DNA of 64,000 nucleotides from Rhodanobacter sp. C01 (GTDB lineage Bacteria > Pseudomonadota > Gammaproteobacteria > Xanthomonadales > Rhodanobacteraceae). Shown piece after piece: positions 1 through 64,000 of this stretch (positions are counted from its first letter, which is position 1; every line of letters starts with the position of its first letter). The notes under the pieces are model-generated. The model saw nothing but the letters and a program-made list of their open reading frames with translations. It did no database searches and was not told where the DNA came from. The DNA is taken from contig NZ_MUNR01000011.1 in NCBI RefSeq assembly GCF_002001045.1, forward strand, positions 310,001 through 374,000. Reading direction: 5' to 3'. Made by a program: the position numbers and the translations under genes.

Positions 1-11
1 GCCAGCGTCAT
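1..11 (-). CDS. 5' end of an unknown minus-strand gene, cut by window edge
   Basis: An ATG on the minus strand at 11..9 is preceded by a strong ribosome binding site (GAGGAGG, about 7 nt upstream). Only the first codons (M-T-L) lie in the window, so no function can be given. It follows the aldo/keto reductase, NmrA and TetR genes on the same strand and may belong to their operon. Confidence 0.5.
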
Positions 12-64
12 GCGGTCACCTCCTCGAAGATGGGTCGCGTCAGCCGCCCGTTGGGCAGCCGCAT
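8..64 (-). CDS. possible 18-codon leader peptide overlapping the next gene
   Basis: A short minus-strand reading frame (MRLPNGRLTRPIFEEVTA) lies between the TetR gene and the gene that leaves the window. Its stop overlaps the next start as ATGA, and the strong Shine-Dalgarno sequence of the next gene lies inside it. It could act in translational coupling. It could equally be a chance frame, because it has no clear ribosome binding site of its own. Confidence 0.2.
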   Translation of the reverse strand: MRLPNGRLTRPIFEEVTA

Positions 65-94
65 AAAGCCGGCATCATAGCGACTGTGCGAAGC

Positions 95-712
95 TCAGGC
101 GGTAGGTTTGCGACGCCTGGCTGGCGCTGGCGCCAGCGCCAGGCCTGCCAGCAGCAGATCGAGCAGTTGCGCGAAGGCTGCGTCCTCGCCCGGGCCGCTC
201 CACAGGTGGGCCATGCCGGGGTAGTGGAAACGCGAGGTGGCATCGAAGATCGCCAACGCAGTGGCCCTGGCATCCACCTTGCGGAAATCGCCGCTGGCTA
301 CGCCGGCGGCGATGATCGAGATGATCTGCTGCTGGAGGTGCTCGACGTGCTCGCCGATCACCTCGCGTGCATCGGCGGCCAGCGCACCGTAAGTGGCAAA
401 CAATTCGGGGTCGCCCAGCACCTTGTCGCGCTTGATCTCGCGCAGCGCGCCCAGCCACTGGCGCAGCCGTGCAGGCGGCGCAGCACGGCTGGCGGCGATC
501 GCCTGCAGCGGGGCGGTGACGCGCTCCAGCCATCCGCGCAGCACGGCATCGCGCAGCGCCGCCTTGCTGGCGAAATGGCGGTACACGCTGCCGTGGCTGA
601 CCCCCAAGGCTTGCGCCACATCGACCACGGTGGCTTTGCCGGGGCCGTAGCGTCGCAACACATTCTCGGCGGCGGCGAGGATGCGTTCAGGGGTCAGTGC
701 GGAGTCGTTCAT
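95..712 (-). CDS. TetR/AcrR family transcriptional regulator
   Basis: This 205-residue protein has the TetR layout: an N-terminal helix-turn-helix (about residues 8-55, with GKATVVDVAQALGVSHGSVY followed by RHFASKAALRDAV) and a helical ligand-binding C-terminal half. TetR proteins usually repress neighbouring genes by binding a short dyad and release it on ligand binding. Its start overlaps the stop of the NmrA-like gene by ATGA, so the two are probably co-translated. A 28-bp dyad over the promoter of this operon (2730-2757) is the obvious candidate operator, which would make the operon autoregulated. The inducer cannot be told from sequence. Confidence 0.9.
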   Translation of the reverse strand: MNDSALTPERILAAAENVLRRYGPGKATVVDVAQALGVSHGSVYRHFASKAALRDAVLRGWLERVTAPLQAIAASRAAPPARLRQWLGALREIKRDKVLGDPELFATYGALAADAREVIGEHVEHLQQQIISIIAAGVASGDFRKVDARATALAIFDATSRFHYPGMAHLWSGPGEDAAFAQLLDLLLAGLALAPAPARRRKPTA

Positions 713-1629
713 GCCACGGATTCAACCACGTCGCGGCTGGCGTTGACGAGTTCGTCGACCACGTAGCCCAGCGGGATGTGACCGTGCCTGTGCTCCACTG
801 CGCCGCCTTCGAAGTCGATCCAGCCATTGTTGAAGCCATCCAGCATGGCGATGCGCGGACCCGTACGACTGGCCGGCATGCCCTCGGCCTCGAAGCGCGC
901 CGCCCATTGCGTACGCGGCAGCGCGGTCGCCTCGACATCACGCTCGAGCACCGCGGCCAGCGCCTGTGCCATGTCCAGCGGGCTGTAACGCCGGGGGCCT
1001 TCCAGCTCGATCAGCCGGCGACCATGCCATGTCTCGGTGAGCGTGGTTGCGATGCTGCGGCCAATGTCGTCGGTGGCGACCATCGGTATCGCGCGATCGA
1101 GCGGGTGCAGGCAGCTGACGAGGCGTCCCTCGCGTTGTGCCAGCGCCACGTCCCAGCGCAGGTTTTCCATGAACCACGCGGCGCGCACATGCGCGTGCGG
1201 CATGGGCAGCGCGTCGAGTGCATCTTCCAGCAGGTGCAGCTGGGTGATGAGGCCAAGATCACGCTGGTGCTGGGCGCCGATCGAGGATAGTGCGACGACC
1301 TTGGGCGGCAACGCCCGGAGCAAGGCGGTGGTGAGTGTCTGCAGCAGGGCGCGCGACTCGGCGAAATCGGGGCTGGGCGCGAAGTTGGCCGGCAGCATGG
1401 CAAACACGCCGCCGACGTTGTTGAATGCAGTAGCCAGTGCGCCCGCATCGGACCAGTCGGCAATGGCAATTTCAGCGCCCTGTGCTTCCCAGGCCGCCGC
1501 CTTCGCCCTGTCGCGCACGATCGCGCGGACATGCTGGCCGCGGTCCAGCAGGTGCCTGGCGACGGCGCTGCCGACCTGGCCGCTGATGCCCATGATTGCG
1601 TACATGTCTTGTGATGCCATGACGTGCAT
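709..1629 (-). CDS. NmrA-like NAD(P)-binding protein (atypical SDR)
   Basis: The 306-residue protein begins with a Rossmann motif, GISGQVGSAVARHLLDRG, and keeps the NmrA/HSCARG pattern: D-W-S-D after the second strand, VVALSSIGAQ in the middle, and VRAAWFMENL. Proteins of this family sense or use NAD(P)H, or reduce small carbonyl or quinone substrates. I start at 1629 (M-H-V-M-A-S), because GAGGAA lies just upstream; the frame is open further upstream but the extra residues look non-coding. It sits 40 nt after the aldo/keto reductase and overlaps the TetR gene by ATGA. An oxidoreductase role is likely, and the substrate is unknown. Confidence 0.82.
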   Translation of the reverse strand: MHVMASQDMYAIMGISGQVGSAVARHLLDRGQHVRAIVRDRAKAAAWEAQGAEIAIADWSDAGALATAFNNVGGVFAMLPANFAPSPDFAESRALLQTLTTALLRALPPKVVALSSIGAQHQRDLGLITQLHLLEDALDALPMPHAHVRAAWFMENLRWDVALAQREGRLVSCLHPLDRAIPMVATDDIGRSIATTLTETWHGRRLIELEGPRRYSPLDMAQALAAVLERDVEATALPRTQWAARFEAEGMPASRTGPRIAMLDGFNNGWIDFEGGAVEHRHGHIPLGYVVDELVNASRDVVESVA

Positions 1630-1669
1630 GTGATGTTCCTCGGGTGGTGACGGAAAGGAGGGGCGTGCT

Positions 1670-2674
1670 TCAGCGCGCGTCGCGCTCGCTGTCGAGCATC
1701 GCCATCTGTGCGGCGGCGTAGCGGTCGCCCGCAGCAGAGCCGGGTGGCACGGCACGCTCGATCGCGGCGAGGTCATCTGTGCCGAGTGTTACCTGCAGCG
1801 CGCCCAGCGCTTCGTTCAGGCGTTCGCGGCTGCGCGCGCCCACCAGCGGCACGATGTCTTCGCCACGCGCCAGCACCCAGGCGATTGCGAGCTGGGCCAC
1901 GCTGACGCCGCGAGCCTCGGCCAGTCCACGCAGCACGTCGACCAGCTGCAGGTTGTGTTCCAGGTTCTCGCCCTGGAAGCGTGGCGAGTGCGTGCGGAAA
2001 TCGCCGGCATGGGTAGAGCGTTCCTTCGACCAGTGGCCGCTGATCAGGCCGCGTGAGAGTACGCCGTAGGCGGTGACGCCGATGCCGAGTTCGCGGCAGG
2101 TGGACAGAATGGTGTCCTCGATGCCGCGCGAGATCAGCGAGTACTCGATCTGCAGGTCGGCCACCGGCATGACCGCATGTGCGCGGCGGATGGTCGCCGC
2201 GCCCACCTCGGACAGGCCGAGGTGGCGCACGTAACCGGCCTGCACCAGTTCGGCGATGGCGCCGACGGTGTCCTCGATCGGTACGTTGGGATCGAGACGG
2301 GCCGGGCGATACACGTCGATGTAGTCAATGCGCAGGCGTTTGAGCGTGTAGGCCAGTGCAGTCTTCACCGCGGCGGGGCGGGCGTCGTAACCCAGCCACG
2401 CACCGTCGGGGCCGCGTTGGGCGCCGAACTTCACACTGAGCTGGTAGCTGTCGCGCGGCCGCCCGGCAAGCGCCTCGCCAAGCAGCATTTCGTTGTGACC
2501 CATGCCGTAGAAGTCGCCCGTGTCGAGCAGGGTGATGCCGGTGTCCAGCGCAGCGTGCACGGTGGTGATGCTTTCATTGCGATCGGTCATGCCGTACATG
2601 TCCGACATGGCCATGCAGCCGAGGCCGAGGGCGGAAACGCGCGGGCCGTTGTGGCCAAGGGTGCGGTGCTTCAT
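1670..2674 (-). CDS. aldo/keto reductase (AKR13-like), His of tetrad replaced
   Basis: This 334-residue TIM-barrel oxidoreductase would be NADP(H)-dependent and act on aldehydes or ketones in the cytoplasm. Of the AKR tetrad, Asp51 and Tyr56 (LLDTGDFYG) and Lys82 (LSVKFG) are present. The usual histidine of the Y-x-H-R motif is replaced: the segment reads [10 protein letters not shown], with Ala125 at the His position. The C-terminal cofactor loop ([14 protein letters not shown]) is typical. It is the first gene of an operon with an NmrA-like protein and a TetR regulator, transcribed from a recognisable promoter at 2717-2745. That context fits an inducible response to a reactive carbonyl or xenobiotic. 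Confidence 0.88.
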
Positions 2675-2716
2675 CGAAGTCGTCCTGGGGTATGGGCTTG
2701 GAGTGCGGGAGTTGGC

Positions 2717-2745
2717 ATGTTAGATCTTGGAATGACAGATTTCAA
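2717..2745 (-). promoter_or_regulatory. sigma-70-type promoter of the aldo/keto reductase operon
   Basis: On the minus strand TTGAAA (2745-2740) and TAACAT (2722-2717) are separated by exactly 17 bp, and the expected start site is about 35 nt upstream of the ATG at 2674. The promoter overlaps the dyad at 2730-2757, so a repressor bound there would block RNA polymerase. Confidence 0.6.
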
Positions 2746-2757
2746 ATTATGTCATTC
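2730..2757. promoter_or_regulatory. 28-bp dyad, candidate TetR operator
   Basis: A perfect 8-bp inverted repeat, GAATGACA and TGTCATTC, has a 12-bp spacer. It covers the -35 element and part of the spacer of the minus-strand promoter that drives the operon encoding the TetR regulator. Size and position fit a TetR-type operator. It may also affect glyA, which is transcribed the other way from 2860. Confidence 0.55.
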
Positions 2758-2859
2758 GATAATGGTCGAGATCGACGCCCGGATCGGGCCGGTGGCTGCA
2801 AACACCCGCCGGAGCTACACTTTCCGGCTCCATCCCGCTTGTTACCCGCAGAGGCCCGA

Positions 2860-4113
2860 ATGTTTCCGAAGAACTGCACGATCGCCGGTTATGACGATGA
2901 ACTGGCCAAGGCCATCGCCGACGAAGGTCAGCGTCAGGAAGACCACGTCGAACTGATTGCTTCGGAAAACTACGCCAGCCCGCGCGTGATGGAAGCGCAG
3001 GGTTCCAAGCTCACCAACAAGTACGCCGAGGGTTACCCGGGCAAGCGCTATTACGGTGGCTGCGAGTACGTCGATATCGCCGAGAAGCTGGCGATCGAAC
3101 GTCTGAAGCAGCTGTTTGGCGCCACCTACGCCAACGTGCAGCCGCATTCCGGCTCGCAGGCGAACCAGGCGGTGTACTTCGCGCTACTCAATCCGGGCGA
3201 CACGATCCTCGGCATGAGCCTGGCGCATGGCGGCCATCTCACCCACGGCGCCAAGGTCAATATCTCGGGCAAGCTGTTCAACGCGGTGCAGTACGGTGTC
3301 GATGCCGATGGCCGGATCGACTATGACGAGGTGCAGCGCCTAGCCACGGAGCACAAGCCGAAGATGCTGGTCGGCGGCTTCAGCGCCTATTCGCAGGTGG
3401 TCGACTGGGCGCGCATGCGCCAGATCGCCGATTCGGTCGGCGCACTGTTCTTCGTCGACATGGCGCACGTCGCCGGTCTGATCGCCGCTGGCGTGTACCC
3501 GAGCCCGTTGCCGCATGCGCACGTAGTTACCTCGACCACCCACAAGACCCTGCGCGGTCCGCGCGGCGGCATCATCGTGGCCAAGGACGCCGGCGAAGAA
3601 ATTGAGAAGAAGCTGCAATCGATCGTGTTCCCCGGCATCCAGGGCGGCCCGCTGATGCACGTGATCGCCGCCAAGGCGGTGGCGTTCAAGGAAGCGCTGG
3701 AGCCCGAGTTCAAGGCTTACCAGACCCAGGTAGTGAAGAACGCCAAGGCGATGGCCAAGACCTTCATCGAGCGTGGCTACAAGATCGTCTCCGGCGGCAC
3801 CGAGAACCACCTGATGCTGGTCGACATGATCGGCAAGGACGTCACCGGCAAGGACGCGGAAGAAGCACTGGGCAAAGCGCATATCACGGTCAACAAGAAC
3901 GCCGTGCCGAACGATCCGCGCAAGCCCTTCGTCACCTCCGGCCTGCGCGTAGGTACGCCGGCCGTCACTACTCGCGGCTATCTGGAAGCGGACTGCATCG
4001 AGCTGACGAACTGGATCTGCGACGTGCTGGATGCGCCGGGCGACGAAGCGGTGATCGCCAAAGTGCGTGCAAACGTCACGGCGCAGTGCAAGAAGTACCC
4101 GGTGTACGGCTGA
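2860..4113 (+). CDS. glyA: serine hydroxymethyltransferase
   Basis: GlyA interconverts serine plus tetrahydrofolate with glycine plus 5,10-methylenetetrahydrofolate, the main one-carbon source of the cell, and is a PLP enzyme. The 417-residue product has the family hallmarks: [12 protein letters not shown], the [15 protein letters not shown] loop, SGSQAN, and the PLP lysine Lys229 in [13 protein letters not shown]. Length is as in E. coli. The ATG at 2860 gives the standard N-terminus [12 protein letters not shown]; the open frame upstream is not GlyA-like. Transcription diverges from the aldo/keto reductase operon. Confidence 0.98.
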
Positions 4114-4123
4114 GCCCATCGGC

Positions 4124-4822
4124 ATGCATGCCTTGCAGATCGGACTGATCGGCGACCGCAACGATGATGTGGTCGCCCATCGCGCCATTCCGCTGGCTTT
4201 GGGGATGACGGCCGATGCCTGCGGCGTGGAGATCGAGCCGACCTGGGTGCCGACCGATCAGGTCGGTGACGGTGCGGCGTTGGCCGAGTTCGATGGCCTC
4301 TGGTGCGTGCCGGCCAGCCCTTATTGCAGCATGGAGGGTGCGCTCACCGCGATCCGCGTGGCGCGTGAGCGGCATGTTCCGTTCCTGGGCACCTGCGGCG
4401 GCTTCCAGCATGCGGTGATCGAATATGCGCGCAATGCGCTGGGCTGGACCGATGCCGAGCACGCTGAAACGGCGCCGCAGGCGGAACGCCAGGTGATCGT
4501 GCCGCTGCTGTGTTCGCTGGTCGAGGTGACCGATGCGGTGCAGCTGGTCGCCGGTTCGCGGCTGGCGCAGGCCTATGGAGCAATCTCGATCGTCGAGGGT
4601 TATCACTGCAACTACGGCCTGAGCCCTGATTTTCGTCAAGCGCTTGCCAATGGCCCGCTGCATATCAACGCCGTGGATGATGCCGGCGACGTGCGTGGCA
4701 TCGAGCTGGACGGTCACCCTTTCTTCGTCGCCACCCTGTTCCAGCACGAGCGCGGCGCGCTGCACGGCCGATTGCCGCCGCTGGTGCGTGCTTTCGTGCA
4801 GACGATGATCGACACTTACTGA
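4124..4822 (+). CDS. CTP synthase C-terminal-region-related protein (class I glutamine amidotransferase fold)
   Basis: This 232-residue stand-alone protein resembles the glutaminase domain of CTP synthase. It keeps the nucleophile elbow G-T-C-G-G with Cys91 and the segment HPFFVATLF near the C-terminus. Where CTP synthase has the catalytic F-H-P-E, this protein reads F-Q-H-E (Gln207-His208-Glu209), so the catalytic His position holds Gln and the amidotransferase triad is altered. It starts 10 nt after glyA and ends 2 nt before nrdR, so all three are probably co-transcribed. Related proteins are annotated as CTP synthase C-terminal region-related (seleno)protein and their function is not established. 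Glutaminase activity should not be assumed. Confidence 0.7.
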
Positions 4823-4824
4823 GC

Positions 4825-5334
4825 ATGCATTGCCCCTTCTGCCAGCACGAAGACACCCGCGTGATTGATTCGCGACTGACCGAGGACGGCAGCACCGTGC
4901 GCCGTCGGCGCGAGTGTCCGCAGTGCAGCGAGCGCTTCAACACGTTCGAGACGGCCGAGCTGAAGCTGCCGACGATCGTGAAGAGCGGCGAGCGGCGCGA
5001 AGCGTTCGACGAGCGCAAGCTGCGCGTGAGCTTCGAGCGCGCGTTGCAGAAGCGGCCGGTGGCCAGTCATGACGTGGATACCTCGGTGCGTACCATCATC
5101 AACGACCTGCGTCGCAGCAGTGAACGCGAGATACCATCGCGCCAGCTCGGTGAGCTGGTAATGCGCGAGCTGAAGAATCTCGATCAGGTCGCCTATGTGC
5201 GCTTCGCCTCGGTCTACCGCAAGTTCGAGGACGTGCATGCGTTCCGCGAGGAGATCGAGAAGCTGGAGCGCGACCTGCCGGGACTGGACGAGATGCAGTT
5301 GCCGCTGCTGGGTGGCGGCAGGCGCGACAAGTGA
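4825..5334 (+). CDS. nrdR: transcriptional repressor NrdR
   Basis: NrdR represses ribonucleotide reductase genes by sensing ATP/dATP. The 169-residue protein begins with the diagnostic zinc ribbon, [17 protein letters not shown] with CPQC about 25 residues later. An ATP-cone domain follows ([16 protein letters not shown] through [11 protein letters not shown]). Length matches the family (150-170 residues). The ATG follows the preceding stop by 2 nt, which indicates an operon with glyA and the amidotransferase-like gene. Confidence 0.97.
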
Positions 5335-5351
5335 GCGCGGGCTGACTGCGC

Positions 5352-5693
5352 ATGGTGACGCTGGATCGCTTCCGCGAACTTGCCATGCAGCTGCCGCAGG
5401 CGGAGGAAGTCGATCACTTCGGCACGCCATCGTTCCGTGTACGCGGCAAGATCTTCGCGCAGTTTTCCCGTCGCGATGATCGCGCCATTTTCAAATTTTC
5501 CCTCGACGAACTCGATGTGCTGCGCATGTCGGCCGGCGATCTGTTCGAGCCCGACCCGAGCTGGGGCAAGCATGGCTGGACGCATGTACGTATCGCCGCG
5601 ATGGAAGAGGTCTGGGTGAATCAGTTGTTGCGCGATGCATGGCGGCGTGTCACGCCTAAGAAGATTCATCTTGAGCTGGAATCCGGCACATGA
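5352..5693 (+). CDS. MmcQ/YjbR family protein
   Basis: This 113-residue protein matches the MmcQ/YjbR fold (double-stranded, CyaY-like, proposed DNA-binding): FRELAMQLPQAEEVDHFG at the N-terminus, FRVRGKIFAQF in the middle, and GWTHVRIAAMEEVWVNQLL before the end. No biochemical role is established for the family. The gene lies between nrdR and ribD. Its stop overlaps the ribD start as ATGA, so translation is coupled to riboflavin synthesis genes. Confidence 0.85.
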   Translation: MVTLDRFRELAMQLPQAEEVDHFGTPSFRVRGKIFAQFSRRDDRAIFKFSLDELDVLRMSAGDLFEPDPSWGKHGWTHVRIAAMEEVWVNQLLRDAWRRVTPKKIHLELESGT

Positions 5694-6790
5694 ACGTGGC
5701 CGCCTTCTCGGCGCTTGATCACGCGCATATGGCGCAGGCACTGCGGCTGGCCGAACGCGGCCTGTTCACCACCCAGCCCAATCCGCGCGTGGGTTGCGTG
5801 ATTGCACATGGCGCGAAAATCGTCGGCGAAGGCTGGCACCAGCGTGCCGGCGAGCCACATGCGGAAGTGTTCGCGCTGCGTGTGGCGGGTGATCGCGCGC
5901 GCGGTGCGACCGCCTACGTGACACTCGAGCCGTGCGCGCATCACGGGCGCACGCCGCCGTGTGCCGATGCCCTGATCGCTGCTGGTGTGAGGCGGGTGGT
6001 AGTCGCCGTCGATGATCCGTTCCCCCAGGTGGCAGGGCGTGGCATCGACAAACTGCGTGCGGCCGGCATCGTGGTCGACGTTGGCCTGATGCACGAAGCG
6101 GCGCGTGAGCTGAATATCGGCTTCTTCAGCCGGATCGAGCGTGCACGGCCGTGGGTGCGGCTGAAACTGGCGATGAGCCTGGACGGCCGCACGGCATTGG
6201 CCAATGGCGAATCGAAGTGGCTCACCGGTGAAGCGGCGCGCGCTGATGTGCAGCGCTGGCGTGCACGCAGCTCGGCGATCCTCAGCGGCAGCGGCACGGT
6301 ACTGGCCGACGACCCGCGACTCACCGTGCGCCTGTCCGGTGACGAGGAGTTCATGCCGCCACTGCGCGTGATTCTGGACCGTGGCCTGCGCACTCCGGCG
6401 GGTCACCACGTGCTGGATGGCTCGGCACCCACGCTGGTGCTGCATGCTGCGGCGGCATTTTGTGCGGACCGACGCTTCGAACGTGTCGAGTGCCTGGCGG
6501 TACCTGCGTCCGGTGAGGTGCTCGATCTGCGTGCCGTACTGGCGCTGCTGGCCGGACGCGGCTGCAACGAAGTGCATGTCGAGGCCGGCCCCACACTTTG
6601 CGGTGCATTGTTTGCCGCCGGTCTGGCGGATGAGCTGCTGTTGTATGTGGCACCCCTGCTGCTGGGCGACAGCGCCCGCCCGTTGCTGCAGCTGCCCACG
6701 CTCAGTGACATGGCGAGCTGCTGGCAACTGCAGCCGGTCGAGCAGCGTCAGCTTGACCACGACTGGCGCCTGCGCCTGCGCCCGCTCTGA
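5690..6790 (+). CDS. ribD: riboflavin biosynthesis deaminase/reductase RibD
   Basis: RibD is bifunctional. Its N-terminal cytidine-deaminase-like domain deaminates the pyrimidine product of GTP cyclohydrolase II, and its C-terminal domain reduces the ribose side chain with NADPH. The zinc-binding motifs are present: PHAEVFAL and PCAHHGRTPPC in the first 90 residues. The reductase domain follows (RPWVRLKLAMSLDGRTAL, and EAGPTLCGALF near the end). At 366 residues the length is normal. It overlaps the YjbR-like gene by 4 nt and is followed by an FMN riboswitch before ribE. Confidence 0.97.
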   Translation: MNVAAFSALDHAHMAQALRLAERGLFTTQPNPRVGCVIAHGAKIVGEGWHQRAGEPHAEVFALRVAGDRARGATAYVTLEPCAHHGRTPPCADALIAAGVRRVVVAVDDPFPQVAGRGIDKLRAAGIVVDVGLMHEAARELNIGFFSRIERARPWVRLKLAMSLDGRTALANGESKWLTGEAARADVQRWRARSSAILSGSGTVLADDPRLTVRLSGDEEFMPPLRVILDRGLRTPAGHHVLDGSAPTLVLHAAAAFCADRRFERVECLAVPASGEVLDLRAVLALLAGRGCNEVHVEAGPTLCGALFAAGLADELLLYVAPLLLGDSARPLLQLPTLSDMASCWQLQPVEQRQLDHDWRLRLRPL

Positions 6791-6899
6791 GCGCCGACTG
6801 TATGCGGCGGTGAACGCTGCATTTCGGTGTACGTCGCCAGCCAGCTCGTGCGTCGGTGCTAGACTGCGTCAGCCGGCCAAACCGGCAAACACCACATAG

Positions 6900-7104
6900 C
6901 GTCTTCAGGGCGGGGCGAAATTCCCCACCGGCGGTAGGTTGAAGGGTTCATCCCCGACAACGAGCCCGCGAGCGCCTTGGTCCGGCCCATAATGAACGAT
7001 CCGTCATGGAGCAGGGGCCAAGGGTCAGCAGATCCGGTCAGATGCCGGAGCCGACGGTTGGAAGCTGGCTACAGTTTCCTCACAGTCCGGATAAAGAGAA
7101 GACG
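6900..7104 (+). ncRNA. FMN riboswitch (RFN element)
   Basis: The conserved RFN blocks are readable in order: GGGCGGGGCGAAATTCCCCA, then CCGGCGGTA, a variable arm, CAGATCCGGT, CAGATGCCGGAGCCGACGGT, and finally CAGTCCGGATAAAGAGAAGACG. The closing stem pairs CGTCTTC (6900-6906) with GAAGACG (7098-7104). FMN binding to this class lowers expression of downstream riboflavin genes. It sits between ribD and ribE, so ribE and the genes behind it are the likely targets while ribD escapes this control. Confidence 0.95.
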
Positions 7105-7135
7105 GTCGGATGCGTGGCTTTGCGGCTGCGCGCCG

Positions 7136-7158
7136 GCCTCATGCCTTGGGGCGTTTTT
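7136..7158 (+). terminator. possible attenuator terminator of the FMN riboswitch
   Basis: About 30 nt after the aptamer a short hairpin (GCCTC, 7-nt loop, GGGGC) is followed directly by GTTTTT. This is the arrangement of an intrinsic terminator and could be the expression platform. The stem is only 5 bp with one G-U pair, so control at translation initiation remains possible. Confidence 0.45.
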
Positions 7159-7240
7159 CGCTTGTTGTTCAACGCGGGAAACGTTTCATGAAATCGAGCT
7201 TGTTCATGCGGAACATCGCCCTCCTGCCGGAGGCGTGCTG

Positions 7241-7882
7241 ATGTTTACCGGCATCATCCAGTCCGTGGGTCGCATTGCGCGCCTCGAGCCGCGTGGCGGC
7301 GATGTGCGTCTGGCCGTCGATACGGCCGACCTTGATCTCACCGATGTGCAGCTCGGCGATTCGATCGCGGTATCCGGCGTCTGCCTCACCGCGGTCACGC
7401 TGGAGCCGCGCGGCTTTAGTGCGGACGTCTCCAACGAGACGCTGTCGCTGACCTCGCTGGGCAAGCTGAAGGCTGGTGACCCGGTGAACCTGGAGAAGGC
7501 GCTGCGCCTGGCTGATCGTCTCGGTGGCCATCTGGTGTCGGGTCATGTCGACGGTCTCGGCAAGGTGGTGTCGATCACCCCGGATGGCCGCTCGCAGCGC
7601 TGGACGTTCGAGGTGCCCGCGTCGATCTCGCGCTACATCGCCGCCAAGGGCTCGGTCTGCATCGACGGCACCAGCCTCACTGTCAACGAAGTTGCGGGTC
7701 ATCGCTTCGGCGTCAACCTGATTCCGCATACGGTCGAACACACTGCGTTCCATGTGCGCCGCGTCGGTGATGCAGTGAACATCGAGGTGGATGTGGTGGC
7801 GCGCTATATCGAACGGCTGCTTTCCAGCGGCGAGACGCCGCGGCTGGACGAGGCATTTCTGAAGCAGCACGGCTTCGCGTGA
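7241..7882 (+). CDS. ribE: riboflavin synthase, alpha chain
   Basis: This enzyme dismutates two molecules of 6,7-dimethyl-8-ribityllumazine to riboflavin. The 213-residue protein has the invariant start MFTGIIQSVGRI and two tandem lumazine-binding repeats: ADVSNETLSLTSLG and HLVSGHVDG in the first, CIDGTSLTVNEV and NLIPHTVEHT in the second. The ATG at 7241 is preceded by GGAGG. Frames that begin earlier run through the riboswitch and are not coding. The gene is under FMN riboswitch control and is followed by a palindromic repeat and ribB. Confidence 0.97.
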   Translation: MFTGIIQSVGRIARLEPRGGDVRLAVDTADLDLTDVQLGDSIAVSGVCLTAVTLEPRGFSADVSNETLSLTSLGKLKAGDPVNLEKALRLADRLGGHLVSGHVDGLGKVVSITPDGRSQRWTFEVPASISRYIAAKGSVCIDGTSLTVNEVAGHRFGVNLIPHTVEHTAFHVRRVGDAVNIEVDVVARYIERLLSSGETPRLDEAFLKQHGFA

Positions 7883-7892
7883 ACTCCTCTAC

Positions 7893-7973
7893 CGTCATTC
7901 CAGCGAAAGCTGGAATCCAGTGCCTTGGTCGATGTGCCGGAGTCACTGGATTCCGGCTTTCGCCGGAATGACG
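7893..7973. repeat. paired GTCATTCC-type palindromic repeat
   Basis: Two facing copies of a hairpin unit form a larger inverted repeat in the gap between ribE and ribB. The left unit runs CGTCATTCCAGCGAAAGCTGG and the right unit ends GCCGGAATGACG. Each arm can also fold alone. Repeats of this type are scattered between genes of many Xanthomonadales and other proteobacteria. A related single hairpin is at 26000-26025. Confidence 0.8.
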
Positions 7974-8008
7974 ATTTCCCCTATTCCCCCGTTTCCTGGA
8001 CCTTGCCC

Positions 8009-9100
8009 ATGAGCTTCAACACCATTCCCGAAATTCTCGAAGACATCCGCGCCGGTCGCATGGTGGTGATCCTCGACGACGAGGATCGCGAGAACGAGGG
8101 CGATCTGATCATGGCCGCACAGATGGTGCGACCGGAAGACATCAACTTCATGGTGCGCGAGGCGCGCGGACTGGTCTGCCTCACGCTGACCGAGCAGCGC
8201 ACGCGCCAGCTGGGTCTGCGCCCGATGGTCAGCGACAACACCTCGGCCTACCACACCAACTTCACCGTCTCGATCGAGGCGGCCGAGGGCGTCACCACCG
8301 GCATCTCGGCGCATGACCGCGCGCGCACGATCCAGGTAGCGGTGAAGGCCGATGCGAAGCCGCAGGATCTGTCCCAGCCCGGCCATATCTTCCCGCTCAC
8401 GGCGCAGCCGGGCGGTGTGCTGACCCGCGCCGGGCATACCGAGGCGGGTTGCGACCTGGCCGCACTGGCCGGGCTGGAGCCGGCGGCGGTGCTGATCGAA
8501 GTGCTGCACGAGGATGGCTCGATGGCACGCCGTCCCGAGCTGGAAATCTTTGCGGCCAAGCATGGCCTGAAGATCGGTTCGATCGCCGACCTGATCCGCT
8601 ACCGGCTGGAAACCGAGAAGACCGTGCAGCGCGTCCACGAGGAACAGGTGGAAACCGAGTTCGGCCCGTTCCGCCTGATCGCCTATCGCGATGCGATCCG
8701 CTATGGACTGCATTACGCGCTGGTGCGCGGCAAGGTGAATGATGGTGCGCCGGTGCTGTCGCGCGTGCATGTGCGCAATACGTTGTCCGACGTGCTGCAT
8801 CTCAAGCGCGATGACCTCGGCCTCACCGTGACCTCGGCGCTGCGTCGCATCGCTGACGAGGATCGCGGCGTGCTGCTGGTGCTGTCCGGCGAGGATACGT
8901 CGGAAGCCTTGCTGGCCCGGTTGAACCGCCAGCCCAGCACGCAGGCGCCGGAAGAGGCGCAGCAACAGGAGTGGCGTCAGCTCGGTCTCGGCGCGCAGAT
9001 GCTGGCCGACCTGGGCGTGCACAAGCTGCGCGTGCTGGGTACACCGCGCAAACTGGTGGGTCTGGCCGGGTTCGATCTGGAAGTGGTCGAGTACGTGTAG
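8009..9100 (+). CDS. ribB: 3,4-dihydroxy-2-butanone-4-phosphate synthase with degenerate GTP cyclohydrolase II domain (RibBX type)
   Basis: The N-terminal about 200 residues form an intact DHBP synthase, with [12 protein letters not shown] and [21 protein letters not shown]. It makes the four-carbon unit of riboflavin from ribulose 5-phosphate. The C-terminal domain (from about residue 205) aligns with GTP cyclohydrolase II but lacks the three zinc cysteines: the region that should read like C-x10-C-x-C is [21 protein letters not shown]-like and has no Cys. This part cannot be a normal GTP cyclohydrolase II, so a separate ribA should exist elsewhere. The ATG at 8009 gives the family N-terminus; upstream codons come from the repeat. 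Confidence 0.92.
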
Positions 9101-9181
9101 CCTCGTGTCGAACATGGCCTTGCCACGGCCAAGCCACTACGGCCATCCATACTCACGCTTTCCCATCACTGACGACGCGCC

Positions 9182-10135
9182 ATGTCCGATATCGCCATTC
9201 GCCTGATCGCTCCTTCCGGCTACCCGCACGACCGCGCTGCAATGATGCGCGGCGTCGAGCGGCTGCAGGCGGCAGGTTGTGCCGTGAGTGGACTCGATGT
9301 GCTCGAACGCACCGAGCTTCGCTATGCCGGTGGTGACGCACAGCGTGTCGCCGATCTCAATGCACTGGCGACCTGTGAGCAGTTGCCGGATATCGCGTTG
9401 TCGATACGCGGCGGTTACGGCGCCACGCGGCTGCTGGAGTACATCGATTACGCTGCCTTGCACGAGTGCCTCAGCGGCACGAATACTGTGCTGGTCGGCC
9501 ACAGTGATTTCACCGCGCTGCAGATGGCACTGTACGCACAAAGTGGGCTGGTCACCTTTGGCGGCCCAATGCTGGGGCCGGACTTCGGCGCCGCGGCCTT
9601 CAGCGATTTCACCTGGCAGCACTTCTGGCGCACGGTTACCACGTCGCAAGCCACGGCAAGCTGGAACGCGGGCGGCGAGGCGGAACTGGATGTCGAAGGA
9701 CCGCTGTGGGGCGGCAACCTCGCGATGCTTTGCAGCCTGCTTGGCACGCCGTATTTTCCGAAGATCGACGGCGGCATCCTGTTCGTCGAGGACGTCGGCG
9801 AACCGCCGTACCGGATCGAGCGGCTGCTGTACCAGCTGCACCTGTCCGGCGTGCTGGATCGGCAGCGCGCCCTGCTGCTGGGCGACTTCAGCGCGTGCCG
9901 ACCCAGTACCTACGACAACGGTTACGACCTCGCCGCCGGGTTTGCCCAGATCAGTCAGCTGACCCGGGTACCGGTGATCGCCAACCTGCCGTTTGGCCAC
10001 GAGCCGGACAAGTTCACGTTGCCGTTTGGCGTGCCGGCGCGCTTGCGCGTATCCGGTGGTCAGGCCCGGCTGGATTTCCATGGTTATCCCCATCTCGACC
10101 GACCGGTGCCGGCCAGCCCGCTCGAAAACCCGTAA
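9182..10135 (+). CDS. LD-carboxypeptidase (peptidase S66, LdcA-like)
   Basis: LD-carboxypeptidases remove the terminal D-Ala from murein tetrapeptides during peptidoglycan recycling in the cytoplasm. The 317-residue protein has the S66 features: LIAPSGYPHD at the start, IRGGYGATRLLEYIDY, the nucleophile Ser108 in LVGHSDFTAL, a conserved Glu in FVEDVGEPPYRIERLL, and His in GHEPDKFTLPFG. There is no signal peptide. It lies between ribB and ribH, a placement that says nothing about riboflavin. Confidence 0.9.
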   Translation: MSDIAIRLIAPSGYPHDRAAMMRGVERLQAAGCAVSGLDVLERTELRYAGGDAQRVADLNALATCEQLPDIALSIRGGYGATRLLEYIDYAALHECLSGTNTVLVGHSDFTALQMALYAQSGLVTFGGPMLGPDFGAAAFSDFTWQHFWRTVTTSQATASWNAGGEAELDVEGPLWGGNLAMLCSLLGTPYFPKIDGGILFVEDVGEPPYRIERLLYQLHLSGVLDRQRALLLGDFSACRPSTYDNGYDLAAGFAQISQLTRVPVIANLPFGHEPDKFTLPFGVPARLRVSGGQARLDFHGYPHLDRPVPASPLENP

Positions 10136-10179
10136 AATAGCTGGCCCGCATGGGCTTGCGCCCACAGGAACTGCAATCC

Positions 10180-10641
10180 ATGAAGATCATCGAAGGCGAT
10201 TTCGCCACGCCGAAAGGCCGTTTTGCCATCGTCGCCGGCCGTTTCAACGGCTTCGTCGTCGAGCCGCTGGTGGCCGGCGCCCGCGACGCCCTGGTGCGTC
10301 ATGGCGTGAAGGATGACGCGATCGATCTGATCCGCGTGCCGGGCGCGTGGGAGATCGCGCTGGCCGCACACAAGCTGGCGAACTCCGGCAAGTACGCCGC
10401 GGTGATCGGGCTCGGCGCGGTGATCCGCGGCTCCACCCCGCATTTCGACTATGTCGCCGGCGAGTGCGCCAAGGGCCTGGCCCAGGCTGCGTACAGCTCC
10501 GGCGTACCGGTGGCGTTCGGCGTGCTGACCACCGACAGCATCGAGCAGGCGATCGAGCGCTCGGGCACCAAGGCCGGCAACAAGGGTGCCGACGCGGCGA
10601 TCGCTGCGCTGGAAATGGTCAACCTGTACGGGAAGCTGTGA
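10180..10641 (+). CDS. ribH: 6,7-dimethyl-8-ribityllumazine synthase
   Basis: RibH condenses the RibD product (after dephosphorylation) with the RibB product to give lumazine, the substrate of riboflavin synthase. The 153-residue protein shows [37 protein letters not shown] with the catalytic His, and [15 protein letters not shown]. The ATG at 10180 follows AGGAA at normal spacing and gives the standard N-terminus; an earlier in-frame ATG would add ten atypical residues. Its stop overlaps the nusB start as TGATG. Confidence 0.96.
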
Positions 10642-11087
10642 TGAACCAGCGTCCCGAAGGGATCGACCTCGCCGCGCGTTCGCGCGCCCGTCGCCGCGCG
10701 CTGCAGGCGCTGTACGCGTGGCAGCTGAGCGGCAGCCACATGAACGCGGTGATCGATCAGTTCCGCCACGAGCAGGACATGGAAGTGGCCGACCTCGAAT
10801 ACTTCGAGGACCTGTTGCACGGCGTGGAGCGCAACGTTGATGCGCTCGACGCCAGCTTGCGCCCGCACATCGACCGTGAAGTGGCGCAGATCGATCCGAT
10901 CGAGCGCGCGGCACTGCGCCTGGCCACGTATGAGCTGAAGTTCCGTCCGGACGTGCCGTACCGCGTGATCATCAACGAGGCGATCGAGGTCACCAAGCGC
11001 TTCGGCGCCGACCACGGCCACAGCTACGTCAACGGCGTGCTGGACAAGCTGGCCGCCGAGTTGCGTACCGTCGAGAAGCGGGGCTGA
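10641..11087 (+). CDS. nusB: transcription antitermination factor NusB
   Basis: NusB binds boxA RNA with NusE (ribosomal protein S10) and supports antitermination of rRNA transcription. The 148-residue all-helical protein has the expected SRARRRALQALYAWQLSG near the N-terminus and the C-terminal signature VINEAIEVTKRFGADHGHSYVNGVLDK (split here as IINEAIEVTKRFG and SYVNGVLDKLA). It overlaps ribH at the start and the GNAT gene at the end by one nucleotide each, so the three are translationally coupled. Confidence 0.96.
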   Translation: MNQRPEGIDLAARSRARRRALQALYAWQLSGSHMNAVIDQFRHEQDMEVADLEYFEDLLHGVERNVDALDASLRPHIDREVAQIDPIERAALRLATYELKFRPDVPYRVIINEAIEVTKRFGADHGHSYVNGVLDKLAAELRTVEKRG

Positions 11088-11635
11088 TGTCTTCGGCCGT
11101 GGCCGGCTCACTGTCGGTTGGACTGGTGCCGGTGATCGAGACCGAGCGGCTGCGGCTGCGCGCGCATCGCGCGGAAGATCATGCTGCTTGTACAGCGATC
11201 TGGTCCGATCCCGAGGTGGTCCGTTACATCGGTGGCCGCCCGTCCACGGCCGAGGAAGTGTGGAAGCGTCTGCTGCAGTACGTCGGGCTGTGGAGCCTGC
11301 TCGGTTACGGCTACTGGGCGGTCGAGGAAAAGCACAACGGTCGCTATATCGGCGATATTGGCTTTGCCGATTTTCGGCGTGACATGCAGCCGTCGCTGCA
11401 GGGCATGCTGGAATTCGGCTGGGTGCTGGCGCCGCAGACGCATGGCAACGGCTATGCGAGCGAGGCGGTGGCGGCGATCACGGCCTGGAGTCAGGCGCAT
11501 CGCCCCGAGCTGCGCGTGGTGTGCATCATCTCGCCCGAGAACCTGCCATCGATCCGGGTCGCCGAAAAAGCCGGGTTCCGGTTGTGGCAGCAGACCGTCT
11601 ACCACGACAGTCCCACCCTCGTTTTTACCCGCTAG
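11087..11635 (+). CDS. GNAT N-acetyltransferase (RimJ/RimL type)
   Basis: The 182-residue protein begins its domain with the RimL-type phrase VIETERLRLRAHRAED. It has the acyl-CoA region (FGWVLAPQTHGNGYASEAVAAITAW) and ends with ENLPSIRVAEKAGFRL, the GNAT motif B. Such enzymes acetylate protein N-termini or small amines; the substrate is not predictable. It starts one base inside the nusB stop (TGATG) and ends 26 nt before thiL, so it belongs to the rib-nusB-thiL operon. Confidence 0.88.
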   Translation: MSSAVAGSLSVGLVPVIETERLRLRAHRAEDHAACTAIWSDPEVVRYIGGRPSTAEEVWKRLLQYVGLWSLLGYGYWAVEEKHNGRYIGDIGFADFRRDMQPSLQGMLEFGWVLAPQTHGNGYASEAVAAITAWSQAHRPELRVVCIISPENLPSIRVAEKAGFRLWQQTVYHDSPTLVFTR

Positions 11636-11661
11636 CCAGCATCTCATCGGGCGATCCGTTG

Positions 11662-12630
11662 ATGGAATTCGATCTGATTGAACTGATCCGTCGCCGCACG
11701 GCGCAACCGCGTGACGATGTGCGGCTAGGTATCGGCGACGACGCGGCGGTGCTCGCGATGCCAGCCGGACAGGAGCTGGCGGTGGCGATCGACACCTTGG
11801 TCGAAGGCGTGCATTTCCCGTGCGGTACGGCTGCTGCCGATATCGGCTGGAAGGCGCTGGCCGTGAACCTGTCTGATCTTGCTGCAATGGGTGCGAGCCC
11901 GGCCTGGGCGCTGCTGGCGCTGACGCTGCCCGCGGCCGATGCCGCTTTCGTCGAAGGCTTTGCCGACGGCTTCGCTCAGCTGGCACAGCCGCACCGGCTT
12001 GCCCTGGTTGGCGGCGACACCACCCGCGGCCCCCTATGCATCAGCGTGGCGGTACACGGCTTCGTGCCGCCGGCCAAGGCGCTCACGCGTGCCGGTGCGC
12101 GCGTGGGTGACGCGGTGCTGGTTACCGGCACGCTGGGTGATGCCGCCGCCGGGCTGCACGCCCTGCAGCATCCGTGGCGCGATGACGATCCGCGCAGTAA
12201 CCTGCGCGAATTCCTGATCGAACGGCTCAATCGTCCCGTGCCGCGACTGGCTGCCGGTGCCGCGTTGCGCGGGCAGGCGAGTGCCTGCGCCGATATCTCC
12301 GATGGCCTGCTCGCCGATCTCGGCCATATCTGCACGGCCAGTGGTGTCGGCGCGGAGATTGAGGCGGTGTTGTTGCCGCGCTCGTCGGCGTTGCTGGACC
12401 TGCACGATGACGCGACGGCGTTGCACTTCGCACTCAGCGGTGGCGACGATTACGAATTGTGCTTCACCGTGCCGGCGCAGCGACTGGCCGACGTGCAGGC
12501 GGATCTCTCACGGCTCGGTTGTGGCGTGACACGGATTGGCCGCATCGTGGACGGCAGCGGTGTGCGTGTGCGTGGCTCGGACGGCGATTGGTTGAACATG
12601 GATCGATCCGGCTGGGAGCATTTCGCTTGA
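11662..12630 (+). CDS. thiL: thiamine-monophosphate kinase
   Basis: ThiL phosphorylates thiamine monophosphate to the active cofactor thiamine diphosphate. The 322-residue protein has the ATP/Mg motifs of the PurM-like family: GIGDDAAVLAMPAG, AIDTLVEGVHF, ALAVNLSDLAAMGASPAW, GGDTTRGPL, ADISDGLLADLGHI and SGGDDYELCFTV. The ATG at 11662 gives the canonical MEFDLIELIRRR start. Its stop overlaps the pgpA TTG start by 4 nt. Confidence 0.96.
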   Translation: MEFDLIELIRRRTAQPRDDVRLGIGDDAAVLAMPAGQELAVAIDTLVEGVHFPCGTAAADIGWKALAVNLSDLAAMGASPAWALLALTLPAADAAFVEGFADGFAQLAQPHRLALVGGDTTRGPLCISVAVHGFVPPAKALTRAGARVGDAVLVTGTLGDAAAGLHALQHPWRDDDPRSNLREFLIERLNRPVPRLAAGAALRGQASACADISDGLLADLGHICTASGVGAEIEAVLLPRSSALLDLHDDATALHFALSGGDDYELCFTVPAQRLADVQADLSRLGCGVTRIGRIVDGSGVRVRGSDGDWLNMDRSGWEHFA

Positions 12631-13151
12631 GTGCCAAGAAGACTCTCAGCGGTGAACAGCGCCGCGCGTTGCTGGCTACGCCAGCGGGTTGGCTGGCCTG
12701 CGGTTTCGGTTCGGGTCTGACGCCAGTGGCGCAGGGTACGTTCGGTTCGCTGGCGGCGTTGCTGCCATGGCTGCTGCTGCGCGAACTGCCGCTGCCGATC
12801 TATCTGGCTGTGCTGCTGCTCGGTTTTGCCATCGGCGTGTGGACCTGCAACGTGGCTGGTCGTGCGCTCGGCGTCGACGATCACCGCAGCCTGGTGTGGG
12901 ACGAATTCATCGGCCAGTGGATCGCGCTGATCCCGCTGTTGCTGCCTGCGCTGCTGCCGGCCAGCGGATTCTCGTGGTGGATGCTGCTGGCCGGTTTCGT
13001 GCTGTTTCGCCTGTTCGACGTGTGGAAGCCGTGGCCGATCAGCTGGCTGGATCGGCATCTGAAGGGTGGCATGGGCGTGATGGTGGACGATGTGGTCGCC
13101 GGTGTCTTTGCTGCTGTCGTGCTGTGGCTGACGCTGTCGTTGACACACTGA
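12627..13151 (+). CDS. pgpA: phosphatidylglycerophosphatase A
   Basis: PgpA removes the phosphate of phosphatidylglycerol phosphate at the inner membrane. The 174-residue protein shows FGSGLTPVAQGTFGSLAALL, VWDEFIGQWIAL, RLFDVWKPWPISWLD and GMGVMVDDVVAG, plus three or four hydrophobic segments. I use a TTG start at 12627, which overlaps the thiL stop (TTGA). No ATG or GTG in this frame gives a complete family N-terminus. This is the last gene of the block that began with ribH. Confidence 0.92.
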   Translation: MSAKKTLSGEQRRALLATPAGWLACGFGSGLTPVAQGTFGSLAALLPWLLLRELPLPIYLAVLLLGFAIGVWTCNVAGRALGVDDHRSLVWDEFIGQWIALIPLLLPALLPASGFSWWMLLAGFVLFRLFDVWKPWPISWLDRHLKGGMGVMVDDVVAGVFAAVVLWLTLSLTH

Positions 13152-13169
13152 GGCAGATCCGCTCCGCGT

Positions 13170-14198
13170 TTACCTGGTGGTCACCGTCCCTGTCTGGTGC
13201 AACACCTTGATGACAGCTTCCGCGACCATCTGCGGTTGGTCCAACTGGATATCGTGGGAAGTGTTGTCCACTGACAGCCGTTCGCCGCGCGTGGACGTGG
13301 CAACGATCTTCGCCTGGGTCAGGTTGCGAGCAGCCTCCAGTGACTTGCGTACCGCCTGGGGAGCCTCGGCGTAGGTATTGGCCGCGGTCAGCACGACCAA
13401 GGGTAACGAGCCATGCTTTTCATCGGGCGATACGGGCTGGCCAAACGCCACGTCATTGTCTTGCAGCTCGGACAGCAAGGTACGCCAGAACGCCGGCTTG
13501 GACTTGTAGTCGGCGGTCGCGGCATTGACCTTGTCGCTGGCGAGCGGATTGCCGCCTGCCACACAGCTTCTGAGTTCGGGTGGCGGTGATGCCAGGGCAT
13601 GCTTCTCGGCGCCGGCCTCGCATTGCCGGATGAAATCGAAGCGCCGCGCATTCATCGCCGTTTCGTCCCTGGCCCAATCGGGTGCGAACGCGGCGATGTC
13701 CTGCGCGGGCGGATCGATCAGCACCAGGCCGCTGATGTCCGCCGGATACTGTTGGGCATAGCGGCGAGCGATATTGCTGCCCAGCGACTGACCCACCAGG
13801 ACCAGGGGTGTCTTCAAGCCCGCGTGGTGTACAAGGTCATGCAGGTCGGATACGTCGGCGTCGAGATCGCGCGGCAGGGGGCCTGCGCTGCTGAAACCGT
13901 AACCGGCCCGATCGTACGAACACACTTTGGCGGAAGCCGCGAGCAGCGGCTGCAGTCGGAACCAGGTGGTCGAGTCGGTATGCGAGCCGGCTTCCAGCAT
14001 CACCGTCCGCGGGCCGCTACCGGTGCAACGAAGATTGAGCTGACGCCCCCGGGCGAGTGGCACCAGTGTGCCCGGTTGCGCGTAGCTGTCGGGGATGCGC
14101 TGCGGAGGCACCACGTCGCCAGCGGCAGCCATCGAAACAACACTGATCAATGCCGCGAACATGGCGGCACGACCTACGTCACAGGACTTTCTGTTCAA
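13170..14198 (-). CDS. exported alpha/beta-fold hydrolase
   Basis: The mature part is a classical alpha/beta hydrolase of about 310 residues. It has the oxyanion loop (VMLEAGSHTDSTTW), YDRAGYGFS, the nucleophile Ser138 in LVGQSLGSNIARRYA, LVLIDPP, and a C-terminal His in NTSHDIQLDQP. I place the start at a TTG (14198) with GGGGAG upstream. It gives a basic N-terminus and a hydrophobic segment (AAMFAALISVVSMAAA) that looks like a signal peptide, so the enzyme is probably periplasmic or secreted. An ATG upstream at 14318 would bury the signal. The substrate is unknown; the gene is convergent with pgpA. Confidence 0.8.
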   Translation of the reverse strand: MNRKSCDVGRAAMFAALISVVSMAAAGDVVPPQRIPDSYAQPGTLVPLARGRQLNLRCTGSGPRTVMLEAGSHTDSTTWFRLQPLLAASAKVCSYDRAGYGFSSAGPLPRDLDADVSDLHDLVHHAGLKTPLVLVGQSLGSNIARRYAQQYPADISGLVLIDPPAQDIAAFAPDWARDETAMNARRFDFIRQCEAGAEKHALASPPPELRSCVAGGNPLASDKVNAATADYKSKPAFWRTLLSELQDNDVAFGQPVSPDEKHGSLPLVVLTAANTYAEAPQAVRKSLEAARNLTQAKIVATSTRGERLSVDNTSHDIQLDQPQMVAEAVIKVLHQTGTVTTR

Positions 14199-14514
14199 GA
14201 TCGTTCTCCCCTTGGCGGACCCCGCTCGGCGAGAGCTAGCGGGCATACGGTGTGTATCGACTCGAAAGTTCGTGGAAAGTTCTCGGAATGGGGGCGCGAC
14301 AACTTCATGCCGGCGCATTGGAGCGTTGATTGGCGGCGTTGCTGGCCAGTACGGGCAGGCCGCACCTCGGCATTACGATAGATCATCCATGGAGCGAAGC
14401 GCGTCGATCTTTATCGATACAGCAGCAAGGAATACGAGACTTGGCTTCTGGCTTTTTCAATCAATGGTTGCGCTCCGTTTCGTAGCGGGCGCAATGTTTT
14501 CTGCACGAAGAGGC
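14199..14514. other. intergenic region without a recognisable gene
   Basis: This 0.3-kb stretch lies between the hydrolase start and the alcohol dehydrogenase end, both on the minus strand. I see no convincing reading frame, RNA gene or repeat. The promoter of the hydrolase must lie here, but no clear -10/-35 pair stands out. Confidence 0.5.
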
Positions 14515-14540
14515 GCTGCTCGCTGCGCTCAGCGAGCAGC
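14515..14540 (-). terminator. hairpin at the end of the alcohol dehydrogenase gene
   Basis: An 11-bp perfect stem (GCTGCTCGCTG and CAGCGAGCAGC, 4-nt loop) includes the last codons and stop of the minus-strand alcohol dehydrogenase. It is a strong RNA hairpin in terminator position but has no T-run, so factor-independent termination is uncertain. Confidence 0.45.
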
Positions 14541-15542
14541 GTCCAGCACGATGCGGTAACGCGCTTTGCCGGCTTCCAGATGGGCCAGTGCCTCGTTGAC
14601 CTTGGCCATCGGGAACATTTCCACCTGTGGGCGGATGTCATGACGGGCAGCGAAGGCCAGCATGGTGGCGATATCCACCGGCGAGCCGGTGGGTGAGCCG
14701 GAGATGTCGCGCTGGCCGACGATCAGCGAGAACGCGGGCACCGGGATCGGTTCCAGCACGGCGCCGACCACATGCATGCGGCCCTTTGGCGCCAGCGTGG
14801 CGAGCAGCGCGTTCCAATCCATCGGTACGTTCACAGTCACCAACAGCAGGTCGAGCGTGCCGGCGATCGCCTTGATTGCGGCTGAGTCGCGGCTGGCCAC
14901 GACGTGATGCGCACCGAAGCCGCGTGCCTCGTCGGCCTTGGCGGCGGTGGAAGTGAATGCCGTGACCTCGCAACCCCATGCCGCGGCGAACTTGATGGCC
15001 ATGTGGCCGAGGCCGCCGATGCCGACCACGCCGACCCGTGCCGTGGGCTTGATGTCGTAAGCAAGGAAGGGCTTGAACACGGTGATGCCGCCGCACAGTA
15101 ACGGACCGGCGCTGGCCAGGTCGATGCCGTCGGGGAGCGGAATCGTCCACGCCCAGTGCGCACGCATCTTGTCGGCGAAACCGCCATGGTGGCCGCCGAT
15201 CGTGGCGACCGACGATGCGCACAGGTTCTGGTCGCCGGACAGGCACTGGCGACAGTGCATGCAGCTCTCGGCAGTCCAGCCGATGCCGACGCGCTGGCCG
15301 ATGCTCAATCCCTTCGCCTGTGCGCCCAGCGCGGTGACCCGGCCGATCGCCTCATGGCCGGGAATGAACGGGTAGCGTGCATTGCCCCATTCGTTGTGGA
15401 TCATCGACAGGTCAGAATGACAGATACCGCAGTAGTCCACCGCCACTTCGACTTCCTCGGCCCCGAGCGGACCCACGTCGAACGTGGTCAGTGCGAGGGG
15501 TCGACCGGCGGCGCTGACGGCCCAGCCTTTGATCGAGGACAT
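14529..15542 (-). CDS. zinc-dependent NAD(P) alcohol dehydrogenase (MDR family)
   Basis: The 337-residue medium-chain dehydrogenase has the catalytic zinc ligands Cys38 (YCGICHSD) and His63-Glu64 (GHEAIG). The four structural-zinc cysteines are Cys94, 97, 100 and 108 (CMHCRQCLSGDQNLC). The Rossmann motif is VGVVGIGGLGHMAIKFA. This pattern is that of the cinnamyl-alcohol/YahK-like group, which reduces aldehydes with NADPH. It stands alone on the minus strand, divergent from the second aldo/keto reductase. The exact substrate is not predictable. Confidence 0.92.
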   Translation of the reverse strand: MSSIKGWAVSAAGRPLALTTFDVGPLGAEEVEVAVDYCGICHSDLSMIHNEWGNARYPFIPGHEAIGRVTALGAQAKGLSIGQRVGIGWTAESCMHCRQCLSGDQNLCASSVATIGGHHGGFADKMRAHWAWTIPLPDGIDLASAGPLLCGGITVFKPFLAYDIKPTARVGVVGIGGLGHMAIKFAAAWGCEVTAFTSTAAKADEARGFGAHHVVASRDSAAIKAIAGTLDLLLVTVNVPMDWNALLATLAPKGRMHVVGAVLEPIPVPAFSLIVGQRDISGSPTGSPVDIATMLAFAARHDIRPQVEMFPMAKVNEALAHLEAGKARYRIVLDAAR

Positions 15543-15678
15543 GACGGACTCCGGCGCGAGAGAAAACCCAAGACTACGCCGATGCGTAGGCAGCGACAGC
15601 TGCCTTCAGCGCAAGGATTGGACGTGGCGACGCAACTGTTGGCATGCTGGCTGTCTTCCCCGTCATCGGAGCAGCCCC

Positions 15679-16656
15679 ATGCTTTACCGTCGTCTTGGCC
15701 GTAGCGGCCTGCAACTTTCCGCGTTGTCGTTTGGCGCCTGGGTCACCTTCGGCAAGCAGGTAGGACGCAGCCAGGCACGCGACCTGCTCGCGCTGGCGCA
15801 TGATCGCGGGGTGAACTTCTTCGACAATGCCGAGACCTACAACAACGGCGTGGCCGAACAGGTGATGGGCGATGTGCTGGCCGATCTGCGTTTTCCGCGC
15901 GACAGTTACTGTGTCTCCAGCAAGGTGTTCTTCGGCGCGTACGACAAACCGCTGCCGACCCAGCGCGGGCTGTCGCGCAAGCACGTGATGGAGGCCTGTA
16001 CGCAGGCATTGCAACGTTTGCGTGTCGACTATCTGGATCTGTATTTCTGTCATCGTCCCGATCCGGATACGCCGATCGAGGAAACCGTGGCGGCGATGGA
16101 TACGCTGATTCGTCAGGGCAAGGTGCTGTACTGGGGCACCAGCGAATGGCCAGCCGAGGCAATACACGAGGCGCATCGGATCGCCCGGGAGAATCACCTG
16201 TACGCGCCGGTGATGGAACAGCCGGAGTACAACCTGCTGCATCGCTCGCGGGTCGAAGTGGAATATGCACCGCTGTATGCCGCCTATGGCATGGGCACCA
16301 CGATCTGGTCGCCGCTGGCGTCGGGCTTGCTCAGCGGCAAGTACAACGACGGCGTGCCGGCCGATTCGCGGTTGACCCAGCCGGGCTACGAATGGCTGCG
16401 CGAAAGTGTGCTGGGTCATGGCAGCGAACGCATCGACAAGGTGCGTGCCCTGCAGCTGATCGCCGACGAGCTCGGCGTCAGCATGGCGCAGCTGGCGATT
16501 GCCTGGTGCCTGCTCAACGAGCATGTTTCGACGGTGATGCTCGGGGCCAGCCGGCGCGAACAACTGGAGCAGAACCTGGCGGCGCTGGATCTTTTGCCAC
16601 GGCTGGACGCCGGCATCGCGCGGCGCATCCTGCAGGTGGTCGGCGCTGCGGATTGA
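15679..16656 (+). CDS. aldo/keto reductase (Kv-beta/YghZ-like)
   Basis: This 325-residue cytoplasmic NADPH-dependent reductase has the full AKR tetrad: Asp49 and Tyr54 (FFDNAETYNNG), Lys82 (SSKVFFG) and His125 (DLYFCHRPDPDTP). The pattern WSPLASGLLSGKYNDGVP and the C-terminal TVMLGASRREQLEQNL place it with the potassium-channel beta-subunit-like AKRs, as in E. coli YghZ, which acts on methylglyoxal-type aldehydes. The ATG at 15679 is the family start (MLYRRLGRSGL). It is transcribed away from the alcohol dehydrogenase. Confidence 0.92.
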   Translation: MLYRRLGRSGLQLSALSFGAWVTFGKQVGRSQARDLLALAHDRGVNFFDNAETYNNGVAEQVMGDVLADLRFPRDSYCVSSKVFFGAYDKPLPTQRGLSRKHVMEACTQALQRLRVDYLDLYFCHRPDPDTPIEETVAAMDTLIRQGKVLYWGTSEWPAEAIHEAHRIARENHLYAPVMEQPEYNLLHRSRVEVEYAPLYAAYGMGTTIWSPLASGLLSGKYNDGVPADSRLTQPGYEWLRESVLGHGSERIDKVRALQLIADELGVSMAQLAIAWCLLNEHVSTVMLGASRREQLEQNLAALDLLPRLDAGIARRILQVVGAAD

Positions 16657-16686
16657 GCGGCTGGAGCAGGGCATCGCACGGGATGG

Positions 16687-16714
16687 TTGACAGTTAAATG
16701 AGAATCATTATTAT
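16687..16714 (+). promoter_or_regulatory. Fur-controlled promoter of hemP
   Basis: TTGACA (16687-16692) and TATTAT (16709-16714) are 16 bp apart. A Fur-box-like sequence, AAATGAGAATCATTATT (16696-16712), covers the spacer and the -10 element and matches most positions of the 19-bp Fur consensus. Iron-loaded Fur bound here would block transcription, as is usual for hemP. Confidence 0.8.
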
Positions 16715-16746
16715 TTGAACGTCGCCCACTTCCTGCGGAATCCGCC

Positions 16747-16956
16747 ATGTCGACGTCTGTTCTCTCGCTGACCCCATCATTGCAAGCTCTGGCAGCACGG
16801 CGCCGGTCCGCATCCGCGCCGGGCATCGCAGCGGCCACGCGGCATGTCACCAGCCAGTCGCTGCTGGCTGGTGGCCGCGAGCTGGTGATCCAGCACCAGG
16901 GTGGCGAGTACCACCTGCGGCTGACCCGCAACGACAAGCTGATCCTGACCAAGTAA
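16747..16956 (+). CDS. hemP: hemin uptake protein HemP
   Basis: This 69-residue protein has the HemP signature in its last 35 residues: TSQSLLAGGRELVIQHQGGE, then YHLRLTRNDKLILTK. HemP is a small protein encoded with heme uptake genes and needed for heme use in several proteobacteria; its mechanism is not settled. The gene follows a Fur-box promoter directly, which fits iron control. No TonB-dependent heme receptor lies beside it in this window. Confidence 0.92.
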   Translation: MSTSVLSLTPSLQALAARRRSASAPGIAAATRHVTSQSLLAGGRELVIQHQGGEYHLRLTRNDKLILTK

Positions 16957-17083
16957 ATGCGCCATGCGGGCGGACTAAAGAGGTCGCATGCGCGATAGAT
17001 GTCCGTCTTGCTTGTGCTTTCCCTACTGCCTTTCGCCAGCGCTGCCTGACGGGCGCCAGCCGGGCTCCGTCTCGGAGGTGCCT

Positions 17084-17659
17084 GTGTTTGGTTGGTTCAC
17101 TTCAACGTCGTCGCTGATCTGCCATTCCTGCCGCGCTGTGCCAGCACAGCGCCGGTGGTTGTGCATGTCGCCAGAGCGGTTGGTACGCCAGTTGCCCTTG
17201 CTCGGTTGCGTGCTTTACGTGCCCAGGCGACCGACCGCGCTGGCCACGGAGTCCTGCATCAGCGGTGTTCTGCTGGCACATCGTGAGCTGGCGCCCTTGC
17301 TGTTAACCCGTTCGCTTGCCGCGGCCAGCGCGATTACCGAGGATGGCCCGCGCGAATGGCTGGAATGTATGGACGACCAGGGCCAGCTGCATGCGCGCCT
17401 GCATTTGCTGCCCGACACGGACTACCTGGCATGGGACGCCTTGCTGCAATTGGCCGACATGGAAGCGCCGACCATGCTGCTGCATGGGTATCGCAGCTTC
17501 CAACCGGGCGAGGCACGTCTGGTTTCCTTCCGTCATCGTGAACTGGCCGGCTTGAGCGTGCTGGAAGCAGCGCAACCGCAGGCAATTTCAAATCTGGGAC
17601 GGCAGATGGCGAAAAGGATTGCTCAGGCCGAAGCGATCGTGTTGCAGGGAGCAGCGTAA
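17084..17659 (+). CDS. unknown protein in the hemP operon
   Basis: I do not recognise this 191-residue protein. It has no clear transmembrane segment or signal peptide. Trp, His and Cys residues cluster near the N-terminus (FGWFTSTSSLICHSCRA), and the C-terminal part contains MLLHGYRSFQPGEARLVSF. It lies 130 nt behind hemP on the same strand, probably in the same Fur-controlled transcript, so a role in heme or iron handling is a reasonable guess. The start is uncertain: a GTG at 17084 with GGAG upstream is preferred. An ATG at 16988 (AGAGG upstream) would add 32 low-quality residues. Confidence 0.6.
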   Translation: MFGWFTSTSSLICHSCRAVPAQRRWLCMSPERLVRQLPLLGCVLYVPRRPTALATESCISGVLLAHRELAPLLLTRSLAAASAITEDGPREWLECMDDQGQLHARLHLLPDTDYLAWDALLQLADMEAPTMLLHGYRSFQPGEARLVSFRHRELAGLSVLEAAQPQAISNLGRQMAKRIAQAEAIVLQGAA

Positions 17660-17670
17660 TGATGGCGCCT

Positions 17671-17701
17671 CGCCCGATCCGGCGCGGCGCCGGATCGGGC
17701 G
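17671..17701. terminator. bidirectional hairpin between convergent genes
   Basis: A 13-bp perfect inverted repeat (CGCCCGATCCGGC and GCCGGATCGGGCG, 5-nt loop) lies between the ends of the hemP-linked gene and the minus-strand peptidase. Position and stability fit a shared terminator, although there is no T-run. Confidence 0.6.
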
Positions 17702-17728
17702 ACGCAGCAGCAATCGGCATGCCGGGCC

Positions 17729-19651
17729 TTATGGTGCGGGTGCAGGCAACGGCGTGCGCTCGAGTTCGATGAGCGCGGCAAGTTGCTCCAGTGCAGGCTT
17801 ATGCTTCATTTCCAGCAAAAACTGCCAGCTTGCCAATACCCGCCGATACAGCAGCAGGCGCGCCGCCGCAATGTCGCGGCCGGGCCTTGGCGGTTTCGGC
17901 GGTGGCTGCTTGCCTGCCTGCGCGGGTGCTGTTTCATCTTCATCGCTATCGGATGAGGAGTCTGGCATCAAACCCAGCACGACGATGGCGGCGGCTCTGA
18001 CTTTTTCGTCGGCGGATTTTTTCGCCCAGGCCAGGATCGCCTGATAGCGACGGCCGTCCCAGCTGGCGATAACTTTTGCCCGCGCCGGATCGAAGGTCGC
18101 CGGGTCGGCATAGCCGCTTTCGTAGTAGGCGAACAAATCCGGATCGATCGCGCTGGCCGGGTTGGTCGCGGACTCATCGCCCATGCTCCGCGCTGCTGTG
18201 GCTGCTTCCCGGAAATTCGCCAGGTCGCGCTCGTACGCCTGCACTGGCGCGGGCAGTTTCGACAACTCGCCTATGCTGAGCGCGTGCTGCCATGCCGGCT
18301 CGATCGTCTTGCCCCAGAGACTGCCAATCAGCATCTGATCGTTCATCTCCGCGTTGGTATCGCCGTCGGGATATCTACGTGCACGACTACTGGGTGAGCG
18401 CGTTGGCTGCGGTCGTATCGCTGATTCGAGTCCACTCTGCGGGGCATGGAGCAGATCTTTCAGGTTCGGATTGGCCTGCATCATGCGTTCCGCGTAGTGG
18501 CGAAATTCCTCGGCGCGCGCCTGCAGCGCCGCATCGGCGATCTGCGGAGCTGCACCGTCCATCGCCTGTCGGAAATGCGCCAGCGCTGGCTTGACCGTGG
18601 CGGCAACGTCGGGCGCACGCTCCATGCGTTCGATCGTCTGCGCCCAGTCCGCAAGGTATTGCTCCGAGGTCGAGCGTGGTTTGTCGATTGTCTGATCGAC
18701 CTGTACGGCCTGTACGTGAGCGTCGTAAAACGATGCACGCATCGGCAGCTTGCCGGGCTTGAGGGTGAATACGTCCAGGCCGGTCAGGTTTTCCGGCATG
18801 TAACGCTCATAGCCTGCCCATCGATCCGCCGACACATCGGACGTACAGCCCGAGGCGAAGGATTGATCGTCCGTCGCGGTGAAGCCTGCGGTGGTTGGCA
18901 ACCTCGAGGGATGGCTGACCGGGCGGGCCCAGCCGGGCGGCTTGGCGAACCACGCCGGGTCGGCGGCTTCTTCGCGTGGCAGACCCAGGTAGTGGAAGCC
19001 ACCCGAGAAGCACTGGCTCATGACGAATACCACCCATCCTCGGCCGAGGCCCGCAGACAGCCAGCGGCGAAGTTCGGCGACGCCCAGGGTTTCCGAGTAG
19101 CGGTAGTCGCGCCAGCCGTAGGGAATGGTCGGATCACGGTTCCAGCCCCACAAGCTGATGATGCTTTCGCCGGGCGAGTCTGCCGAGGGGCCGCCGTGGT
19201 CGCCGACGAACAGATAAAGCGTGCCGCCCTGCTTGACCGCGGGAAGAATCTCGTCGCGGAAGGCGCGTGCGATCTCATCGTGCCGGGCAGGCCGATTGTC
19301 CGGTAGCGCGCCGGCCATCCAGGTGGTGATGTCGCGGCCTTTCTCGTCCTTGCCGGTCTGCTCGACATCAAACAGCACAGGGGGCTTCCCGCTCTGGTTG
19401 CCCGCACCAAAGAACGTCCAGATCGACTTGTGCGGATAGTGCGCACGCAGATAAGTCACATAGGCGCGTGCCTGCAGATATTGCGAATAGTGGTTGCTGG
19501 CCGGATTGCCTCCCCCGGAAATCACCACGAAGGCATCCGTGGCCTGTGCGCTGCATGCGCTGCCGAGCAGGAGCGACAAGGTCATCAAAAGCAGCATCAG
19601 CGAGCGGCGGCGGGTAATCCATGAGTTGCGCACGATGGAGCGTCCAGTCAT
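17729..19651 (-). CDS. exported caspase/legumain-like (clan CD) cysteine peptidase
   Basis: The 640-residue protein starts with a basic stretch and a hydrophobic core (RRRSLMLLLMTLSLLLGSAC), then S-A-Q-A, so it is exported and possibly lipid-anchored at Cys33. The peptidase core carries the clan CD dyad: His152 in LYLFVGDHGGP and Cys214 in VVFVMSQCFSGG. The rest (about 230-640) is helical, Ala-rich and of unknown fold, with an acidic Pro-rich patch (SSSDSDEDE). Clan CD enzymes (legumain C13, gingipains, caspases) usually cut after Asn, Asp, Arg or Lys. It diverges from the sigma-54-controlled export operon across a 0.25-kb region. Confidence 0.75.
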   Translation of the reverse strand: MTGRSIVRNSWITRRRSLMLLLMTLSLLLGSACSAQATDAFVVISGGGNPASNHYSQYLQARAYVTYLRAHYPHKSIWTFFGAGNQSGKPPVLFDVEQTGKDEKGRDITTWMAGALPDNRPARHDEIARAFRDEILPAVKQGGTLYLFVGDHGGPSADSPGESIISLWGWNRDPTIPYGWRDYRYSETLGVAELRRWLSAGLGRGWVVFVMSQCFSGGFHYLGLPREEAADPAWFAKPPGWARPVSHPSRLPTTAGFTATDDQSFASGCTSDVSADRWAGYERYMPENLTGLDVFTLKPGKLPMRASFYDAHVQAVQVDQTIDKPRSTSEQYLADWAQTIERMERAPDVAATVKPALAHFRQAMDGAAPQIADAALQARAEEFRHYAERMMQANPNLKDLLHAPQSGLESAIRPQPTRSPSSRARRYPDGDTNAEMNDQMLIGSLWGKTIEPAWQHALSIGELSKLPAPVQAYERDLANFREAATAARSMGDESATNPASAIDPDLFAYYESGYADPATFDPARAKVIASWDGRRYQAILAWAKKSADEKVRAAAIVVLGLMPDSSSDSDEDETAPAQAGKQPPPKPPRPGRDIAAARLLLYRRVLASWQFLLEMKHKPALEQLAALIELERTPLPAPAP

Positions 19652-19744
19652 TGAACTTGCGGAACGTTAAGCGCGGATATGTGTGGCTGGCAAGGACGCC
19701 TGCCATGCGGCGATTTCCGGACCAGCGGTCGTGACCGCCTGCGG

Positions 19745-19780
19745 TGTCCTGTCCGTTTGTCCGTGGATTGTCCGCGGACA
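19745..19780 (+). promoter_or_regulatory. repeated TGTCC sites, candidate upstream activating sequence
   Basis: TGTCC occurs at 19745, 19750, 19758 and 19769. The last copy belongs to a perfect 12-bp palindrome, TGTCCGCGGACA (19769-19780), and the copy at 19758 begins a weaker match (TGTCCGTGGATT) one helical turn upstream. The array is centred about 100-110 bp before the start site predicted from the sigma-54 promoter at 19848, the usual place for an NtrC-type activator. The activator encoded at 42532 is the natural candidate. Confidence 0.5.
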
Positions 19781-19847
19781 CTCGATCTGCTTGAGACAGT
19801 CAGGTCAAGTTATTGAAAATATTGTGATATCCACGATGATTCATGGC

Positions 19848-19863
19848 TGGCATACGGATTGCA
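19848..19863 (+). promoter_or_regulatory. sigma-54 (-24/-12) promoter of the export operon
   Basis: TGGCATA-CGGA-TTGCA fits the sigma-54 consensus TGGCACG-N4-TTGCW, with GG (19849-19850) and GC (19861-19862) at the required 10-bp spacing. The predicted start is near 19874, about 30 nt before the adaptor gene. Confidence 0.7.
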
Positions 19864-19904
19864 AAGACCTCTGTGCAACCGCGCTGTCCGCGGCCAGGAA
19901 CGGC

Positions 19905-21179
19905 ATGATGATTCGCGATACTTCTGCACAAGACCGCATAGTCGAGGTCAAACCCAACCGCAAGCGCCGGCTGATCCTGCTGGGCGTCGGCATTGCCGTG
20001 CTGGGACTGCTGGCATGGCTGGCCCCGGGCATTGGCAGGCTGTTTTCCGCATCCGCTTCGGTCAGCAGTTCTCGGCTGGCGTTTGCCACCGTTGAACGTG
20101 GTCCGTTCGTGCGCGACATCGCTGCCGAAGGCAAGGTGGTTGCGGCGGTCAGTCCCACCTTGTACGCCACCTACGGTGGCGCAGTGACGCTGCAGGTGCA
20201 TGCAGGCGACACGGTGAAGAAGGGGCAGGTGCTCGCCGTGGTCGACAGCCCGGAGCTGCACAACAAGCTGGCACAGGAGCAGTCCAAGGCCGATGCGATG
20301 CAGGTCGACTATCTGCAGGCGCAGGTCGATGCACGCACCAAGCGCAGCGATCTGCAGAAGGCGTACGACAACGCGCAGATCGACGAGAAGAGTGCGGCAA
20401 CCACGCTGGACCGCACGCAGAAGGCGTTCGCCGCAGGCGCGGCCAAGGGCATCGAGGTCGACCAGGCCAAGGATGTGCTGGAAAAGGCGCGCATCACGCT
20501 GGCGCATGCCCAGTCCGATCTGGGCATGAACAACGACAGCCTGAAGTTCAACATCCAGTCGAAGAAACTGGCCCATGACAACCAGATGCTGGTGGTGCAG
20601 GACCTGCAACGCCAGGTCGACGACCTCAACGTGAAGTCGCCGGTGGATGGCCAGGTCGGCCAGCTGTTCATCGCCGAACGCGCCACCGTCGCGAAGGATG
20701 CCCAGTTGCTCAGCGTGATCGACCTGTCCGCGCTGCAGGTGGAGATGCAGGTGCCCGAGAGCTTCGCCCGCGACCTCGGCATCGGCATGTCCGGCGAGAT
20801 CAGCGGCAACGGCAATGTCTGGAAGGGTCTGGTCAGCGCAATCTCGCCCGAAGTCGTCAATGGCGAAGTGGCGGCGCGGCTGCGCTTCGACGGCCAGACC
20901 CCGAAGCAGTTGCGCCAGAACCAGCGCCTGTCCGTGCGCGTGCTGCTGGACAAGCGCGACAACGTGCTGACCGTGCAGCGCGGCTCGTTCGTCGACGAAT
21001 CCGGCGGCAGCTATGCCTACGTGGTGCGCAACGGCATCGCCACCAAGACCCCGATCCGCGTCGGTGCCAGCAGCATCGACAAGGTGGAGATTCTCGATGG
21101 CCTGAAGGAAGGCGACCGCATCGTCATCTCGGGTACTGACAGCTTCAAGAACGCACAGACGGTCGCGATCAGCAACTGA
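19905..21179 (+). CDS. periplasmic adaptor (HlyD/MacA family) of an ABC export system
   Basis: The 424-residue protein is a membrane-fusion protein. It has a short cytoplasmic tail, one N-terminal membrane anchor (LILLGVGIAVLGLLAWLAPG), and lipoyl half-motifs on either side of a long coiled coil (GGAVTLQVHAGDTVKKGQVL and KSPVDGQVGQLFIAERATV). Beta-barrel and membrane-proximal domains follow up to the C-terminus. It would link the inner-membrane ABC complex to the TolC-like protein. The start is one of two adjacent ATGs at 19905/19908 behind AGGAA. It is the first gene behind the sigma-54 promoter and the only adaptor in the locus. Confidence 0.92.
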   Translation: MMIRDTSAQDRIVEVKPNRKRRLILLGVGIAVLGLLAWLAPGIGRLFSASASVSSSRLAFATVERGPFVRDIAAEGKVVAAVSPTLYATYGGAVTLQVHAGDTVKKGQVLAVVDSPELHNKLAQEQSKADAMQVDYLQAQVDARTKRSDLQKAYDNAQIDEKSAATTLDRTQKAFAAGAAKGIEVDQAKDVLEKARITLAHAQSDLGMNNDSLKFNIQSKKLAHDNQMLVVQDLQRQVDDLNVKSPVDGQVGQLFIAERATVAKDAQLLSVIDLSALQVEMQVPESFARDLGIGMSGEISGNGNVWKGLVSAISPEVVNGEVAARLRFDGQTPKQLRQNQRLSVRVLLDKRDNVLTVQRGSFVDESGGSYAYVVRNGIATKTPIRVGASSIDKVEILDGLKEGDRIVISGTDSFKNAQTVAISN

Positions 21180-21242
21180 TTTGTGCAGTGACACCAGATC
21201 GGCGTTTTCCCGATTTCCGATTCCAACCACCGAGGAACAACC

Positions 21243-21965
21243 ATGCTGAAGATGACCCACCTGTCCAAGGTCTACCGCACTGAAGTGGTGGAGACCTATG
21301 CGCTGCGCGATTTCAACATCGACGTGAAGGAAGGCGAGTTCGTCGCCGTCACCGGTCCGTCCGGTTCCGGCAAGACCACTTTCCTGACCATCGCCGGTCT
21401 GCTGGAAACCTTCAGCGGTGGCGAGTACCACCTCGACGGCATCGAGGTGAGCAACCTCAATGACAACGCCCGCTCGAAGATCCGCAACGAGAAGATCGGC
21501 TTCATCTTCCAGGCCTTCAACCTGATTCCCGACCTCAACGTGTTCGACAACATCGAAGTGCCGTTGCGCTATCGCGGCATGAAGGCCGCCGAGCGCAAGC
21601 AGCGCATCATGGAGTCGCTCGAGCGCGTCGGTCTCGCGTCGCGCGCCAAGCATTACCCGGCCGAACTGTCCGGTGGTCAGCAACAGCGCGTGGCGATTGC
21701 CCGTGCGCTGGCCGGTTCGCCGCGCCTGCTGCTGGCGGATGAACCGACCGGCAACCTGGATACGCAGATGGCGCGCAGCGTGCTCGAACTGCTCGAGGAC
21801 ATCCATCGCGAAGGCGCCACCATCGTGATGGTCACGCACGATCCGGAACTGGCCGCACGCGCCCAGCGCAACGTGCACATCATCGACGGCCAGGTGGTGG
21901 AGCTGTCCGAAGACCCGCGTTTCCACGCCGCCGCGCAGTTGCACAGCGAAGCCCATTCGGGCTGA
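21243..21965 (+). CDS. ABC transporter ATP-binding protein (MacB/LolD type)
   Basis: This 240-residue nucleotide-binding protein has Walker A GPSGSGKTT (38-46), Q-loop FIFQAFNL, signature LSGGQQQRVAIARAL (142-156), Walker B LLLADEP (162-168) and H-loop His199. The adjoining sequences (NLDTQMARSVLELLEDIHREG) are those of the MacB/LolD/FtsE group, which pairs with FtsX-type permeases and works by mechanotransmission. It is the only ATPase in a locus with thirteen permease genes, so it presumably energises all of them. It lies 63 nt after the adaptor and 45 nt before the TolC-like gene. Confidence 0.95.
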   Translation: MLKMTHLSKVYRTEVVETYALRDFNIDVKEGEFVAVTGPSGSGKTTFLTIAGLLETFSGGEYHLDGIEVSNLNDNARSKIRNEKIGFIFQAFNLIPDLNVFDNIEVPLRYRGMKAAERKQRIMESLERVGLASRAKHYPAELSGGQQQRVAIARALAGSPRLLLADEPTGNLDTQMARSVLELLEDIHREGATIVMVTHDPELAARAQRNVHIIDGQVVELSEDPRFHAAAQLHSEAHSG

Positions 21966-22010
21966 GGCAACCGTGTACGCCGAGCCACTCATCGACTGCG
22001 AGAACCTTTC

Positions 22011-23354
22011 ATGCGAGTGAAGTTGTTGCCACTGCTGCTTTGCATGGTCCTGGCGCCGTTGCCGGGCCATGCCGAGGACCTGATGGATGCCTACCAGCAG
22101 GCCATCGCGAATGATCCGGTGCTGAGTACCGCCGATGCGGCGCGCCTGGTGGTGGCCGAGAACGTGCCACAGGCGCGCTCGGCCCTGCTGCCGCAGCTGT
22201 CGGTGGGCCTGGGGCTGGAGCAGATCCGCGGTGGAAACGGCTCCGTGACAAGCTCCAATGGCAATATCGTGGACACCGGCGCGACCGGCTACACGCGCGA
22301 GCGTGACCTCAGCGGCACGCTCAGCCAGCCCATCATCAACCTGTCCGCCATCGCCAGCCTCCAGGCGGCACGGGCCACCAGGGATTCGGGCGACCAGACC
22401 TACCAGGCGGCGTTGCAGAACCTCTACGCGCGTGTCTGCACGGCCTACTTCAATGTGCTGGTCGCACAGGACAACCTGGATGTCTATCGCTCCTACGAGG
22501 ACGCCTACAAGCAGGAGTTCGACCAGTCCAGCACGCGCTTCAAGAATGGTCTGGCCATGGCGGCCGACGTGAGCCAGTCGCAGGCTTACTACCTCTATAT
22601 CAAATCCGAGCGGATCACCGCGCAGGACATCTTGAAGGATGCGCAGCACGGCCTGGAGCAGATCACCGGCAAGCCGACCGGCACCTTGAAGAAGCTGCGC
22701 GAAGACCTGCCCATGCAGGCGCCTGTGCCGGCCGACGCCAAAGCCTGGGTCGACGCCGCGATGGAGAGCAATCCCACCATCCTTGCCGCGCGCTACACAG
22801 TGACGGCCGACGAACACAAGGTTTCGGCGGCACGCGCCGGACACCTGCCCACGCTAAACGCCACCGTGCAATACGGAAAATTCGGCACCTGGTCCAGCGC
22901 GGTGCCGGGTGCGGCCTCCTACGGACCGGGCGTGACCACCATCGGGCTGACGCTGAATGTGCCGATCTTCAGTGGTGGCCTTACCCAGTCGCAGGTGCGC
23001 CAGGCGATTGCCCAGCGCGACGAGGACCAGGGCACGCTGGAGAGTCAGCGCCGGCAGGCCGCGCGTGATGCCAGCAACTACTACAACCTGGTGATGGACG
23101 GCATCGAACAGGTGGAAGCGGCGCGCACGTCGGTGGAAGCGGGCCGCAAGTCGCTGGCGTCAATGCGCGCCGGCTACGAGATCGGCACGCAGAGCCTCAC
23201 CAACGTGGTGTTCGCGATCGAGCAGCTGGCGAACGTGCAGACCGAATACATCGTCGTGCGTCACCAGTTCATCCTCAACAAGCTGCTGCTCAAGCAGGTG
23301 GCGGGCAGTGTGGACATCCACGACCTGGAAGACATCAACCGGTTGCTGCAATGA
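22011..23354 (+). CDS. TolC-family outer membrane efflux protein
   Basis: The 447-residue precursor has a clear signal peptide (VKLLPLLLCMVLAPLPGHA). Two homologous TolC halves follow, each starting with the typical AYQQAIANDPVL-like or AAMESNPTILAARYTV helix and containing long coiled coils. It ends with YEIGTQSLTNVVFAIEQL and HDLEDINRLLQ-like residues, as in TolC relatives. It would form the outer-membrane channel of the tripartite exporter. Only one such gene serves the whole locus. It precedes the first permease by 63 nt. Confidence 0.93.
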   Translation: MRVKLLPLLLCMVLAPLPGHAEDLMDAYQQAIANDPVLSTADAARLVVAENVPQARSALLPQLSVGLGLEQIRGGNGSVTSSNGNIVDTGATGYTRERDLSGTLSQPIINLSAIASLQAARATRDSGDQTYQAALQNLYARVCTAYFNVLVAQDNLDVYRSYEDAYKQEFDQSSTRFKNGLAMAADVSQSQAYYLYIKSERITAQDILKDAQHGLEQITGKPTGTLKKLREDLPMQAPVPADAKAWVDAAMESNPTILAARYTVTADEHKVSAARAGHLPTLNATVQYGKFGTWSSAVPGAASYGPGVTTIGLTLNVPIFSGGLTQSQVRQAIAQRDEDQGTLESQRRQAARDASNYYNLVMDGIEQVEAARTSVEAGRKSLASMRAGYEIGTQSLTNVVFAIEQLANVQTEYIVVRHQFILNKLLLKQVAGSVDIHDLEDINRLLQ

Positions 23355-23417
23355 AGACCAGTCCATCCAGCAACGCATTGCGCGCTGAATATCGGCACCC
23401 ACGCGGAGGCATGAGCC

Positions 23418-24731
23418 ATGTTTGGCTACTACCTTGAACTGGGTCTGCGCAGCCTGCGGCGCAATCCTGCGCTCACCGCACTGATGGTGATGGCGATCGG
23501 TTTCGGCGTGGCTGCGTCGATGATCACCTGGTCGGTGTTCAGGGCGGTGTCGGGCAACCCGATTCCGGACAAGTCCGCGCAGCTGTTCACGCCGCAGGTT
23601 GACAGCTGGGGACCGCAGCAGAACCTCAAGGGCGAGCCGCCCGAAGCGCTGAACTATGTTGACGCCATGGCCCTGATGCGCACGCACGAGGCGAAGCGAC
23701 AGACGCTGCTGTATCCGGTGCAACTGTCGGTATTGCCTGGTGGTGACCGCAGTCTGCCGATCGCGGCGAACGGCTATGCAGTGTATGGCGACTTCTTTCC
23801 GATGTTCGAGGTGCCGTTCCTGTATGGCAGCGGCTGGAACACGGCCGACGACCAGGGACGCGAAGCGGTGGTGGTGCTCAGTGCGGAGTTCAATCAGAAG
23901 CTGTTTGACGGTGCCAATAGCGTGGGGCGTGAAGTTACCCTGGAAGGACACGATTACCGTGTCGTCGGCGTGACCGGACACTGGAACCCGCGGCCGCGCT
24001 TCTTCGCGTTGTTCGGCGGCAGCGGCCCGTTCTCCGATCCCACCGATTTCTACCTGCCGTTTACCCGTGCGCTGGATCTGCAGATTGATACGGCAGGCAA
24101 CAACAGCTGCCGCGGCTCGCTGACCTTCACGAACCGCAACGACTGGCTGCAGAGCAATTGCGTCTGGGTCAGCCCGTGGGTGGAACTGGACAGTGCGGCG
24201 GAGGTTGCCCGCTACCGCAGTTTCCTCGAAGCCTATGCCGCCGACCAGCAGCGGGCCGGGCGCTTTGCCTGGGCGCCCAACGTGCGTCTGCGCGACGTGA
24301 TGCAGTGGCTCGACTACGAACACGTGGTGCCGTCGGAGAGCAGCATCGCGCTGCTGGTCTCGCTTGGATTCTTCGCGATCTGCCTGGTCAACACCATCGG
24401 TCTGTTGCTGGCCAAGTTCCTGCGCCGCGCGAACGAGATCGGTGTGCGTCGCGCGCTGGGCGCCTCGCGCCGGGAGATCTACACGCAATACCTGATCGAA
24501 GCGGCCACGGTAGGTCTCGCCGGCGGCGTGCTGGGCCTGTTGTTCACCGCGTTGGGTGTGTCCGGCGTGGGCCTGTTGTTCCCCCCTGAGATCGCGCGGC
24601 TGGCGCATCTGGACCTCTCGCTGGTGGGACTGACCCTGGTCGTGGCCATCCTCGCCACCGTGGCAGCGGCGTTCTATCCCGCCTGGCGTGCTGCGAAGGT
24701 TCAGCCAGCCTGGCAACTGAAGTCCAACTAG
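23418..24731 (+). CDS. ABC permease A1 (MacB/FtsX type, clade I)
   Basis: First of six A-type permeases, 437 residues. One N-terminal membrane helix (about 18-45, ALTALMVMAIGFGVAASMI) is followed by a periplasmic MacB-type domain to about 310 and three C-terminal helices of the FtsX domain. The coupling segment is NEIGVRRALGASRREIYTQYL, and the end PAWRAAKVQPAWQLKSN is typical. Cys231 and Cys248 (CRGS and CVWV) in the periplasmic domain recur in A2-A4 and may form a disulfide. It is paired with B1, 15 nt downstream, and has no ATPase domain of its own. Confidence 0.93.
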   Translation: MFGYYLELGLRSLRRNPALTALMVMAIGFGVAASMITWSVFRAVSGNPIPDKSAQLFTPQVDSWGPQQNLKGEPPEALNYVDAMALMRTHEAKRQTLLYPVQLSVLPGGDRSLPIAANGYAVYGDFFPMFEVPFLYGSGWNTADDQGREAVVVLSAEFNQKLFDGANSVGREVTLEGHDYRVVGVTGHWNPRPRFFALFGGSGPFSDPTDFYLPFTRALDLQIDTAGNNSCRGSLTFTNRNDWLQSNCVWVSPWVELDSAAEVARYRSFLEAYAADQQRAGRFAWAPNVRLRDVMQWLDYEHVVPSESSIALLVSLGFFAICLVNTIGLLLAKFLRRANEIGVRRALGASRREIYTQYLIEAATVGLAGGVLGLLFTALGVSGVGLLFPPEIARLAHLDLSLVGLTLVVAILATVAAAFYPAWRAAKVQPAWQLKSN

Positions 24732-24746
24732 AGGAGGGCCCTGAAC

Positions 24747-25979
24747 ATGCATATCAAACCCATCCTCGCCGCACTGCGCCGTCACAAGGCCGGCACCGTG
24801 CTGATCGCGCTGCAGATCGCGCTGACCCTGGCGATCGTGTGCAACGCGCTGTTCATCATTCACCAGCGACTGGCACATCTGTCCGAACCCACCGGCGTCG
24901 ATGAAGCCAACTTGTTCGTGATCGAGAACCAGTGGGCAGGCCAGACGTCCAACCCGCAGATCGATGCGCAGATCCGGGCTGACCTCGTCGCATTGCGGCA
25001 ATTGCCCGGTGTGCGGGATGCGTCGCCTTCCAATGCCTACCCTTTGGAGGGCAGCGGCTGGGACGACTTCATCACGCTGACACCGGATCAGACGGAGAAG
25101 ACCACAGATGCGGCCGTCTATCTGGGTGACGAGCATCTGATCGACACGCTGGGTCTGCAGCTGGTCGCCGGGCGTAATTTCAGGGCTGACGAAGTCAACA
25201 GCGTCGGACTGCATCAGTACTCGGTTTCGCCGGTGGTCATCGTGACCAGGGCGCTGGCCGAACGTCTGTATCCGGACGGTTCGGCACTGGGCAAGCCGCT
25301 CTATGCGATGACATCGACGCCCAGCACCATTATCGGTGTAGTTGATCGTTTGCAGCGGCAAGGCATCGATGCCTGGTCTGACAGTTATGCCTATCAGTCG
25401 ATGCTGTGGCCGCAACGCCTGGACATGCCACGAGGCATCATCTACATCGTGCGTGCCAAACCGGGCCAGCTGGCTGCCGCGATGCGCGAGGCACCCGCGG
25501 CGCTGTACACGCAGAACCGCATGCGCATCATCGACCCCAAGAATGGCGTACTGAGCTTTGCCCAGGTGCGCGAACGTGCCTATGACAGCGACCGCGGCAT
25601 GGCGATCCTGATGGGCATCATCAGCGTGGTGCTGCTGGCGATCACCGCCGCGGGCATCGTGGGCCTCACCAGCTTCTGGGTTGGTCAGCGGCGCAGGCAG
25701 ATCGGCATTCGCCGTGCGCTGGGCGCGACGCGTAACGACATCCTCAACTATTTCCTCACCGAGAACCTGCTGATCGGGGCGATGGGTGTGCTGATCGGCG
25801 CGGTGCTGGCACTGGTCATCAACCTCTGGATGATCGCGCACGTCGAGATGTCGCGGCTGCCGCTGGCCTATGTGCTGGCTGGTGTGGTCATGCTCCTGCT
25901 GCTCGGTCAGGGCGCGGTGCTGGCGCCGGCGTTGCGCGCCTCGCATGTGTCGCCGGTGGAGGCAACGCGTTCGGTGTGA
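24747..25979 (+). CDS. ABC permease B1 (MacB/FtsX type, clade I)
   Basis: First B-type permease, 410 residues. B-types start M-x-(I/L)-x-P-I-(L/I)-A-A-L-R-(R/K)-H and have one N-terminal helix with the phrase LTLAIVCNALFIIHQ, a periplasmic domain, and three C-terminal helices. Here the FtsX part reads GIVGLTSFWVGQRRRQIGIR and GATRNDILNYFLTENLL, and the protein ends with ALRASHVSPVEATRSV. GAGGAGG lies before its ATG. B-types probably pair with the A-type protein just upstream as a heterodimer; that is inferred from gene order. Confidence 0.92.
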   Translation: MHIKPILAALRRHKAGTVLIALQIALTLAIVCNALFIIHQRLAHLSEPTGVDEANLFVIENQWAGQTSNPQIDAQIRADLVALRQLPGVRDASPSNAYPLEGSGWDDFITLTPDQTEKTTDAAVYLGDEHLIDTLGLQLVAGRNFRADEVNSVGLHQYSVSPVVIVTRALAERLYPDGSALGKPLYAMTSTPSTIIGVVDRLQRQGIDAWSDSYAYQSMLWPQRLDMPRGIIYIVRAKPGQLAAAMREAPAALYTQNRMRIIDPKNGVLSFAQVRERAYDSDRGMAILMGIISVVLLAITAAGIVGLTSFWVGQRRRQIGIRRALGATRNDILNYFLTENLLIGAMGVLIGAVLALVINLWMIAHVEMSRLPLAYVLAGVVMLLLLGQGAVLAPALRASHVSPVEATRSV

Positions 25980-25999
25980 GCGTCTGAAGAAAAAGCGAT

Positions 26000-26025
26000 G
26001 TCATTCCGGTTCGTGCCGGAATGAC
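26000..26025. repeat. GTCATTCC-type hairpin between permease pairs
   Basis: GTCATTCCGG and CCGGAATGAC form a perfect 10-bp stem with a 6-nt loop in the 103-nt gap between B1 and A2. It belongs to the same repeat family as 7893-7973. It could stabilise or terminate part of the long transcript. Confidence 0.75.
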
Positions 26026-26082
26026 GACAAAAGAAATCACCGCTGAGAGTGTCAGTCGGTTCAATCGATGGAGCTCCTTGAT

Positions 26083-27399
26083 ATGTTCACCTACTACCTG
26101 GAACTGGCCCTGCGCAGCCTGAAGCGCAGCCCCGGACTGACCGCACTGATGGTGCTGACGATCGCGTTCGGCGTGGCGGCATCGATGACCACATACTCGG
26201 TGTTCCGTGCGGTATCCGGGGATCCGATTCCGTGGAAGTCGTCGAAGCTGTTCGTGCCGCAGATCGACATGTGGGGGCCGAACGGGCGCGGCAGCGATGG
26301 CGAGCCACCGGATGCGATGGACTACAACGATGCGGTCACCCTGATGCGTGATCACCGTGCCAGGCTGCAGTCGGCGATGTACCAGATTTCCCCGTCGATC
26401 GTGCCGGCGGATGCCAGCAAGCATCCGATCAATGTCAGCGGCCACGCGGTGTACAGCGAGTTCTTCCCGATGCTGGATGTGCCGTTCCTGTACGGCAGCG
26501 GCTGGAGCACCGACGACGACACACAGCGCGCCGCGGTGGTGGTGATCAGCAGCAAGCTCAACCAGAAGCTGTTCGGCGGCAGCAACAGCGTGGGCAAGAC
26601 CGTCAACGTCGAGGGCAAGGATTATCGTGTGGTTGGCGTGCTGAACGACTGGAATCCGCAGCCGCGTTTCTTCGATGTGGTCAACAGCGGTGGGTTCTCC
26701 ACCGGTGTCGAGGATGTGTTCCTGCCGTTCCAGCGGGCCATCTCGGTAGGCATTCCCAACGACGGCAATACCAATTGCAACGCGGTACCGACTGAATCGG
26801 GCTTCGTCGGCCTGCAACATTCCGCCTGCGTGTGGATCGCCTACATGGCCGAGCTGGACGACGCGGCGGCGGTAATCGCCTACAAGCAGTATCTCGATGG
26901 CTATGCGCACGACGCGCAGCAGTCCGGTCGCTTTGGCTGGGCGCCGAATAACCGTCTACGCGACCTGCCGGCGTGGCTGGACAACCAGCACGTGGTGCCC
27001 AGTGATACCAAGGTGTCGCTGCTGGTGGCACTGGGCTTGCTGCTCGCATGCCTGGTCAATACCGCGGGCCTGCTGCTTGCGAAATTCCTGCGTCGCAGCA
27101 GCGAGATCGGCGTGCGGCGCGCACTCGGGGCGCCGCGCATGGCGATCTATGCGCAGTTCCTTGTCGAGGCCGGCATGATCGGCCTGGCCGGCGGCGTGCT
27201 GGGCCTGTTGCTGACCGGTGTCGGTGTGGCCAGCGTGGGTTGGGTATTGCCGAAGGACATCGCCGCGCTGGCACGGGTGGACATCTCACTGCTGCTGATC
27301 ACCTTGCTGGTGGCTGTCATCGCGACCACGCTGGCCGGGCTCTATCCCACTTTCCGTGCTTCACGTGTGCAACCCGCGTGGCAGCTCAAGAGTAATTGA
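26083..27399 (+). CDS. ABC permease A2 (MacB/FtsX type, clade I)
   Basis: A-type permease of 438 residues, closest to A1: both share the V-A-A-S-M, S-V-F-R-A-V-S-G and P-I-P motifs after the first helix. The periplasmic domain has the Cys pair seen in A1 (NTNCNAV and SACVWIA). The C-terminal FtsX part has SSEIGVRRALGAPRMAIYAQFL and ends FRASRVQPAWQLKSN. I use the ATG at 26083 (MFTYYLELALRSL), which matches the other A-types; an in-frame ATG 15 nt upstream is possible. B2 follows after 10 nt. Confidence 0.92.
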   Translation: MFTYYLELALRSLKRSPGLTALMVLTIAFGVAASMTTYSVFRAVSGDPIPWKSSKLFVPQIDMWGPNGRGSDGEPPDAMDYNDAVTLMRDHRARLQSAMYQISPSIVPADASKHPINVSGHAVYSEFFPMLDVPFLYGSGWSTDDDTQRAAVVVISSKLNQKLFGGSNSVGKTVNVEGKDYRVVGVLNDWNPQPRFFDVVNSGGFSTGVEDVFLPFQRAISVGIPNDGNTNCNAVPTESGFVGLQHSACVWIAYMAELDDAAAVIAYKQYLDGYAHDAQQSGRFGWAPNNRLRDLPAWLDNQHVVPSDTKVSLLVALGLLLACLVNTAGLLLAKFLRRSSEIGVRRALGAPRMAIYAQFLVEAGMIGLAGGVLGLLLTGVGVASVGWVLPKDIAALARVDISLLLITLLVAVIATTLAGLYPTFRASRVQPAWQLKSN

Positions 27400-27409
27400 G
27401 GAAACCCTC

Positions 27410-28666
27410 ATGACAATGCATCCCATTCTTGCGGCATTGCGCAAGCACAAGGCCGGTGTCGTCCTCATCTCGCTGCAGATCGCGCTGACCCTGGCGATCG
27501 TCTGCAATGCGGTGTTCATCATCGGCCAGCGTATCGAACGAGTGAACCGGCCGACCGGCCTCGACGAAAACAATCTGTTCCTGATCTCCCAGCAATGGGT
27601 GGGTGCGCCCGGCGGGGACGATCCTGCTGGCGTGGAAAAACTCGACGTGATGCAGCGCGAAGACCTCGCCGCATTGCGCAACCTGCCCGACGTGGCCTCG
27701 GTGGCGCCGAGCAATTCGATACCGTTGCTCAATTCCTCGTGGACGGGCTCGGTGTCGATCAAGCCCGGGCAGCAACTAGGCGACAAGAGCGGCACGCGTA
27801 CGGCGTATTACTTCACAGACGATCAGGTGTTCCCCGCGCTGGGTTTGCGCCTGGTCGCCGGACGCGCGTTTACTGCCGCAGACGTGCAGCACCAGGGCGC
27901 CCGCGATCAGCGCGACCGTCCAGTCATCATCGTCACCAAGGCGCTTGCCGACAAGCTGTTCCCGCAGGGCAGCGCGGTAGGCAAGGTGATCTACTCGGAT
28001 GGCAGCAGCTCGCCGAGCACCATCATCGGCGTGGTCGAGCGCATGCAGATACCAGCCAGCGGCAGCTGGGGCAATGATTTCACCTGGTATTCGACCCTGG
28101 TGCCGACGCGACTGGATTCGAACTTCGCGCGATACGTGGTGCGGGCCAAGCCCGGCCGGCTCGATGCCGCGATGCGTGCCGTGCCGGCCACACTGTATGG
28201 GGTGAACCCGATGCGCGTGCTCGACGACGACAGCGTCAAGTCCTTCGCCGACATCCGCGCCAGTGCCTACCGGGCCGATGTCGGCATGGCGATCCTGATG
28301 GGCGTGGTCTGCCTGATCCTGCTCTGCGTCACCGCAGCCGGCATCGTCGGGCTCACCAGTTTCTGGGTCGGCCAGCGCCATCGGCAGATCGGCGTGCGGC
28401 GTGCCCTCGGCGCCCGCAAGATCGACATCCTGCACTACTTCCAGATCGAGAATCTGCTGATTGCCGGCGTCGGCGTGGTGCTGGGCGTGCTGCTCGCTGT
28501 GGGTCTCAACATCTGGCTGATGACGCATTACGAAATGACGCGCATTCCGGCGTTGTATGTGCTGACCGGCGTGCTCGCGATGCTGGCGATCGGGCAGGCC
28601 GCGGTCTTCGTGCCGGCCCGGCGCGCTTCCAACGTGCCGCCGGTGGTGGCGACACGGGCAGTTTGA
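27410..28666 (+). CDS. ABC permease B2 (MacB/FtsX type, clade I)
   Basis: B-type permease of 418 residues, very similar to B3 next to it: both have HKAGVVLI, LQIALTLAI, FIIGQRIERV, LPDVAS and GARKIDILHYFQ. The ribosome binding site AGGAA lies just after the A2 stop. The last 52 nucleotides, including the stop codon, are repeated exactly at the end of B3, which points to a recent tandem duplication. The C-terminus reads PARRASNVPPVVATRAV. Confidence 0.92.
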   Translation: MTMHPILAALRKHKAGVVLISLQIALTLAIVCNAVFIIGQRIERVNRPTGLDENNLFLISQQWVGAPGGDDPAGVEKLDVMQREDLAALRNLPDVASVAPSNSIPLLNSSWTGSVSIKPGQQLGDKSGTRTAYYFTDDQVFPALGLRLVAGRAFTAADVQHQGARDQRDRPVIIVTKALADKLFPQGSAVGKVIYSDGSSSPSTIIGVVERMQIPASGSWGNDFTWYSTLVPTRLDSNFARYVVRAKPGRLDAAMRAVPATLYGVNPMRVLDDDSVKSFADIRASAYRADVGMAILMGVVCLILLCVTAAGIVGLTSFWVGQRHRQIGVRRALGARKIDILHYFQIENLLIAGVGVVLGVLLAVGLNIWLMTHYEMTRIPALYVLTGVLAMLAIGQAAVFVPARRASNVPPVVATRAV

Positions 28667-28667
28667 T
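28616..28667 (+). repeat. 52-bp direct repeat, copy 1 (end of B2)
   Basis: The last codons and stop of B2 are identical over 52 bp to the end of B3 at 29971-30022. The repeat marks the unit duplicated or recombined between the two genes, one unit being about 1.36 kb. Confidence 0.85.
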
Positions 28668-28681
28668 GACAACCCTTCTCT

Positions 28682-28700
28682 CTTCTGTCACTGACAGAAG
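28682..28700. repeat. hairpin in the B2-B3 gap
   Basis: CTTCTGTCA and TGACAGAAG form a perfect inverted repeat with a 1-nt centre (8-bp stem, 3-nt loop in RNA), flanked by AACCC and GGGTT that can extend pairing. It lies directly after B2 and could act in transcript processing or partial termination. Confidence 0.55.
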
Positions 28701-28729
28701 TGGGTTTCATGTGCAGGAGTAATGGATGC

Positions 28730-28774
28730 ATGTACGGTTATTTCCTTGAACAGGCTCCACGGTGCACGGCATGA
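28730..28774 (+). pseudogene. remnant of a deleted A-type permease start
   Basis: A 14-codon frame, MYGYFLEQAPRCTA, is preceded by AGGAGTAATGGATGC. It matches the beginnings of the A-type genes (M-F-G-Y-Y-L-E-L-A-L-R) and their leader context (compare AGCTTGATGC before A4), then diverges after about nine codons. Everything else of the A gene that should stand between B2 and B3 is missing. Its stop overlaps the B3 start as ATGA, so the stub now serves as a coupled leader. Confidence 0.75.
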
Positions 28775-30021
28775 CCGTGCATCCGATCATCGCGGCCTTG
28801 CACAAGCACAAGGCTGGCGTGGTGCTGATCGCGCTGCAGATCGCGCTGACCCTTGCGATCATCTGCAATGCGATCTTCATCATCGGCCAGCGTATCGAGC
28901 GGGTGAGCCAGCCCACTGGCATGCACGAAGAGAACGACCTGTTCCTGATCACACAGCAGTGGGTGAGTGCGCCCAGTGCCGATGATCCGGGTGGCCTGGA
29001 AAAGCTCGACAGCATGCAGCAAACGGATCTGGCCACCTTGCGCAACCTGCCGGACGTGGCTTCGGCGGCGCCGATCCGTTCGCTGCCATTGCTTCGTTCC
29101 GGCTCGGTCGGAGGGATCGGGCTGAAGCCCCTGCAGCAAAAGGACACCATAGACGCGAATTACTACTATGGCGACGAGCAGGCGTTGTCGACCCTCGGCC
29201 TCAAGCTGGTCGCGGGTCGTGCATTTACCGCCGCCGATGTCCAGCACAAGCCAATGCGCGACCAGGGCGAGCCAGTGCTCGCGATCGTCACCAAACCGGT
29301 GGCAGACAAACTGTTTCCGCAGGGCGACGCCGTCGGCAAGGTGATCTATCTCGACAGCAGCGGCACGCCAACCACCGTTGTCGGCGTGGTCGCGCGACTG
29401 CAGAGCGCAGTCGATACCGCAGGCAGCAGCCTCACTTGGTATTCGGCCCTGTTCCCGGTCCGGCAGGATGCGAATTTCTCGCGCACCGTGGTGCGTGCAA
29501 AACCGGGGCGACTGGAAGCGGCGATGCGCGCCGTACGGCCCGCACTGTATGCGGTCAATCCCATGCGCGTGATCGATGATGAGCAAGGTGTGCGCTCTTT
29601 CGTGGATATCCGTGCCGATGCTTATCGAGCCGACCTGGGGATGGCGATACTGATGAGCGTGGTCTGCCTGATTCTGCTCAGCATCACGGCCGCCGGCATT
29701 GTTGGTCTTACCAGCTTCTGGGTCGGTCAGCGACAGCGGCAGATCGGCGTGCGGCGCGCATTGGGTGCACGCAAGATCGACATCCTGCATTACTTCCAGC
29801 TCGAGAACCTGCTGATTGCCGGCATTGGCGCCGTGATCGGCATCCTGCTCGCGATCGGTCTCAATCTGTGGTTGATCACCCACTTCGAGATGGACCGCAT
29901 GCCGGTGATCTATGTGCTTGTCGGCGTGCTGGCGGTACTGGCATTGGGGCAGGCTGCGGTGTTCGTACCAGCCCGGCGCGCTTCCAACGTGCCGCCGGTG
30001 GTGGCGACACGGGCAGTTTGA
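28771..30021 (+). CDS. ABC permease B3 (MacB/FtsX type, clade I), partnerless
   Basis: B-type permease of 416 residues and a close paralog of B2. It is the only permease in the array not preceded by an intact A-type gene; only a 14-codon A stub lies upstream. The ATG at 28771 (MTVHPIIAALHKHKAG) matches the other B-types; a GTG three codons earlier is possible. The FtsX part reads GIVGLTSFWVGQRQRQIGVR, and it ends PPVVATRAV. It may use A2 or another A protein as partner, or act as a homodimer. Confidence 0.92.
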   Translation: MTVHPIIAALHKHKAGVVLIALQIALTLAIICNAIFIIGQRIERVSQPTGMHEENDLFLITQQWVSAPSADDPGGLEKLDSMQQTDLATLRNLPDVASAAPIRSLPLLRSGSVGGIGLKPLQQKDTIDANYYYGDEQALSTLGLKLVAGRAFTAADVQHKPMRDQGEPVLAIVTKPVADKLFPQGDAVGKVIYLDSSGTPTTVVGVVARLQSAVDTAGSSLTWYSALFPVRQDANFSRTVVRAKPGRLEAAMRAVRPALYAVNPMRVIDDEQGVRSFVDIRADAYRADLGMAILMSVVCLILLSITAAGIVGLTSFWVGQRQRQIGVRRALGARKIDILHYFQLENLLIAGIGAVIGILLAIGLNLWLITHFEMDRMPVIYVLVGVLAVLALGQAAVFVPARRASNVPPVVATRAV

Positions 30022-30022
30022 T
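29971..30022 (+). repeat. 52-bp direct repeat, copy 2 (end of B3)
   Basis: Identical to 28616-28667. See copy 1. Confidence 0.85.
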
Positions 30023-30028
30023 TTTGGA

Positions 30029-30053
30029 CCCGCCTCCTTTTGCGGGAGGCGGG
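30029..30053 (+). repeat. hairpin between B3 and A3
   Basis: CCCGCCTCC and GGAGGCGGG form a 9-bp GC stem with a 7-nt loop containing TTTT, in the 51-nt gap that separates clade I from clade II permeases. There is no T-run after it, so it could slow or process the transcript rather than end it. Confidence 0.5.
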
Positions 30054-30072
30054 ATGCAAGGGGAGTCCGAGC

Positions 30073-31380
30073 ATGTTTATCTACTATCTGGATCTGGCTC
30101 TGCGCAGTCTCAGGCGCAACAAGGCGCTCACGGCGCTGATGGTGCTGGCGATCGCGCTGGGCATCGGCGCCAGCATGACCACGCTGACCGTGCTGCATGT
30201 GCTGTCCGGCGATCCGTTGCCGGGCAAGAGCGCGCAGCTGTACTACCCGCAGGTCGACCCACAGGACATCAAGGGCATGTCCCCAAGCAAGGAGCCGCCG
30301 GATCAGGTCACCCTGATCGATGGTCTGAACCTGCTGCATGCCGTGCGCGCGGATCATCAGGCGCTGATGGCCGGCGGATCGGTGCCACTCCAGCCCGAAC
30401 AGTCTTCGCTTGATCCGTTCTACGTCGACGCGCGTTACACCACGGCGGATTTCTTCGTGATGTTCGACGCACCGTTCCTGTACGGCCGCGGCTGGACCGA
30501 AGCGGATGGCGACGCCAAGGCGCGCCAGGTGGTGATTGCAAAAGCGCTCAACGACAAGCTGTTTGCCGGAGAGAACAGCGTGGGTCGCACACTGCGCATG
30601 GCGGGTACCTCTTTCCGCATCGTGGGCGTACTGGACAGCTGGCAGCCGAACCCGCATTTCTATGATCTCAACACGGGTTCCTACGCCTACAGCGAGCAGG
30701 TGTTCGTGCCGTTGCAGACGATGCTTGATCTGCACCTGAGTCGCAGCGGCTCCAATGATTGCTGGGGGAACGGTGGTGGCGGTACTGACAACATCCTGCC
30801 ATCGGATGAGTGCGTGTGGCTGCAGTTCTGGGTGCAACTGGACAGTCCCGCGAAAGCAGTCGCGTACAAGGAATTCCTGACGCACTACTCACAGGATCAG
30901 AAGACGCTGGGCCGTTTCCAGCGTGCACCGAACGTGCGCCTGCGTAACGTGATGCAGTGGCTCGACTACCAGATGGTCGTGCCCGACGACGTGCGCCTGC
31001 AGAACGGGCTGGCGTTCGGCTTCCTGCTGGTGTGCCTGGTCAACACGGTGGGACTGATGCTGGCCAAGTTCATGCGCCGTGCGGCCGAGTTGGGTGTACG
31101 TCGCGCGCTGGGGGCGTCGCGGCGAGCGCTGTTCGCGCAGTTGCTGATCGAATCCGGCGTGGTCGGTCTGGTCGGTGGCTGCGGTGGTTTGCTGCTGGCG
31201 ATGTTCGGCTTGTGGCTGGTGCGGCAGCGGCCTTCGGACTATGCCGCGCTGGCGCACCTGGACCTGAGCATGTTGTTCATCACCTTCGTGCTGGCAGTAT
31301 GCGCCACGCTGCTGGCCGGCCTGCTGCCCGCCTGGCGCGCCTGCCAGATTGCGCCTGCCCTGCAACTGAAGAGCAACTGA
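30073..31380 (+). CDS. ABC permease A3 (MacB/FtsX type, clade II)
   Basis: A-type permease of 435 residues and the first of clade II. After the first helix it reads G-I-G-A-S-M-T-T-L-T-V with L-S-G-D-P-L-P, unlike A1/A2. The periplasmic Cys pair is present (NDCWG and DECVW). The FtsX part has AAELGVRRALGASRRALFAQ, and it ends WRACQIAPALQLKSN. GGGGAG precedes the ATG at 30073. B4 follows after 8 nt. Confidence 0.92.
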   Translation: MFIYYLDLALRSLRRNKALTALMVLAIALGIGASMTTLTVLHVLSGDPLPGKSAQLYYPQVDPQDIKGMSPSKEPPDQVTLIDGLNLLHAVRADHQALMAGGSVPLQPEQSSLDPFYVDARYTTADFFVMFDAPFLYGRGWTEADGDAKARQVVIAKALNDKLFAGENSVGRTLRMAGTSFRIVGVLDSWQPNPHFYDLNTGSYAYSEQVFVPLQTMLDLHLSRSGSNDCWGNGGGGTDNILPSDECVWLQFWVQLDSPAKAVAYKEFLTHYSQDQKTLGRFQRAPNVRLRNVMQWLDYQMVVPDDVRLQNGLAFGFLLVCLVNTVGLMLAKFMRRAAELGVRRALGASRRALFAQLLIESGVVGLVGGCGGLLLAMFGLWLVRQRPSDYAALAHLDLSMLFITFVLAVCATLLAGLLPAWRACQIAPALQLKSN

Positions 31381-31388
31381 GGCGAGCC

Positions 31389-32621
31389 ATGGACATTCTT
31401 CCGATCCTTTCCACGCTGCGCCGACACAAGCTGACTTCCTGGCTGCTGATCCTAGAAATCGCGCTGACCTGCGCCATCGTCTGCAATGCGGTGTTCCTGA
31501 TCGGCCAGCGCCTGCAGCGCATGGACATGCCAAGTGGCGTGGCCGAACACGAACTACTGCAGATCCAGGTGGCCGATGTGACCTCACCATCCAATCCCTA
31601 TGCCCGCCTGGCAGAGGATATGGCAGCACTCAGGCAGGTGCCTGGCGTGCTCTCGGTGGCTTCGTCCAACGAAGTGCCGTTTGGCAACTCGTCGTCGAAC
31701 GGCAATATCCGGCTGGATCCGGCGCAACCCGAACGCACGCTCAACGCCACCACCTACTTCGGTGAAAACCTGGTGCAGACATTGGGTCCGCGGCTGGTGT
31801 CCGGGCGCGATCTGCAGTCCGATGACTTTGTCGATGTGGAGGCGGCATTGAAGGGGCTCAGTACAGGTGACAGCAAGAGCCTGCCGCATGTGACCTTGAT
31901 CACCCAGACTCTGGCCGAACGGCTGTGGCCGGGACAGAACCCGCTGGGCCGCATCATCTATCTCACGCCCACGGTGGGCCTGCGCGTGGTTGGTGTGCTG
32001 GACAGCCTGGCGCGGCCCAATGCCTACGACCAGGCCAAGGCGCAATACAGCATGGTCGTGCCGTTGCGCATGGGGGCGGACAAGGATCTGAGCTACCTGA
32101 TCCGCGCGCGACCGGAAGATCGCGCGAACGTGCTGGCCGCCGCGCTGGTCGCACTGAAGAAAGTCGACCCGCAGCGTGTGGTGACCATGCAGCGCAGCTT
32201 CGACGAAGTACGCCGGAAGTTTTTCCAGGACGACCGTGCGATGGCCGGCATGCTGGTCGGGGTGATCGTGGCGCTGCTGATCGTCACCGCACTGGGCATC
32301 GTCGGGCTGGCCAGTTTCTGGGTGGCGCAGCGCCGCCGAACTATCGGCGTGCGCCGCGCGCTGGGCGCCACCCGCGGCAACATCCTGCACTACTTCCAGA
32401 CCGAGAATTTCGTGCTGGCCACGTTCGGTATCGCGCTGGGCATGGTGCTGGCCTACGGCGTCAACCTGTTCCTGATGAGCCACTACGAATTGCCGCGGCT
32501 GCCGGGCATCTATTTCCCGGTGGGCGCGGTACTGCTGTGGCTGATCGGCCAGCTCGCCGTACTAGGCCCTGCGCTGCGCGCTGCGGCGGTGCCACCGGTG
32601 GTGGCGACAAGGTCAGTGTGA
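31389..32621 (+). CDS. ABC permease B4 (MacB/FtsX type, clade II)
   Basis: B-type permease of 410 residues. The N-terminal helix contains LTCAIVCNAVFLIGQRLQ. The FtsX region reads GIVGLASFWVAQRRRTIGVR and GATRGNILHYFQTENFV, which differ from clade I (WVGQR). The last 17 residues (ALRAAAVPPVVATRSV and one residue before) are shared almost exactly with B5, B6 and B7, and the DNA there is also nearly the same. The ATG at 31389 lies 8 nt after A3. Confidence 0.92.
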   Translation: MDILPILSTLRRHKLTSWLLILEIALTCAIVCNAVFLIGQRLQRMDMPSGVAEHELLQIQVADVTSPSNPYARLAEDMAALRQVPGVLSVASSNEVPFGNSSSNGNIRLDPAQPERTLNATTYFGENLVQTLGPRLVSGRDLQSDDFVDVEAALKGLSTGDSKSLPHVTLITQTLAERLWPGQNPLGRIIYLTPTVGLRVVGVLDSLARPNAYDQAKAQYSMVVPLRMGADKDLSYLIRARPEDRANVLAAALVALKKVDPQRVVTMQRSFDEVRRKFFQDDRAMAGMLVGVIVALLIVTALGIVGLASFWVAQRRRTIGVRRALGATRGNILHYFQTENFVLATFGIALGMVLAYGVNLFLMSHYELPRLPGIYFPVGAVLLWLIGQLAVLGPALRAAAVPPVVATRSV

Positions 32622-32647
32622 TGCATTCCGTGAAGGGAGCTTGATGC

Positions 32648-33973
32648 ATGTTTGCCTATTACCTGGATCTGGCGGTGCGCAGCCTGAAGCGCAACAAGGT
32701 GCTTACGGCACTGATGGTGCTTGCCATTGCGGTCGGCATCGGTGCCAGCATGACCACGTTGACGGTGATGCATCTGCTGTCTGGTGATCCGCTGCCGGGC
32801 AGGAGCGGTACGTTGTTCTATCCACAGGTGGATGCTGATCCGACCAACGATTACAGCCACGCCGAGCCACTGGACGTGATGGACTATCGCTCGGCAGTGG
32901 ATCTCTGGAGTGCGCATCGCGCGGATCGGCAGACACTCGTCGTGGATAGCAAGCTCAAGGTGCATGCGCCGGAAGTGAACTTGCCGCCGCTGATGGAGAT
33001 GATGCTTTCCACTACATCGGATTTCTTCCCGATGTTCGACGTGCCATTTCAGTACGGCAGCGGCTGGAGTGCGGATGACGATGCGAAGCACGCGCGCGTG
33101 GCCGTGATCTCGGCCGATCTCAACAACAAATTGTTCGGCGGCACGAACAGTGTGGGACACACGCTTCGCCTGCGCGATACCGACGTGCGCATCGTTGGCG
33201 TACTGAAGCCATGGCGACCCTCGCCGCAGTTCTACATGGTGGCGGGCGGACGCTTCGCAAACGGCCAGACGGACGATTTCTATACCAAGCCGGAGGATGT
33301 GTTTACGCCCTTCACCAGTGGTCTCGAGATCAACGATGGCAACTTCTGGCAATTCACCTGCTGGCATATGCCTGACACGCCGGGGCATCTGCAGAATGCG
33401 CCATGCGTATGGATCAGGCTGTGGGTTGAACTGGGCGGTGCCGCGAAGGTAGCTGACTATCGCAGCTTCCTGGCGGGTTATGCCGCGCAGCAGAAGGCGC
33501 TAGGTCGTATCACCCATGCCGACAACACCCGCCTGCGCTCGCTGATGCAATGGCTGGACTTCAATCATGTCGTGCCCAGTGACGTGCACCTGCAAACCTG
33601 GTTGGCATTCGCCTTTCTGGCCATCTGTTTGTTCAACACGGTCGGCCTGTTGCTGGCGAAATTTCTTCGTCGCAGCGGTGAGATCGGTGTGCGTCGGGCG
33701 CTGGGCGCCAGCCGCAGGGCGGTATTCGCGCAATGTCTGGTCGAAGCTGGCCTGATCGGTCTGCTCGGCGGCATCGGTGGGTGGTTGCTCACGCTGACCG
33801 GGCTGTGGCTGGTGCGTCGGCAACCATCCGCGTATGCGGATCTCGCGCATCTGGATGCTCCGATGTTTTTCGCCACGTTCGTGCTGGCCATCATGGTCAG
33901 CCTGCTGGCTGGTGCATTGCCGGCGCTGCGAGCGAGTCGCATTGCGCCCGCGCTGCAGTTGAAGACACTGTAA
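32648..33973 (+). CDS. ABC permease A4 (MacB/FtsX type, clade II)
   Basis: A-type permease of 441 residues, the longest of the six because of a longer periplasmic segment (FYMVAGGRFANGQTDDFY region). The Cys pair is kept (QFTCWHM and APCVWIR). After the first helix it has the clade II pattern G-I-G-A-S-M-T-T-L-T-V-M. The C-terminus is LRASRIAPALQLKTL. It lies 26 nt behind B4, the tightest gap between pairs, and 12 nt before B5. Confidence 0.92.
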   Translation: MFAYYLDLAVRSLKRNKVLTALMVLAIAVGIGASMTTLTVMHLLSGDPLPGRSGTLFYPQVDADPTNDYSHAEPLDVMDYRSAVDLWSAHRADRQTLVVDSKLKVHAPEVNLPPLMEMMLSTTSDFFPMFDVPFQYGSGWSADDDAKHARVAVISADLNNKLFGGTNSVGHTLRLRDTDVRIVGVLKPWRPSPQFYMVAGGRFANGQTDDFYTKPEDVFTPFTSGLEINDGNFWQFTCWHMPDTPGHLQNAPCVWIRLWVELGGAAKVADYRSFLAGYAAQQKALGRITHADNTRLRSLMQWLDFNHVVPSDVHLQTWLAFAFLAICLFNTVGLLLAKFLRRSGEIGVRRALGASRRAVFAQCLVEAGLIGLLGGIGGWLLTLTGLWLVRRQPSAYADLAHLDAPMFFATFVLAIMVSLLAGALPALRASRIAPALQLKTL

Positions 33974-33985
33974 GGGAGCACGAGC

Positions 33986-35200
33986 ATGCAAATTCGCCCC
34001 ATTCTTGCTGCATTGCGACGCCATCGTCTTGCCACCATGCTGGTTGCGCTGGAAATCGCACTTGCCTGTGCAGTGCTGTGCAACGCCTGCTTCCTGATTG
34101 CCAACAGGGTCGCGCTGCTGCACGTGGTGAGCGGCGTGGACGAAACCGCACTGGCAACGGTGCAGTTGACTGGTTATGAGGACAGTCATGCAGTCGATCT
34201 GAATGCGCGTGTTCTGGCTGGCCTGCGCAGTATTCCCGGCATGCAGTCGGTTAGCGTGTTGAACTCCATCCCGTTCGGTGCACGCCGAGGTACCGCGGGT
34301 ATCACGCTGGATATGGCGGGCCAGCACTTTGGCGGGGTGGTCGAGTTCTACGTCGGTGGTCCGGGCAGCATGCAGGCTTTGGGCCTGCATGTGACGTCGG
34401 GTCGTGCCCCCCAAGTGGATGATTTTCGGACTTTCGAAGGCCTGATGCCGACCGATGCATCCGTACAGATCACCCGTTCACTCGCTGAGCATTTATGGCC
34501 GGGTACCGATCCACTGGGCAAGGACTTCTGGCTGGACAAGTGGCATTACCGCGTGGTGGGCGTCATCGATCATCTGGTCCGGCCAGACCCATCCAACTGG
34601 CAGGGAGACAGCAAGGATTGGTCGATCTTCGTGCCGGCACTTCCCGGCAAATACCTCGCCGGCAGTTATCTGTTGCGCGCCGATCCGAAGGACATATCCC
34701 GCGTATTGCGCGATGCCCGCACGACCATTGCGAAGATCGCCCCGGATGCCGTATTCGACGAGGAGGGCAGCAAAACTCTGAGTGACCTTCGCACAGACAG
34801 TTTTCGCCAGGATCGCGCCATGGTCGGCATGCTGGTGGGGGTGATCATCGCGTTGCTGCTGGTGACGGCACTGGGCATCGTGGGCCTGGTCAGCTTCTGG
34901 GTGGCGCAGCGACGCAAGCAGATCGGCATCCGTCGCGCGATTGGCGCCACCCGCGCCGACATCCTGAATTATTTCCAGACCGAGAATTTCCTGATCGTCA
35001 CATTCGGCATCGTGCTGGGCATGTTGCTGGCGTTCGCGCTGAACCTGCTGTTGATGAAGCACTACGAATTGCCGCGGCTGCCGCTGTATTACCTGCCGAT
35101 CGGTGCCTTGATCTTGTGGGGACTGGGTCAGCTGGCCGTGCTCGGTCCGGCGCTGCGTGCGGCGGCGGTGCCGCCGGTAGTGGCAACGCGGTCGGTGTGA
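33986..35200 (+). CDS. ABC permease B5 (MacB/FtsX type, clade II)
   Basis: B-type permease of 404 residues with N-terminal MQIRPILAALRRHRLATML and the helix phrase LACAVLCNACFLIANRV. The periplasmic domain diverges strongly from B1-B3. The FtsX part reads GIVGLVSFWVAQRRKQIGIR and GATRADILNYFQTENFLIV, and the protein ends ALRAAAVPPVVATRSV. GGGAG precedes the ATG. Paired with A4. Confidence 0.92.
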   Translation: MQIRPILAALRRHRLATMLVALEIALACAVLCNACFLIANRVALLHVVSGVDETALATVQLTGYEDSHAVDLNARVLAGLRSIPGMQSVSVLNSIPFGARRGTAGITLDMAGQHFGGVVEFYVGGPGSMQALGLHVTSGRAPQVDDFRTFEGLMPTDASVQITRSLAEHLWPGTDPLGKDFWLDKWHYRVVGVIDHLVRPDPSNWQGDSKDWSIFVPALPGKYLAGSYLLRADPKDISRVLRDARTTIAKIAPDAVFDEEGSKTLSDLRTDSFRQDRAMVGMLVGVIIALLLVTALGIVGLVSFWVAQRRKQIGIRRAIGATRADILNYFQTENFLIVTFGIVLGMLLAFALNLLLMKHYELPRLPLYYLPIGALILWGLGQLAVLGPALRAAAVPPVVATRSV

Positions 35201-35264
35201 TGTTTGAAATATTGCTCCTCCCGGCGCTTGGGAAGAGCCTGCGCTACAACGCATAGGATCAACC

Positions 35265-36572
35265 ATGTTCGCCTACTATCTCGATCTAGCCCTGCACAGC
35301 CTCAGGCGCAACAAGGTGCTCACCACATTGATGGTGCTGGCGCTGGCACTTGGCATAGGCGCCACGATAACCACGCTGACCGTGCTCAAGCTGCTGTCGG
35401 GCGATCCGCTGCCGCAGAAGAGCACGCAATTGTTCTATCCGCAGCTCGATCCCTATCCGAAGGACCAGCCTTTCTCGCGCAGCGGAAAAAAGTTGCCGTG
35501 GCTCATGAGCTACGTCGATGCCATGAATCTGCTGCATGCCCGCAAGGCGGAGCGGCAGGCGGTGATGGCGATGTCGGAGGTCAAGGTGACGCCGCAGGCA
35601 CAGGACGGGAAGCCGTTTTATGCACATGGCGTGATGACCACGGCCGACTTCTTTCCGATGTTCGACGCGCCATTCCAGTACGGCGCCGGCTGGGCTTCGG
35701 CGGACGATGAAAGCCGTGAGCAGGTAGTGGTAATCGCAGGTTTCCTCAACGACAAGCTGTTCGGAGGAGCGAACAGCGTGGGGCGTACGATCCACATCGA
35801 CGATCGTGATTTCCGCATCATCGGCGTGCTGCGGCCGTGGGCGCCGCAGCCGCGCTTCTATGCGCTACATCTGAGCGGGCGCAATTACGGCATGGGCGAC
35901 GCGGTGTTCATGCCCTTGCTCAGCGCGCGCGCCGACGGCATGACGCCGAGCACGGTCATGTCGTACGGGCCGGGGTCCGACATGCAGCATCTGGAGACCG
36001 CCCCAAGCATCTGGCTGGGCTTGTGGGTGCAATTGTCCAGTACCGACGAGGCGTCGGCCTATAAGCTGTTCCTGGGCAACTACGCGCAGCAGCAGGTTGC
36101 GCTGGGGCGTTTCCAGCTGTCCAGGGTGGCCTTGTCGGACCTCATGTCATGGCTGCACAACGAACAGGTGGTGCCCGATGACGTGCGCCTGCAGGCCGGA
36201 CTGGCATTCGGCTTCCTGCTGATCTGCGTGGTGAACACGGTGGGCCTCTTGTTGGCCAAGTGCCTGCGCCGCTCGCGCGAGATCGGCGTGCGCCGTGCGT
36301 TGGGCGCTTCGCGCGGCGCGATCTTCGCGCAGTTCATGGTCGAGGCCGGCATCGTTGGCGTGGCCGGCGGCGTGCTGGGTCTGGGCTTCGCCGAGCTGGG
36401 CTTGTGGGGCATCCGCCACCAGCCCGCGCAGTACGCCAGCCTCGCGCATCTGGACCTGTCGATGTTTCTGTTCACCTTCGTGGTCGCGCTGGTTTCCAGC
36501 CTGATCGCCGGCCTGCTGCCCGCGTGGCGCGCCTGCGTGGTCGCGCCCGCTCCTCAACTCAAAGCTGCCTGA
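35265..36572 (+). CDS. ABC permease A5 (MacB/FtsX type, clade II)
   Basis: A-type permease of 435 residues. Like A6 it lacks the periplasmic Cys pair: the place of the second Cys reads APSIWLGLWVQL. After the first helix it has G-I-G-A-T-I-T-T-L-T-V-L-K and L-S-G-D-P-L-P-Q. The FtsX part is SREIGVRRALGASRGAIFAQFM, and the end is WRACVVAPAPQLKAA. It lies 64 nt behind B5 and 11 nt before B6. Confidence 0.92.
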   Translation: MFAYYLDLALHSLRRNKVLTTLMVLALALGIGATITTLTVLKLLSGDPLPQKSTQLFYPQLDPYPKDQPFSRSGKKLPWLMSYVDAMNLLHARKAERQAVMAMSEVKVTPQAQDGKPFYAHGVMTTADFFPMFDAPFQYGAGWASADDESREQVVVIAGFLNDKLFGGANSVGRTIHIDDRDFRIIGVLRPWAPQPRFYALHLSGRNYGMGDAVFMPLLSARADGMTPSTVMSYGPGSDMQHLETAPSIWLGLWVQLSSTDEASAYKLFLGNYAQQQVALGRFQLSRVALSDLMSWLHNEQVVPDDVRLQAGLAFGFLLICVVNTVGLLLAKCLRRSREIGVRRALGASRGAIFAQFMVEAGIVGVAGGVLGLGFAELGLWGIRHQPAQYASLAHLDLSMFLFTFVVALVSSLIAGLLPAWRACVVAPAPQLKAA

Positions 36573-36583
36573 GGGGAGTCATC

Positions 36584-37789
36584 ATGGAAATCCGTCCGAT
36601 ACTCGCCAGCCTGCGCAAGCACCGCATCCCGGCCGTTCTGATCGTGCTGGAAATCGCACTGGCCTGCGCCGTACTCTGTAACGCCGTCTTCATGATCGGC
36701 CAGCGCATGGCCGACATCCACTGGTCGAATGCGATCGACGAACAGGGCATTTCGGTGGTCACCGTGAATGGGGCCGATCCGAAACTCGCCGCCAGCGAGA
36801 TACCGCGCAATCTGGCCGCCTTGCGCGGTATCGCCGGCGTCACCGCGGCGGCCGCGGCAACCAGCATGCCGCTGGACCAGAATCCGGCCCTGTCGCCCTT
36901 CGTCACCAAGCCGTATGCGACTACCACGGTGAACAGCTCGGTGTATTTCATCGGCGGCGACGGCGAGAAAGCGATGGGGCTGCGCTTGCTGCAAGGTCGA
37001 TGGTTCAATGCGGACGAATACGCGGGCAGCGGTTTCAAGAATTTCGGTTCCACCGGTCATGTCGCGCTGGTCACGCAGAGCGACGCGAACAGGTTGTGGC
37101 CTGGCCAGAGCGCGCTGGGCAAGACCTTGTATACCGACGCCACGGGCTGGACGGTTGTCGGTGTTGTTGCTGATGTACTTGCAGAGGATCCCAAGCTCAG
37201 TGGCCCCGGTGGCATGTATTCCAGCGTGTTCTTTCCGTTGCAGCCTGACGGGGTGATGGGCGACTACATGTTGCGCAGCGTGCCGCAGGATCGCGAGCGC
37301 GTGGTGCGCGAAGCGGTGCAGGTGCTGGGCAAGCTGCAGCCGGGTGCAGTAGTGGAAGGGACGACCTATGCCGGCATGCGTTCCGACTATTTCGCCGATG
37401 CCAACAGCATGGTGTGGATGCTGGTGCTTGTGTGCGTGGTGATGCTGGCGGTGACTGCGTTCGGCATCGTCGGCCTGACCAGCTTCTGGGTGCAGCAGCG
37501 GCGGCGACAGATCGGCATACGCCGCGCCGTGGGCGCCACACGCGGACATATCCTCAGCTATTTCCGTACCGAGAATTTTCTGCTCAGCACGGCCGGGGTA
37601 CTCACGGGCATGGCACTGGCGTTCGGCATCAACCTGTACCTGATGACGCATTACGAGATGAGTCGCATGCCCTGGTATTACCTGCCCGGGAGTGCCATCG
37701 CACTTTGGCTGCTCGGTCAGCTTGCCGTGCTCGGCCCGGCACTGCGCGCCGCCGCGGTGCCACCGGTGGTGGCGACGCGATCAGTGTGA
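36584..37789 (+). CDS. ABC permease B6 (MacB/FtsX type, clade II)
   Basis: B-type permease of 401 residues, the shortest of the B set. N-terminus MEIRPILASLRKHRIPAVL with LACAVLCNAVFMIGQRM in the first helix. FtsX region GIVGLTSFWVQQRRRQIGIR and GATRGHILSYFRTENFL. End ALRAAAVPPVVATRSV. GGGGAG lies 7 nt before the ATG. Paired with A5; a palindromic repeat follows it. Confidence 0.92.
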   Translation: MEIRPILASLRKHRIPAVLIVLEIALACAVLCNAVFMIGQRMADIHWSNAIDEQGISVVTVNGADPKLAASEIPRNLAALRGIAGVTAAAAATSMPLDQNPALSPFVTKPYATTTVNSSVYFIGGDGEKAMGLRLLQGRWFNADEYAGSGFKNFGSTGHVALVTQSDANRLWPGQSALGKTLYTDATGWTVVGVVADVLAEDPKLSGPGGMYSSVFFPLQPDGVMGDYMLRSVPQDRERVVREAVQVLGKLQPGAVVEGTTYAGMRSDYFADANSMVWMLVLVCVVMLAVTAFGIVGLTSFWVQQRRRQIGIRRAVGATRGHILSYFRTENFLLSTAGVLTGMALAFGINLYLMTHYEMSRMPWYYLPGSAIALWLLGQLAVLGPALRAAAVPPVVATRSV

Positions 37790-37805
37790 CGACTGGGGGG
37801 TCTGC

Positions 37806-37876
37806 AGGAGCGCACCCTGTGCGCGATGCTTTGGCGTGTACGTGCAGAAAGTGCATCTTGCACAGGGTGCGCTCCT
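37806..37876. repeat. TAGGAGCGCACC-type palindromic repeat, copy 1
   Basis: AGGAGCGCACCCTGTGC (37806-37822) and its exact complement (37860-37876) face each other across 37 bp in the gap between B6 and A6. A second copy of the same family, with GCGCGATGC following the arm, is at 58891-58960. This looks like a REP-type element as scattered in related genomes. Confidence 0.8.
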
Positions 37877-37918
37877 ACAAGGCGGCATGTGATTTCAATC
37901 ATTGACGGGATACATGGA

Positions 37919-39226
37919 ATGTTCGGTTATTACCTCGATCTGGCTTTGCGCAGCCTGACGCGCAGCAAGGTGCTTACGGCGCTGATGGTGCTCGCGATCG
38001 GGCTCGGCATCGGCGCCAGCATGACGATGATCACCGTGCTGCACGTGATGTCGGGCGATCCGTTGCCGGGGCGCAGCAACCAGTTGTATTACCCGCAGCT
38101 CGACCCGTTGCCGTTGAAATATCAGCAAAGTGCATACGGCCCGGATCCGCGCTTGAACTTCACCTGGCCCGATGCGATGGCCCTGCTGGCGGCGCATCGC
38201 GCCGAGCGGCAGGCAGCGATGGCCGGTGGCGCCTTGCTGGTCCGACCGGCGCAGACGGGATTGCGGCCGTTCTACGTCGATGGTCGCTACGCCACCACCG
38301 ATTTCTTTGCGATGTTCGGCGTGACGTTCCTGCGCGGCCAGGGCTGGTCGGGGGCGGATGATGATGGACGGGCACGGGTAGTAGTGCTGAGCGAAAAGCT
38401 CAGTCGCAAGCTGTTTGGCACGAATGACAGCGTTGGCCGCACGGTGCGCTTCGGTGACGCCGACTTGCGTGTCATCGGCGTCAGCGCCGACTGGCAGCCG
38501 CAGCCGATGTTCTATGCGGATGCCTCAGCCAAGGTGTTTGATGATGCCGATCAGTTCTTCCTGCCGTTGTCGACGGCGTTGGACCTGAAGTTCGATACCA
38601 ACAGCAACCAGTCGAGTTGGTCGTCGTTCGAAGGTGACATGAAAAGCCCGGTACTCACCTGGTTGCAGGTGTGGGTGCAGTTGAAGGATGCAGGGCAGGT
38701 TGCTGCATATCGGCAATTCCTGATCGACTACTCGGCGCAACAGAAGGCGCTGGGCCGCTTCGAGCGGCCCCCAACCCAGGCCCGGCTATACGGACTGATG
38801 AGCTGGCTGGATCGCCAGAATCTGGTGCCTGCCGACGTCCGTCTGCAGCTGTGGCTGGCGCTGGGTTTCCTGCTTGTTTGCATGATCAACATCGTGGCGC
38901 TGCTGCTGGCGAAGTTTCTGCGCCGCAGTGGTGAGGTCAGTGTCCGGCGTGCGCTGGGTGCGCGGCGGCGCGATATCTTCCTGCAGTTCGGCATCGAGTC
39001 GGCGGTGATCGGTCTGGCCGGCGGTGTGCTGGGGCTGGTGATTGCCCAGCTGGGGCTGTGGAGCGTGCGGCATCGCCCGGACGACTACGCGCATCTGGCG
39101 CAAATGGACGTCTCCATGTTGATCGGCACCTTCGTGCTCGCAGTGCTGGCCAGCGTGCTGGCCGGTCTGTTGCCGGCCTGGCGTGCATGCCGTGTGGCGC
39201 CTGCGCTGCAGTTGAAGACCCTCTAG
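37919..39226 (+). CDS. ABC permease A6 (MacB/FtsX type, clade II)
   Basis: A-type permease of 435 residues. It lacks the Cys pair of A1-A4 (SNQSSWSSF and PVLTWLQVWVQL at the two places). After the first helix it has G-I-G-A-S-M-T-M-I-T-V and M-S-G-D-P-L-P. The FtsX segment SGEVSVRRALGARRRDIFLQF differs slightly from the I-G-V-R-R of other members. It ends WRACRVAPALQLKTL. I use the ATG at 37919; earlier in-frame codons come from the palindromic repeat. Confidence 0.92.
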   Translation: MFGYYLDLALRSLTRSKVLTALMVLAIGLGIGASMTMITVLHVMSGDPLPGRSNQLYYPQLDPLPLKYQQSAYGPDPRLNFTWPDAMALLAAHRAERQAAMAGGALLVRPAQTGLRPFYVDGRYATTDFFAMFGVTFLRGQGWSGADDDGRARVVVLSEKLSRKLFGTNDSVGRTVRFGDADLRVIGVSADWQPQPMFYADASAKVFDDADQFFLPLSTALDLKFDTNSNQSSWSSFEGDMKSPVLTWLQVWVQLKDAGQVAAYRQFLIDYSAQQKALGRFERPPTQARLYGLMSWLDRQNLVPADVRLQLWLALGFLLVCMINIVALLLAKFLRRSGEVSVRRALGARRRDIFLQFGIESAVIGLAGGVLGLVIAQLGLWSVRHRPDDYAHLAQMDVSMLIGTFVLAVLASVLAGLLPAWRACRVAPALQLKTL

Positions 39227-39234
39227 GAATGACC

Positions 39235-40470
39235 ATGCAACTGCGACCGATTCTTTCCAGCCTGAGCCACCACAAGCTCACCGCGTCATTGCTGATGCTG
39301 CAGGTGGCACTGACCTGCGCGATCGTCTGCAACGTGGTGTTCATGATCACCAACCGGCTGGAACAGGTCACACTGCCCAGCGGTGTCGACGAAGCCGGGT
39401 TGTCGATGCTCAACAGTGAATCCATCGACAAAAATGAAAACAGACTGGCGCGCCACGCCGCCGATCTGGCCGGGTTGCGCGCGATACCTGGCGTCACTGC
39501 GGCGGTGGCTGTCGATACGCTGCCGCTGGGGCGAGACGAGTCGTCTTATGGCACCTGCGCCAGCGCCGAGGACCTGGCCAAGGCGATCGCTGCCCGTTCG
39601 ATGATGCGTGAGGGCCTTTGCGTGCAACCGGCGGTTTATGGCGGTACCCAGGGCGAAGTCGGGGCACTGGGACTGCATCTGATCGCAGGGCGCGATTTCC
39701 GCGCCGATGAATATGTGGCCGGCTCGGGCGTGTCCGTGGTGATCCTCAGTCGTGCGCTTGCGGAAAAGCTCTATCCCGGCAAGGCCGCGCTGGGTCAGAG
39801 CATCTATGCCGGCGGCGACAAGCCGATCCGTGTCATCGGCATCGTCGATACGTTGTTGCGTCCCCACTTGCGCGCGTCGGAAGTGAACCAGTACGCGATG
39901 TTGTTTCCCATGTTGCCGAACGACGGCGAGGTGACGTACCTGTTGCGCAGTGCGCCGCAGGATCGCGAACGCGTACTGCGGATAGCCGCAGAGAAGCTCG
40001 AACAGCTCAGTCCCGAACGGATCATTCCAGCAAGCAGCATACGCACCTATACCCAGATGCGTGATGCATACTTCCAGCGCGACACCACCATGATCGGCCT
40101 GCTGCTGGCCTCCGGGCTCGGCCTGCTGTTCGTCACGGCCTTGGGCATCACCGGACTGGCCAATTTCTGGGTGCAGCAGCGCCGCCGCAGCATCGGCATC
40201 CGCCGCGCGATCGGCGCCACCCGTGGCGATATCCTGCGCTACTTCCAGGCCGAGAACTTCCTGATCGTCACTGCCGGTATCGTGCTGGGCCTGTTACTGG
40301 CGGTCATGTTGAATCTGGTGCTGATGAAACACTATGAGCTGCCGCGGCTGCCGCTGTACTACCTGCCGATTGGCGCGCTTGTATTGTGGCTCCTTTGCCA
40401 ATTGGCCGTGCTCGGCCCGGCGCTGCGCGCGGCGGCAGTGCCGCCGGTGGTGGCGACGCGGTCGGTATAA
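39235..40470 (+). CDS. ABC permease B7 (MacB/FtsX type, clade II)
   Basis: Last permease of the array, 411 residues. N-terminus MQLRPILSSLSHHKLTASL with LTCAIVCNVVFMITNRL. Two Cys residues occur in the periplasmic part (GTCASAE and EGLCVQP), absent from most B-types. FtsX region GITGLANFWVQQRRRSIGIR and GATRGDILRYFQAENFLIV. End ALRAAAVPPVVATRSV. An ATG two codons earlier (39229) is possible, but AGGA is better spaced for 39235. Paired with A6. Confidence 0.92.
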   Translation: MQLRPILSSLSHHKLTASLLMLQVALTCAIVCNVVFMITNRLEQVTLPSGVDEAGLSMLNSESIDKNENRLARHAADLAGLRAIPGVTAAVAVDTLPLGRDESSYGTCASAEDLAKAIAARSMMREGLCVQPAVYGGTQGEVGALGLHLIAGRDFRADEYVAGSGVSVVILSRALAEKLYPGKAALGQSIYAGGDKPIRVIGIVDTLLRPHLRASEVNQYAMLFPMLPNDGEVTYLLRSAPQDRERVLRIAAEKLEQLSPERIIPASSIRTYTQMRDAYFQRDTTMIGLLLASGLGLLFVTALGITGLANFWVQQRRRSIGIRRAIGATRGDILRYFQAENFLIVTAGIVLGLLLAVMLNLVLMKHYELPRLPLYYLPIGALVLWLLCQLAVLGPALRAAAVPPVVATRSV

Positions 40471-40523
40471 GTACCATGCAATCTGGCACGGGAAGATGCT
40501 TCCCGCGGCAGTCACAATGAACC

Positions 40524-40545
40524 TTCATGGTCCCATGAATACAAT
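40524..40545 (+). promoter_or_regulatory. possible promoter with dyad before the DUF885 gene
   Basis: A palindrome, TTCATGG-TC-CCATGAA (40524-40539), is followed at once by TACAAT (40540-40545), a fair -10 element, 15 nt before the ATG. No good -35 element is visible, so either an activator binding the dyad or read-through from the array could drive the gene. Confidence 0.3.
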
Positions 40546-40560
40546 CCGGAGCTGAGCCTG

Positions 40561-42384
40561 ATGAAGACCTTGCCGTTGCTGATCTGTGCGAGCCTGCTGG
40601 GCTCGGTGTCGATGGTTTCAATGCTGCAGGCTGCGCCCGCCGCGCAAGCCGCCTCGACGGATGTGGCGACGAGGGTGGCCGCGCTCAATGCGCTGCTGGC
40701 CGAACAATGGCAGCACACGCTGCAGAGTTCGCCCGAGTTCGCGACCATTCTCGGCGATCTGCGCTACAACGACCGCTGGAGCGACATGTCGCTGGCGCAT
40801 GCGGCGGCCGAGCGCAAGGTGGATGCGGATTTCCTAAAGCGCTTCGAGGCGATCGACACCACCGGTTTCTCCGATACCGACAGGCTCAATCAGCAGCTGA
40901 TGGTGCGCCAGCTCAAGGATGGCCTGAAGAGCTACGACCTGAAGCTGTACGAGATGCCACTGGACCAGATGGCCGGCGTGCATCTGGCGCTAGCCGGCTT
41001 CGTCAGCTCGATCCCGTTCGACAACACCAAGGAGTACGAGGATTACCTGGCGCGCCTGAAGGCGGTGCCGAAGGGTTTCGACCAGGTCATCGGCGTGGCC
41101 ACGCAGGGCATGCGCGACAAGATGATGCCGCCGAAGTACCTGCTGGAGAAAGTGGTCACGCAGATCGGCAGCATCGAGAAGCCGGCCGGCATGGACAGCG
41201 TCTTCGCCGAGCCATTGAAACATTTCCCGAAATCGGTGTCTGCGGCGGACCAGAAGCGCCTGCATGACGATATCCTCGCCGCGATCGACCAGGACGTTCG
41301 CCCGGCCTATCGCAAGCTGGGCGAGTTCGTGGCAAAGGACTACGCGCCGCAAGGTCGAGCCGAGCCGGGTGTTTGGGATCTGCCCAATGGCGACGCAATC
41401 TACCGCTTCGACGTGGAGCAGATGACCACCACCGACGAGACCCCCGAGCAGATCCACGAGCTGGGTCTGGCCGAGGTCAAGCGCATCGAGGGGGAGATGA
41501 CAAAGATCGCCAAGGCGCAGGGTTATCCCGATCTCGCCAGCTTCCGCGCGGCGCTGAAGAAGGACCCGAAGACCTTCGCCACTTCGCGCGACGACATCCT
41601 GAATCGCTACCGCGGCTACCTGGCACAGATGCAGCCGGAGCTGCCCAAGCTGTTTGGTCTGCTGCCCAAGACGAAGGTGGTGGTGATGCCGGTCGAGGCG
41701 TTCCGTGAGAAGGAAGCGCCGGCAGCCGAATACCATCAGGGCACCCCGGACGGTTCGCGGCCAGGCCAGATCTTCGTCAATACCGGCGACTACGCGCAGC
41801 GCAGTGTGCTGACCATCGAAACGACGGCCTATCACGAAGGAATCCCGGGCCATCACCTGCAGATCTCGATCGCGCAAACGCTGCCGGCGCTGCCGCCGTT
41901 CCGCCAGCAGGCCGGTTACACCGCCTACATCGAGGGCTGGGCACTGTATGCCGAACAGTTGGGCAAGGAGATCGGCTTCTACAAGGATCCGCTGTCCTAC
42001 TACGGTCACCTCAGCGACGAGCTGCTGCGCGCGGATCGCCTGGTGCTCGATACCGGCGTGCACTACAAGCACTGGACGCGCCAGCAGATGGTCGACTTCT
42101 TCCACACGCATTCCGGCGAAGACGAGCCGGACGTGCAGGCCGAGACCGATCGCTACATCACCTGGCCCGGTCAGGCGCTGGCCTACAAGACCGGCGAGCT
42201 GAAGATCCTCGAGCTGCGCGAGCGCGCCAAGAAGGAACTGGGCGACCAGTTCGACATCCGTGCCTTCCACGACGAGATCCTCGGCGGTGGCGCACTGCCG
42301 CTGGACGTGCTGGACAGCCGTGTCAACGACTGGATCACCGCGGTGAAGGCCGGCAAGGCGCCGGCGCACCCGGTCGCGTCATGA
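40561..42384 (+). CDS. exported DUF885-family metallopeptidase
   Basis: This 607-residue protein has a signal peptide (LPLLICASLLGSVSMVSMLQAAPAAQA) and the long helical DUF885 fold. The zinc motif is TTAYHEGIPGHHLQ, with His425-Glu426 and His431-His432, followed by YIEGWALYAEQLGKEIGFY. DUF885 proteins resemble M3-like helical zinc peptidases. It should act in the periplasm or outside. It lies 90 nt after the last permease and ahead of the two-component genes, so it may handle a peptide linked to the exporter. The link is by position only. Confidence 0.85.
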   Translation: MKTLPLLICASLLGSVSMVSMLQAAPAAQAASTDVATRVAALNALLAEQWQHTLQSSPEFATILGDLRYNDRWSDMSLAHAAAERKVDADFLKRFEAIDTTGFSDTDRLNQQLMVRQLKDGLKSYDLKLYEMPLDQMAGVHLALAGFVSSIPFDNTKEYEDYLARLKAVPKGFDQVIGVATQGMRDKMMPPKYLLEKVVTQIGSIEKPAGMDSVFAEPLKHFPKSVSAADQKRLHDDILAAIDQDVRPAYRKLGEFVAKDYAPQGRAEPGVWDLPNGDAIYRFDVEQMTTTDETPEQIHELGLAEVKRIEGEMTKIAKAQGYPDLASFRAALKKDPKTFATSRDDILNRYRGYLAQMQPELPKLFGLLPKTKVVVMPVEAFREKEAPAAEYHQGTPDGSRPGQIFVNTGDYAQRSVLTIETTAYHEGIPGHHLQISIAQTLPALPPFRQQAGYTAYIEGWALYAEQLGKEIGFYKDPLSYYGHLSDELLRADRLVLDTGVHYKHWTRQQMVDFFHTHSGEDEPDVQAETDRYITWPGQALAYKTGELKILELRERAKKELGDQFDIRAFHDEILGGGALPLDVLDSRVNDWITAVKAGKAPAHPVAS

Positions 42385-42393
42385 GCAGCGCCT

Positions 42394-42415
42394 CGCTCCG
42401 GAACCGTCCGGAGCG
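42394..42415 (+). terminator. hairpin after the DUF885 gene
   Basis: CGCTCCGG and CCGGAGCG form an 8-bp GC stem with a 6-nt loop (AACCGT) ten bases after the stop codon. There is no T-run. It probably separates the export operon from the regulator genes. Confidence 0.5.
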
Positions 42416-42531
42416 GGGCGGCAACATGCCGGGAGTGCCGACGGCGACACGGTCGGCAGGTTGCATAGTCCGCAAGTCATGGCAACCTTTATGGCCGGAG
42501 CGGCATCCATGTCCGCATGTGCAGAAGAAAG

Positions 42532-43872
42532 ATGCGAACCGTACTGATCATTGACGACAACCCGGCCGTGGGCGAGGCACTCTCGCTGGCGCTGTCGCTG
42601 CACGAAATCCGTCCGCTTACGGCGCTGACGCCTGATGAAGGGCTGGCGCTGCTGCAACGGGAGGCGGTCGACGTGGTGATCCAGGACATGAACTTCACCG
42701 CCGACACCACCTCGGGCGAGGAAGGTGTGGCGCTGTTCCGCGCGATCCGCGAGCGACATGCCGATCTGCCGGTGATCCTGCTTACCGCATGGACGCATCT
42801 GGAAACCGCGGTGGAACTGGTCAAGGCTGGCGCGGCCGATTATCTGGGTAAGCCGTGGGACGACCACAAGCTCTTGGCCACGGTAGAAAACCTGCTGGAG
42901 CTGTCCGAATCCACCCGCGAGGTGACGCGTGGCCGGCGCGAGCGTCGCCAGCGGCGCGAGCAGCTGCAGCAGAAGTATGATCTGGACGGACTGGTGTTCG
43001 CTTCCGAGGCGATGGCGCGCACGCTGGAGCTGGCCTGCCAGATCGCCCGCTCGGACGTGCCGGTGCTGATCACCGGCCCGAATGGCACCGGCAAGGAGCG
43101 CATCGCGTCGATCGTGCACGCCAACTCGGCGGTGAAGCGCGGCGCGTTCATCGCGGTGAATTGCGGCGCATTGCCGGGCGAACTGATCGAGGCCGAACTG
43201 TTTGGCGCCGATGCAGGCGCGTATACCGGCGCGAACAAGGCCCGCGAGGGTCGTTTCGAACTGGCTGACGGAGGCACCCTGTTCCTCGACGAGATCGGCA
43301 ACCTGCCGCTGCCCGGACAGATGAAGCTGCTGCGGGTGCTGGAGACCGGACAGTTCGAACGGCTCGGTTCGGGCCGCACGCGGCAGGTCAAGGTGCGCGT
43401 GCTTTCCGCCACCAATGCCGACCTCAAGGCGATGATCCGCGCAGGTACCTTCCGCGAGGATCTGTACTACCGGCTCAATGTGATCGAGGTGAACCTGCCG
43501 TCGCTGGCCGAACGCAGCGACGACATCCTGCCGCTGGCGGAATTCTTCCTGGACGGCCGCGCAGAACTCGGCGATGCCGCACGCGAAGCCTTGCTGGGCT
43601 ATCCATGGCCGGGCAACGTGCGGGAACTGAAGAACGCGATCGAACGTGCAGCGCTGCTCGCCGGCGATGGTCCGATCACGCCGGAACTGCTCAATCTGCC
43701 GCAGCATGTCGCTGCTGGCGCGCGCAACCTCGACGAGCCCAGTCGCGAAGCGGTGGAGATTGCTCTGCACAAGGCCGACGGCGTGGTCAGTCGTGCCGCG
43801 CAGAACCTCGGCCTGTCGCGCCAAGCACTGTATCGGCGGATGGAACGCTATGGTCTTGCGGCGCCGGCCTGA
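42532..43872 (+). CDS. sigma-54-dependent response regulator (NtrC family)
   Basis: The 446-residue protein has three domains. A receiver (1-120) carries phospho-acceptor Asp52 in VVIQDMNF and Lys in YLGKPWDD. An AAA+ domain (about 150-380) has Walker A GPNGTGKE (182-189), the sigma-54 contact loop GAYTGA (229-234; usually GAFTGA) and Walker B GGTLFLDEIGN. A FIS-type helix-turn-helix lies at the end (GVVSRAAQNLGLSRQALYRR). It activates sigma-54 promoters after phosphorylation, probably by the kinase two genes on. The promoter at 19848 with its TGTCC array is the obvious target. Confidence 0.95.
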   Translation: MRTVLIIDDNPAVGEALSLALSLHEIRPLTALTPDEGLALLQREAVDVVIQDMNFTADTTSGEEGVALFRAIRERHADLPVILLTAWTHLETAVELVKAGAADYLGKPWDDHKLLATVENLLELSESTREVTRGRRERRQRREQLQQKYDLDGLVFASEAMARTLELACQIARSDVPVLITGPNGTGKERIASIVHANSAVKRGAFIAVNCGALPGELIEAELFGADAGAYTGANKAREGRFELADGGTLFLDEIGNLPLPGQMKLLRVLETGQFERLGSGRTRQVKVRVLSATNADLKAMIRAGTFREDLYYRLNVIEVNLPSLAERSDDILPLAEFFLDGRAELGDAAREALLGYPWPGNVRELKNAIERAALLAGDGPITPELLNLPQHVAAGARNLDEPSREAVEIALHKADGVVSRAAQNLGLSRQALYRRMERYGLAAPA

Positions 43873-43954
43873 CGTCGTCGAGCATGCCGCACGCGCTTGC
43901 CGTGGTGGTGATGGCGTAGAAAGATGACGATACCTCGACGACGGGAGTGATGGC

Positions 43955-44302
43955 ATGCGATATCGGCGGAGCGTTTTTCTTGCAACGTTGCTGATGGCCG
44001 CGACGGCCATGGCACAGACATCCACTCCCGTATCGTCGAGTCAGGGCGAGGAGAGCTGGGCATGGCAGCCGGTGGCTGCCAGTTCAGCCGGTTATCGCGA
44101 CCAGGCGCCGACGGCGGTGGCCGCGAGTGGGGACCACTTCAAGTTCAAGGACCGTCGACAGGATCAGGACGGCCCGTTGAGCCAGCCACCACCCAGCGCA
44201 ATGGACAGGACCGCGGTGATGGGCGGCGACCGACCCTGGCTGGACGGCCGGCCACCCGTCGACTGCGTGCGGACACCGATGGACCCCACATGCCGGCATT
44301 GA
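43955..44302 (+). CDS. small exported protein of unknown function between regulator and kinase
   Basis: I do not recognise this 115-residue protein. It has a clean signal peptide (RSVFLATLLMAATAMA, cleavage expected after AMA). The mature part is polar, Pro/Asp-rich and probably disordered (FKFKDRRQDQDGPLSQPPPS), with two Cys near the end (PPVDCVRTPMDPTCRH). It sits between the response regulator and the sensor kinase on the same strand, 31 nt before the kinase. A periplasmic accessory of signal sensing is one possibility. Confidence 0.65.
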   Translation: MRYRRSVFLATLLMAATAMAQTSTPVSSSQGEESWAWQPVAASSAGYRDQAPTAVAASGDHFKFKDRRQDQDGPLSQPPPSAMDRTAVMGGDRPWLDGRPPVDCVRTPMDPTCRH

Positions 44303-44333
44303 TGGGGCGTCGATGCATCATGGAGGATGGCCC

Positions 44334-45752
44334 ATGTGGCGCTGGCTGAATTCGCTGCAGGCGCGGCTCACCATGTTGCTGGCGCTGGCCAGTGTGGCCG
44401 GCGCGCTCATCTACGCCGGTGTTACCGAGTGGCCGCTGCCCCAGTTGCTGATATGGATGCAGAAGGAGCTGGAGGTCAAGGACGCAGCGGCCATCACCGC
44501 CGCCGTAGCCACAGCGCCTCCTGAAATACATCTGGGCGTCTATGGCACGCTCGGCATCTGCATGGTGATACTCCTGTTGCTGGCGTTCTGGCTGGCGCGC
44601 CAGGTCATGGCGCCGGTGAGCCGGCTGCTGCGCGCGCTGGAAGGAGCAGTGGCCAGCTACCGCGATGGCGATTTCAGCTTTTCCATCGGAGTGGACCGGC
44701 GCGACGAACTGGGCGAACTGATCCGCATGCACAACGCGCTGGGACAGACCTTGCGTGATCAGCGTCAACATCTGGTGCAGCGCGAGCTGCTGCTGGACAC
44801 CGTGGTGCAGAACACGCCGGTGGCGCTGGTGCTGACCGATGCGGCCGGCCGTGTCGCCTACTCGAACATTGCCTCGCGGCACCTGTTCAACGAAGGGCGC
44901 AGCCTGAACGGCCTGGATTTCGCCGAACTGCTCGCCGATGCGCCCGAAGCACTGCGTCATGCGGTGGAGAGCGGTGAGGATGCCTTGCTCAGCGTGGAGA
45001 TGGACGGCAGCGAGGAAACCTTCCACCTGTCACAGCGCGCGTTCCGGTTGCAGGGCCGGCCGCACCGGCTGCAGCTGTTCCGGCGCATGACGCGCGAGCT
45101 GTCGCGGCAGGAGGTGGCGACATGGAAGCGGGTGATCAGGGTGATCAGTCACGAGCTCAACAACTCGCTGGCGCCGATCACCTCGCTGGCGCATTCCGGT
45201 GCGGAGCTGGCCCGGCGCGGGCAGACCGAGCGTCTGCCGGGCGTGTTCGCGACCATCGGCGAACGTGCGCTGCACCTGCATGGCTTCATCGCCGGCTACG
45301 CCAGTTTCGCCAAGCTGCCCACGCCGCAGCCGGTGCCCGTGGCATGGGCGCGGTTCCTGGAGGGACTGGCGCTGCATTGCCGCTTTCGGCTGGCCACGCC
45401 GGTGCCGACCGAGCCGAGTCATTTCGATGCGACGCAGATCGAGCAGGTGCTGATCAACCTGATCAAGAACGCACACGAATCGGGCGGTGCGGACGACGAG
45501 GTCACGCTGTCCATCCTGGATCTTGGCCGCGAGTTGCGCATCGAAGTGGCCGACCGCGGTCCCGGCATGAGCGAAACCGTGCTGGCACAGGCGCTGCTGC
45601 CGTTCTATTCGACCAAGCGTTCAGGTACGGGCCTGGGCCTGGCACTGGCACGCGAGATCTCCGAGGCACATGGCGGCCGCATCCTGCTGGCCAACCGCGA
45701 AGGTGGCGGTCTGCGGGTAAGCCTGGTGCTGCCGCAGGGAGCGACGAGATAG
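44334..45752 (+). CDS. sensor histidine kinase (NtrY-like)
   Basis: The 472-residue membrane kinase has two N-terminal helices (LTMLLALASVAGALIYAGV and ICMVILLLLAFWLA) enclosing a short periplasmic loop of about 40 residues. A HAMP domain, a PAS-like domain (RELLLDTVVQNTPVALVLTD), the H-box with His273 (RVISHELNNSLAP) and an ATPase domain follow (NLIKNAHESGG, DRGPGMSE, STKRSGTGLGLALARE). The E-L-N-N-x-L H-box is usual for kinases paired with NtrC-type regulators. The ATG at 44334 has GGAGG 7 nt upstream. The loop is small, so the signal is probably a membrane or periplasmic cue. Confidence 0.93.
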   Translation: MWRWLNSLQARLTMLLALASVAGALIYAGVTEWPLPQLLIWMQKELEVKDAAAITAAVATAPPEIHLGVYGTLGICMVILLLLAFWLARQVMAPVSRLLRALEGAVASYRDGDFSFSIGVDRRDELGELIRMHNALGQTLRDQRQHLVQRELLLDTVVQNTPVALVLTDAAGRVAYSNIASRHLFNEGRSLNGLDFAELLADAPEALRHAVESGEDALLSVEMDGSEETFHLSQRAFRLQGRPHRLQLFRRMTRELSRQEVATWKRVIRVISHELNNSLAPITSLAHSGAELARRGQTERLPGVFATIGERALHLHGFIAGYASFAKLPTPQPVPVAWARFLEGLALHCRFRLATPVPTEPSHFDATQIEQVLINLIKNAHESGGADDEVTLSILDLGRELRIEVADRGPGMSETVLAQALLPFYSTKRSGTGLGLALAREISEAHGGRILLANREGGGLRVSLVLPQGATR

Positions 45753-45801
45753 CGGTTGGCTCGCCTATACTCCAGTCTTCAATGAGGGAATGGAGGAAGT
45801 C

Positions 45802-46746
45802 ATGGGACAGTTGCTCGCGCTGGTCATAGTGTTCGTTGTGGTCGTGGGTATCGCCAAGCTGGTGCGCATCGTGCCGCAGGGCTTCGAGTGGACGGTGGAA
45901 ACCTTCGGCAGGTACACCCGTACGCTCACGCCAGGCCTGCATTTCCTGATTCCGATCTATCAGGCTGTCGGACGCAAGATCAACATGATGGAGCAGGTGC
46001 TCGACGTACCCTCGCAGGACGTGATCACCAAGGACAATGCGGTGGTGCGTGTCGACGGCGTGGTGTTCTACCAGGTGCTCGACGCGTCCAAGGCGGCCTA
46101 CGAGGTATCCAATCTCGAGCAGGCCTCGCTGGCGCTGATCATGACCAATATACGTACCGTGCTTGGTTCGATGGATCTGGATGAATCGCTCAGCCAGCGC
46201 GATGCGATCAACGCGAAGTTGCTCAAGGTGGTCGACGAAGCGACCCATCCGTGGGGCGTCAAGGTCAACCGCATCGAGATCAAGGACATCGCACCGCCGC
46301 GCGACCTGGTCGATGCGATGGCGCGGCAGATGAAGGCCGAGCGCGAGAAGCGCGCCAACATCCTCGACGCCGAGGGTTTCCGCCAGGCGGCGATCCTCAA
46401 GGCCGAGGGCGAGAAGCAGTCGGTGATTCTCGCCGCCGAGGGCGAGAAGGAAGCCGCATTCCGTGCGGCCGAGGCACGCGAGCGTTCGGCCGAGGCCGAG
46501 GCCAAGGCGACCACTATGGTTTCCAATGCGATCGCCAGCGGCAACGTCAACGCGTTGAACTACTTCGTCGCCAACAACTACGTCGAGGCCTTGAAGGAAA
46601 TGGCGAAATCGCCGAACCAGAAGATGCTGCTGCTGCCGATCGAGGCCACCGGCATCCTCGGTTCGCTGGCTGGCATCGCCGAGCTGGCGAAGGAGTCGCT
46701 GGGCCAGCAGCAGAAGTCGGTGGCGATCCAGCCGCCACTGCGCTGA
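45802..46746 (+). CDS. SPFH/band 7 membrane protein (stomatin/QmcA type)
   Basis: The 314-residue protein has one N-terminal membrane helix (LLALVIVFVVVVGIAKLV), the SPFH domain (VPQGFEWTVETFGRYTRTL through GSMDLDESLSQRDAINAKL) and a long Ala/Glu-rich coiled coil. It ends LGQQQKSVAIQPPLR. SPFH proteins form ring-like membrane microdomain scaffolds. The GGAGG at 45792 favours the ATG at 45802 over one 12 nt earlier. The next gene encodes an NfeD protein, the usual partner of this family. Confidence 0.93.
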   Translation: MGQLLALVIVFVVVVGIAKLVRIVPQGFEWTVETFGRYTRTLTPGLHFLIPIYQAVGRKINMMEQVLDVPSQDVITKDNAVVRVDGVVFYQVLDASKAAYEVSNLEQASLALIMTNIRTVLGSMDLDESLSQRDAINAKLLKVVDEATHPWGVKVNRIEIKDIAPPRDLVDAMARQMKAEREKRANILDAEGFRQAAILKAEGEKQSVILAAEGEKEAAFRAAEARERSAEAEAKATTMVSNAIASGNVNALNYFVANNYVEALKEMAKSPNQKMLLLPIEATGILGSLAGIAELAKESLGQQQKSVAIQPPLR

Positions 46747-46756
46747 GGTGGATGCC

Positions 46757-47203
46757 ATGTGGGAGCTTTCCGTGCATTACCTGTGGTGGATCCTCGCGCT
46801 GCTGCTGATTGCGGGCGAGGTGCTCCTGCCGGGCTATTTCCTGTTGTGGATCGGCCTGGCCGCGGCGGCGATGGGCGCAGTGTTGTGGGTCGTGCCATCG
46901 CTGGGACTGCTGGCGCAGGCAGTGCTGTTTGCCGTGCTGGCACTGGCCGCCTGCGTGCTGTATGCGCGTCTGCTGCGGCCAAGGCTGGAGCGGCGCGAGC
47001 CGGGCAGCGAGCGACTGAACCGGCGTGGCGAGCAGATGATCGGCCAGCGTTACGAACTGGTCGAGCCGATCGTCAACGGCCGCGGCAAGGCTCGTGTCGG
47101 TGACGGCCAGTGGCTGGTCAGCGGACCGGACCTGCCGTTGGGCACTACGGTGGAAGTGCTGGCGGTCGACGGCACCACGCTGAAGGTGCGCGCCGCAACA
47201 TGA
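46757..47203 (+). CDS. NfeD family membrane protein
   Basis: This 148-residue protein has two or three hydrophobic helices in the first 75 residues (YLWWILALLLIAGEVLLPGY, LLAQAVLFAVLALAACVLY) and a C-terminal OB-fold NfeD domain (GQRYELVEPIVNGRGKARVG and LPLGTTVEVLAVDGTTLKV). Short NfeD proteins are encoded beside SPFH proteins and help their membrane assembly. It starts 10 nt after the SPFH gene, with GAGGTGG before the ATG, and overlaps the next gene by ATGA. Confidence 0.9.
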   Translation: MWELSVHYLWWILALLLIAGEVLLPGYFLLWIGLAAAAMGAVLWVVPSLGLLAQAVLFAVLALAACVLYARLLRPRLERREPGSERLNRRGEQMIGQRYELVEPIVNGRGKARVGDGQWLVSGPDLPLGTTVEVLAVDGTTLKVRAAT

Positions 47204-48480
47204 GTGCCGGCGATCCGACCGGCACGCAGCTGTTCGCCACCACGGCGTTGAATACCCGCATGGCGTTCCTGCTTGAGCTGGCGCGTCGGCTGCACCAGTA
47301 CGGCACCTCCGCACCGCGGCTGGAGATGGCGATCGGTCGTGCTGCCAAGCGGATGGGGCTGGTCGCGGATGTGTGGTCCAGTCCCACCGCGATCATCATT
47401 TCCTTTGCCGATCTGGCCCAGGGCGAGGAGGGTGTTGCACAGAGCACCCAGGTGATGCGACTGGCGCCCGGCGAGGTGAACCTGGCGAGATTGTGCGAGG
47501 CCGATGAAATCGCCGACCGTGCCATTGCCGGTGAACTGGACCTGCGCGAAGGTTTCCATCGGCTGCGTGCACTGGGTCGGCCGGATACGCGCCGCGAAAA
47601 GATCGGCCTGATTGCCAGTTACGGACTGTCGGGGGGCAGTATCTCCGCGCTGTTCCTGCACAGCTCGTGGGTCGACGTGGTGGTCGCCGGCGTGATCGGC
47701 GTGATCATCGGCGGCATCACCTTGCTGGCGGCCAGCCGACCACGACTGGCGGTGGCCAGCGACGCGATCTGCGCGCTGGTGGCCGCGGCAGTCACGATCG
47801 TGGTGAGTGCGTTCGTGGTGCCGTTGGCGATCAAGTCGGTGGTGCTGGCCAGCCTGATCATCCTGGTTCCGGGCATGTCGCTGACCACGGCCGTGCGCGA
47901 GATATCCAGCCAGCATCTGGTTTCCGGCATGGCGCGCATGGGTGGCGCCATGGCAACCCTGCTCAAGCTCACCTTCGGCACGCTCGCGGCTACCCAGTTG
48001 TGCGCCGCACTGGGCATCCATGCGCGCGACTTCGCGCTGCCGGCACTGCCGGCATGGACCGATTACCCGGCCCTGCTGGTGGCGGCGATCGCGTTCGCGA
48101 TCCTGTTCCGAGCGGCCCGGCGCGACTGGCCGGTGGTGATCGTGGCGGTGATCGTGGGTTATCTGGCCACGCGCTGGGGGGGCGAGATTTCGGGTTCGCT
48201 GCCTGCAGCGCCGTTTGGCGTGTTCCTTGGCGGATTGTTGCTCAGCGCATTCGCCAATATGTATGCGAGGTATGCGCAGCGGCCGGGTGCGGTGGTGCGC
48301 GAACCGGGCATCCTGTTGCTGGTGCCGGGCAGTGTCGGTTTTCGCAGCATGTCTTTCCTGCTCGAACGCGATACGTCGCTGGGCATGGATACCGGACTGC
48401 TGCTACTGACCTTGCTGGTAGCACTGGTTGGTGGACTGATGTTTGGCGAATTGCTGGTTTCCCCGCGTCGCTCACTCTGA
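47200..48480 (+). CDS. threonine/serine exporter family protein (ThrE type)
   Basis: The 426-residue protein matches ThrE: a soluble N-terminal half (LELARRLHQYGTSAPRLEMA, VWSSPTAIIISF) followed by about ten membrane helices. These include LIILVPGMSLTTAVREI, typical for the DUF1212/ThrE domain, and a second C-terminal DUF3815-like part with LLLVPGSVGFRSMSFLLERD. It probably exports threonine and serine. It overlaps the NfeD stop by 4 nt. Confidence 0.88.
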   Translation: MSAGDPTGTQLFATTALNTRMAFLLELARRLHQYGTSAPRLEMAIGRAAKRMGLVADVWSSPTAIIISFADLAQGEEGVAQSTQVMRLAPGEVNLARLCEADEIADRAIAGELDLREGFHRLRALGRPDTRREKIGLIASYGLSGGSISALFLHSSWVDVVVAGVIGVIIGGITLLAASRPRLAVASDAICALVAAAVTIVVSAFVVPLAIKSVVLASLIILVPGMSLTTAVREISSQHLVSGMARMGGAMATLLKLTFGTLAATQLCAALGIHARDFALPALPAWTDYPALLVAAIAFAILFRAARRDWPVVIVAVIVGYLATRWGGEISGSLPAAPFGVFLGGLLLSAFANMYARYAQRPGAVVREPGILLLVPGSVGFRSMSFLLERDTSLGMDTGLLLLTLLVALVGGLMFGELLVSPRRSL

Positions 48481-48589
48481 GGCGGATAATGGAGCATCGG
48501 AAATAGGAGAGCATCGAGAGAGGCGACCGCCCGAGTCTGTTGGCCGGCAATACTTCTTTCAATGTTTCACTCCCGAGTTCGGGCCAACA

Positions 48590-48619
48590 AAAAAACGCCG
48601 GCACGAAGCCGGCGTTTTG
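48590..48619 (-). terminator. intrinsic terminator of the H-NS-like gene
   Basis: GCCGGC stems (ACGCCGGC and GCCGGCGT) flank a short loop. On the minus strand the hairpin is followed by a run of seven T. On the plus strand there is a TTTT after it, so it may serve the ThrE gene as well. Confidence 0.85.
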
Positions 48620-48645
48620 TACGAAACGAAAGAACGAATCGGCGA

Positions 48646-48969
48646 TCAGATCGCCAGATCCTTTTCCTTCTTGCCGGCTTTCAGTGCGTCGCTGAACCAG
48701 TGCGGGCGCTTGCCGCGACCGGACCAGGTCTGGGCCGGATTGGCCGGGTTGCGGTATTTCGGTGCAACGGTGCCGGTGCCGCGCCTGGCCTTGCCACGTG
48801 TGCTGCCGAAAATATCCTCGAAGGTATAACCCTCGGCCTTGATCAGCGCATGCACTTTCTCGCGCAGCTTGACGACTTTTTCCTTGCGCAATTCATTCTG
48901 GCGCACCTGCGCCTTGCTGATCAGGTCGTTGAGCTGGTTGTGATTGAGATTCTTGATATCGACGGCCAT
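48646..48969 (-). CDS. H-NS family nucleoid-associated protein
   Basis: The 107-residue protein has the H-NS layout: an N-terminal oligomerisation helix (NLNHNQLNDLISKAQVRQNE and a Lys-rich continuation), a linker, and the C-terminal DNA-binding motif (KYRNPANPAQTWSGRGKRPH, then WFSDAL). The T-W-S-G-R-G-K-x-P core is the AT-hook-like loop that reads the minor groove. It binds AT-rich DNA and silences transferred genes. The AT-rich stretch upstream (49081-49190) may be its own target. Confidence 0.93.
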   Translation of the reverse strand: MAVDIKNLNHNQLNDLISKAQVRQNELRKEKVVKLREKVHALIKAEGYTFEDIFGSTRGKARRGTGTVAPKYRNPANPAQTWSGRGKRPHWFSDALKAGKKEKDLAI

Positions 48970-49080
48970 GATGGACTCCCGGGTGGGTATCGGTAATTGA
49001 ATTGAATGGTCCGGCTATTATGGATGGGGACTTGGCCGGACCCCGTGAATCACGGTCGATTTTCGCTGATTTGCCGAATG

Positions 49081-49190
49081 CTTGTAAAGCACTGAGCTTG
49101 ATGCAAGGTAATGTCGGATCAAATGCAATTAATCGCGATATGTGATTTTAATAAACGTACTGGAATTGCACCGTTTGTTATTGCTGCATA
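49081..49190. other. AT-rich upstream region of the H-NS-like gene
   Basis: This stretch is clearly richer in A and T than the rest of the window and contains no gene. It must hold the promoter of the minus-strand H-NS-like gene. I cannot fix the -10 and -35 elements with confidence. Autoregulation by H-NS binding here is plausible. Confidence 0.5.
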
Positions 49191-49194
49191 AGGA

Positions 49195-49217
49195 AACGGC
49201 CGCACGAGGCGGCCGTT
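49195..49217 (-). terminator. terminator of proS
   Basis: AACGGCCGC and GCGGCCGTT form a 9-bp perfect stem with a 5-nt loop, 30 nt after the proS stop. On the minus strand it is followed by the T-rich TCCTTATG. Confidence 0.7.
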
Positions 49218-49247
49218 ATCCCGGGATAAAACGGATACCACCGTTGC

Positions 49248-50945
49248 TCAATCGAGCAGGGCGAACAATTCATCTTCGCTGACCGAGCGGCTTTCGCTTT
49301 CGTCGCGGGCGCGATATTCCAGCGTGCCGGCAGCCACGCCGCGCTCGCTGACTACCACGCGGTGCGGGATGCCGATCAGCTCCATGTCGGCGAACATGCC
49401 GCCAGGGCGCAGGCCACGGTCGTCCAGCGCGGTTTCGATGCCGCGCTGGCTGAGCCGCTGGTACAACGCTTCGGCCGCTTCGTTCACCGCCGGTACGTTG
49501 CGCTGGTTGATCACGCATACCACCACGCGCCACGGCGCCATCGCCTCGGGCCAGCGGATGCCGGCTTCGTCATGACGCTGCTCGATCGCCGCGGCGACGA
49601 TGCGGCTGACGCCGATGCCGTAGCAGCCCATGGTCATCAGCTGGGCCTTGCCCTGGTCGTCCAGCACGGTGGCCTTGAGTGCCTCGGCATATTTCTGGCC
49701 GAGCTGGAATACATGGCCGACCTCGATGCCGCGTGCCATGCGCAGCACACCCTTGCCATCGGGTGACAGGTCGCCCTCGACCGCGTTGCGCAGATCGGCG
49801 ATGCGGGTGATTCGCGCATCGCGATCCCAGTTGGCACCGGTGTAATGACTGCCATCGGCATTGCCGCCGCAGACAAAATCGGCGAGTACGGCCGCATCGC
49901 GATCGACGATGACGGGGATGGAATCCGGCAGGCCGGCCGGCCCGATGAAGCCTGGGCGGGTCCCGGTGGCGGCAAGAATTTCCTCTTCACTGGCAAGTAC
50001 CGATTCGTCCGGCAGTTCGGCCAGCTTGCCGGCCTTGACCTCGTTGATCTCGTGATCGCCGCGCAGGCACAGTGCGACCAGGCCGTCGCGGCCACGCACG
50101 AGCAGTGTCTTTACGCATTGCTGCGGCGATACCTTGAGGAAGGCAGCGACATCGCCGATGGTCTTCTGGGTGGGAGTATCGATCCGCTGCAAGGCGTTGG
50201 CAGGAGCGGGCCGCACGCTGATCGGGGCCAGTGCCTCAGCCTTTTCGATATTCGCGGCGTAATCGGAACCGTCGGAAAACGCGATGGAGTCTTCGCCGGA
50301 GTCGGCCAGTACCTGGAATTCATGGCTGGCATTGCCGCCAATCGCACCGGTATCTGCCTGCACGGCCCGGAAGGTCAGCCCGAGCCGGGTGAAAATGCGT
50401 GTGTAGGCCTGATACATCGCGGCGTACGTTTCGGCCAGTGATTCCTGCGTGAGATGAAAGGAGTACGCGTCCTTCATCAGGAATTCGCGTGCACGCATCA
50501 CGCCGAAGCGTGGGCGTATCTCGTCGCGGAACTTGGTCTGGATCTGGTAGAAGTTGACCGGCAGCTGCTTGTAGCTCTTGAGTTCGTTGCGCGCGTAATC
50601 GGTGATCACTTCCTCGGCGGTGGGCGCGTAGCAGAACTCCTGCTCCTTGCGATCCTTGATCTTCAGCAGCTGCGGGCCGAACTTCGCCCAGCGGCCGCTT
50701 TCCTCCCACAGTTCCCGGGGCTGGATGGTAGGCATCAGCATTTCGAGCGCGCCGGCGCGGTTCATTTCCTCGCGCACGATCGTTTCCACCTTGCGCAACA
50801 CGCGCAGGCCCAGCGGCGACCAGGTGTACAGGCCCGAAGCGAGCTTGCGGATCATGCCGGCACGCAGCATCAGCCGGTGGCTGGCTATTTCGGCGTCGGC
50901 AGGGACTTCCTTGACGGTGGCCAGGTGGAATTGGCTGAGGCGCAT
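49248..50945 (-). CDS. proS: prolyl-tRNA synthetase
   Basis: ProS charges tRNA-Pro. The 565-residue protein is the bacterial type: class II motifs 1 and 2 ([20 protein letters not shown], and [17 protein letters not shown]), a YbaK-like editing insertion in the middle (about 235-380), motif 3 ([19 protein letters not shown]) and the anticodon-binding domain at the end. The start at 50945 gives the family N-terminus [19 protein letters not shown]; the open frame upstream adds 17 unrelated residues. Confidence 0.97.
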
Positions 50946-51056
50946 GCGAACGGTTCCGGCGTGGTAAAGACGCCTATTGTAGCGGCCTGCCGTCACCGTC
51001 GCTGGTCATCAACAGGCGCCGGCAGCTGGAAGGCCGCCGGCGCCATTAAATGACGA

Positions 51057-51479
51057 CTATTTGCTCTGGCAGTACTGGTCGTATTGCGTTTGCGCCGAGC
51101 TGGCCTGCTGCTTGCGCTGGTCGTCGTCGAGCGCGGTGGTCTTGCCGTCCGGCTGCTTCATCACCACCGGAGCGCTGCCTTGCAGGGCAGCAAGATTGGC
51201 TCTGAGGGATACACAGAACGTGCTTTGGTTCCCCGACGTATCGGCCGCCGGAGGGGCTGCGGCTGCGGTCTGGCTGGAGCTTTCGGGGGCTGACGCAGCT
51301 GCCGGCGCGGACAAGGGCTCCGCGGAGCCTACCGTTTTTACCTGCTTGTATTTGGTGCCCTGCGGCGGCGCATCCTGCGAGTAATGCACGGTGCCGCTGG
51401 CATCCGTCCATTTGTAGACCTGGGCGGTGGCCAGCGGGGCTAGCAAAAGCAACGCCACGGCGATCAGCGAACGGTGCAT
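51057..51479 (-). CDS. exported DUF4124 domain protein
   Basis: The 140-residue precursor has a signal peptide (RSLIAVALLLLAPLATA). The DUF4124 domain follows directly (QVYKWTDASGTVHYSQDAPPQ), a short beta-rich unit common in Xanthomonadales and Pseudomonas periplasmic proteins. Then come an Ala/Pro/Ser-rich linker and a C-terminal segment with two Cys (STFCVSL and DQYCQSK). The function is unknown. GGAGAA lies 6 nt before the ATG at 51479, which decides the start over an earlier ATG. Confidence 0.85.
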   Translation of the reverse strand: MHRSLIAVALLLLAPLATAQVYKWTDASGTVHYSQDAPPQGTKYKQVKTVGSAEPLSAPAAASAPESSSQTAAAAPPAADTSGNQSTFCVSLRANLAALQGSAPVVMKQPDGKTTALDDDQRKQQASSAQTQYDQYCQSK

Positions 51480-51603
51480 GGTGTTCTCCATATCAGGGGT
51501 CATGCCGGTGGACAATTCCTAGTATCCCTTGTTATCACTCCGGCTGTCCGGACTCAAGCAGCCAATGGTTTACACTGCGCGCATCCTGTCACGGTCCTGA
51601 TTC

Positions 51604-52383
51604 ATGAGTGAGTCCATGCCAGTTCGGCCGCCCCGTCACCGGGGTATTTACCTGCTGCCGAACCTGTTTACCACTGCAGCGATGTTCGCGGGCTTCTACG
51701 CCATAGTCGCCAGCATCGACGGGCGCTATACCGAGGCGGCAGTGGCGGTGTTCTTCGCCGCGGTGCTGGATGGCCTGGACGGCCGGGTGGCGCGGATGAC
51801 CGGTACCCAGACAGAGTTTGGCGTCCAGTACGACTCACTGTCCGACCTGGTCAGTTTCGGACTGGCGCCGGCGCTGGTGATGTATACGTGGTCGCTGTCG
51901 TCGCTGCGGGACTTCGGCCCGCTGTGGGGCAAGCTGGGCTGGGCTGCCGCGTTCGTCTATGCGGCCTGTGCCGCGCTGCGACTGGCGCGCTTCAATACCC
52001 AGGTTGGCGTGGCTGACAAGCGCTATTTTCAGGGGCTGGCCAGCCCGGCTGCTGCGGCCGTGTGCATGTCGTTCGTGTGGAGCGCGGAGAAGTCCGGCTT
52101 TTCCGGCGACGACCTCTGTTTCATCACGCCGGTGATGGCTGTGCTGGTGGGGCTGCTGATGGTCAGTCGTTTCCGCTATTTCAGCTTCAAATCGTTGTCG
52201 AAGGGTGACAGCCCACGTGTGCCGTTTGGCTGGATGGTCGGTGCGGTGTTGCTGATTGCCTTGTTGATCCTCGACACGGCTCGGGTACTGTTCGTCGGTT
52301 TCACGTTATACCTGCTGTCCGGCCCGGTATGGACGATCTGGGGGCTGGCCACACGCCGTCGCGCAAGGCGCGGTACGCCATGA
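51604..52383 (+). CDS. pssA: CDP-diacylglycerol-serine O-phosphatidyltransferase
   Basis: This integral membrane enzyme makes phosphatidylserine from CDP-diacylglycerol and serine, the route to phosphatidylethanolamine. The 259-residue protein carries the CDP-alcohol phosphotransferase motif DG-x2-AR-x8-G-x3-D-x3-D at residues 59-81 (Asp59-Gly60, Ala63-Arg64, Gly73, Asp77, Asp81). It has about seven hydrophobic helices, beginning with YLLPNLFTTAAMFAGFYAIV. It belongs to the subclass II (Bacillus-like) PssA. Its stop overlaps the next start as ATGA. Confidence 0.93.
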   Translation: MSESMPVRPPRHRGIYLLPNLFTTAAMFAGFYAIVASIDGRYTEAAVAVFFAAVLDGLDGRVARMTGTQTEFGVQYDSLSDLVSFGLAPALVMYTWSLSSLRDFGPLWGKLGWAAAFVYAACAALRLARFNTQVGVADKRYFQGLASPAAAAVCMSFVWSAEKSGFSGDDLCFITPVMAVLVGLLMVSRFRYFSFKSLSKGDSPRVPFGWMVGAVLLIALLILDTARVLFVGFTLYLLSGPVWTIWGLATRRRARRGTP

Positions 52384-52880
52384 ACCTGCCGCTGCGTCAG
52401 TCCATCAGTACCAGCCATCGTGCACGCGTCCTGCATGCACTTGGGGTGACACCTTGGGTGCGTCGTGCCTCATCGATACCGGCGGGTCATGCCGGGCCTG
52501 CTCGAGTCGATAGCGGAGTGACCGCTGAAGCTGCGGGTACCGCCTGCATAGTGGTATTGCCGGAGGGCTGTGGCACTCGCGAACTCGACCTGCTCGGACG
52601 TGCGCTGGTCGCCTGCGGCCCGGCTCTGGCACGCGCCGGGCGCGTGATGGTGTGTGGCGGACAACTGGCCGCCGATGTGCCGGAGGCGCGGGCCTACCTG
52701 GTATTCGGCGAAGCGCAGGCGCATGCGCTTGGGCGCAGCCTGCCGGCAGCTGTGCTGCATCGTGCACAGATCGTGCTGGCCGACGAGCCGGCGCTGGTGT
52801 TGACCAGCGCGGCGGCCAAGCGGCGGTTGTGGAACGCGCTGCGCAGTGTGCGCAGCGCACTGGCCACGATGGAGCGCTGA
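52380..52880 (+). CDS. holD: HolD-like protein, putative DNA polymerase III psi subunit
   Basis: The 166-residue protein has an N-terminal phrase like that of E. coli HolD: VLHALGVTPWVRRASS against L-x-x-L-G-I-T-x-W-x-x-R-R. A variable middle with a Rossmann-like hydrophobic strand (CIVVLPEG) follows, then a C-terminal A-A-A-K-R-R-L-W-N-A-L that resembles the HolD end. It lies directly before rimI, as holD does in E. coli. HolD links the clamp loader to SSB through the chi subunit. Similarity is weak, so the call rests on the N-terminal motif plus synteny. Confidence 0.6.
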   Translation: MNLPLRQSISTSHRARVLHALGVTPWVRRASSIPAGHAGPARVDSGVTAEAAGTACIVVLPEGCGTRELDLLGRALVACGPALARAGRVMVCGGQLAADVPEARAYLVFGEAQAHALGRSLPAAVLHRAQIVLADEPALVLTSAAAKRRLWNALRSVRSALATMER

Positions 52881-52884
52881 CACC

Positions 52885-53367
52885 ATGGCCGCGGTGGTCC
52901 GGCCTGTTGCGCAGGTGCGCGCCATGCGCCTCGACGATCTGGATGCGGTCAGCGAGATGGAGGCGGCCTCCTATGAATTCCCCTGGTCGCACGGCATCTT
53001 CAACGACTGCCTGAAAGCCGGCCATCCTTGCTGGGTGCTGAGCCTGGATTCGACCATCGCCGGTTATGGCATCCTGTCGATGGGAGCGGGCGAGGCTCAT
53101 GTGCTGAATATCTGCATTGCGCCGGGATACCGCGGCCGAGGGCTGGGTCGCCATCTGCTCGGCCGCTTGCTGGACATTGCGCGCTGGAATGGCGCCGAGC
53201 GTGTGTTCCTGGAAGTGCGGCCGTCGAACCCGCTGGCAAAGACGTTGTACGAATCGGTGGGGTTCAACGAGATCGGTCGGCGTCCGCGTTATTACCCGGC
53301 GCGCAATGGGCGCGAGGATGCCATCGTGATGGCGCTCAATATGGTCGAAGACCATATTGAGCAATAG
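52885..53367 (+). CDS. rimI: ribosomal protein S18-alanine N-acetyltransferase
   Basis: RimI acetylates the N-terminal alanine of ribosomal protein S18. The 160-residue GNAT protein shows MRLDDLDAVSEMEAASYEFP, the acetyl-CoA loop LNICIAPGYRGRGLGRHLLG, and VFLEVRPSNPLAKTLYESVG followed by RRPRYYPARNGREDAIVM, the RimI signature. It starts 4 nt after the HolD-like gene. It is convergent with valS. Confidence 0.93.
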   Translation: MAAVVRPVAQVRAMRLDDLDAVSEMEAASYEFPWSHGIFNDCLKAGHPCWVLSLDSTIAGYGILSMGAGEAHVLNICIAPGYRGRGLGRHLLGRLLDIARWNGAERVFLEVRPSNPLAKTLYESVGFNEIGRRPRYYPARNGREDAIVMALNMVEDHIEQ

Positions 53368-53443
53368 GCAAAGGCGTTCTTGATCTTCCGCTCATGACAG
53401 CAGGGTGGAACGTGTTCCAGGGAAACCCCCGAGACACTAGACG

Positions 53444-56272
53444 TCACCCCAGCTTTTGCGCCTGCTCGCGCAGTGCAGTCAGCGTGGTATTCCACTCGGT
53501 GATGCGCTGACGCTCCTGGGCAACCACTTCCGGAGGGGCATTGGCGACGAAGTTGGCGTTGCCGAGTTTGCCTTCGCACTTCTTGATCTCGACTTCGATG
53601 CGGCTGATTTCCTTGGCCACGCGCGTCTTTTCGGCACCGAGGTCGATCAGTCCGGCAAGCGGGATCATCACGCGCAACGTACCGACCACGGACGCGGCGG
53701 CAGCGGGCTCATCGGCACCATTGTCGATCCACTGTGGCGCTTCGGTGCGGGCGAGAAAGGCGATCTGCATAGCGAATTTCGCCACGCGGGCACGATCGTT
53801 GGCGTCGCCACCGGCAAGCAGCAGCGGGATCGTTTTGGCAGGCGAGATGTTCATCTCCGAGCGGATCCGACGGATGCCGTTCAGCACATTCTTGAACCAC
53901 TCGATTTCGGCCGTGGCGGCATCGTCCGCAACGATCTCGTCGGCGCGGGGCCACGGCCGCTGCATCAGGCTGTTGTCGGTGAGCTTGAGCTTTGGCGCCA
54001 CCGACTGCCAGATTTCCTCGGTGATGAACGGAATGATCGGGTGCAGGGCGCGCAACACACTTTCAAGCACCACCAGCAGGGTGTGGCGGGTGGATGCCGT
54101 GGCGTTCGCGTCATCGCCATTCAAGGCTGGCTTGGACAGCTCCAGGAACCAGTCGCAATACTCGTTCCAGACGAACTCATAGAGCGACTGCGCCAGCAGA
54201 TCGAAGCGGTAGGTGACGAAGTGCTGTTCGACTTCGCCCAGGGTCTGCTTCAGGCGGGTAAGGATCCAGCGCTCCGCTTCGGTCACCGGCGCGCCAGTCG
54301 GCGCGGCGATCTCGCCCTCGGGCAGGTTCATCAGCACAAACCGCGCTGCATTCCACAGCTTGTTGCAGAACGCCTTGTAGCCTTCGGCGCGCTTGATGTC
54401 GAAGTTGATCGTGCGGCTGTAGCTGGCCAGCGCGGCGAAGGTGAAGCGCAGCGCATCGGTACCGATCGCCGGGATGCCGCCGGGGTAATCCTTGCGGACA
54501 CGCTTCTCGACCTTCTCGCGCACCTGCGGTATCAGCAGGGATTTGGTGGACTTCGCCACCAACGGCTCCAGCTCGATGCCGTCGATCAGGTCCAGCGGGT
54601 CCAGTGTGTTGCCCTTGGACTTGGACATCTTCTGGCCTTCCGCATCACGCACGATCGCGTTGATGTACACCTCGCGGAACGGCACCTGGCCGGTGAAGTA
54701 TTTGGTCGCCATCACCATGCGGGCGACCCAGAAGAAGATGATGTCGAAGCCGGTGACCAGCACCGCGCTGGGCAGGAAGAGCTTGTCCTGCTCCCAGTTC
54801 GCGACGATTTCGCCGCGCTCATTCTTCACCGGCCCATTCGCCGGCCAGCCGAGCGTGGAGAACGGCCACAGTGCGGAGCTGAACCAGGTGTCGAGTACGT
54901 CGTCGTCCTGGCGCAGCGTGCCGACTGGCGCCGTGGTTGCGGACTTGCGCGCGTCCGCCTCGTCCTCGCCCACGAAGATGTTGCCAGCTTCGTCGTACCA
55001 CGCCGGGATGCGATGGCCCCACCACAGCTGGCGGCTGATGCACCAGTCCTGGATGTTGTCCAGCCACTGCGTGTACGTGGTCGCCCAGTTCTCCGGCACG
55101 AACTTGATCTCACCCGAACGCACCGCGTCCAGCGCCGGTTGGGTGATCGCCTGGCGGCCGCCTGGACGTCCATCGGCCAGCGCGTCCGAGGTGAGGTCGA
55201 CGAACCACTGGTCGGTCAGCATCGGCTCGATCACCGCGTCCGAGCGATCGCTCACCGGCACCTGCAACTTGTGCGGCTTGGTTTCGACCAGCAGGCCGGC
55301 GGCTTCGAGATCGGCCAGCACGCGCTTGCGCGCGTCGTAGCGATCCAGCCCGCGATACTTTTCCGGTGCGTTCTCGTTGACCTTCGCAGCCAGTGTGAAG
55401 ATGGTGATCGGCGTCAGCTTGTGGCGCTGGCCGATCGCGTAGTCGTTGAAGTCGTGCGCCGGGGTGATCTTCACGCAGCCGGTGCCGAAATCCTTGTCGA
55501 CGTAATCGTCGGCAATCACCGGAATCTCGCGATCGGTAAGCGGCAGCTTCAGCGTCTTGCCAACCAGATGCGCGTAGCGGTCGTCTTCCGGATGCACCGC
55601 CACGGCGACGTCGCCCAGCATGGTCTCCGGACGGGTGGTAGCCACGACCACGCTCTCGTCGCTGCCCACGACCGGGTAGCGGATCGACCACATATGGCCG
55701 TCGCGCTCGACGTTGTTCACTTCCAGATCGGACACGGCGGTGCCCAGCACCGGATCCCAGTTCACCAGCCGGTTACCGCGGTAGATCAGCCCCGCGCGAT
55801 ACCAGTCGATGAACACCTTGCGCACCGCGGCCGAGAGGCCCTCGTCCATGGTGAAACGCTCGCGCGACCAGTCTGCGGCGGCACCGATGCGGCGCATCTG
55901 GTTGGTGATGGTGGAGCCGGACTCCTCCTTCCACTTCCACACGCGCTCGACGAAGGCGTCACGGCCCAGGTCATGCCGCGTCTTGTCTTCGACCGCGAGC
56001 TGGTTCTCCACGATCTTCTGGGTGGCGATGCCCGCATGATCGGTACCGACCTGCCACAGCGTGTTCATCCCACGCATGCGCTGGTAGCGCACCAGCATGT
56101 CCATCACGGTCTGCTGGAACGCATGCCCCATGTGCAGTGTGCCGGTGACATTCGGCGGCGGCAGCAGGATGCAATACGGATCGCCCTTGCCCGATGGTTT
56201 GAACGCACCGCTGGCTTCCCAGCGTGCATACCACGTCGACTCGATCTGGGCAGGCTCGAAACTCTTTTCCAT
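53444..56272 (-). CDS. valS: valyl-tRNA synthetase
   Basis: ValS charges tRNA-Val and edits threonine. The 942-residue class I synthetase has the HIGH motif variant [15 protein letters not shown] near residue 45 and the KMSKS motif ([14 protein letters not shown]). It also has the editing domain (CP1) between them, [10 protein letters not shown], and a C-terminal coiled coil ending in [14 protein letters not shown]. The ATG at 56272 gives the family N-terminus [15 protein letters not shown]. An ATG 21 nt earlier is possible, and neither has a strong ribosome binding site. Confidence 0.97.
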
Positions 56273-56444
56273 CGGGATTGGGCTCGGTGGCATGCGCAGG
56301 GCGCACGCTTTGTCTTGGGGAAAGCGTGCCATTGTACGGGGCGGGGACTGGGCTGCCAAAAGGTCGCCCTTCTCCTTCTCCCATGAGTCACAAGGTCCAG
56401 TGTGTGTAGCGCAGAAGGCATCCATGCCTCTTTCATTTCATATA

Positions 56445-56459
56445 GTTGACTTAGTCAAC
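56445..56459. promoter_or_regulatory. MarR-type dyad operator
   Basis: GTTGAC-TTA-GTCAAC is a perfect 6-bp inverted repeat with a 3-bp centre, 42 nt before the start of a MarR-GNAT fusion gene. MarR-type regulators often bind such 13-17 bp dyads. It lies in the divergent region between valS and the fusion gene and probably mediates autoregulation. Confidence 0.6.
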
Positions 56460-56500
56460 CAAATGGAGTGAGATGGCACCTTGCCGTCACGAGGTGGGCC

Positions 56501-57433
56501 ATGACCGAAAATTTGTTGAGCAACCAAGCCGAGGCCGTTCGAAGCTTCAATCGGTTTTACACCCGACAGATCGGGGTTCTTGATGAAGGCCTGCTTGCCA
56601 GTCCGTTCTCATTGACACAGGCTCGCGTGTTATTTGAGCTGGGTACCCGCAAAGCGGTGACGGCGCGCGAGATTGGTGATGCCTTGGGTCTCGATGCTGG
56701 TTATCTGAGTCGCATGGTGCAGAACTTCGCCTCACAAGGACTCATTCGTCGCGAGCCATCCCCACAGGATGGCCGCCAGATCGTGCTGTCGCTCACCCCC
56801 GAAGGGAAGAAGGCCTTTCGAGAGCTTGACCGCAAATCTCATGCGGTCACAGCCGCGCAACTGTCCAGACTGTCGGCGCCGCAGCGCGAGCGATTATTGC
56901 GACTGATGCATGACTTTCAGCGCACGTTATCGGCTAAAACCGGTAATGGCACGCTGACTGTCCGCGCACACCGCGCCGGCGACATTGGTTGGGCCATCGA
57001 ACGCCATGGTCAAATCTACGCCGACGAGTTCGGCTGGAACGAAGATTTTGAAGCCTTGGTAGCCACGTTGTTCGCGCAGTTTGCGACCAGGCATGATCCT
57101 GAATCGGAACGTTGCTGGATCGCCGAAGTGGACGATGAGCGGGTCGGCTGTGTATTTGTGGTTCGCAATGCGGATGACCCTACTATCGCGCAACTGCGCT
57201 GCCTGCTGGTCGATCCGAAGGCGCGTGGTCTGGGTGTCGGAAAACGCCTTGTCGACGAATGCCTGGCGTTTGCGAAAGGCGCCGGCTACGCCAAGATGAT
57301 GCTGTGGACCAACGATGTGCTGACCTCAGCCCGTCGCATCTACGAAGCCGCAGGTTTTGCACTTGTCAAAAAGGAGCATCACCACAGCTTTGGCCATGAT
57401 CTGGTTGGCCAGGTCTGGACGCGGGATCTCTGA
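56501..57433 (+). CDS. MarR-GNAT fusion: helix-turn-helix regulator with N-acetyltransferase domain
   Basis: The 310-residue protein combines a MarR winged helix-turn-helix (about 1-145; REIGDALGLDAGYLSRMVQN then GLIRREPSPQDGRQIVLSLT) with a GNAT acetyltransferase (about 150-310; CLLVDPKARGLGVGKRLVDE and TSARRIYEAAGFALVKKEHH). The fusion is a known family in proteobacteria. The enzymatic half presumably acts on a small molecule that the regulator half senses or answers. A dyad operator lies just upstream. The ATG at 56501 lies 8 nt after GAGGTGG. Confidence 0.92.
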   Translation: MTENLLSNQAEAVRSFNRFYTRQIGVLDEGLLASPFSLTQARVLFELGTRKAVTAREIGDALGLDAGYLSRMVQNFASQGLIRREPSPQDGRQIVLSLTPEGKKAFRELDRKSHAVTAAQLSRLSAPQRERLLRLMHDFQRTLSAKTGNGTLTVRAHRAGDIGWAIERHGQIYADEFGWNEDFEALVATLFAQFATRHDPESERCWIAEVDDERVGCVFVVRNADDPTIAQLRCLLVDPKARGLGVGKRLVDECLAFAKGAGYAKMMLWTNDVLTSARRIYEAAGFALVKKEHHHSFGHDLVGQVWTRDL

Positions 57434-57479
57434 TGCATGGTTCGTGTGTGAACCGGCGCCATAGGAGAGGAGCGGGGTT

Positions 57480-58550
57480 TTATCTGCTGCGCAACGTACA
57501 CCCGTAAGCATGCACTTCGTCCACCAGCACCTTCACATGCTCCGGATCGACTTCCGGGGTGATGCCGTGGCCGAGGTTGAACACGTGGCCGGGGTGGTTG
57601 CCGTAGCTGTCGAGCACGGCGCGGGCTTCGCGGCGGATCACGTCCGGGCTGGCGCGCAGGATCGCGGGGTCGAGGTTGCCTTGCAGGGCGACTTTGCCAG
57701 CGACGGCGCGACGCGCGTCGGCCAGATCCATGGTCCAGTCGACGCCGAGCGCGGCGCAGCCGGTGTCGGCCATCTCGGCGAGGTGCTGGCCGGCGCCCTT
57801 GGAGAACAGGATCATCGGTAGTTCGCGGGCGTGCGGGTCGGCCTTCAGGGCGGCGATGATCTGTGTCATGTAGCGCAGCGAGAATTCGCGGAACGGGGCG
57901 GGGCCGAGCAGGCCGCCCCAGGTGTCGAAGATCATCAGCGCCTGCGCGCCGGCGGCGGCCTGGGCGATCAGGTAGTGGGCGACGGCTTGCGCCAACGTAT
58001 CGAGCAGTTGGTGGGCGAGTTTCGGTTCGTTCCAGCACATCGCCTTGAGCGTGGCGAAATCCTTCGAACCGTGGCCCTCGACCATGTAGCAGGCCAGCGT
58101 CCACGGGCTGCCGGAGAAGCCGATCAGTGGCACGCGGCCATGCAGTTCCTGGCGGATCAGCCGCAGCGCATCCATCACGTAGCGCAGTTCGCCGTCCATG
58201 TCGGGCACGGCGAGCTTCGCGATATCGGCCGCCGTACGTACCGGGCGTGCGAACTGCGGGCCTTCGCCCTGCGCAAACGACAGGCCTAGGCCCATCGCGT
58301 CGGGGATGGTGAGGATGTCGGAAAACAGGATCGCGGCGTCGAGCTCGAAGCGTTCCAGTGGCTGCAGGGTAACTTCGCAGGCGAACTCGGGGTTCTGCGC
58401 CAGGCCCATGAAGCTGCCGGCGCGTTCGCGGGTGGCGCGGTACTCGGGCAGGTAACGGCCGGCCTGGCGCATCACCCAGATCGGGGTAGTGTCGGTGGGT
58501 TCCCGGCGCAGTGCGCGCAGGAAGCGGTCGTTCTTCAGCGGGGTGTTCAT
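57480..58550 (-). CDS. hemE: uroporphyrinogen decarboxylase
   Basis: HemE decarboxylates the four acetate groups of uroporphyrinogen III to coproporphyrinogen III in heme synthesis. The 356-residue protein has the signatures [16 protein letters not shown] near the N-terminus, [42 protein letters not shown] and [16 protein letters not shown]. The ATG at 58550 fits the family start ([17 protein letters not shown]). It follows a WGR protein gene by 5 nt on the same strand. Confidence 0.97.
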
Positions 58551-58555
58551 CAACG

Positions 58556-58816
58556 TCAACGTCCGTACGGGCCTTCCAGCCCCTGGGCAAACATCAGGCG
58601 GAAGCCACGCTTGAGCTGGGCATCGCGGGCTTTCTCGAACGCGCTGACCGCCTCGTCGCGCTCCAGGAACTGCTCGCGCTTCATGGTCGCGCGGCCGCCC
58701 TGGGTGCCGGATTCGCGATACAGCGTCCAGCCGCCAAGCAGATCCTGCTCCAGCGTGATCTGGACGTAGCGGGGTGCGTCGGAGCTGCCGGGCACGGTTT
58801 GCAGATAGAGGCGCAT
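58556..58816 (-). CDS. WGR domain protein
   Basis: This 86-residue protein consists of a WGR domain, with [20 protein letters not shown] (variant of the W-G-R core) and [20 protein letters not shown], then F. WGR domains bind nucleic acids or protein partners and occur alone in many bacteria; function unknown. The stop lies 5 nt before the hemE start, so the two genes are co-transcribed. Confidence 0.8.
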
Positions 58817-58890
58817 GGGTTCCAGTGGCTCAAGCGTGAATCCCGGTGCAGGGCCGGATGCGACAGTTTATAGGAGCAGCCGCTAGTTTG

Positions 58891-58960
58891 TAGGAGCGCA
58901 CCCTGTGCGCGATGCTTTCGTGTGGCGTGGAAGAGCATCGCGCATTAGGGTGCGCTCCTA
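58891..58960. repeat. TAGGAGCGCACC-type palindromic repeat, copy 2
   Basis: TAGGAGCGCACCCTGTGCGC with GATGC after it (58891-58915) pairs with a near-exact complement at 58935-58960, with one small bulge. It occupies most of the gap between the WGR gene and aroB. It is the same family as 37806-37876. A solitary TAGGAGC at 58871 may be a decayed third arm. Confidence 0.8.
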
Positions 58961-58964
58961 CCGG

Positions 58965-60052
<1,088 letters not shown>

Positions 60053-60056
<4 letters not shown>

Positions 60057-60610
60057 GCGCTGTGTTGTTGCCATGGATGGGGTGGACGCTGCCAATGATG
60101 ATCGATCAGCGCGATGCAGCGGTCAGTGGCGGCGGCGACGCTGCCGTGTTCGCCGGGGACGGCCAGGTCAGCGAGGTCGTGATACAGCGGCTCGCGTACT
60201 TGCGCCATTGCCTGCAGTCGTTCATGCCGGTTTGGCACGGCCAGCAGTGGACGGTGATGGTCGCGTTCCAGCCGCTCCAGCTGCTGCTCAATGCTGGTCT
60301 GCAGCCACGCCACGTAGCCGCGTTCACGCAGAAGCTGGCGATTGTGTTCGGCCAGCACGATACCGGCACCAGTGGCGAGCACCACGCCGTGGCGCCGGCT
60401 GCATTCGTCGAGCAACGCGCTTTCACGCTGGCGGAAGCCGGCCTCGCCCTCGATCTCGAAGATGGTGTTCACGTCCACGCCGCAGTGACGTTCGATTTCC
60501 TGGTCGAGATCGACGAACGGCAGGCCATAATGCGCAGCGAGTCGTCGCCCGATCGACGTCTTGCCGGCGCCGGTCGGGCCGATGATGAAAAGGTTGTGCG
60601 ACGGATTCAT
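60053..60610 (-). CDS. aroK: shikimate kinase
   Basis: AroK phosphorylates shikimate. The 185-residue P-loop protein has Walker [16 protein letters not shown], the shikimate-binding [20 protein letters not shown], and [13 protein letters not shown] (where most members have G-G-G). The aroK-aroB overlap (ATGA) is typical. The last about 15 residues ([10 protein letters not shown]) are a lineage-specific tail. Confidence 0.95.
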
Positions 60611-60642
60611 GTGCAGATGCTAACAGGGCGGATTCGACGGCT

Positions 60643-61494
60643 GTGCTGAAGGAAGCGGTGGCGAACGAACGGATATTGCTGGCTGGTTGTGGCGACCTGG
60701 GCCTGCGTGTCGCACGGCGCCTGTTGGCGCGTGGCGACGAGGTGTGGGCGCTGCGGCGCTCGCCGCCAATGTCAGACGACAGCGGTATCCATTGGCTGCG
60801 CGGCGACCTGACCCGGCCGGAAACCCTGCGCAAACTGGCCGCCGACATCGCCCGGGTGGTCTATTTGCCGACGCCGGACCGGCGCGATGCGGCGGCCTAT
60901 CGCGGCACATTCGTGGACGGTTTGCGGCATGTGCTCGACGCGCTCGGTCACGCATCATTGCAACGCGTGCTGCTGGTCTCCTCCAGCGCGGTGCATGGCG
61001 AGCATGCCGGCGGCTGGATCGATGAAGGCACGCCACCATCCCCGCTGGGATTCAATGGCGGCGTGCTACTGGAGGCGGAGCAGTGGCTTGCTGCGCAGCC
61101 GGTTCCTTCGATCGTGCTGCGGCTGGCCGGCTTGTACGGGCCAGGTCGGCTGCAACTGCTCGAACGCCTGCGCGCGGGTCAGCTGCAGGCGCCGCGTGCG
61201 CGACCGCACTGGGCCAATCGCATCCATGTCGACGATGCCGCTGCGGCGATCGTGCATCTGCTGTCGCTGGTCGATCCGCTGCCGCTGTATCTCGGCGTGG
61301 ATGACACGCCGCTTCCACTCGATGTGCTGTACGACCATCTGTCTGCGTTGGTCGGCATGCCGCCAGTTGCCGATGGTCCGGCACCGGTGGGTATCGGCAG
61401 TAAGCGACTCAGAAATGCACGACTGCGCGCCAGCGGTTTCGTGCCGCGCTGGCCGGATTCGCGCGAGGGCTATGCTGCCCTCCTAGATGCCTGA
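60643..61494 (+). CDS. NAD(P)-dependent epimerase/dehydratase-like SDR (YeeZ type)
   Basis: The extended short-chain dehydrogenase (283 residues) has the nucleotide motif LLAGCGDLGLRVARRLLARG. It continues DEVWALRRS, VVYLPTPDRRD, LLVSSSAVHGEHAGGWIDE and VLRLAGLYGPGRL. The Y-x-x-x-K pair of classical members is not present at the usual place, as in YeeZ relatives. The product is cytoplasmic and its substrate unknown. The start is a GTG at 60643 or a later GTG at 60658; neither is well supported. Confidence 0.82.
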   Translation: MLKEAVANERILLAGCGDLGLRVARRLLARGDEVWALRRSPPMSDDSGIHWLRGDLTRPETLRKLAADIARVVYLPTPDRRDAAAYRGTFVDGLRHVLDALGHASLQRVLLVSSSAVHGEHAGGWIDEGTPPSPLGFNGGVLLEAEQWLAAQPVPSIVLRLAGLYGPGRLQLLERLRAGQLQAPRARPHWANRIHVDDAAAAIVHLLSLVDPLPLYLGVDDTPLPLDVLYDHLSALVGMPPVADGPAPVGIGSKRLRNARLRASGFVPRWPDSREGYAALLDA

Positions 61495-61523
61495 TCATTC
61501 CCCCGAATCCACGGAGAACCCGC

Positions 61524-61868
61524 ATGGCCAATCCCATTCCGCATCATCAGGTAAGTACCGGCAATGAGATCATCGGTTGCCGCATCGTGCGTTCGTTCGG
61601 CATCGTGCGTGGCATCACGGTGCGTTCGCGCAGCGTGATCGGCAATTTCGGTGCGGCCCTGCAGACCCTGGTCGGCGGCAACATCTCGATCTATACCGAA
61701 CTATGCGAGAAGGCGCGCGAAGAAGCGTTCGAGCTGATGCTGCAGCACGCGGCGGCCATGGGCGCGAATGCGGTGGTGGCGATGCGTTATGACGCCAACG
61801 ACGTTGCCGAAGGTGTCACCGAAGTGCTGGCGTATGGCACTGCGGTGCAGGTCGAGCTTTTGGCGTAG
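61524..61868 (+). CDS. YbjQ/UPF0145 family protein
   Basis: This 114-residue protein matches the YbjQ family (heavy-metal-binding-like fold, assembled as pentamers): GNEIIGCRIVRSFGIVRGIT, RSRSVIGNFGAALQTLVGGN, and HAAAMGANAVVAMRYDAND. No function is proven. It follows the SDR gene by 29 nt; GGAGAACCCGC lies before the ATG. Confidence 0.9.
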   Translation: MANPIPHHQVSTGNEIIGCRIVRSFGIVRGITVRSRSVIGNFGAALQTLVGGNISIYTELCEKAREEAFELMLQHAAAMGANAVVAMRYDANDVAEGVTEVLAYGTAVQVELLA

Positions 61869-61910
61869 CGCACGATCCGGATGGCGGTCAGGTGCTGGAC
61901 ATGGCCTGGC

Positions 61911-62741
61911 TCAGGAGTGATTGAGCCCGGTCACATGTCGCTGTTCGTCGTATTCCACGCAGGTATCCGCCAGCGCCGGCAAGGTGGCCAGGGCGTGCCG
62001 GCTCAGGCGTTCGAAGTGCGCCAGGAAACGTTTCATCGCCAGGCCGTCCATCGCCAGCGGTGCGTGTCGCGCCAGCAGGTCATCTTCCTGCTCGCCACGC
62101 CAGTCGCGCACGATCTCCCAGCCTGGCGCCTGCAGCACGATCAGCGCGTCGAACTTGCGCCATAACGGCTGGTAGCCACGCAGCTGCTTGTTGACCCAGT
62201 GCCGCCAGCTGCCGTCGGCATCTTCGGTGCGCTCCAGTTCGTTGACCGGCATGTCCAGGGCGGCCTGCAGCTGTGGCCTTATGCCCAAGGCCCAGCCTTC
62301 CACGATCACCAGCTTCGGCGGTCGCGTGACGCGGGGCCAGCGGGACGGTGGTATGCGCGTGTCGCGGCCCTTGTCGAAACGAGGGTGGGTCACCGGCAGT
62401 TTGTCCGACGCGTGCGGCAGGGCCGAGAGTACCGACAGCAGCAGTTCGACCTCGTGCGTGCCCGGCACGCCGCGCGTACGCAGCAGGGGGTGTACCTGAT
62501 GCGCCAGCGCCTCGCGATCGCTGCGGGAATAGTAGAAATCGTCCAGCGACAGCACTTCGGTGGCCCAGCCACGCGCTTCGGCCTGTGCCTTCATCACCCG
62601 TGCCAGCGTGCTCTTGCCGCTGCCCTGCAGGCCGGACAGGCCCAGGATGTAAGGCCGCCGCGCGCGCGCGATACGTCCGGCGTACTGGTCGAGCAGATGA
62701 CCGGCGAGCGCTTCGTTCTGCATGCTGGCGAGTGACATCAT
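61911..62741 (-). CDS. P-loop kinase related to D-glycerate 3-kinase
   Basis: The 276-residue protein has Walker A GLSGLQGSGKST (34-45), then LSLDDFYYSRSDREALAHQV, GVPGTHEVELL, RFDKGRDTR, and IVEGWALGIRPQL. This order is that of the plant glycerate kinase/YggC group within the phosphoribulokinase-uridine kinase superfamily. It probably phosphorylates glycerate or a similar small acid. The start is one of two adjacent ATGs at 62741/62738 without a clear ribosome binding site. Confidence 0.8.
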   Translation of the reverse strand: MMSLASMQNEALAGHLLDQYAGRIARARRPYILGLSGLQGSGKSTLARVMKAQAEARGWATEVLSLDDFYYSRSDREALAHQVHPLLRTRGVPGTHEVELLLSVLSALPHASDKLPVTHPRFDKGRDTRIPPSRWPRVTRPPKLVIVEGWALGIRPQLQAALDMPVNELERTEDADGSWRHWVNKQLRGYQPLWRKFDALIVLQAPGWEIVRDWRGEQEDDLLARHAPLAMDGLAMKRFLAHFERLSRHALATLPALADTCVEYDEQRHVTGLNHS

Positions 62742-62980
62742 CAGGATCGCACCCGGTTGGACGACGGCCGCCCGGCGGTTGTCGGGCCGTGCTGGCAAGC
62801 TGTCCCGGCCACGGTGCTTTCACGGTTGGCGCAATAACATGTCGCGGCAGGAACTGTTGCCGCCAGCCAATTCGTCGCAGCCATGCAGGATGGGTAGGGC
62901 ATTGCACTATTATCGGTCATGTTCATCCGCACCATGATGGCGCGTGTCGGCCATGATGCAAAAGGAAAGTTTCAGACGCC

Positions 62981-63568
62981 ATGCTCAATCCCGAGATCCT
63001 GGGTACCTTTCAGAAGCTGCTGGGCGAAGCCACGGCCAGTGGCGATCGTGAGCCGACGGCAATGAACCTGGCCACCGTCGACAGCTCCGGCCGCGTCACC
63101 TCGCGCATCGTGCTGCTGAAGAGCGTCGACGAGCGTGGTTTCCGCTTCTACACCAACTACCAGAGTGACAAGGGCAGCCAGCTGGAGGTTCACCCGCAGG
63201 TGGCCCTGTGTTTCCACTGGAAGCAGCTGCGCGAGGGCGTGCAGGTGAGGGTGGAAGGCGTTGCACGCAAGCTGCAGGAAGAGGAGTCGGACGCCTACTT
63301 CGCCAGTCGTGCACGCGGTAGCCAGATCGGCGCCTGGGCTTCGCTGCAGTCGCAGACCCTGCCCGATCGCGAGACGTTCGAGCAGCGCCTGGTTCGCTAC
63401 GAGCACGAGTTTGACGGGCGCGTGGTGCCCCGTCCGCCGCATTGGGGTGGCTACGTGGTGGAGCCTGACACGCTGGAGTTCTGGTACGGCGCCGAATTCC
63501 GCTGGCACGAACGGGTGCGCTGGAGTCGGCACGGGCAGACCTGGACCAGCCGGCTGCTGTATCCATGA
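62981..63568 (+). CDS. pdxH: pyridoxamine 5'-phosphate oxidase
   Basis: PdxH oxidises pyridoxine or pyridoxamine phosphate to pyridoxal phosphate using FMN. The 195-residue protein shows NLATVDSSGRVTSRIVLLKS, GFRFYTNYQSDKGSQLE, RVEGVARKL, RARGSQIGAWASLQSQ and FWYGAEFRWHERVRW. Its N-terminus is about 20 residues shorter than in E. coli, where that part is flexible. It overlaps the next gene by ATGA. Confidence 0.95.
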   Translation: MLNPEILGTFQKLLGEATASGDREPTAMNLATVDSSGRVTSRIVLLKSVDERGFRFYTNYQSDKGSQLEVHPQVALCFHWKQLREGVQVRVEGVARKLQEEESDAYFASRARGSQIGAWASLQSQTLPDRETFEQRLVRYEHEFDGRVVPRPPHWGGYVVEPDTLEFWYGAEFRWHERVRWSRHGQTWTSRLLYP

Positions 63569-64000
63569 CCCGGTCTTTGCCCGCGGAGCATGTCGCGCAG
63601 GAAGGGTTCGTCGTGCATACGCGCGGCCGCGGCTTCAGCGAGATCACCACGCAGGCCAGCAATGCGGTGGCTGCCAGTCGCGTGCAGATCGGCATTGCGA
63701 ACATCTTCACGGCGCATACCAGCTGCTCGCTGCTGCTGAGCGAAAATGCCGACCCGGCGGTGCGCGAGGACCTGGAACGCTGGTTCGCCCGCGCGGTACC
63801 CGACGGCGATGCGATCTACCGACATGATGCGGAAGGCCCGGACGACATGCCCGCGCATGTGCGTTCGATCCTCACCGGGGTCAGCCTGACCGTGCCGGTG
63901 CATGGCGGCAAGCTGCTGCTCGGCACCTGGCAAGGCATCTATCTGTGGGAGCATCGTGTCGACCCGCATCAGCGCAAGGTCACGGTGACCGTGCTGGGAC
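63565..64000 (+). CDS. YjbQ/UPF0047 family protein, 3' end outside window
   Basis: The visible 145 residues match the YjbQ family, whose members have weak thiamin-phosphate-synthase-like activity. They include FSEITTQASNAVAASRVQIG, NIFTAHTSCSLLLSENADP, LERWFARAVPDGDAIYRHDA, PAHVRSILTGVSLTVPVHGG and KLLLGTWQGIYLWEHRVDP. Only the last residues are cut off. Its ATG overlaps the pdxH stop, so the two are translated together. Confidence 0.88.
   Translation, partial: MTRSLPAEHVAQEGFVVHTRGRGFSEITTQASNAVAASRVQIGIANIFTAHTSCSLLLSENADPAVREDLERWFARAVPDGDAIYRHDAEGPDDMPAHVRSILTGVSLTVPVHGGKLLLGTWQGIYLWEHRVDPHQRKVTVTVLG

Follow-up and report, generated by a model that had tools for sequence, protein, structure and literature searches.

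A conserved operon with a sigma-54-type promoter is present in Rhodanobacter and its relatives, in which one adaptor gene, one ATPase gene and an array of FtsX/MacB-type permease genes are found together. The operon probably encodes a stress-inducible MacB-like (type VII ABC) exporter consisting of a fixed engine and exchangeable permease pairs, and the presence of 2 to 22 permeases at the same place in related bacteria suggests a pump with an exchangeable cargo-handling part. Gene content, gene order, the promoter site, partner co-evolution, conservation, selection and the ATPase-free dispersed pairs were all computed.

The window, i.e., the whole stretch of DNA analyzed, is 64,000 nt long and derives from Rhodanobacter sp. 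C01 (NZ_MUNR01000011.1, positions 310,001 to 374,000). The host is a soil bacterium. The window contains the following features:

19848..19862, + strand: sigma-54-type promoter site (TGGCAT-N5-TTGC), ~60 bp upstream of the adaptor start
19905..21179, + strand: periplasmic adaptor, HlyD/RND_mfp type (Pfam HlyD_D23, HlyD_3; TIGR01730; ATG at 19905 or 19908)
21243..21965, + strand: single ATP-binding protein, LolD/FtsE/DarD type, 240 aa (ABC_tran; best NCBIfam model DarD, below cut-off)
22011..23354, + strand: TolC-type outer membrane protein (OEP; TIGR01844)
23418..24731, + strand: permease A1 (MacB_PCD + FtsX; profile A)
24747..25979, + strand: permease B1 (MacB_PCD + FtsX; profile B)
26083..27399, + strand: permease A2 (Pfam; profile A)
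27410..28666, + strand: permease B2 (Pfam; profile B)
28771..30021, + strand: permease B2b, an unpaired B (Pfam; profile B; 72% identical to B2; dN/dS 0.155)
30073..31380, + strand: permease A3 (Pfam; profile A)
31389..32621, + strand: permease B3 (Pfam; profile B)
32648..33973, + strand: permease A4 (Pfam; profile A)
33986..35200, + strand: permease B4 (Pfam, FtsX only; profile B)
35265..36572, + strand: permease A5 (Pfam; profile A)
36584..37789, + strand: permease B5 (Pfam; profile B)
37919..39226, + strand: permease A6 (Pfam; profile A)
39235..40470, + strand: permease B6 (Pfam; profile B)
40561..42384, + strand: DUF885 protein, a variable companion present at some loci only (Pfam)
42517..43872, + strand: sigma-54-dependent response regulator (Response_reg + Sigma54_activat + HTH_8; position kept in relatives)
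44313..45752, + strand: sensor histidine kinase (HAMP, HATPase_c; position kept in relatives)

All 13 permeases (23418-40470) were open reading frames on the + strand, with probable starts lying inside the longest reading frames for A3 (30073), B3 (31389), B5 (36584), A6 (37919) and B6 (~39235). Pfam detected the FtsX domain in 13 of 13, MacB_PCD in 12 of 13 and ABC_tran in none of the 13; 5′ of them were one adaptor (HlyD_D23/HlyD_3) with a conserved start, MIRDTSA, one ABC_tran ATPase and one OEP/TolC gene. Reading frames and domains thus confirmed the initial annotation of 13 ATPase-less FtsX/MacB-type permeases behind a single adaptor, ATPase and TolC-type gene. Typing with profile A versus profile B gave the order A-B-A-B-B-A-B-A-B-A-B-A-B; the alternation previously described is therefore not strict in the window, with 6 A, 7 B and an unpaired B at 28771-30021. 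Identity among paralogues was 44-57% for A and 38-72% for B, and 23-33% between A and B.

The same locus was compared in a non-random sample of 70 loci, of which 10 were the window itself plus nine genomes having a close TolC, and 60 were picked by hand so as to cover many genera and favor long contigs. Two contig-end stretches, G030 and the C11 part of G028, had been removed before counting, and the incomplete G024, G016 and G028 (C4) were kept outside the 67 complete loci. In these 67 loci, from 17 genera, the number of intact permeases ranged from 2 to 22 (median 10). Each locus had one adaptor and a single ATPase, located at the operon head and the only one found, and 61 of the 67 showed strict A/B alternation. 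Across related species the locus carried 1 to 11 pairs. At least 13 intact permeases were present in 21 of the 67, so thirteen was rejected as an exceptional number for the genera examined, and the count in related genomes proposed earlier showed large numbers to be common among them. Not all genera of the family shared these large numbers. When A-type genes were searched for, with mostly 6-7 candidates scored per genome and low counts used for five genera only (g4, g5, g19, g22 and g25), a single one was found in 35 of 38 genomes of these genera. In a second family (f2), represented by 19 loci that were among the best-scoring out-of-family matches and all belonged to it, exactly one A-B pair was the commonest form (12/19); the others had one pair and an extra B (2/19), two pairs (2/19) or five pairs (3/19, one with an extra B).

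An HlyD-type adaptor occurred in the 69 loci whose head was in view. A TolC gene was present in 17 of these and absent from 52; the single TolC-type gene noted earlier thus holds for the window but does not define the system. In one genome (G206), the reading frame of the head ATPase was split in two.

All 68 loci tested had the sigma-54-type site with no more than one mismatch; this count leaves out G028, whose stretch did not include the head, and G215. No second perfect site was found between permease pairs. The response regulator at 42517-43872 is likely the activator of the operon; together with the histidine kinase, it would turn on one promoter upstream of the adaptor.

The co-evolution of each A with its own B was close, with r = 0.93, compared with 0.05 when partners were shuffled within loci and 0.28 for the neighboring pair, although pairs that duplicate and move together would yield correlated A and B trees even without any contact between the proteins. 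This favors fixed heterodimers over free mixing and argues for the permeases being heterodimeric rather than homodimeric. Free mixing of A and B across pairs, with up to 6 × 7 heterodimers on one ATPase, is one sense of the combinatorial exporter raised in the initial annotation. It would fit the conservation of ATPase-facing segments within each type, among A and among B proteins, and the unpaired B2b, which breaks the strict pair rule; this B lacks an A partner and evolves under purifying selection (dN/dS 0.155), so that one A or more probably works with two B. The pair-by-pair co-evolution, the short gaps within pairs (median 10 bp from A to B versus 60.5 bp from B to A) and the movement of dispersed copies as pairs, with A and B both falling closest to one array group in 20 of 21, nevertheless make free pairing improbable, and it was disfavored. 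That several A/B heterodimers draw on a single ATPase and a single adaptor is supported at the sequence level by the sole head ATPase of the 67 complete loci and by the f2 family, the commonest form of which is one A-B pair with one ATPase. It is very hard to credit that the array consists of recent tandem duplicates that accumulated neutrally and mostly do not work. Broken A or B frames do occur in other genomes (G007, G031, G042 and G154), but none of 374 A and 379 B had its nearest relative within its own locus, by which recent tandem duplication was rejected; the same pair groups recur across genera, and purifying selection on 13 of 13 window permease genes (dN/dS 0.087-0.273) argues against dead copies. 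The diversification of periplasmic domains predicted earlier was borne out, the periplasmic part being divergent whereas the ATPase-facing segment was conserved; conservation was also high beyond this coupling segment, in the first transmembrane stretch and the C-terminal tail.

Besides the arrays, 21 isolated A-B pairs were found in six genomes, in 20 stretches picked from the strongest matches listed; one of these stretches, L238, proved to be an array's far end. If most pairs elsewhere came with their own ATPase, this would speak against sharing; in the fetched flanks, 0 of 21 dispersed pairs had an intact ATPase of the operon class; no intact adaptor of the operon type was present near the 21 in the stretches examined. 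Sensors and regulators beside these pairs included BlaI/BlaR1, LytS/LytTR and sigma-54 regulators; some neighbors were antibiotic-type sensors, and one was a polyketide cluster. A sigma-54 site before dispersed pairs was rejected as a general rule, as 18 of 21 have 2-4 mismatches at best; L235, L239 and L249 have in common one identical 15-mer with one mismatch to the site.

In the proposed mechanism, for which assembly, ATPase sharing, export and substrate class are what we infer, the one ATPase would form a nucleotide-binding dimer under any of several A:B heterodimers, by analogy with LolD under LolC:LolE, and each A would work with the adjacent B. Through the one adaptor, each pair would be connected to a TolC-type channel, which here is the locus's own and, in relatives that have none in the locus, presumably another TolC. 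As the pairs differ in periplasmic domains, they would differ in what they handle. The exporter is probably directed against diverse antimicrobial compounds; a few neighborhoods point to antimicrobial peptides, lipopeptides or similar compounds as the putative substrate class. Dispersed pairs probably dock onto that ATPase and adaptor as well, while being controlled by regulators of their own. Tentatively, and at slightly below even chances, the single operon ATPase and adaptor may energize, as a hub, both the array (up to 22 permeases) and these scattered, separately regulated spokes.

Other ATPases of the cell (LolD, FtsE or MacB-type) might instead serve the pairs, leaving one or two to the operon ATPase. 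At E ≤ 1e-30, the genome of strain C01 encodes another 11 ATPases of this class (36-46% identical), any of which might in principle act on some of the pairs, and the lack of an intact ATPase near dispersed pairs agrees with this; a 77-codon ATPase remnant preceding one of them (L240) indicates that dispersed pairs may once have had, and lost, a dedicated ATPase. Such a division is nonetheless unlikely, given that no second ATPase occurs at the head locus in the 67 complete cases and that the match to the array consensus is 0.58-0.94 for the coupling segments of dispersed pairs, against 0.47 at best for the other FtsX loci read in the strain C01 genome (L223-L228). It is likewise doubtful that the proteins are ATP-driven periplasmic switches, resembling FtsEX in mechanotransmission and acting, e.g., with envelope enzymes like the DUF885 protein. 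Export and switching both occur among type VII permeases (PMC5985334, PMC8277102), and a DUF885 gene adjoins many loci; it is absent at many others, however, and the HlyD-type adaptors, the 17 TolC genes and a MacB-type periplasmic core domain, detected in 12 of the 13 permeases by Pfam and predicted by fold in two models, favor an exporter.

The closest known systems are ADOP permeases, MacAB-TolC and the darobactin exporter. The ADOP model TIGR03434 (803 positions) was matched by 41/41 A and 42/42 B scanned (E ≤ 1e-10), with A1 and A3 matching positions 7-401, and B1 and B6 matching 410/411-801; the window halves are thus homologous to the two model halves in the right order. A1 (171.5 bits) and B1 (187.2 bits) each cover one half, versus a cut-off of 622.3; ADOP is a fused protein of ~800 aa, whereas in the window each half is a gene of its own, within an ordered operon that also has the ATPase, the adaptor and a sigma-54-type promoter. 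MacAB-TolC resembles the window in MacB_PCD + FtsX permeases (12/13 with both, one with FtsX only), HlyD-type adaptor and TolC-type channel; permease A is closest to MacB by modeled fold, and the adaptor scored above the TIGR01730 cut-off. It differs in that the window adaptor falls far below the MacA equivalog cut-off (57.4 of 342), the ATPase is a separate 240-aa protein rather than fused to the permease, and two unlike permease subunits occur, with many permeases per ATPase. Darobactin exporter DarBCD (NF038008/NF038010/NF038007) likewise has a separate ATPase and a permease without one, but all scores were below cut-offs (ATPase 258.7/375, adaptor 85/450, permease B1 23.2/700). LolCDE has two unlike 4-TM permeases over a separate ATPase dimer (PMC5985334, PMC8277102); window scores were below its cut-offs (LolD 219.5 of 307.75, LolCE 26.6 of 362.45), and adaptor and channel genes sit in the window operon. 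Identity with SmaCDEF of Stenotrophomonas maltophilia was rejected for the genome carrying its primer (G307), where the smaCDEF primer, as published in PMC11356428, matched exactly at G307:C1:1540337 and B-type genes of >400 bits lay at 3930205 and 4237496. A literature search by titles and abstract openings, with subscription papers outside its range, returned no description of such an array. Annotations describe ADOP-type genes as orphan and multi-copy; RAST, for instance, assigned 28 and 33 copies to two Dyadobacter genomes (PMC11573002).

The operon offers a plausible engine and a genetic handle for permeases of this kind, and ADOP-type orphan permeases elsewhere may work in the same mode. 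In ECF (group II) vitamin importers, one energizing module is common to several exchangeable, separately encoded substrate-specific membrane parts. These transporters import rather than export and their proteins are unrelated, so the likeness is one of analogy only; if the hub-and-spoke arrangement is true, it would be the export counterpart of these shared-module importers, in which cargo-handling parts come and go under separate regulation around an unchanging engine. If one energizing unit is common to many permeases, the range of inducible efflux could be widened by adding pairs only.

Thirteen permease genes were located in a single operon on the forward strand of the window; the 3.98-Mb genome carrying it had the following genes in this region.

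Genes of the operon and its surroundings (window positions)
17729-19651, reverse strand: ORF of 640 codons, oriented away from the operon; Pfam gave no hit
19905 or 19908 (start), forward strand: periplasmic adaptor, first gene of the operon
21243-21965, forward strand: ABC ATPase, 240 aa
22011-23354, forward strand: TolC-type protein
After the TolC-type gene, up to 40470, forward strand: 13 permeases
Downstream of the permeases: DUF885 protein, sigma-54 response regulator, histidine kinase
45790-48480, forward strand, after the kinase: SPFH/band-7 protein and ThrE-type exporter, in place in several relatives

Parts of the divergent ORF, as translated, may resemble caspase-like or legumain-like peptidases. 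Pfam searches detected FtsX in all 13 permeases, MacB_PCD in 12, and an ATPase domain in none; one adaptor, one ATPase and one TolC-type gene precede them, as the initial annotation had stated. The alternation of two permease types, A and B, described there was found over most of the array, but it is not strict, the order being A B A B B A B A B A B A B. Identities among the window paralogues were 44-57% for A and 38-72% for B, and 23-33% between A and B.

The ADOP model was the best match for both A and B, each corresponding to one half of it, with scores below the cut-off; the Dar, Lol and MacB models matched less well than ADOP, and none reached the cut-off. Heterodimeric and fused forms are among the type VII permeases presented in reviews (PMC5985334, PMC8277102), and a Dyadobacter description includes a count of ADOP-type copies (PMC11573002). 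Among the papers listed by the literature searches, none gave an account of permease arrays common to one ATPase. The exporter class is already known; we rate the layout of many permeases per engine (ATPase plus adaptor) as unusual and well conserved.

Of 233 genomes in the same family, presumably Rhodanobacteraceae, 216 were matched by the adaptor profile at E <= 1e-90, the named close matches being Rhodanobacter, Dyella, Frateuria, Fulvimonas and Luteibacter. Using profiles made from the window genes, 70 loci were annotated, 67 of which (17 genera) were complete, with the adaptor at one end and, downstream, a gene for a DUF885 protein, response regulator or kinase at the other. Counting permeases at this locus in relatives, proposed earlier as a check, gave 2 to 22 intact genes (median 10) in the complete loci, with at least 13 in 21 of them; the longest array had 11 pairs (G195), a pair being an A and its adjoining B. 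One adaptor and one ATPase were present in all 67. A and B alternated without exception in 61. Of the other six, G007, G031, G042 and G154 had disrupted reading frames among their A or B genes, and the window and G018 had a B lacking its A. A TolC gene was found in 17 of the 69 loci with the head seen, and also at the head of G028, which lies on another contig. The search for A indicates that some genera of the family lack arrays: in g4, g5, g19, g22 and g25, 35 of 38 genomes had one gene, two had none and one had two. In G206, a one-contig genome with a nine-pair locus (L217), the sole ATPase (approximately 1605-2329) is read as two overlapping ORFs, representing a frameshift or a sequencing error. 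In G197, two pairs of equally scoring A matches lay on opposite strands of contig C44 (79298-102757), a pattern that an inverted array duplication or an assembly artefact would give.

Co-evolution of the partners was analyzed with 372 adjacent A-B pairs from the 70 loci by comparing between-locus A distances with those of their B partners. The correlation was r = 0.933, versus a mean of 0.050 and a maximum of 0.092 when B was shuffled among pairs within each locus (200 shuffles). When each B was matched to the A that comes after it, r was 0.278, exceeding its own shuffles (maximum 0.097). Restricting the set to a single locus from each genus (97 pairs, 17 loci) gave r = 0.924 (shuffles at most 0.222), and the neighbour pairing, at 0.205, fell inside the shuffle range (maximum 0.242). 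In 20999 of 24555 comparisons (0.855; expected, 0.207), one and the same pair of another locus held the best matches of both A and B. These results indicate that the pair is the unit. The nearest relative was never in the same locus for any of 374 A and 379 B; the pairs are therefore old. Average-linkage grouping (cut 0.42) yielded 23 pair groups, six of which cover 319 of the 372 pairs. The pair groups are ordered A-C-B-D-E-F (letters here denoting groups) in the window and G018, with variations around that order elsewhere.

Pairs were also found away from the arrays. The genome carrying the window has two further A-B pairs (contigs C7 and C9), and 20 more stretches fetched from five congeners contained an isolated pair in 19 and a far array end in one. 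If most pairs elsewhere had dedicated ATPases, the sharing proposed initially would not hold; no intact ATPase of the array type was present at the 21 dispersed pairs within flanks of 3.8-5.6 kb. The same flanks contained no intact adaptor or strong TolC match of that type; in L249, TolC was matched weakly (28 bits) at a distance of 2.5 kb. As a positive control, the same ATPase profile detected an ATPase (133-190 bits) at five of six other FtsX loci of the own genome (L223-L228), and for the sixth an ATPase match lay at the stretch edge. The coupling segments, which face the ATPase, matched the array consensus at 0.58-0.94 in the dispersed pairs (L243 lowest), versus 0.47 at best in the other own-genome FtsX loci. 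In 20 of the 21 pairs, A and B were closest to the same array group. In L240, a 77-codon ATPase remnant (approximately 4457-4690) lies directly before A, in the order of a single-pair operon, and is perhaps a fossil of ATPase loss.

The neighbourhoods of the dispersed pairs varied. A BlaI-type repressor was near four of the 21 (L222 by Pfam; L237, L242 and L247 by resemblance of protein starts), a recurring locus in four of six genomes examined; in L222, Pfam also identified a BlaR1-type (M56) gene and, in divergent orientation, a prolyl oligopeptidase-type gene. L221 is preceded by a histidine kinase and a LytTR regulator, and sigma-54-type regulator and kinase genes flank L232 (Pfam), L236, L241, L244 and L248. 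L239 adjoins genes for MbtH and thioesterases, as well as a cluster that includes polyketide synthase, AMP-ligase and ABC genes. An identical 15-mer, TGGCACGATATTCGC, was located 244, 67 and 254 bp before A in L235, L239 and L249 (three genomes); it may represent a sigma-54 site in variant form or some other motif.

In the order, own family included, 299 genomes were searched, and 192 of them gave a B-type match (E <= 1e-50). Nineteen loci were fetched outside the family, all from a second family (f2); for one of them the fetched stretch does not include the adaptor. Twelve consisted of adaptor, ATPase, A and B, with exactly one pair, followed by a response regulator and a kinase; the single-pair locus is therefore the likely starting point. 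The remainder had one pair plus extra B genes (two loci), two pairs (two) or five pairs (three). It is likely that the arrays grew from single-pair loci by addition of pairs behind one engine. Extra low-score B genes (183-207 bits), again B without A, were observed at the array end in L272, L273 and L274.

A sigma-54-type site, TGGCAY-N5-TTGC, was found 5′ of the adaptor in every one of the 68 loci whose upstream sequence was long enough, 67 sites being perfect and one having a single mismatch; 0.75 sites in all would be expected by chance from the same sequences shuffled. The distance from its first base to the start codon was mostly 49-64 bp (extremes, 25 and 69; imperfect site, 47). No perfect site occurred at 308 internal B-A junctions. 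Because of the single upstream site and the adjoining sigma-54 regulator and kinase, the operon is predicted to form, in all likelihood, one inducible transcript.

Gene content, conservation of the coupling segment and the fact that the locus offers no alternative support the proposed sharing of one ATPase by the A:B pairs. By analogy to relatives active in antimicrobial resistance, such as MacAB-TolC, and from a few dispersed-pair neighbourhoods, we infer that the substrates may be of the antimicrobial type. The pneumococcal Spr0693-0695 pump is another such relative (PMC5768738). In the mechanism proposed, the kinase would detect an envelope or antimicrobial signal and the response regulator would open the sigma-54 promoter; a single ATPase dimer would then serve several A:B heterodimers differing in their periplasmic domains, each of which would dock to the same adaptor and to a TolC-type channel.
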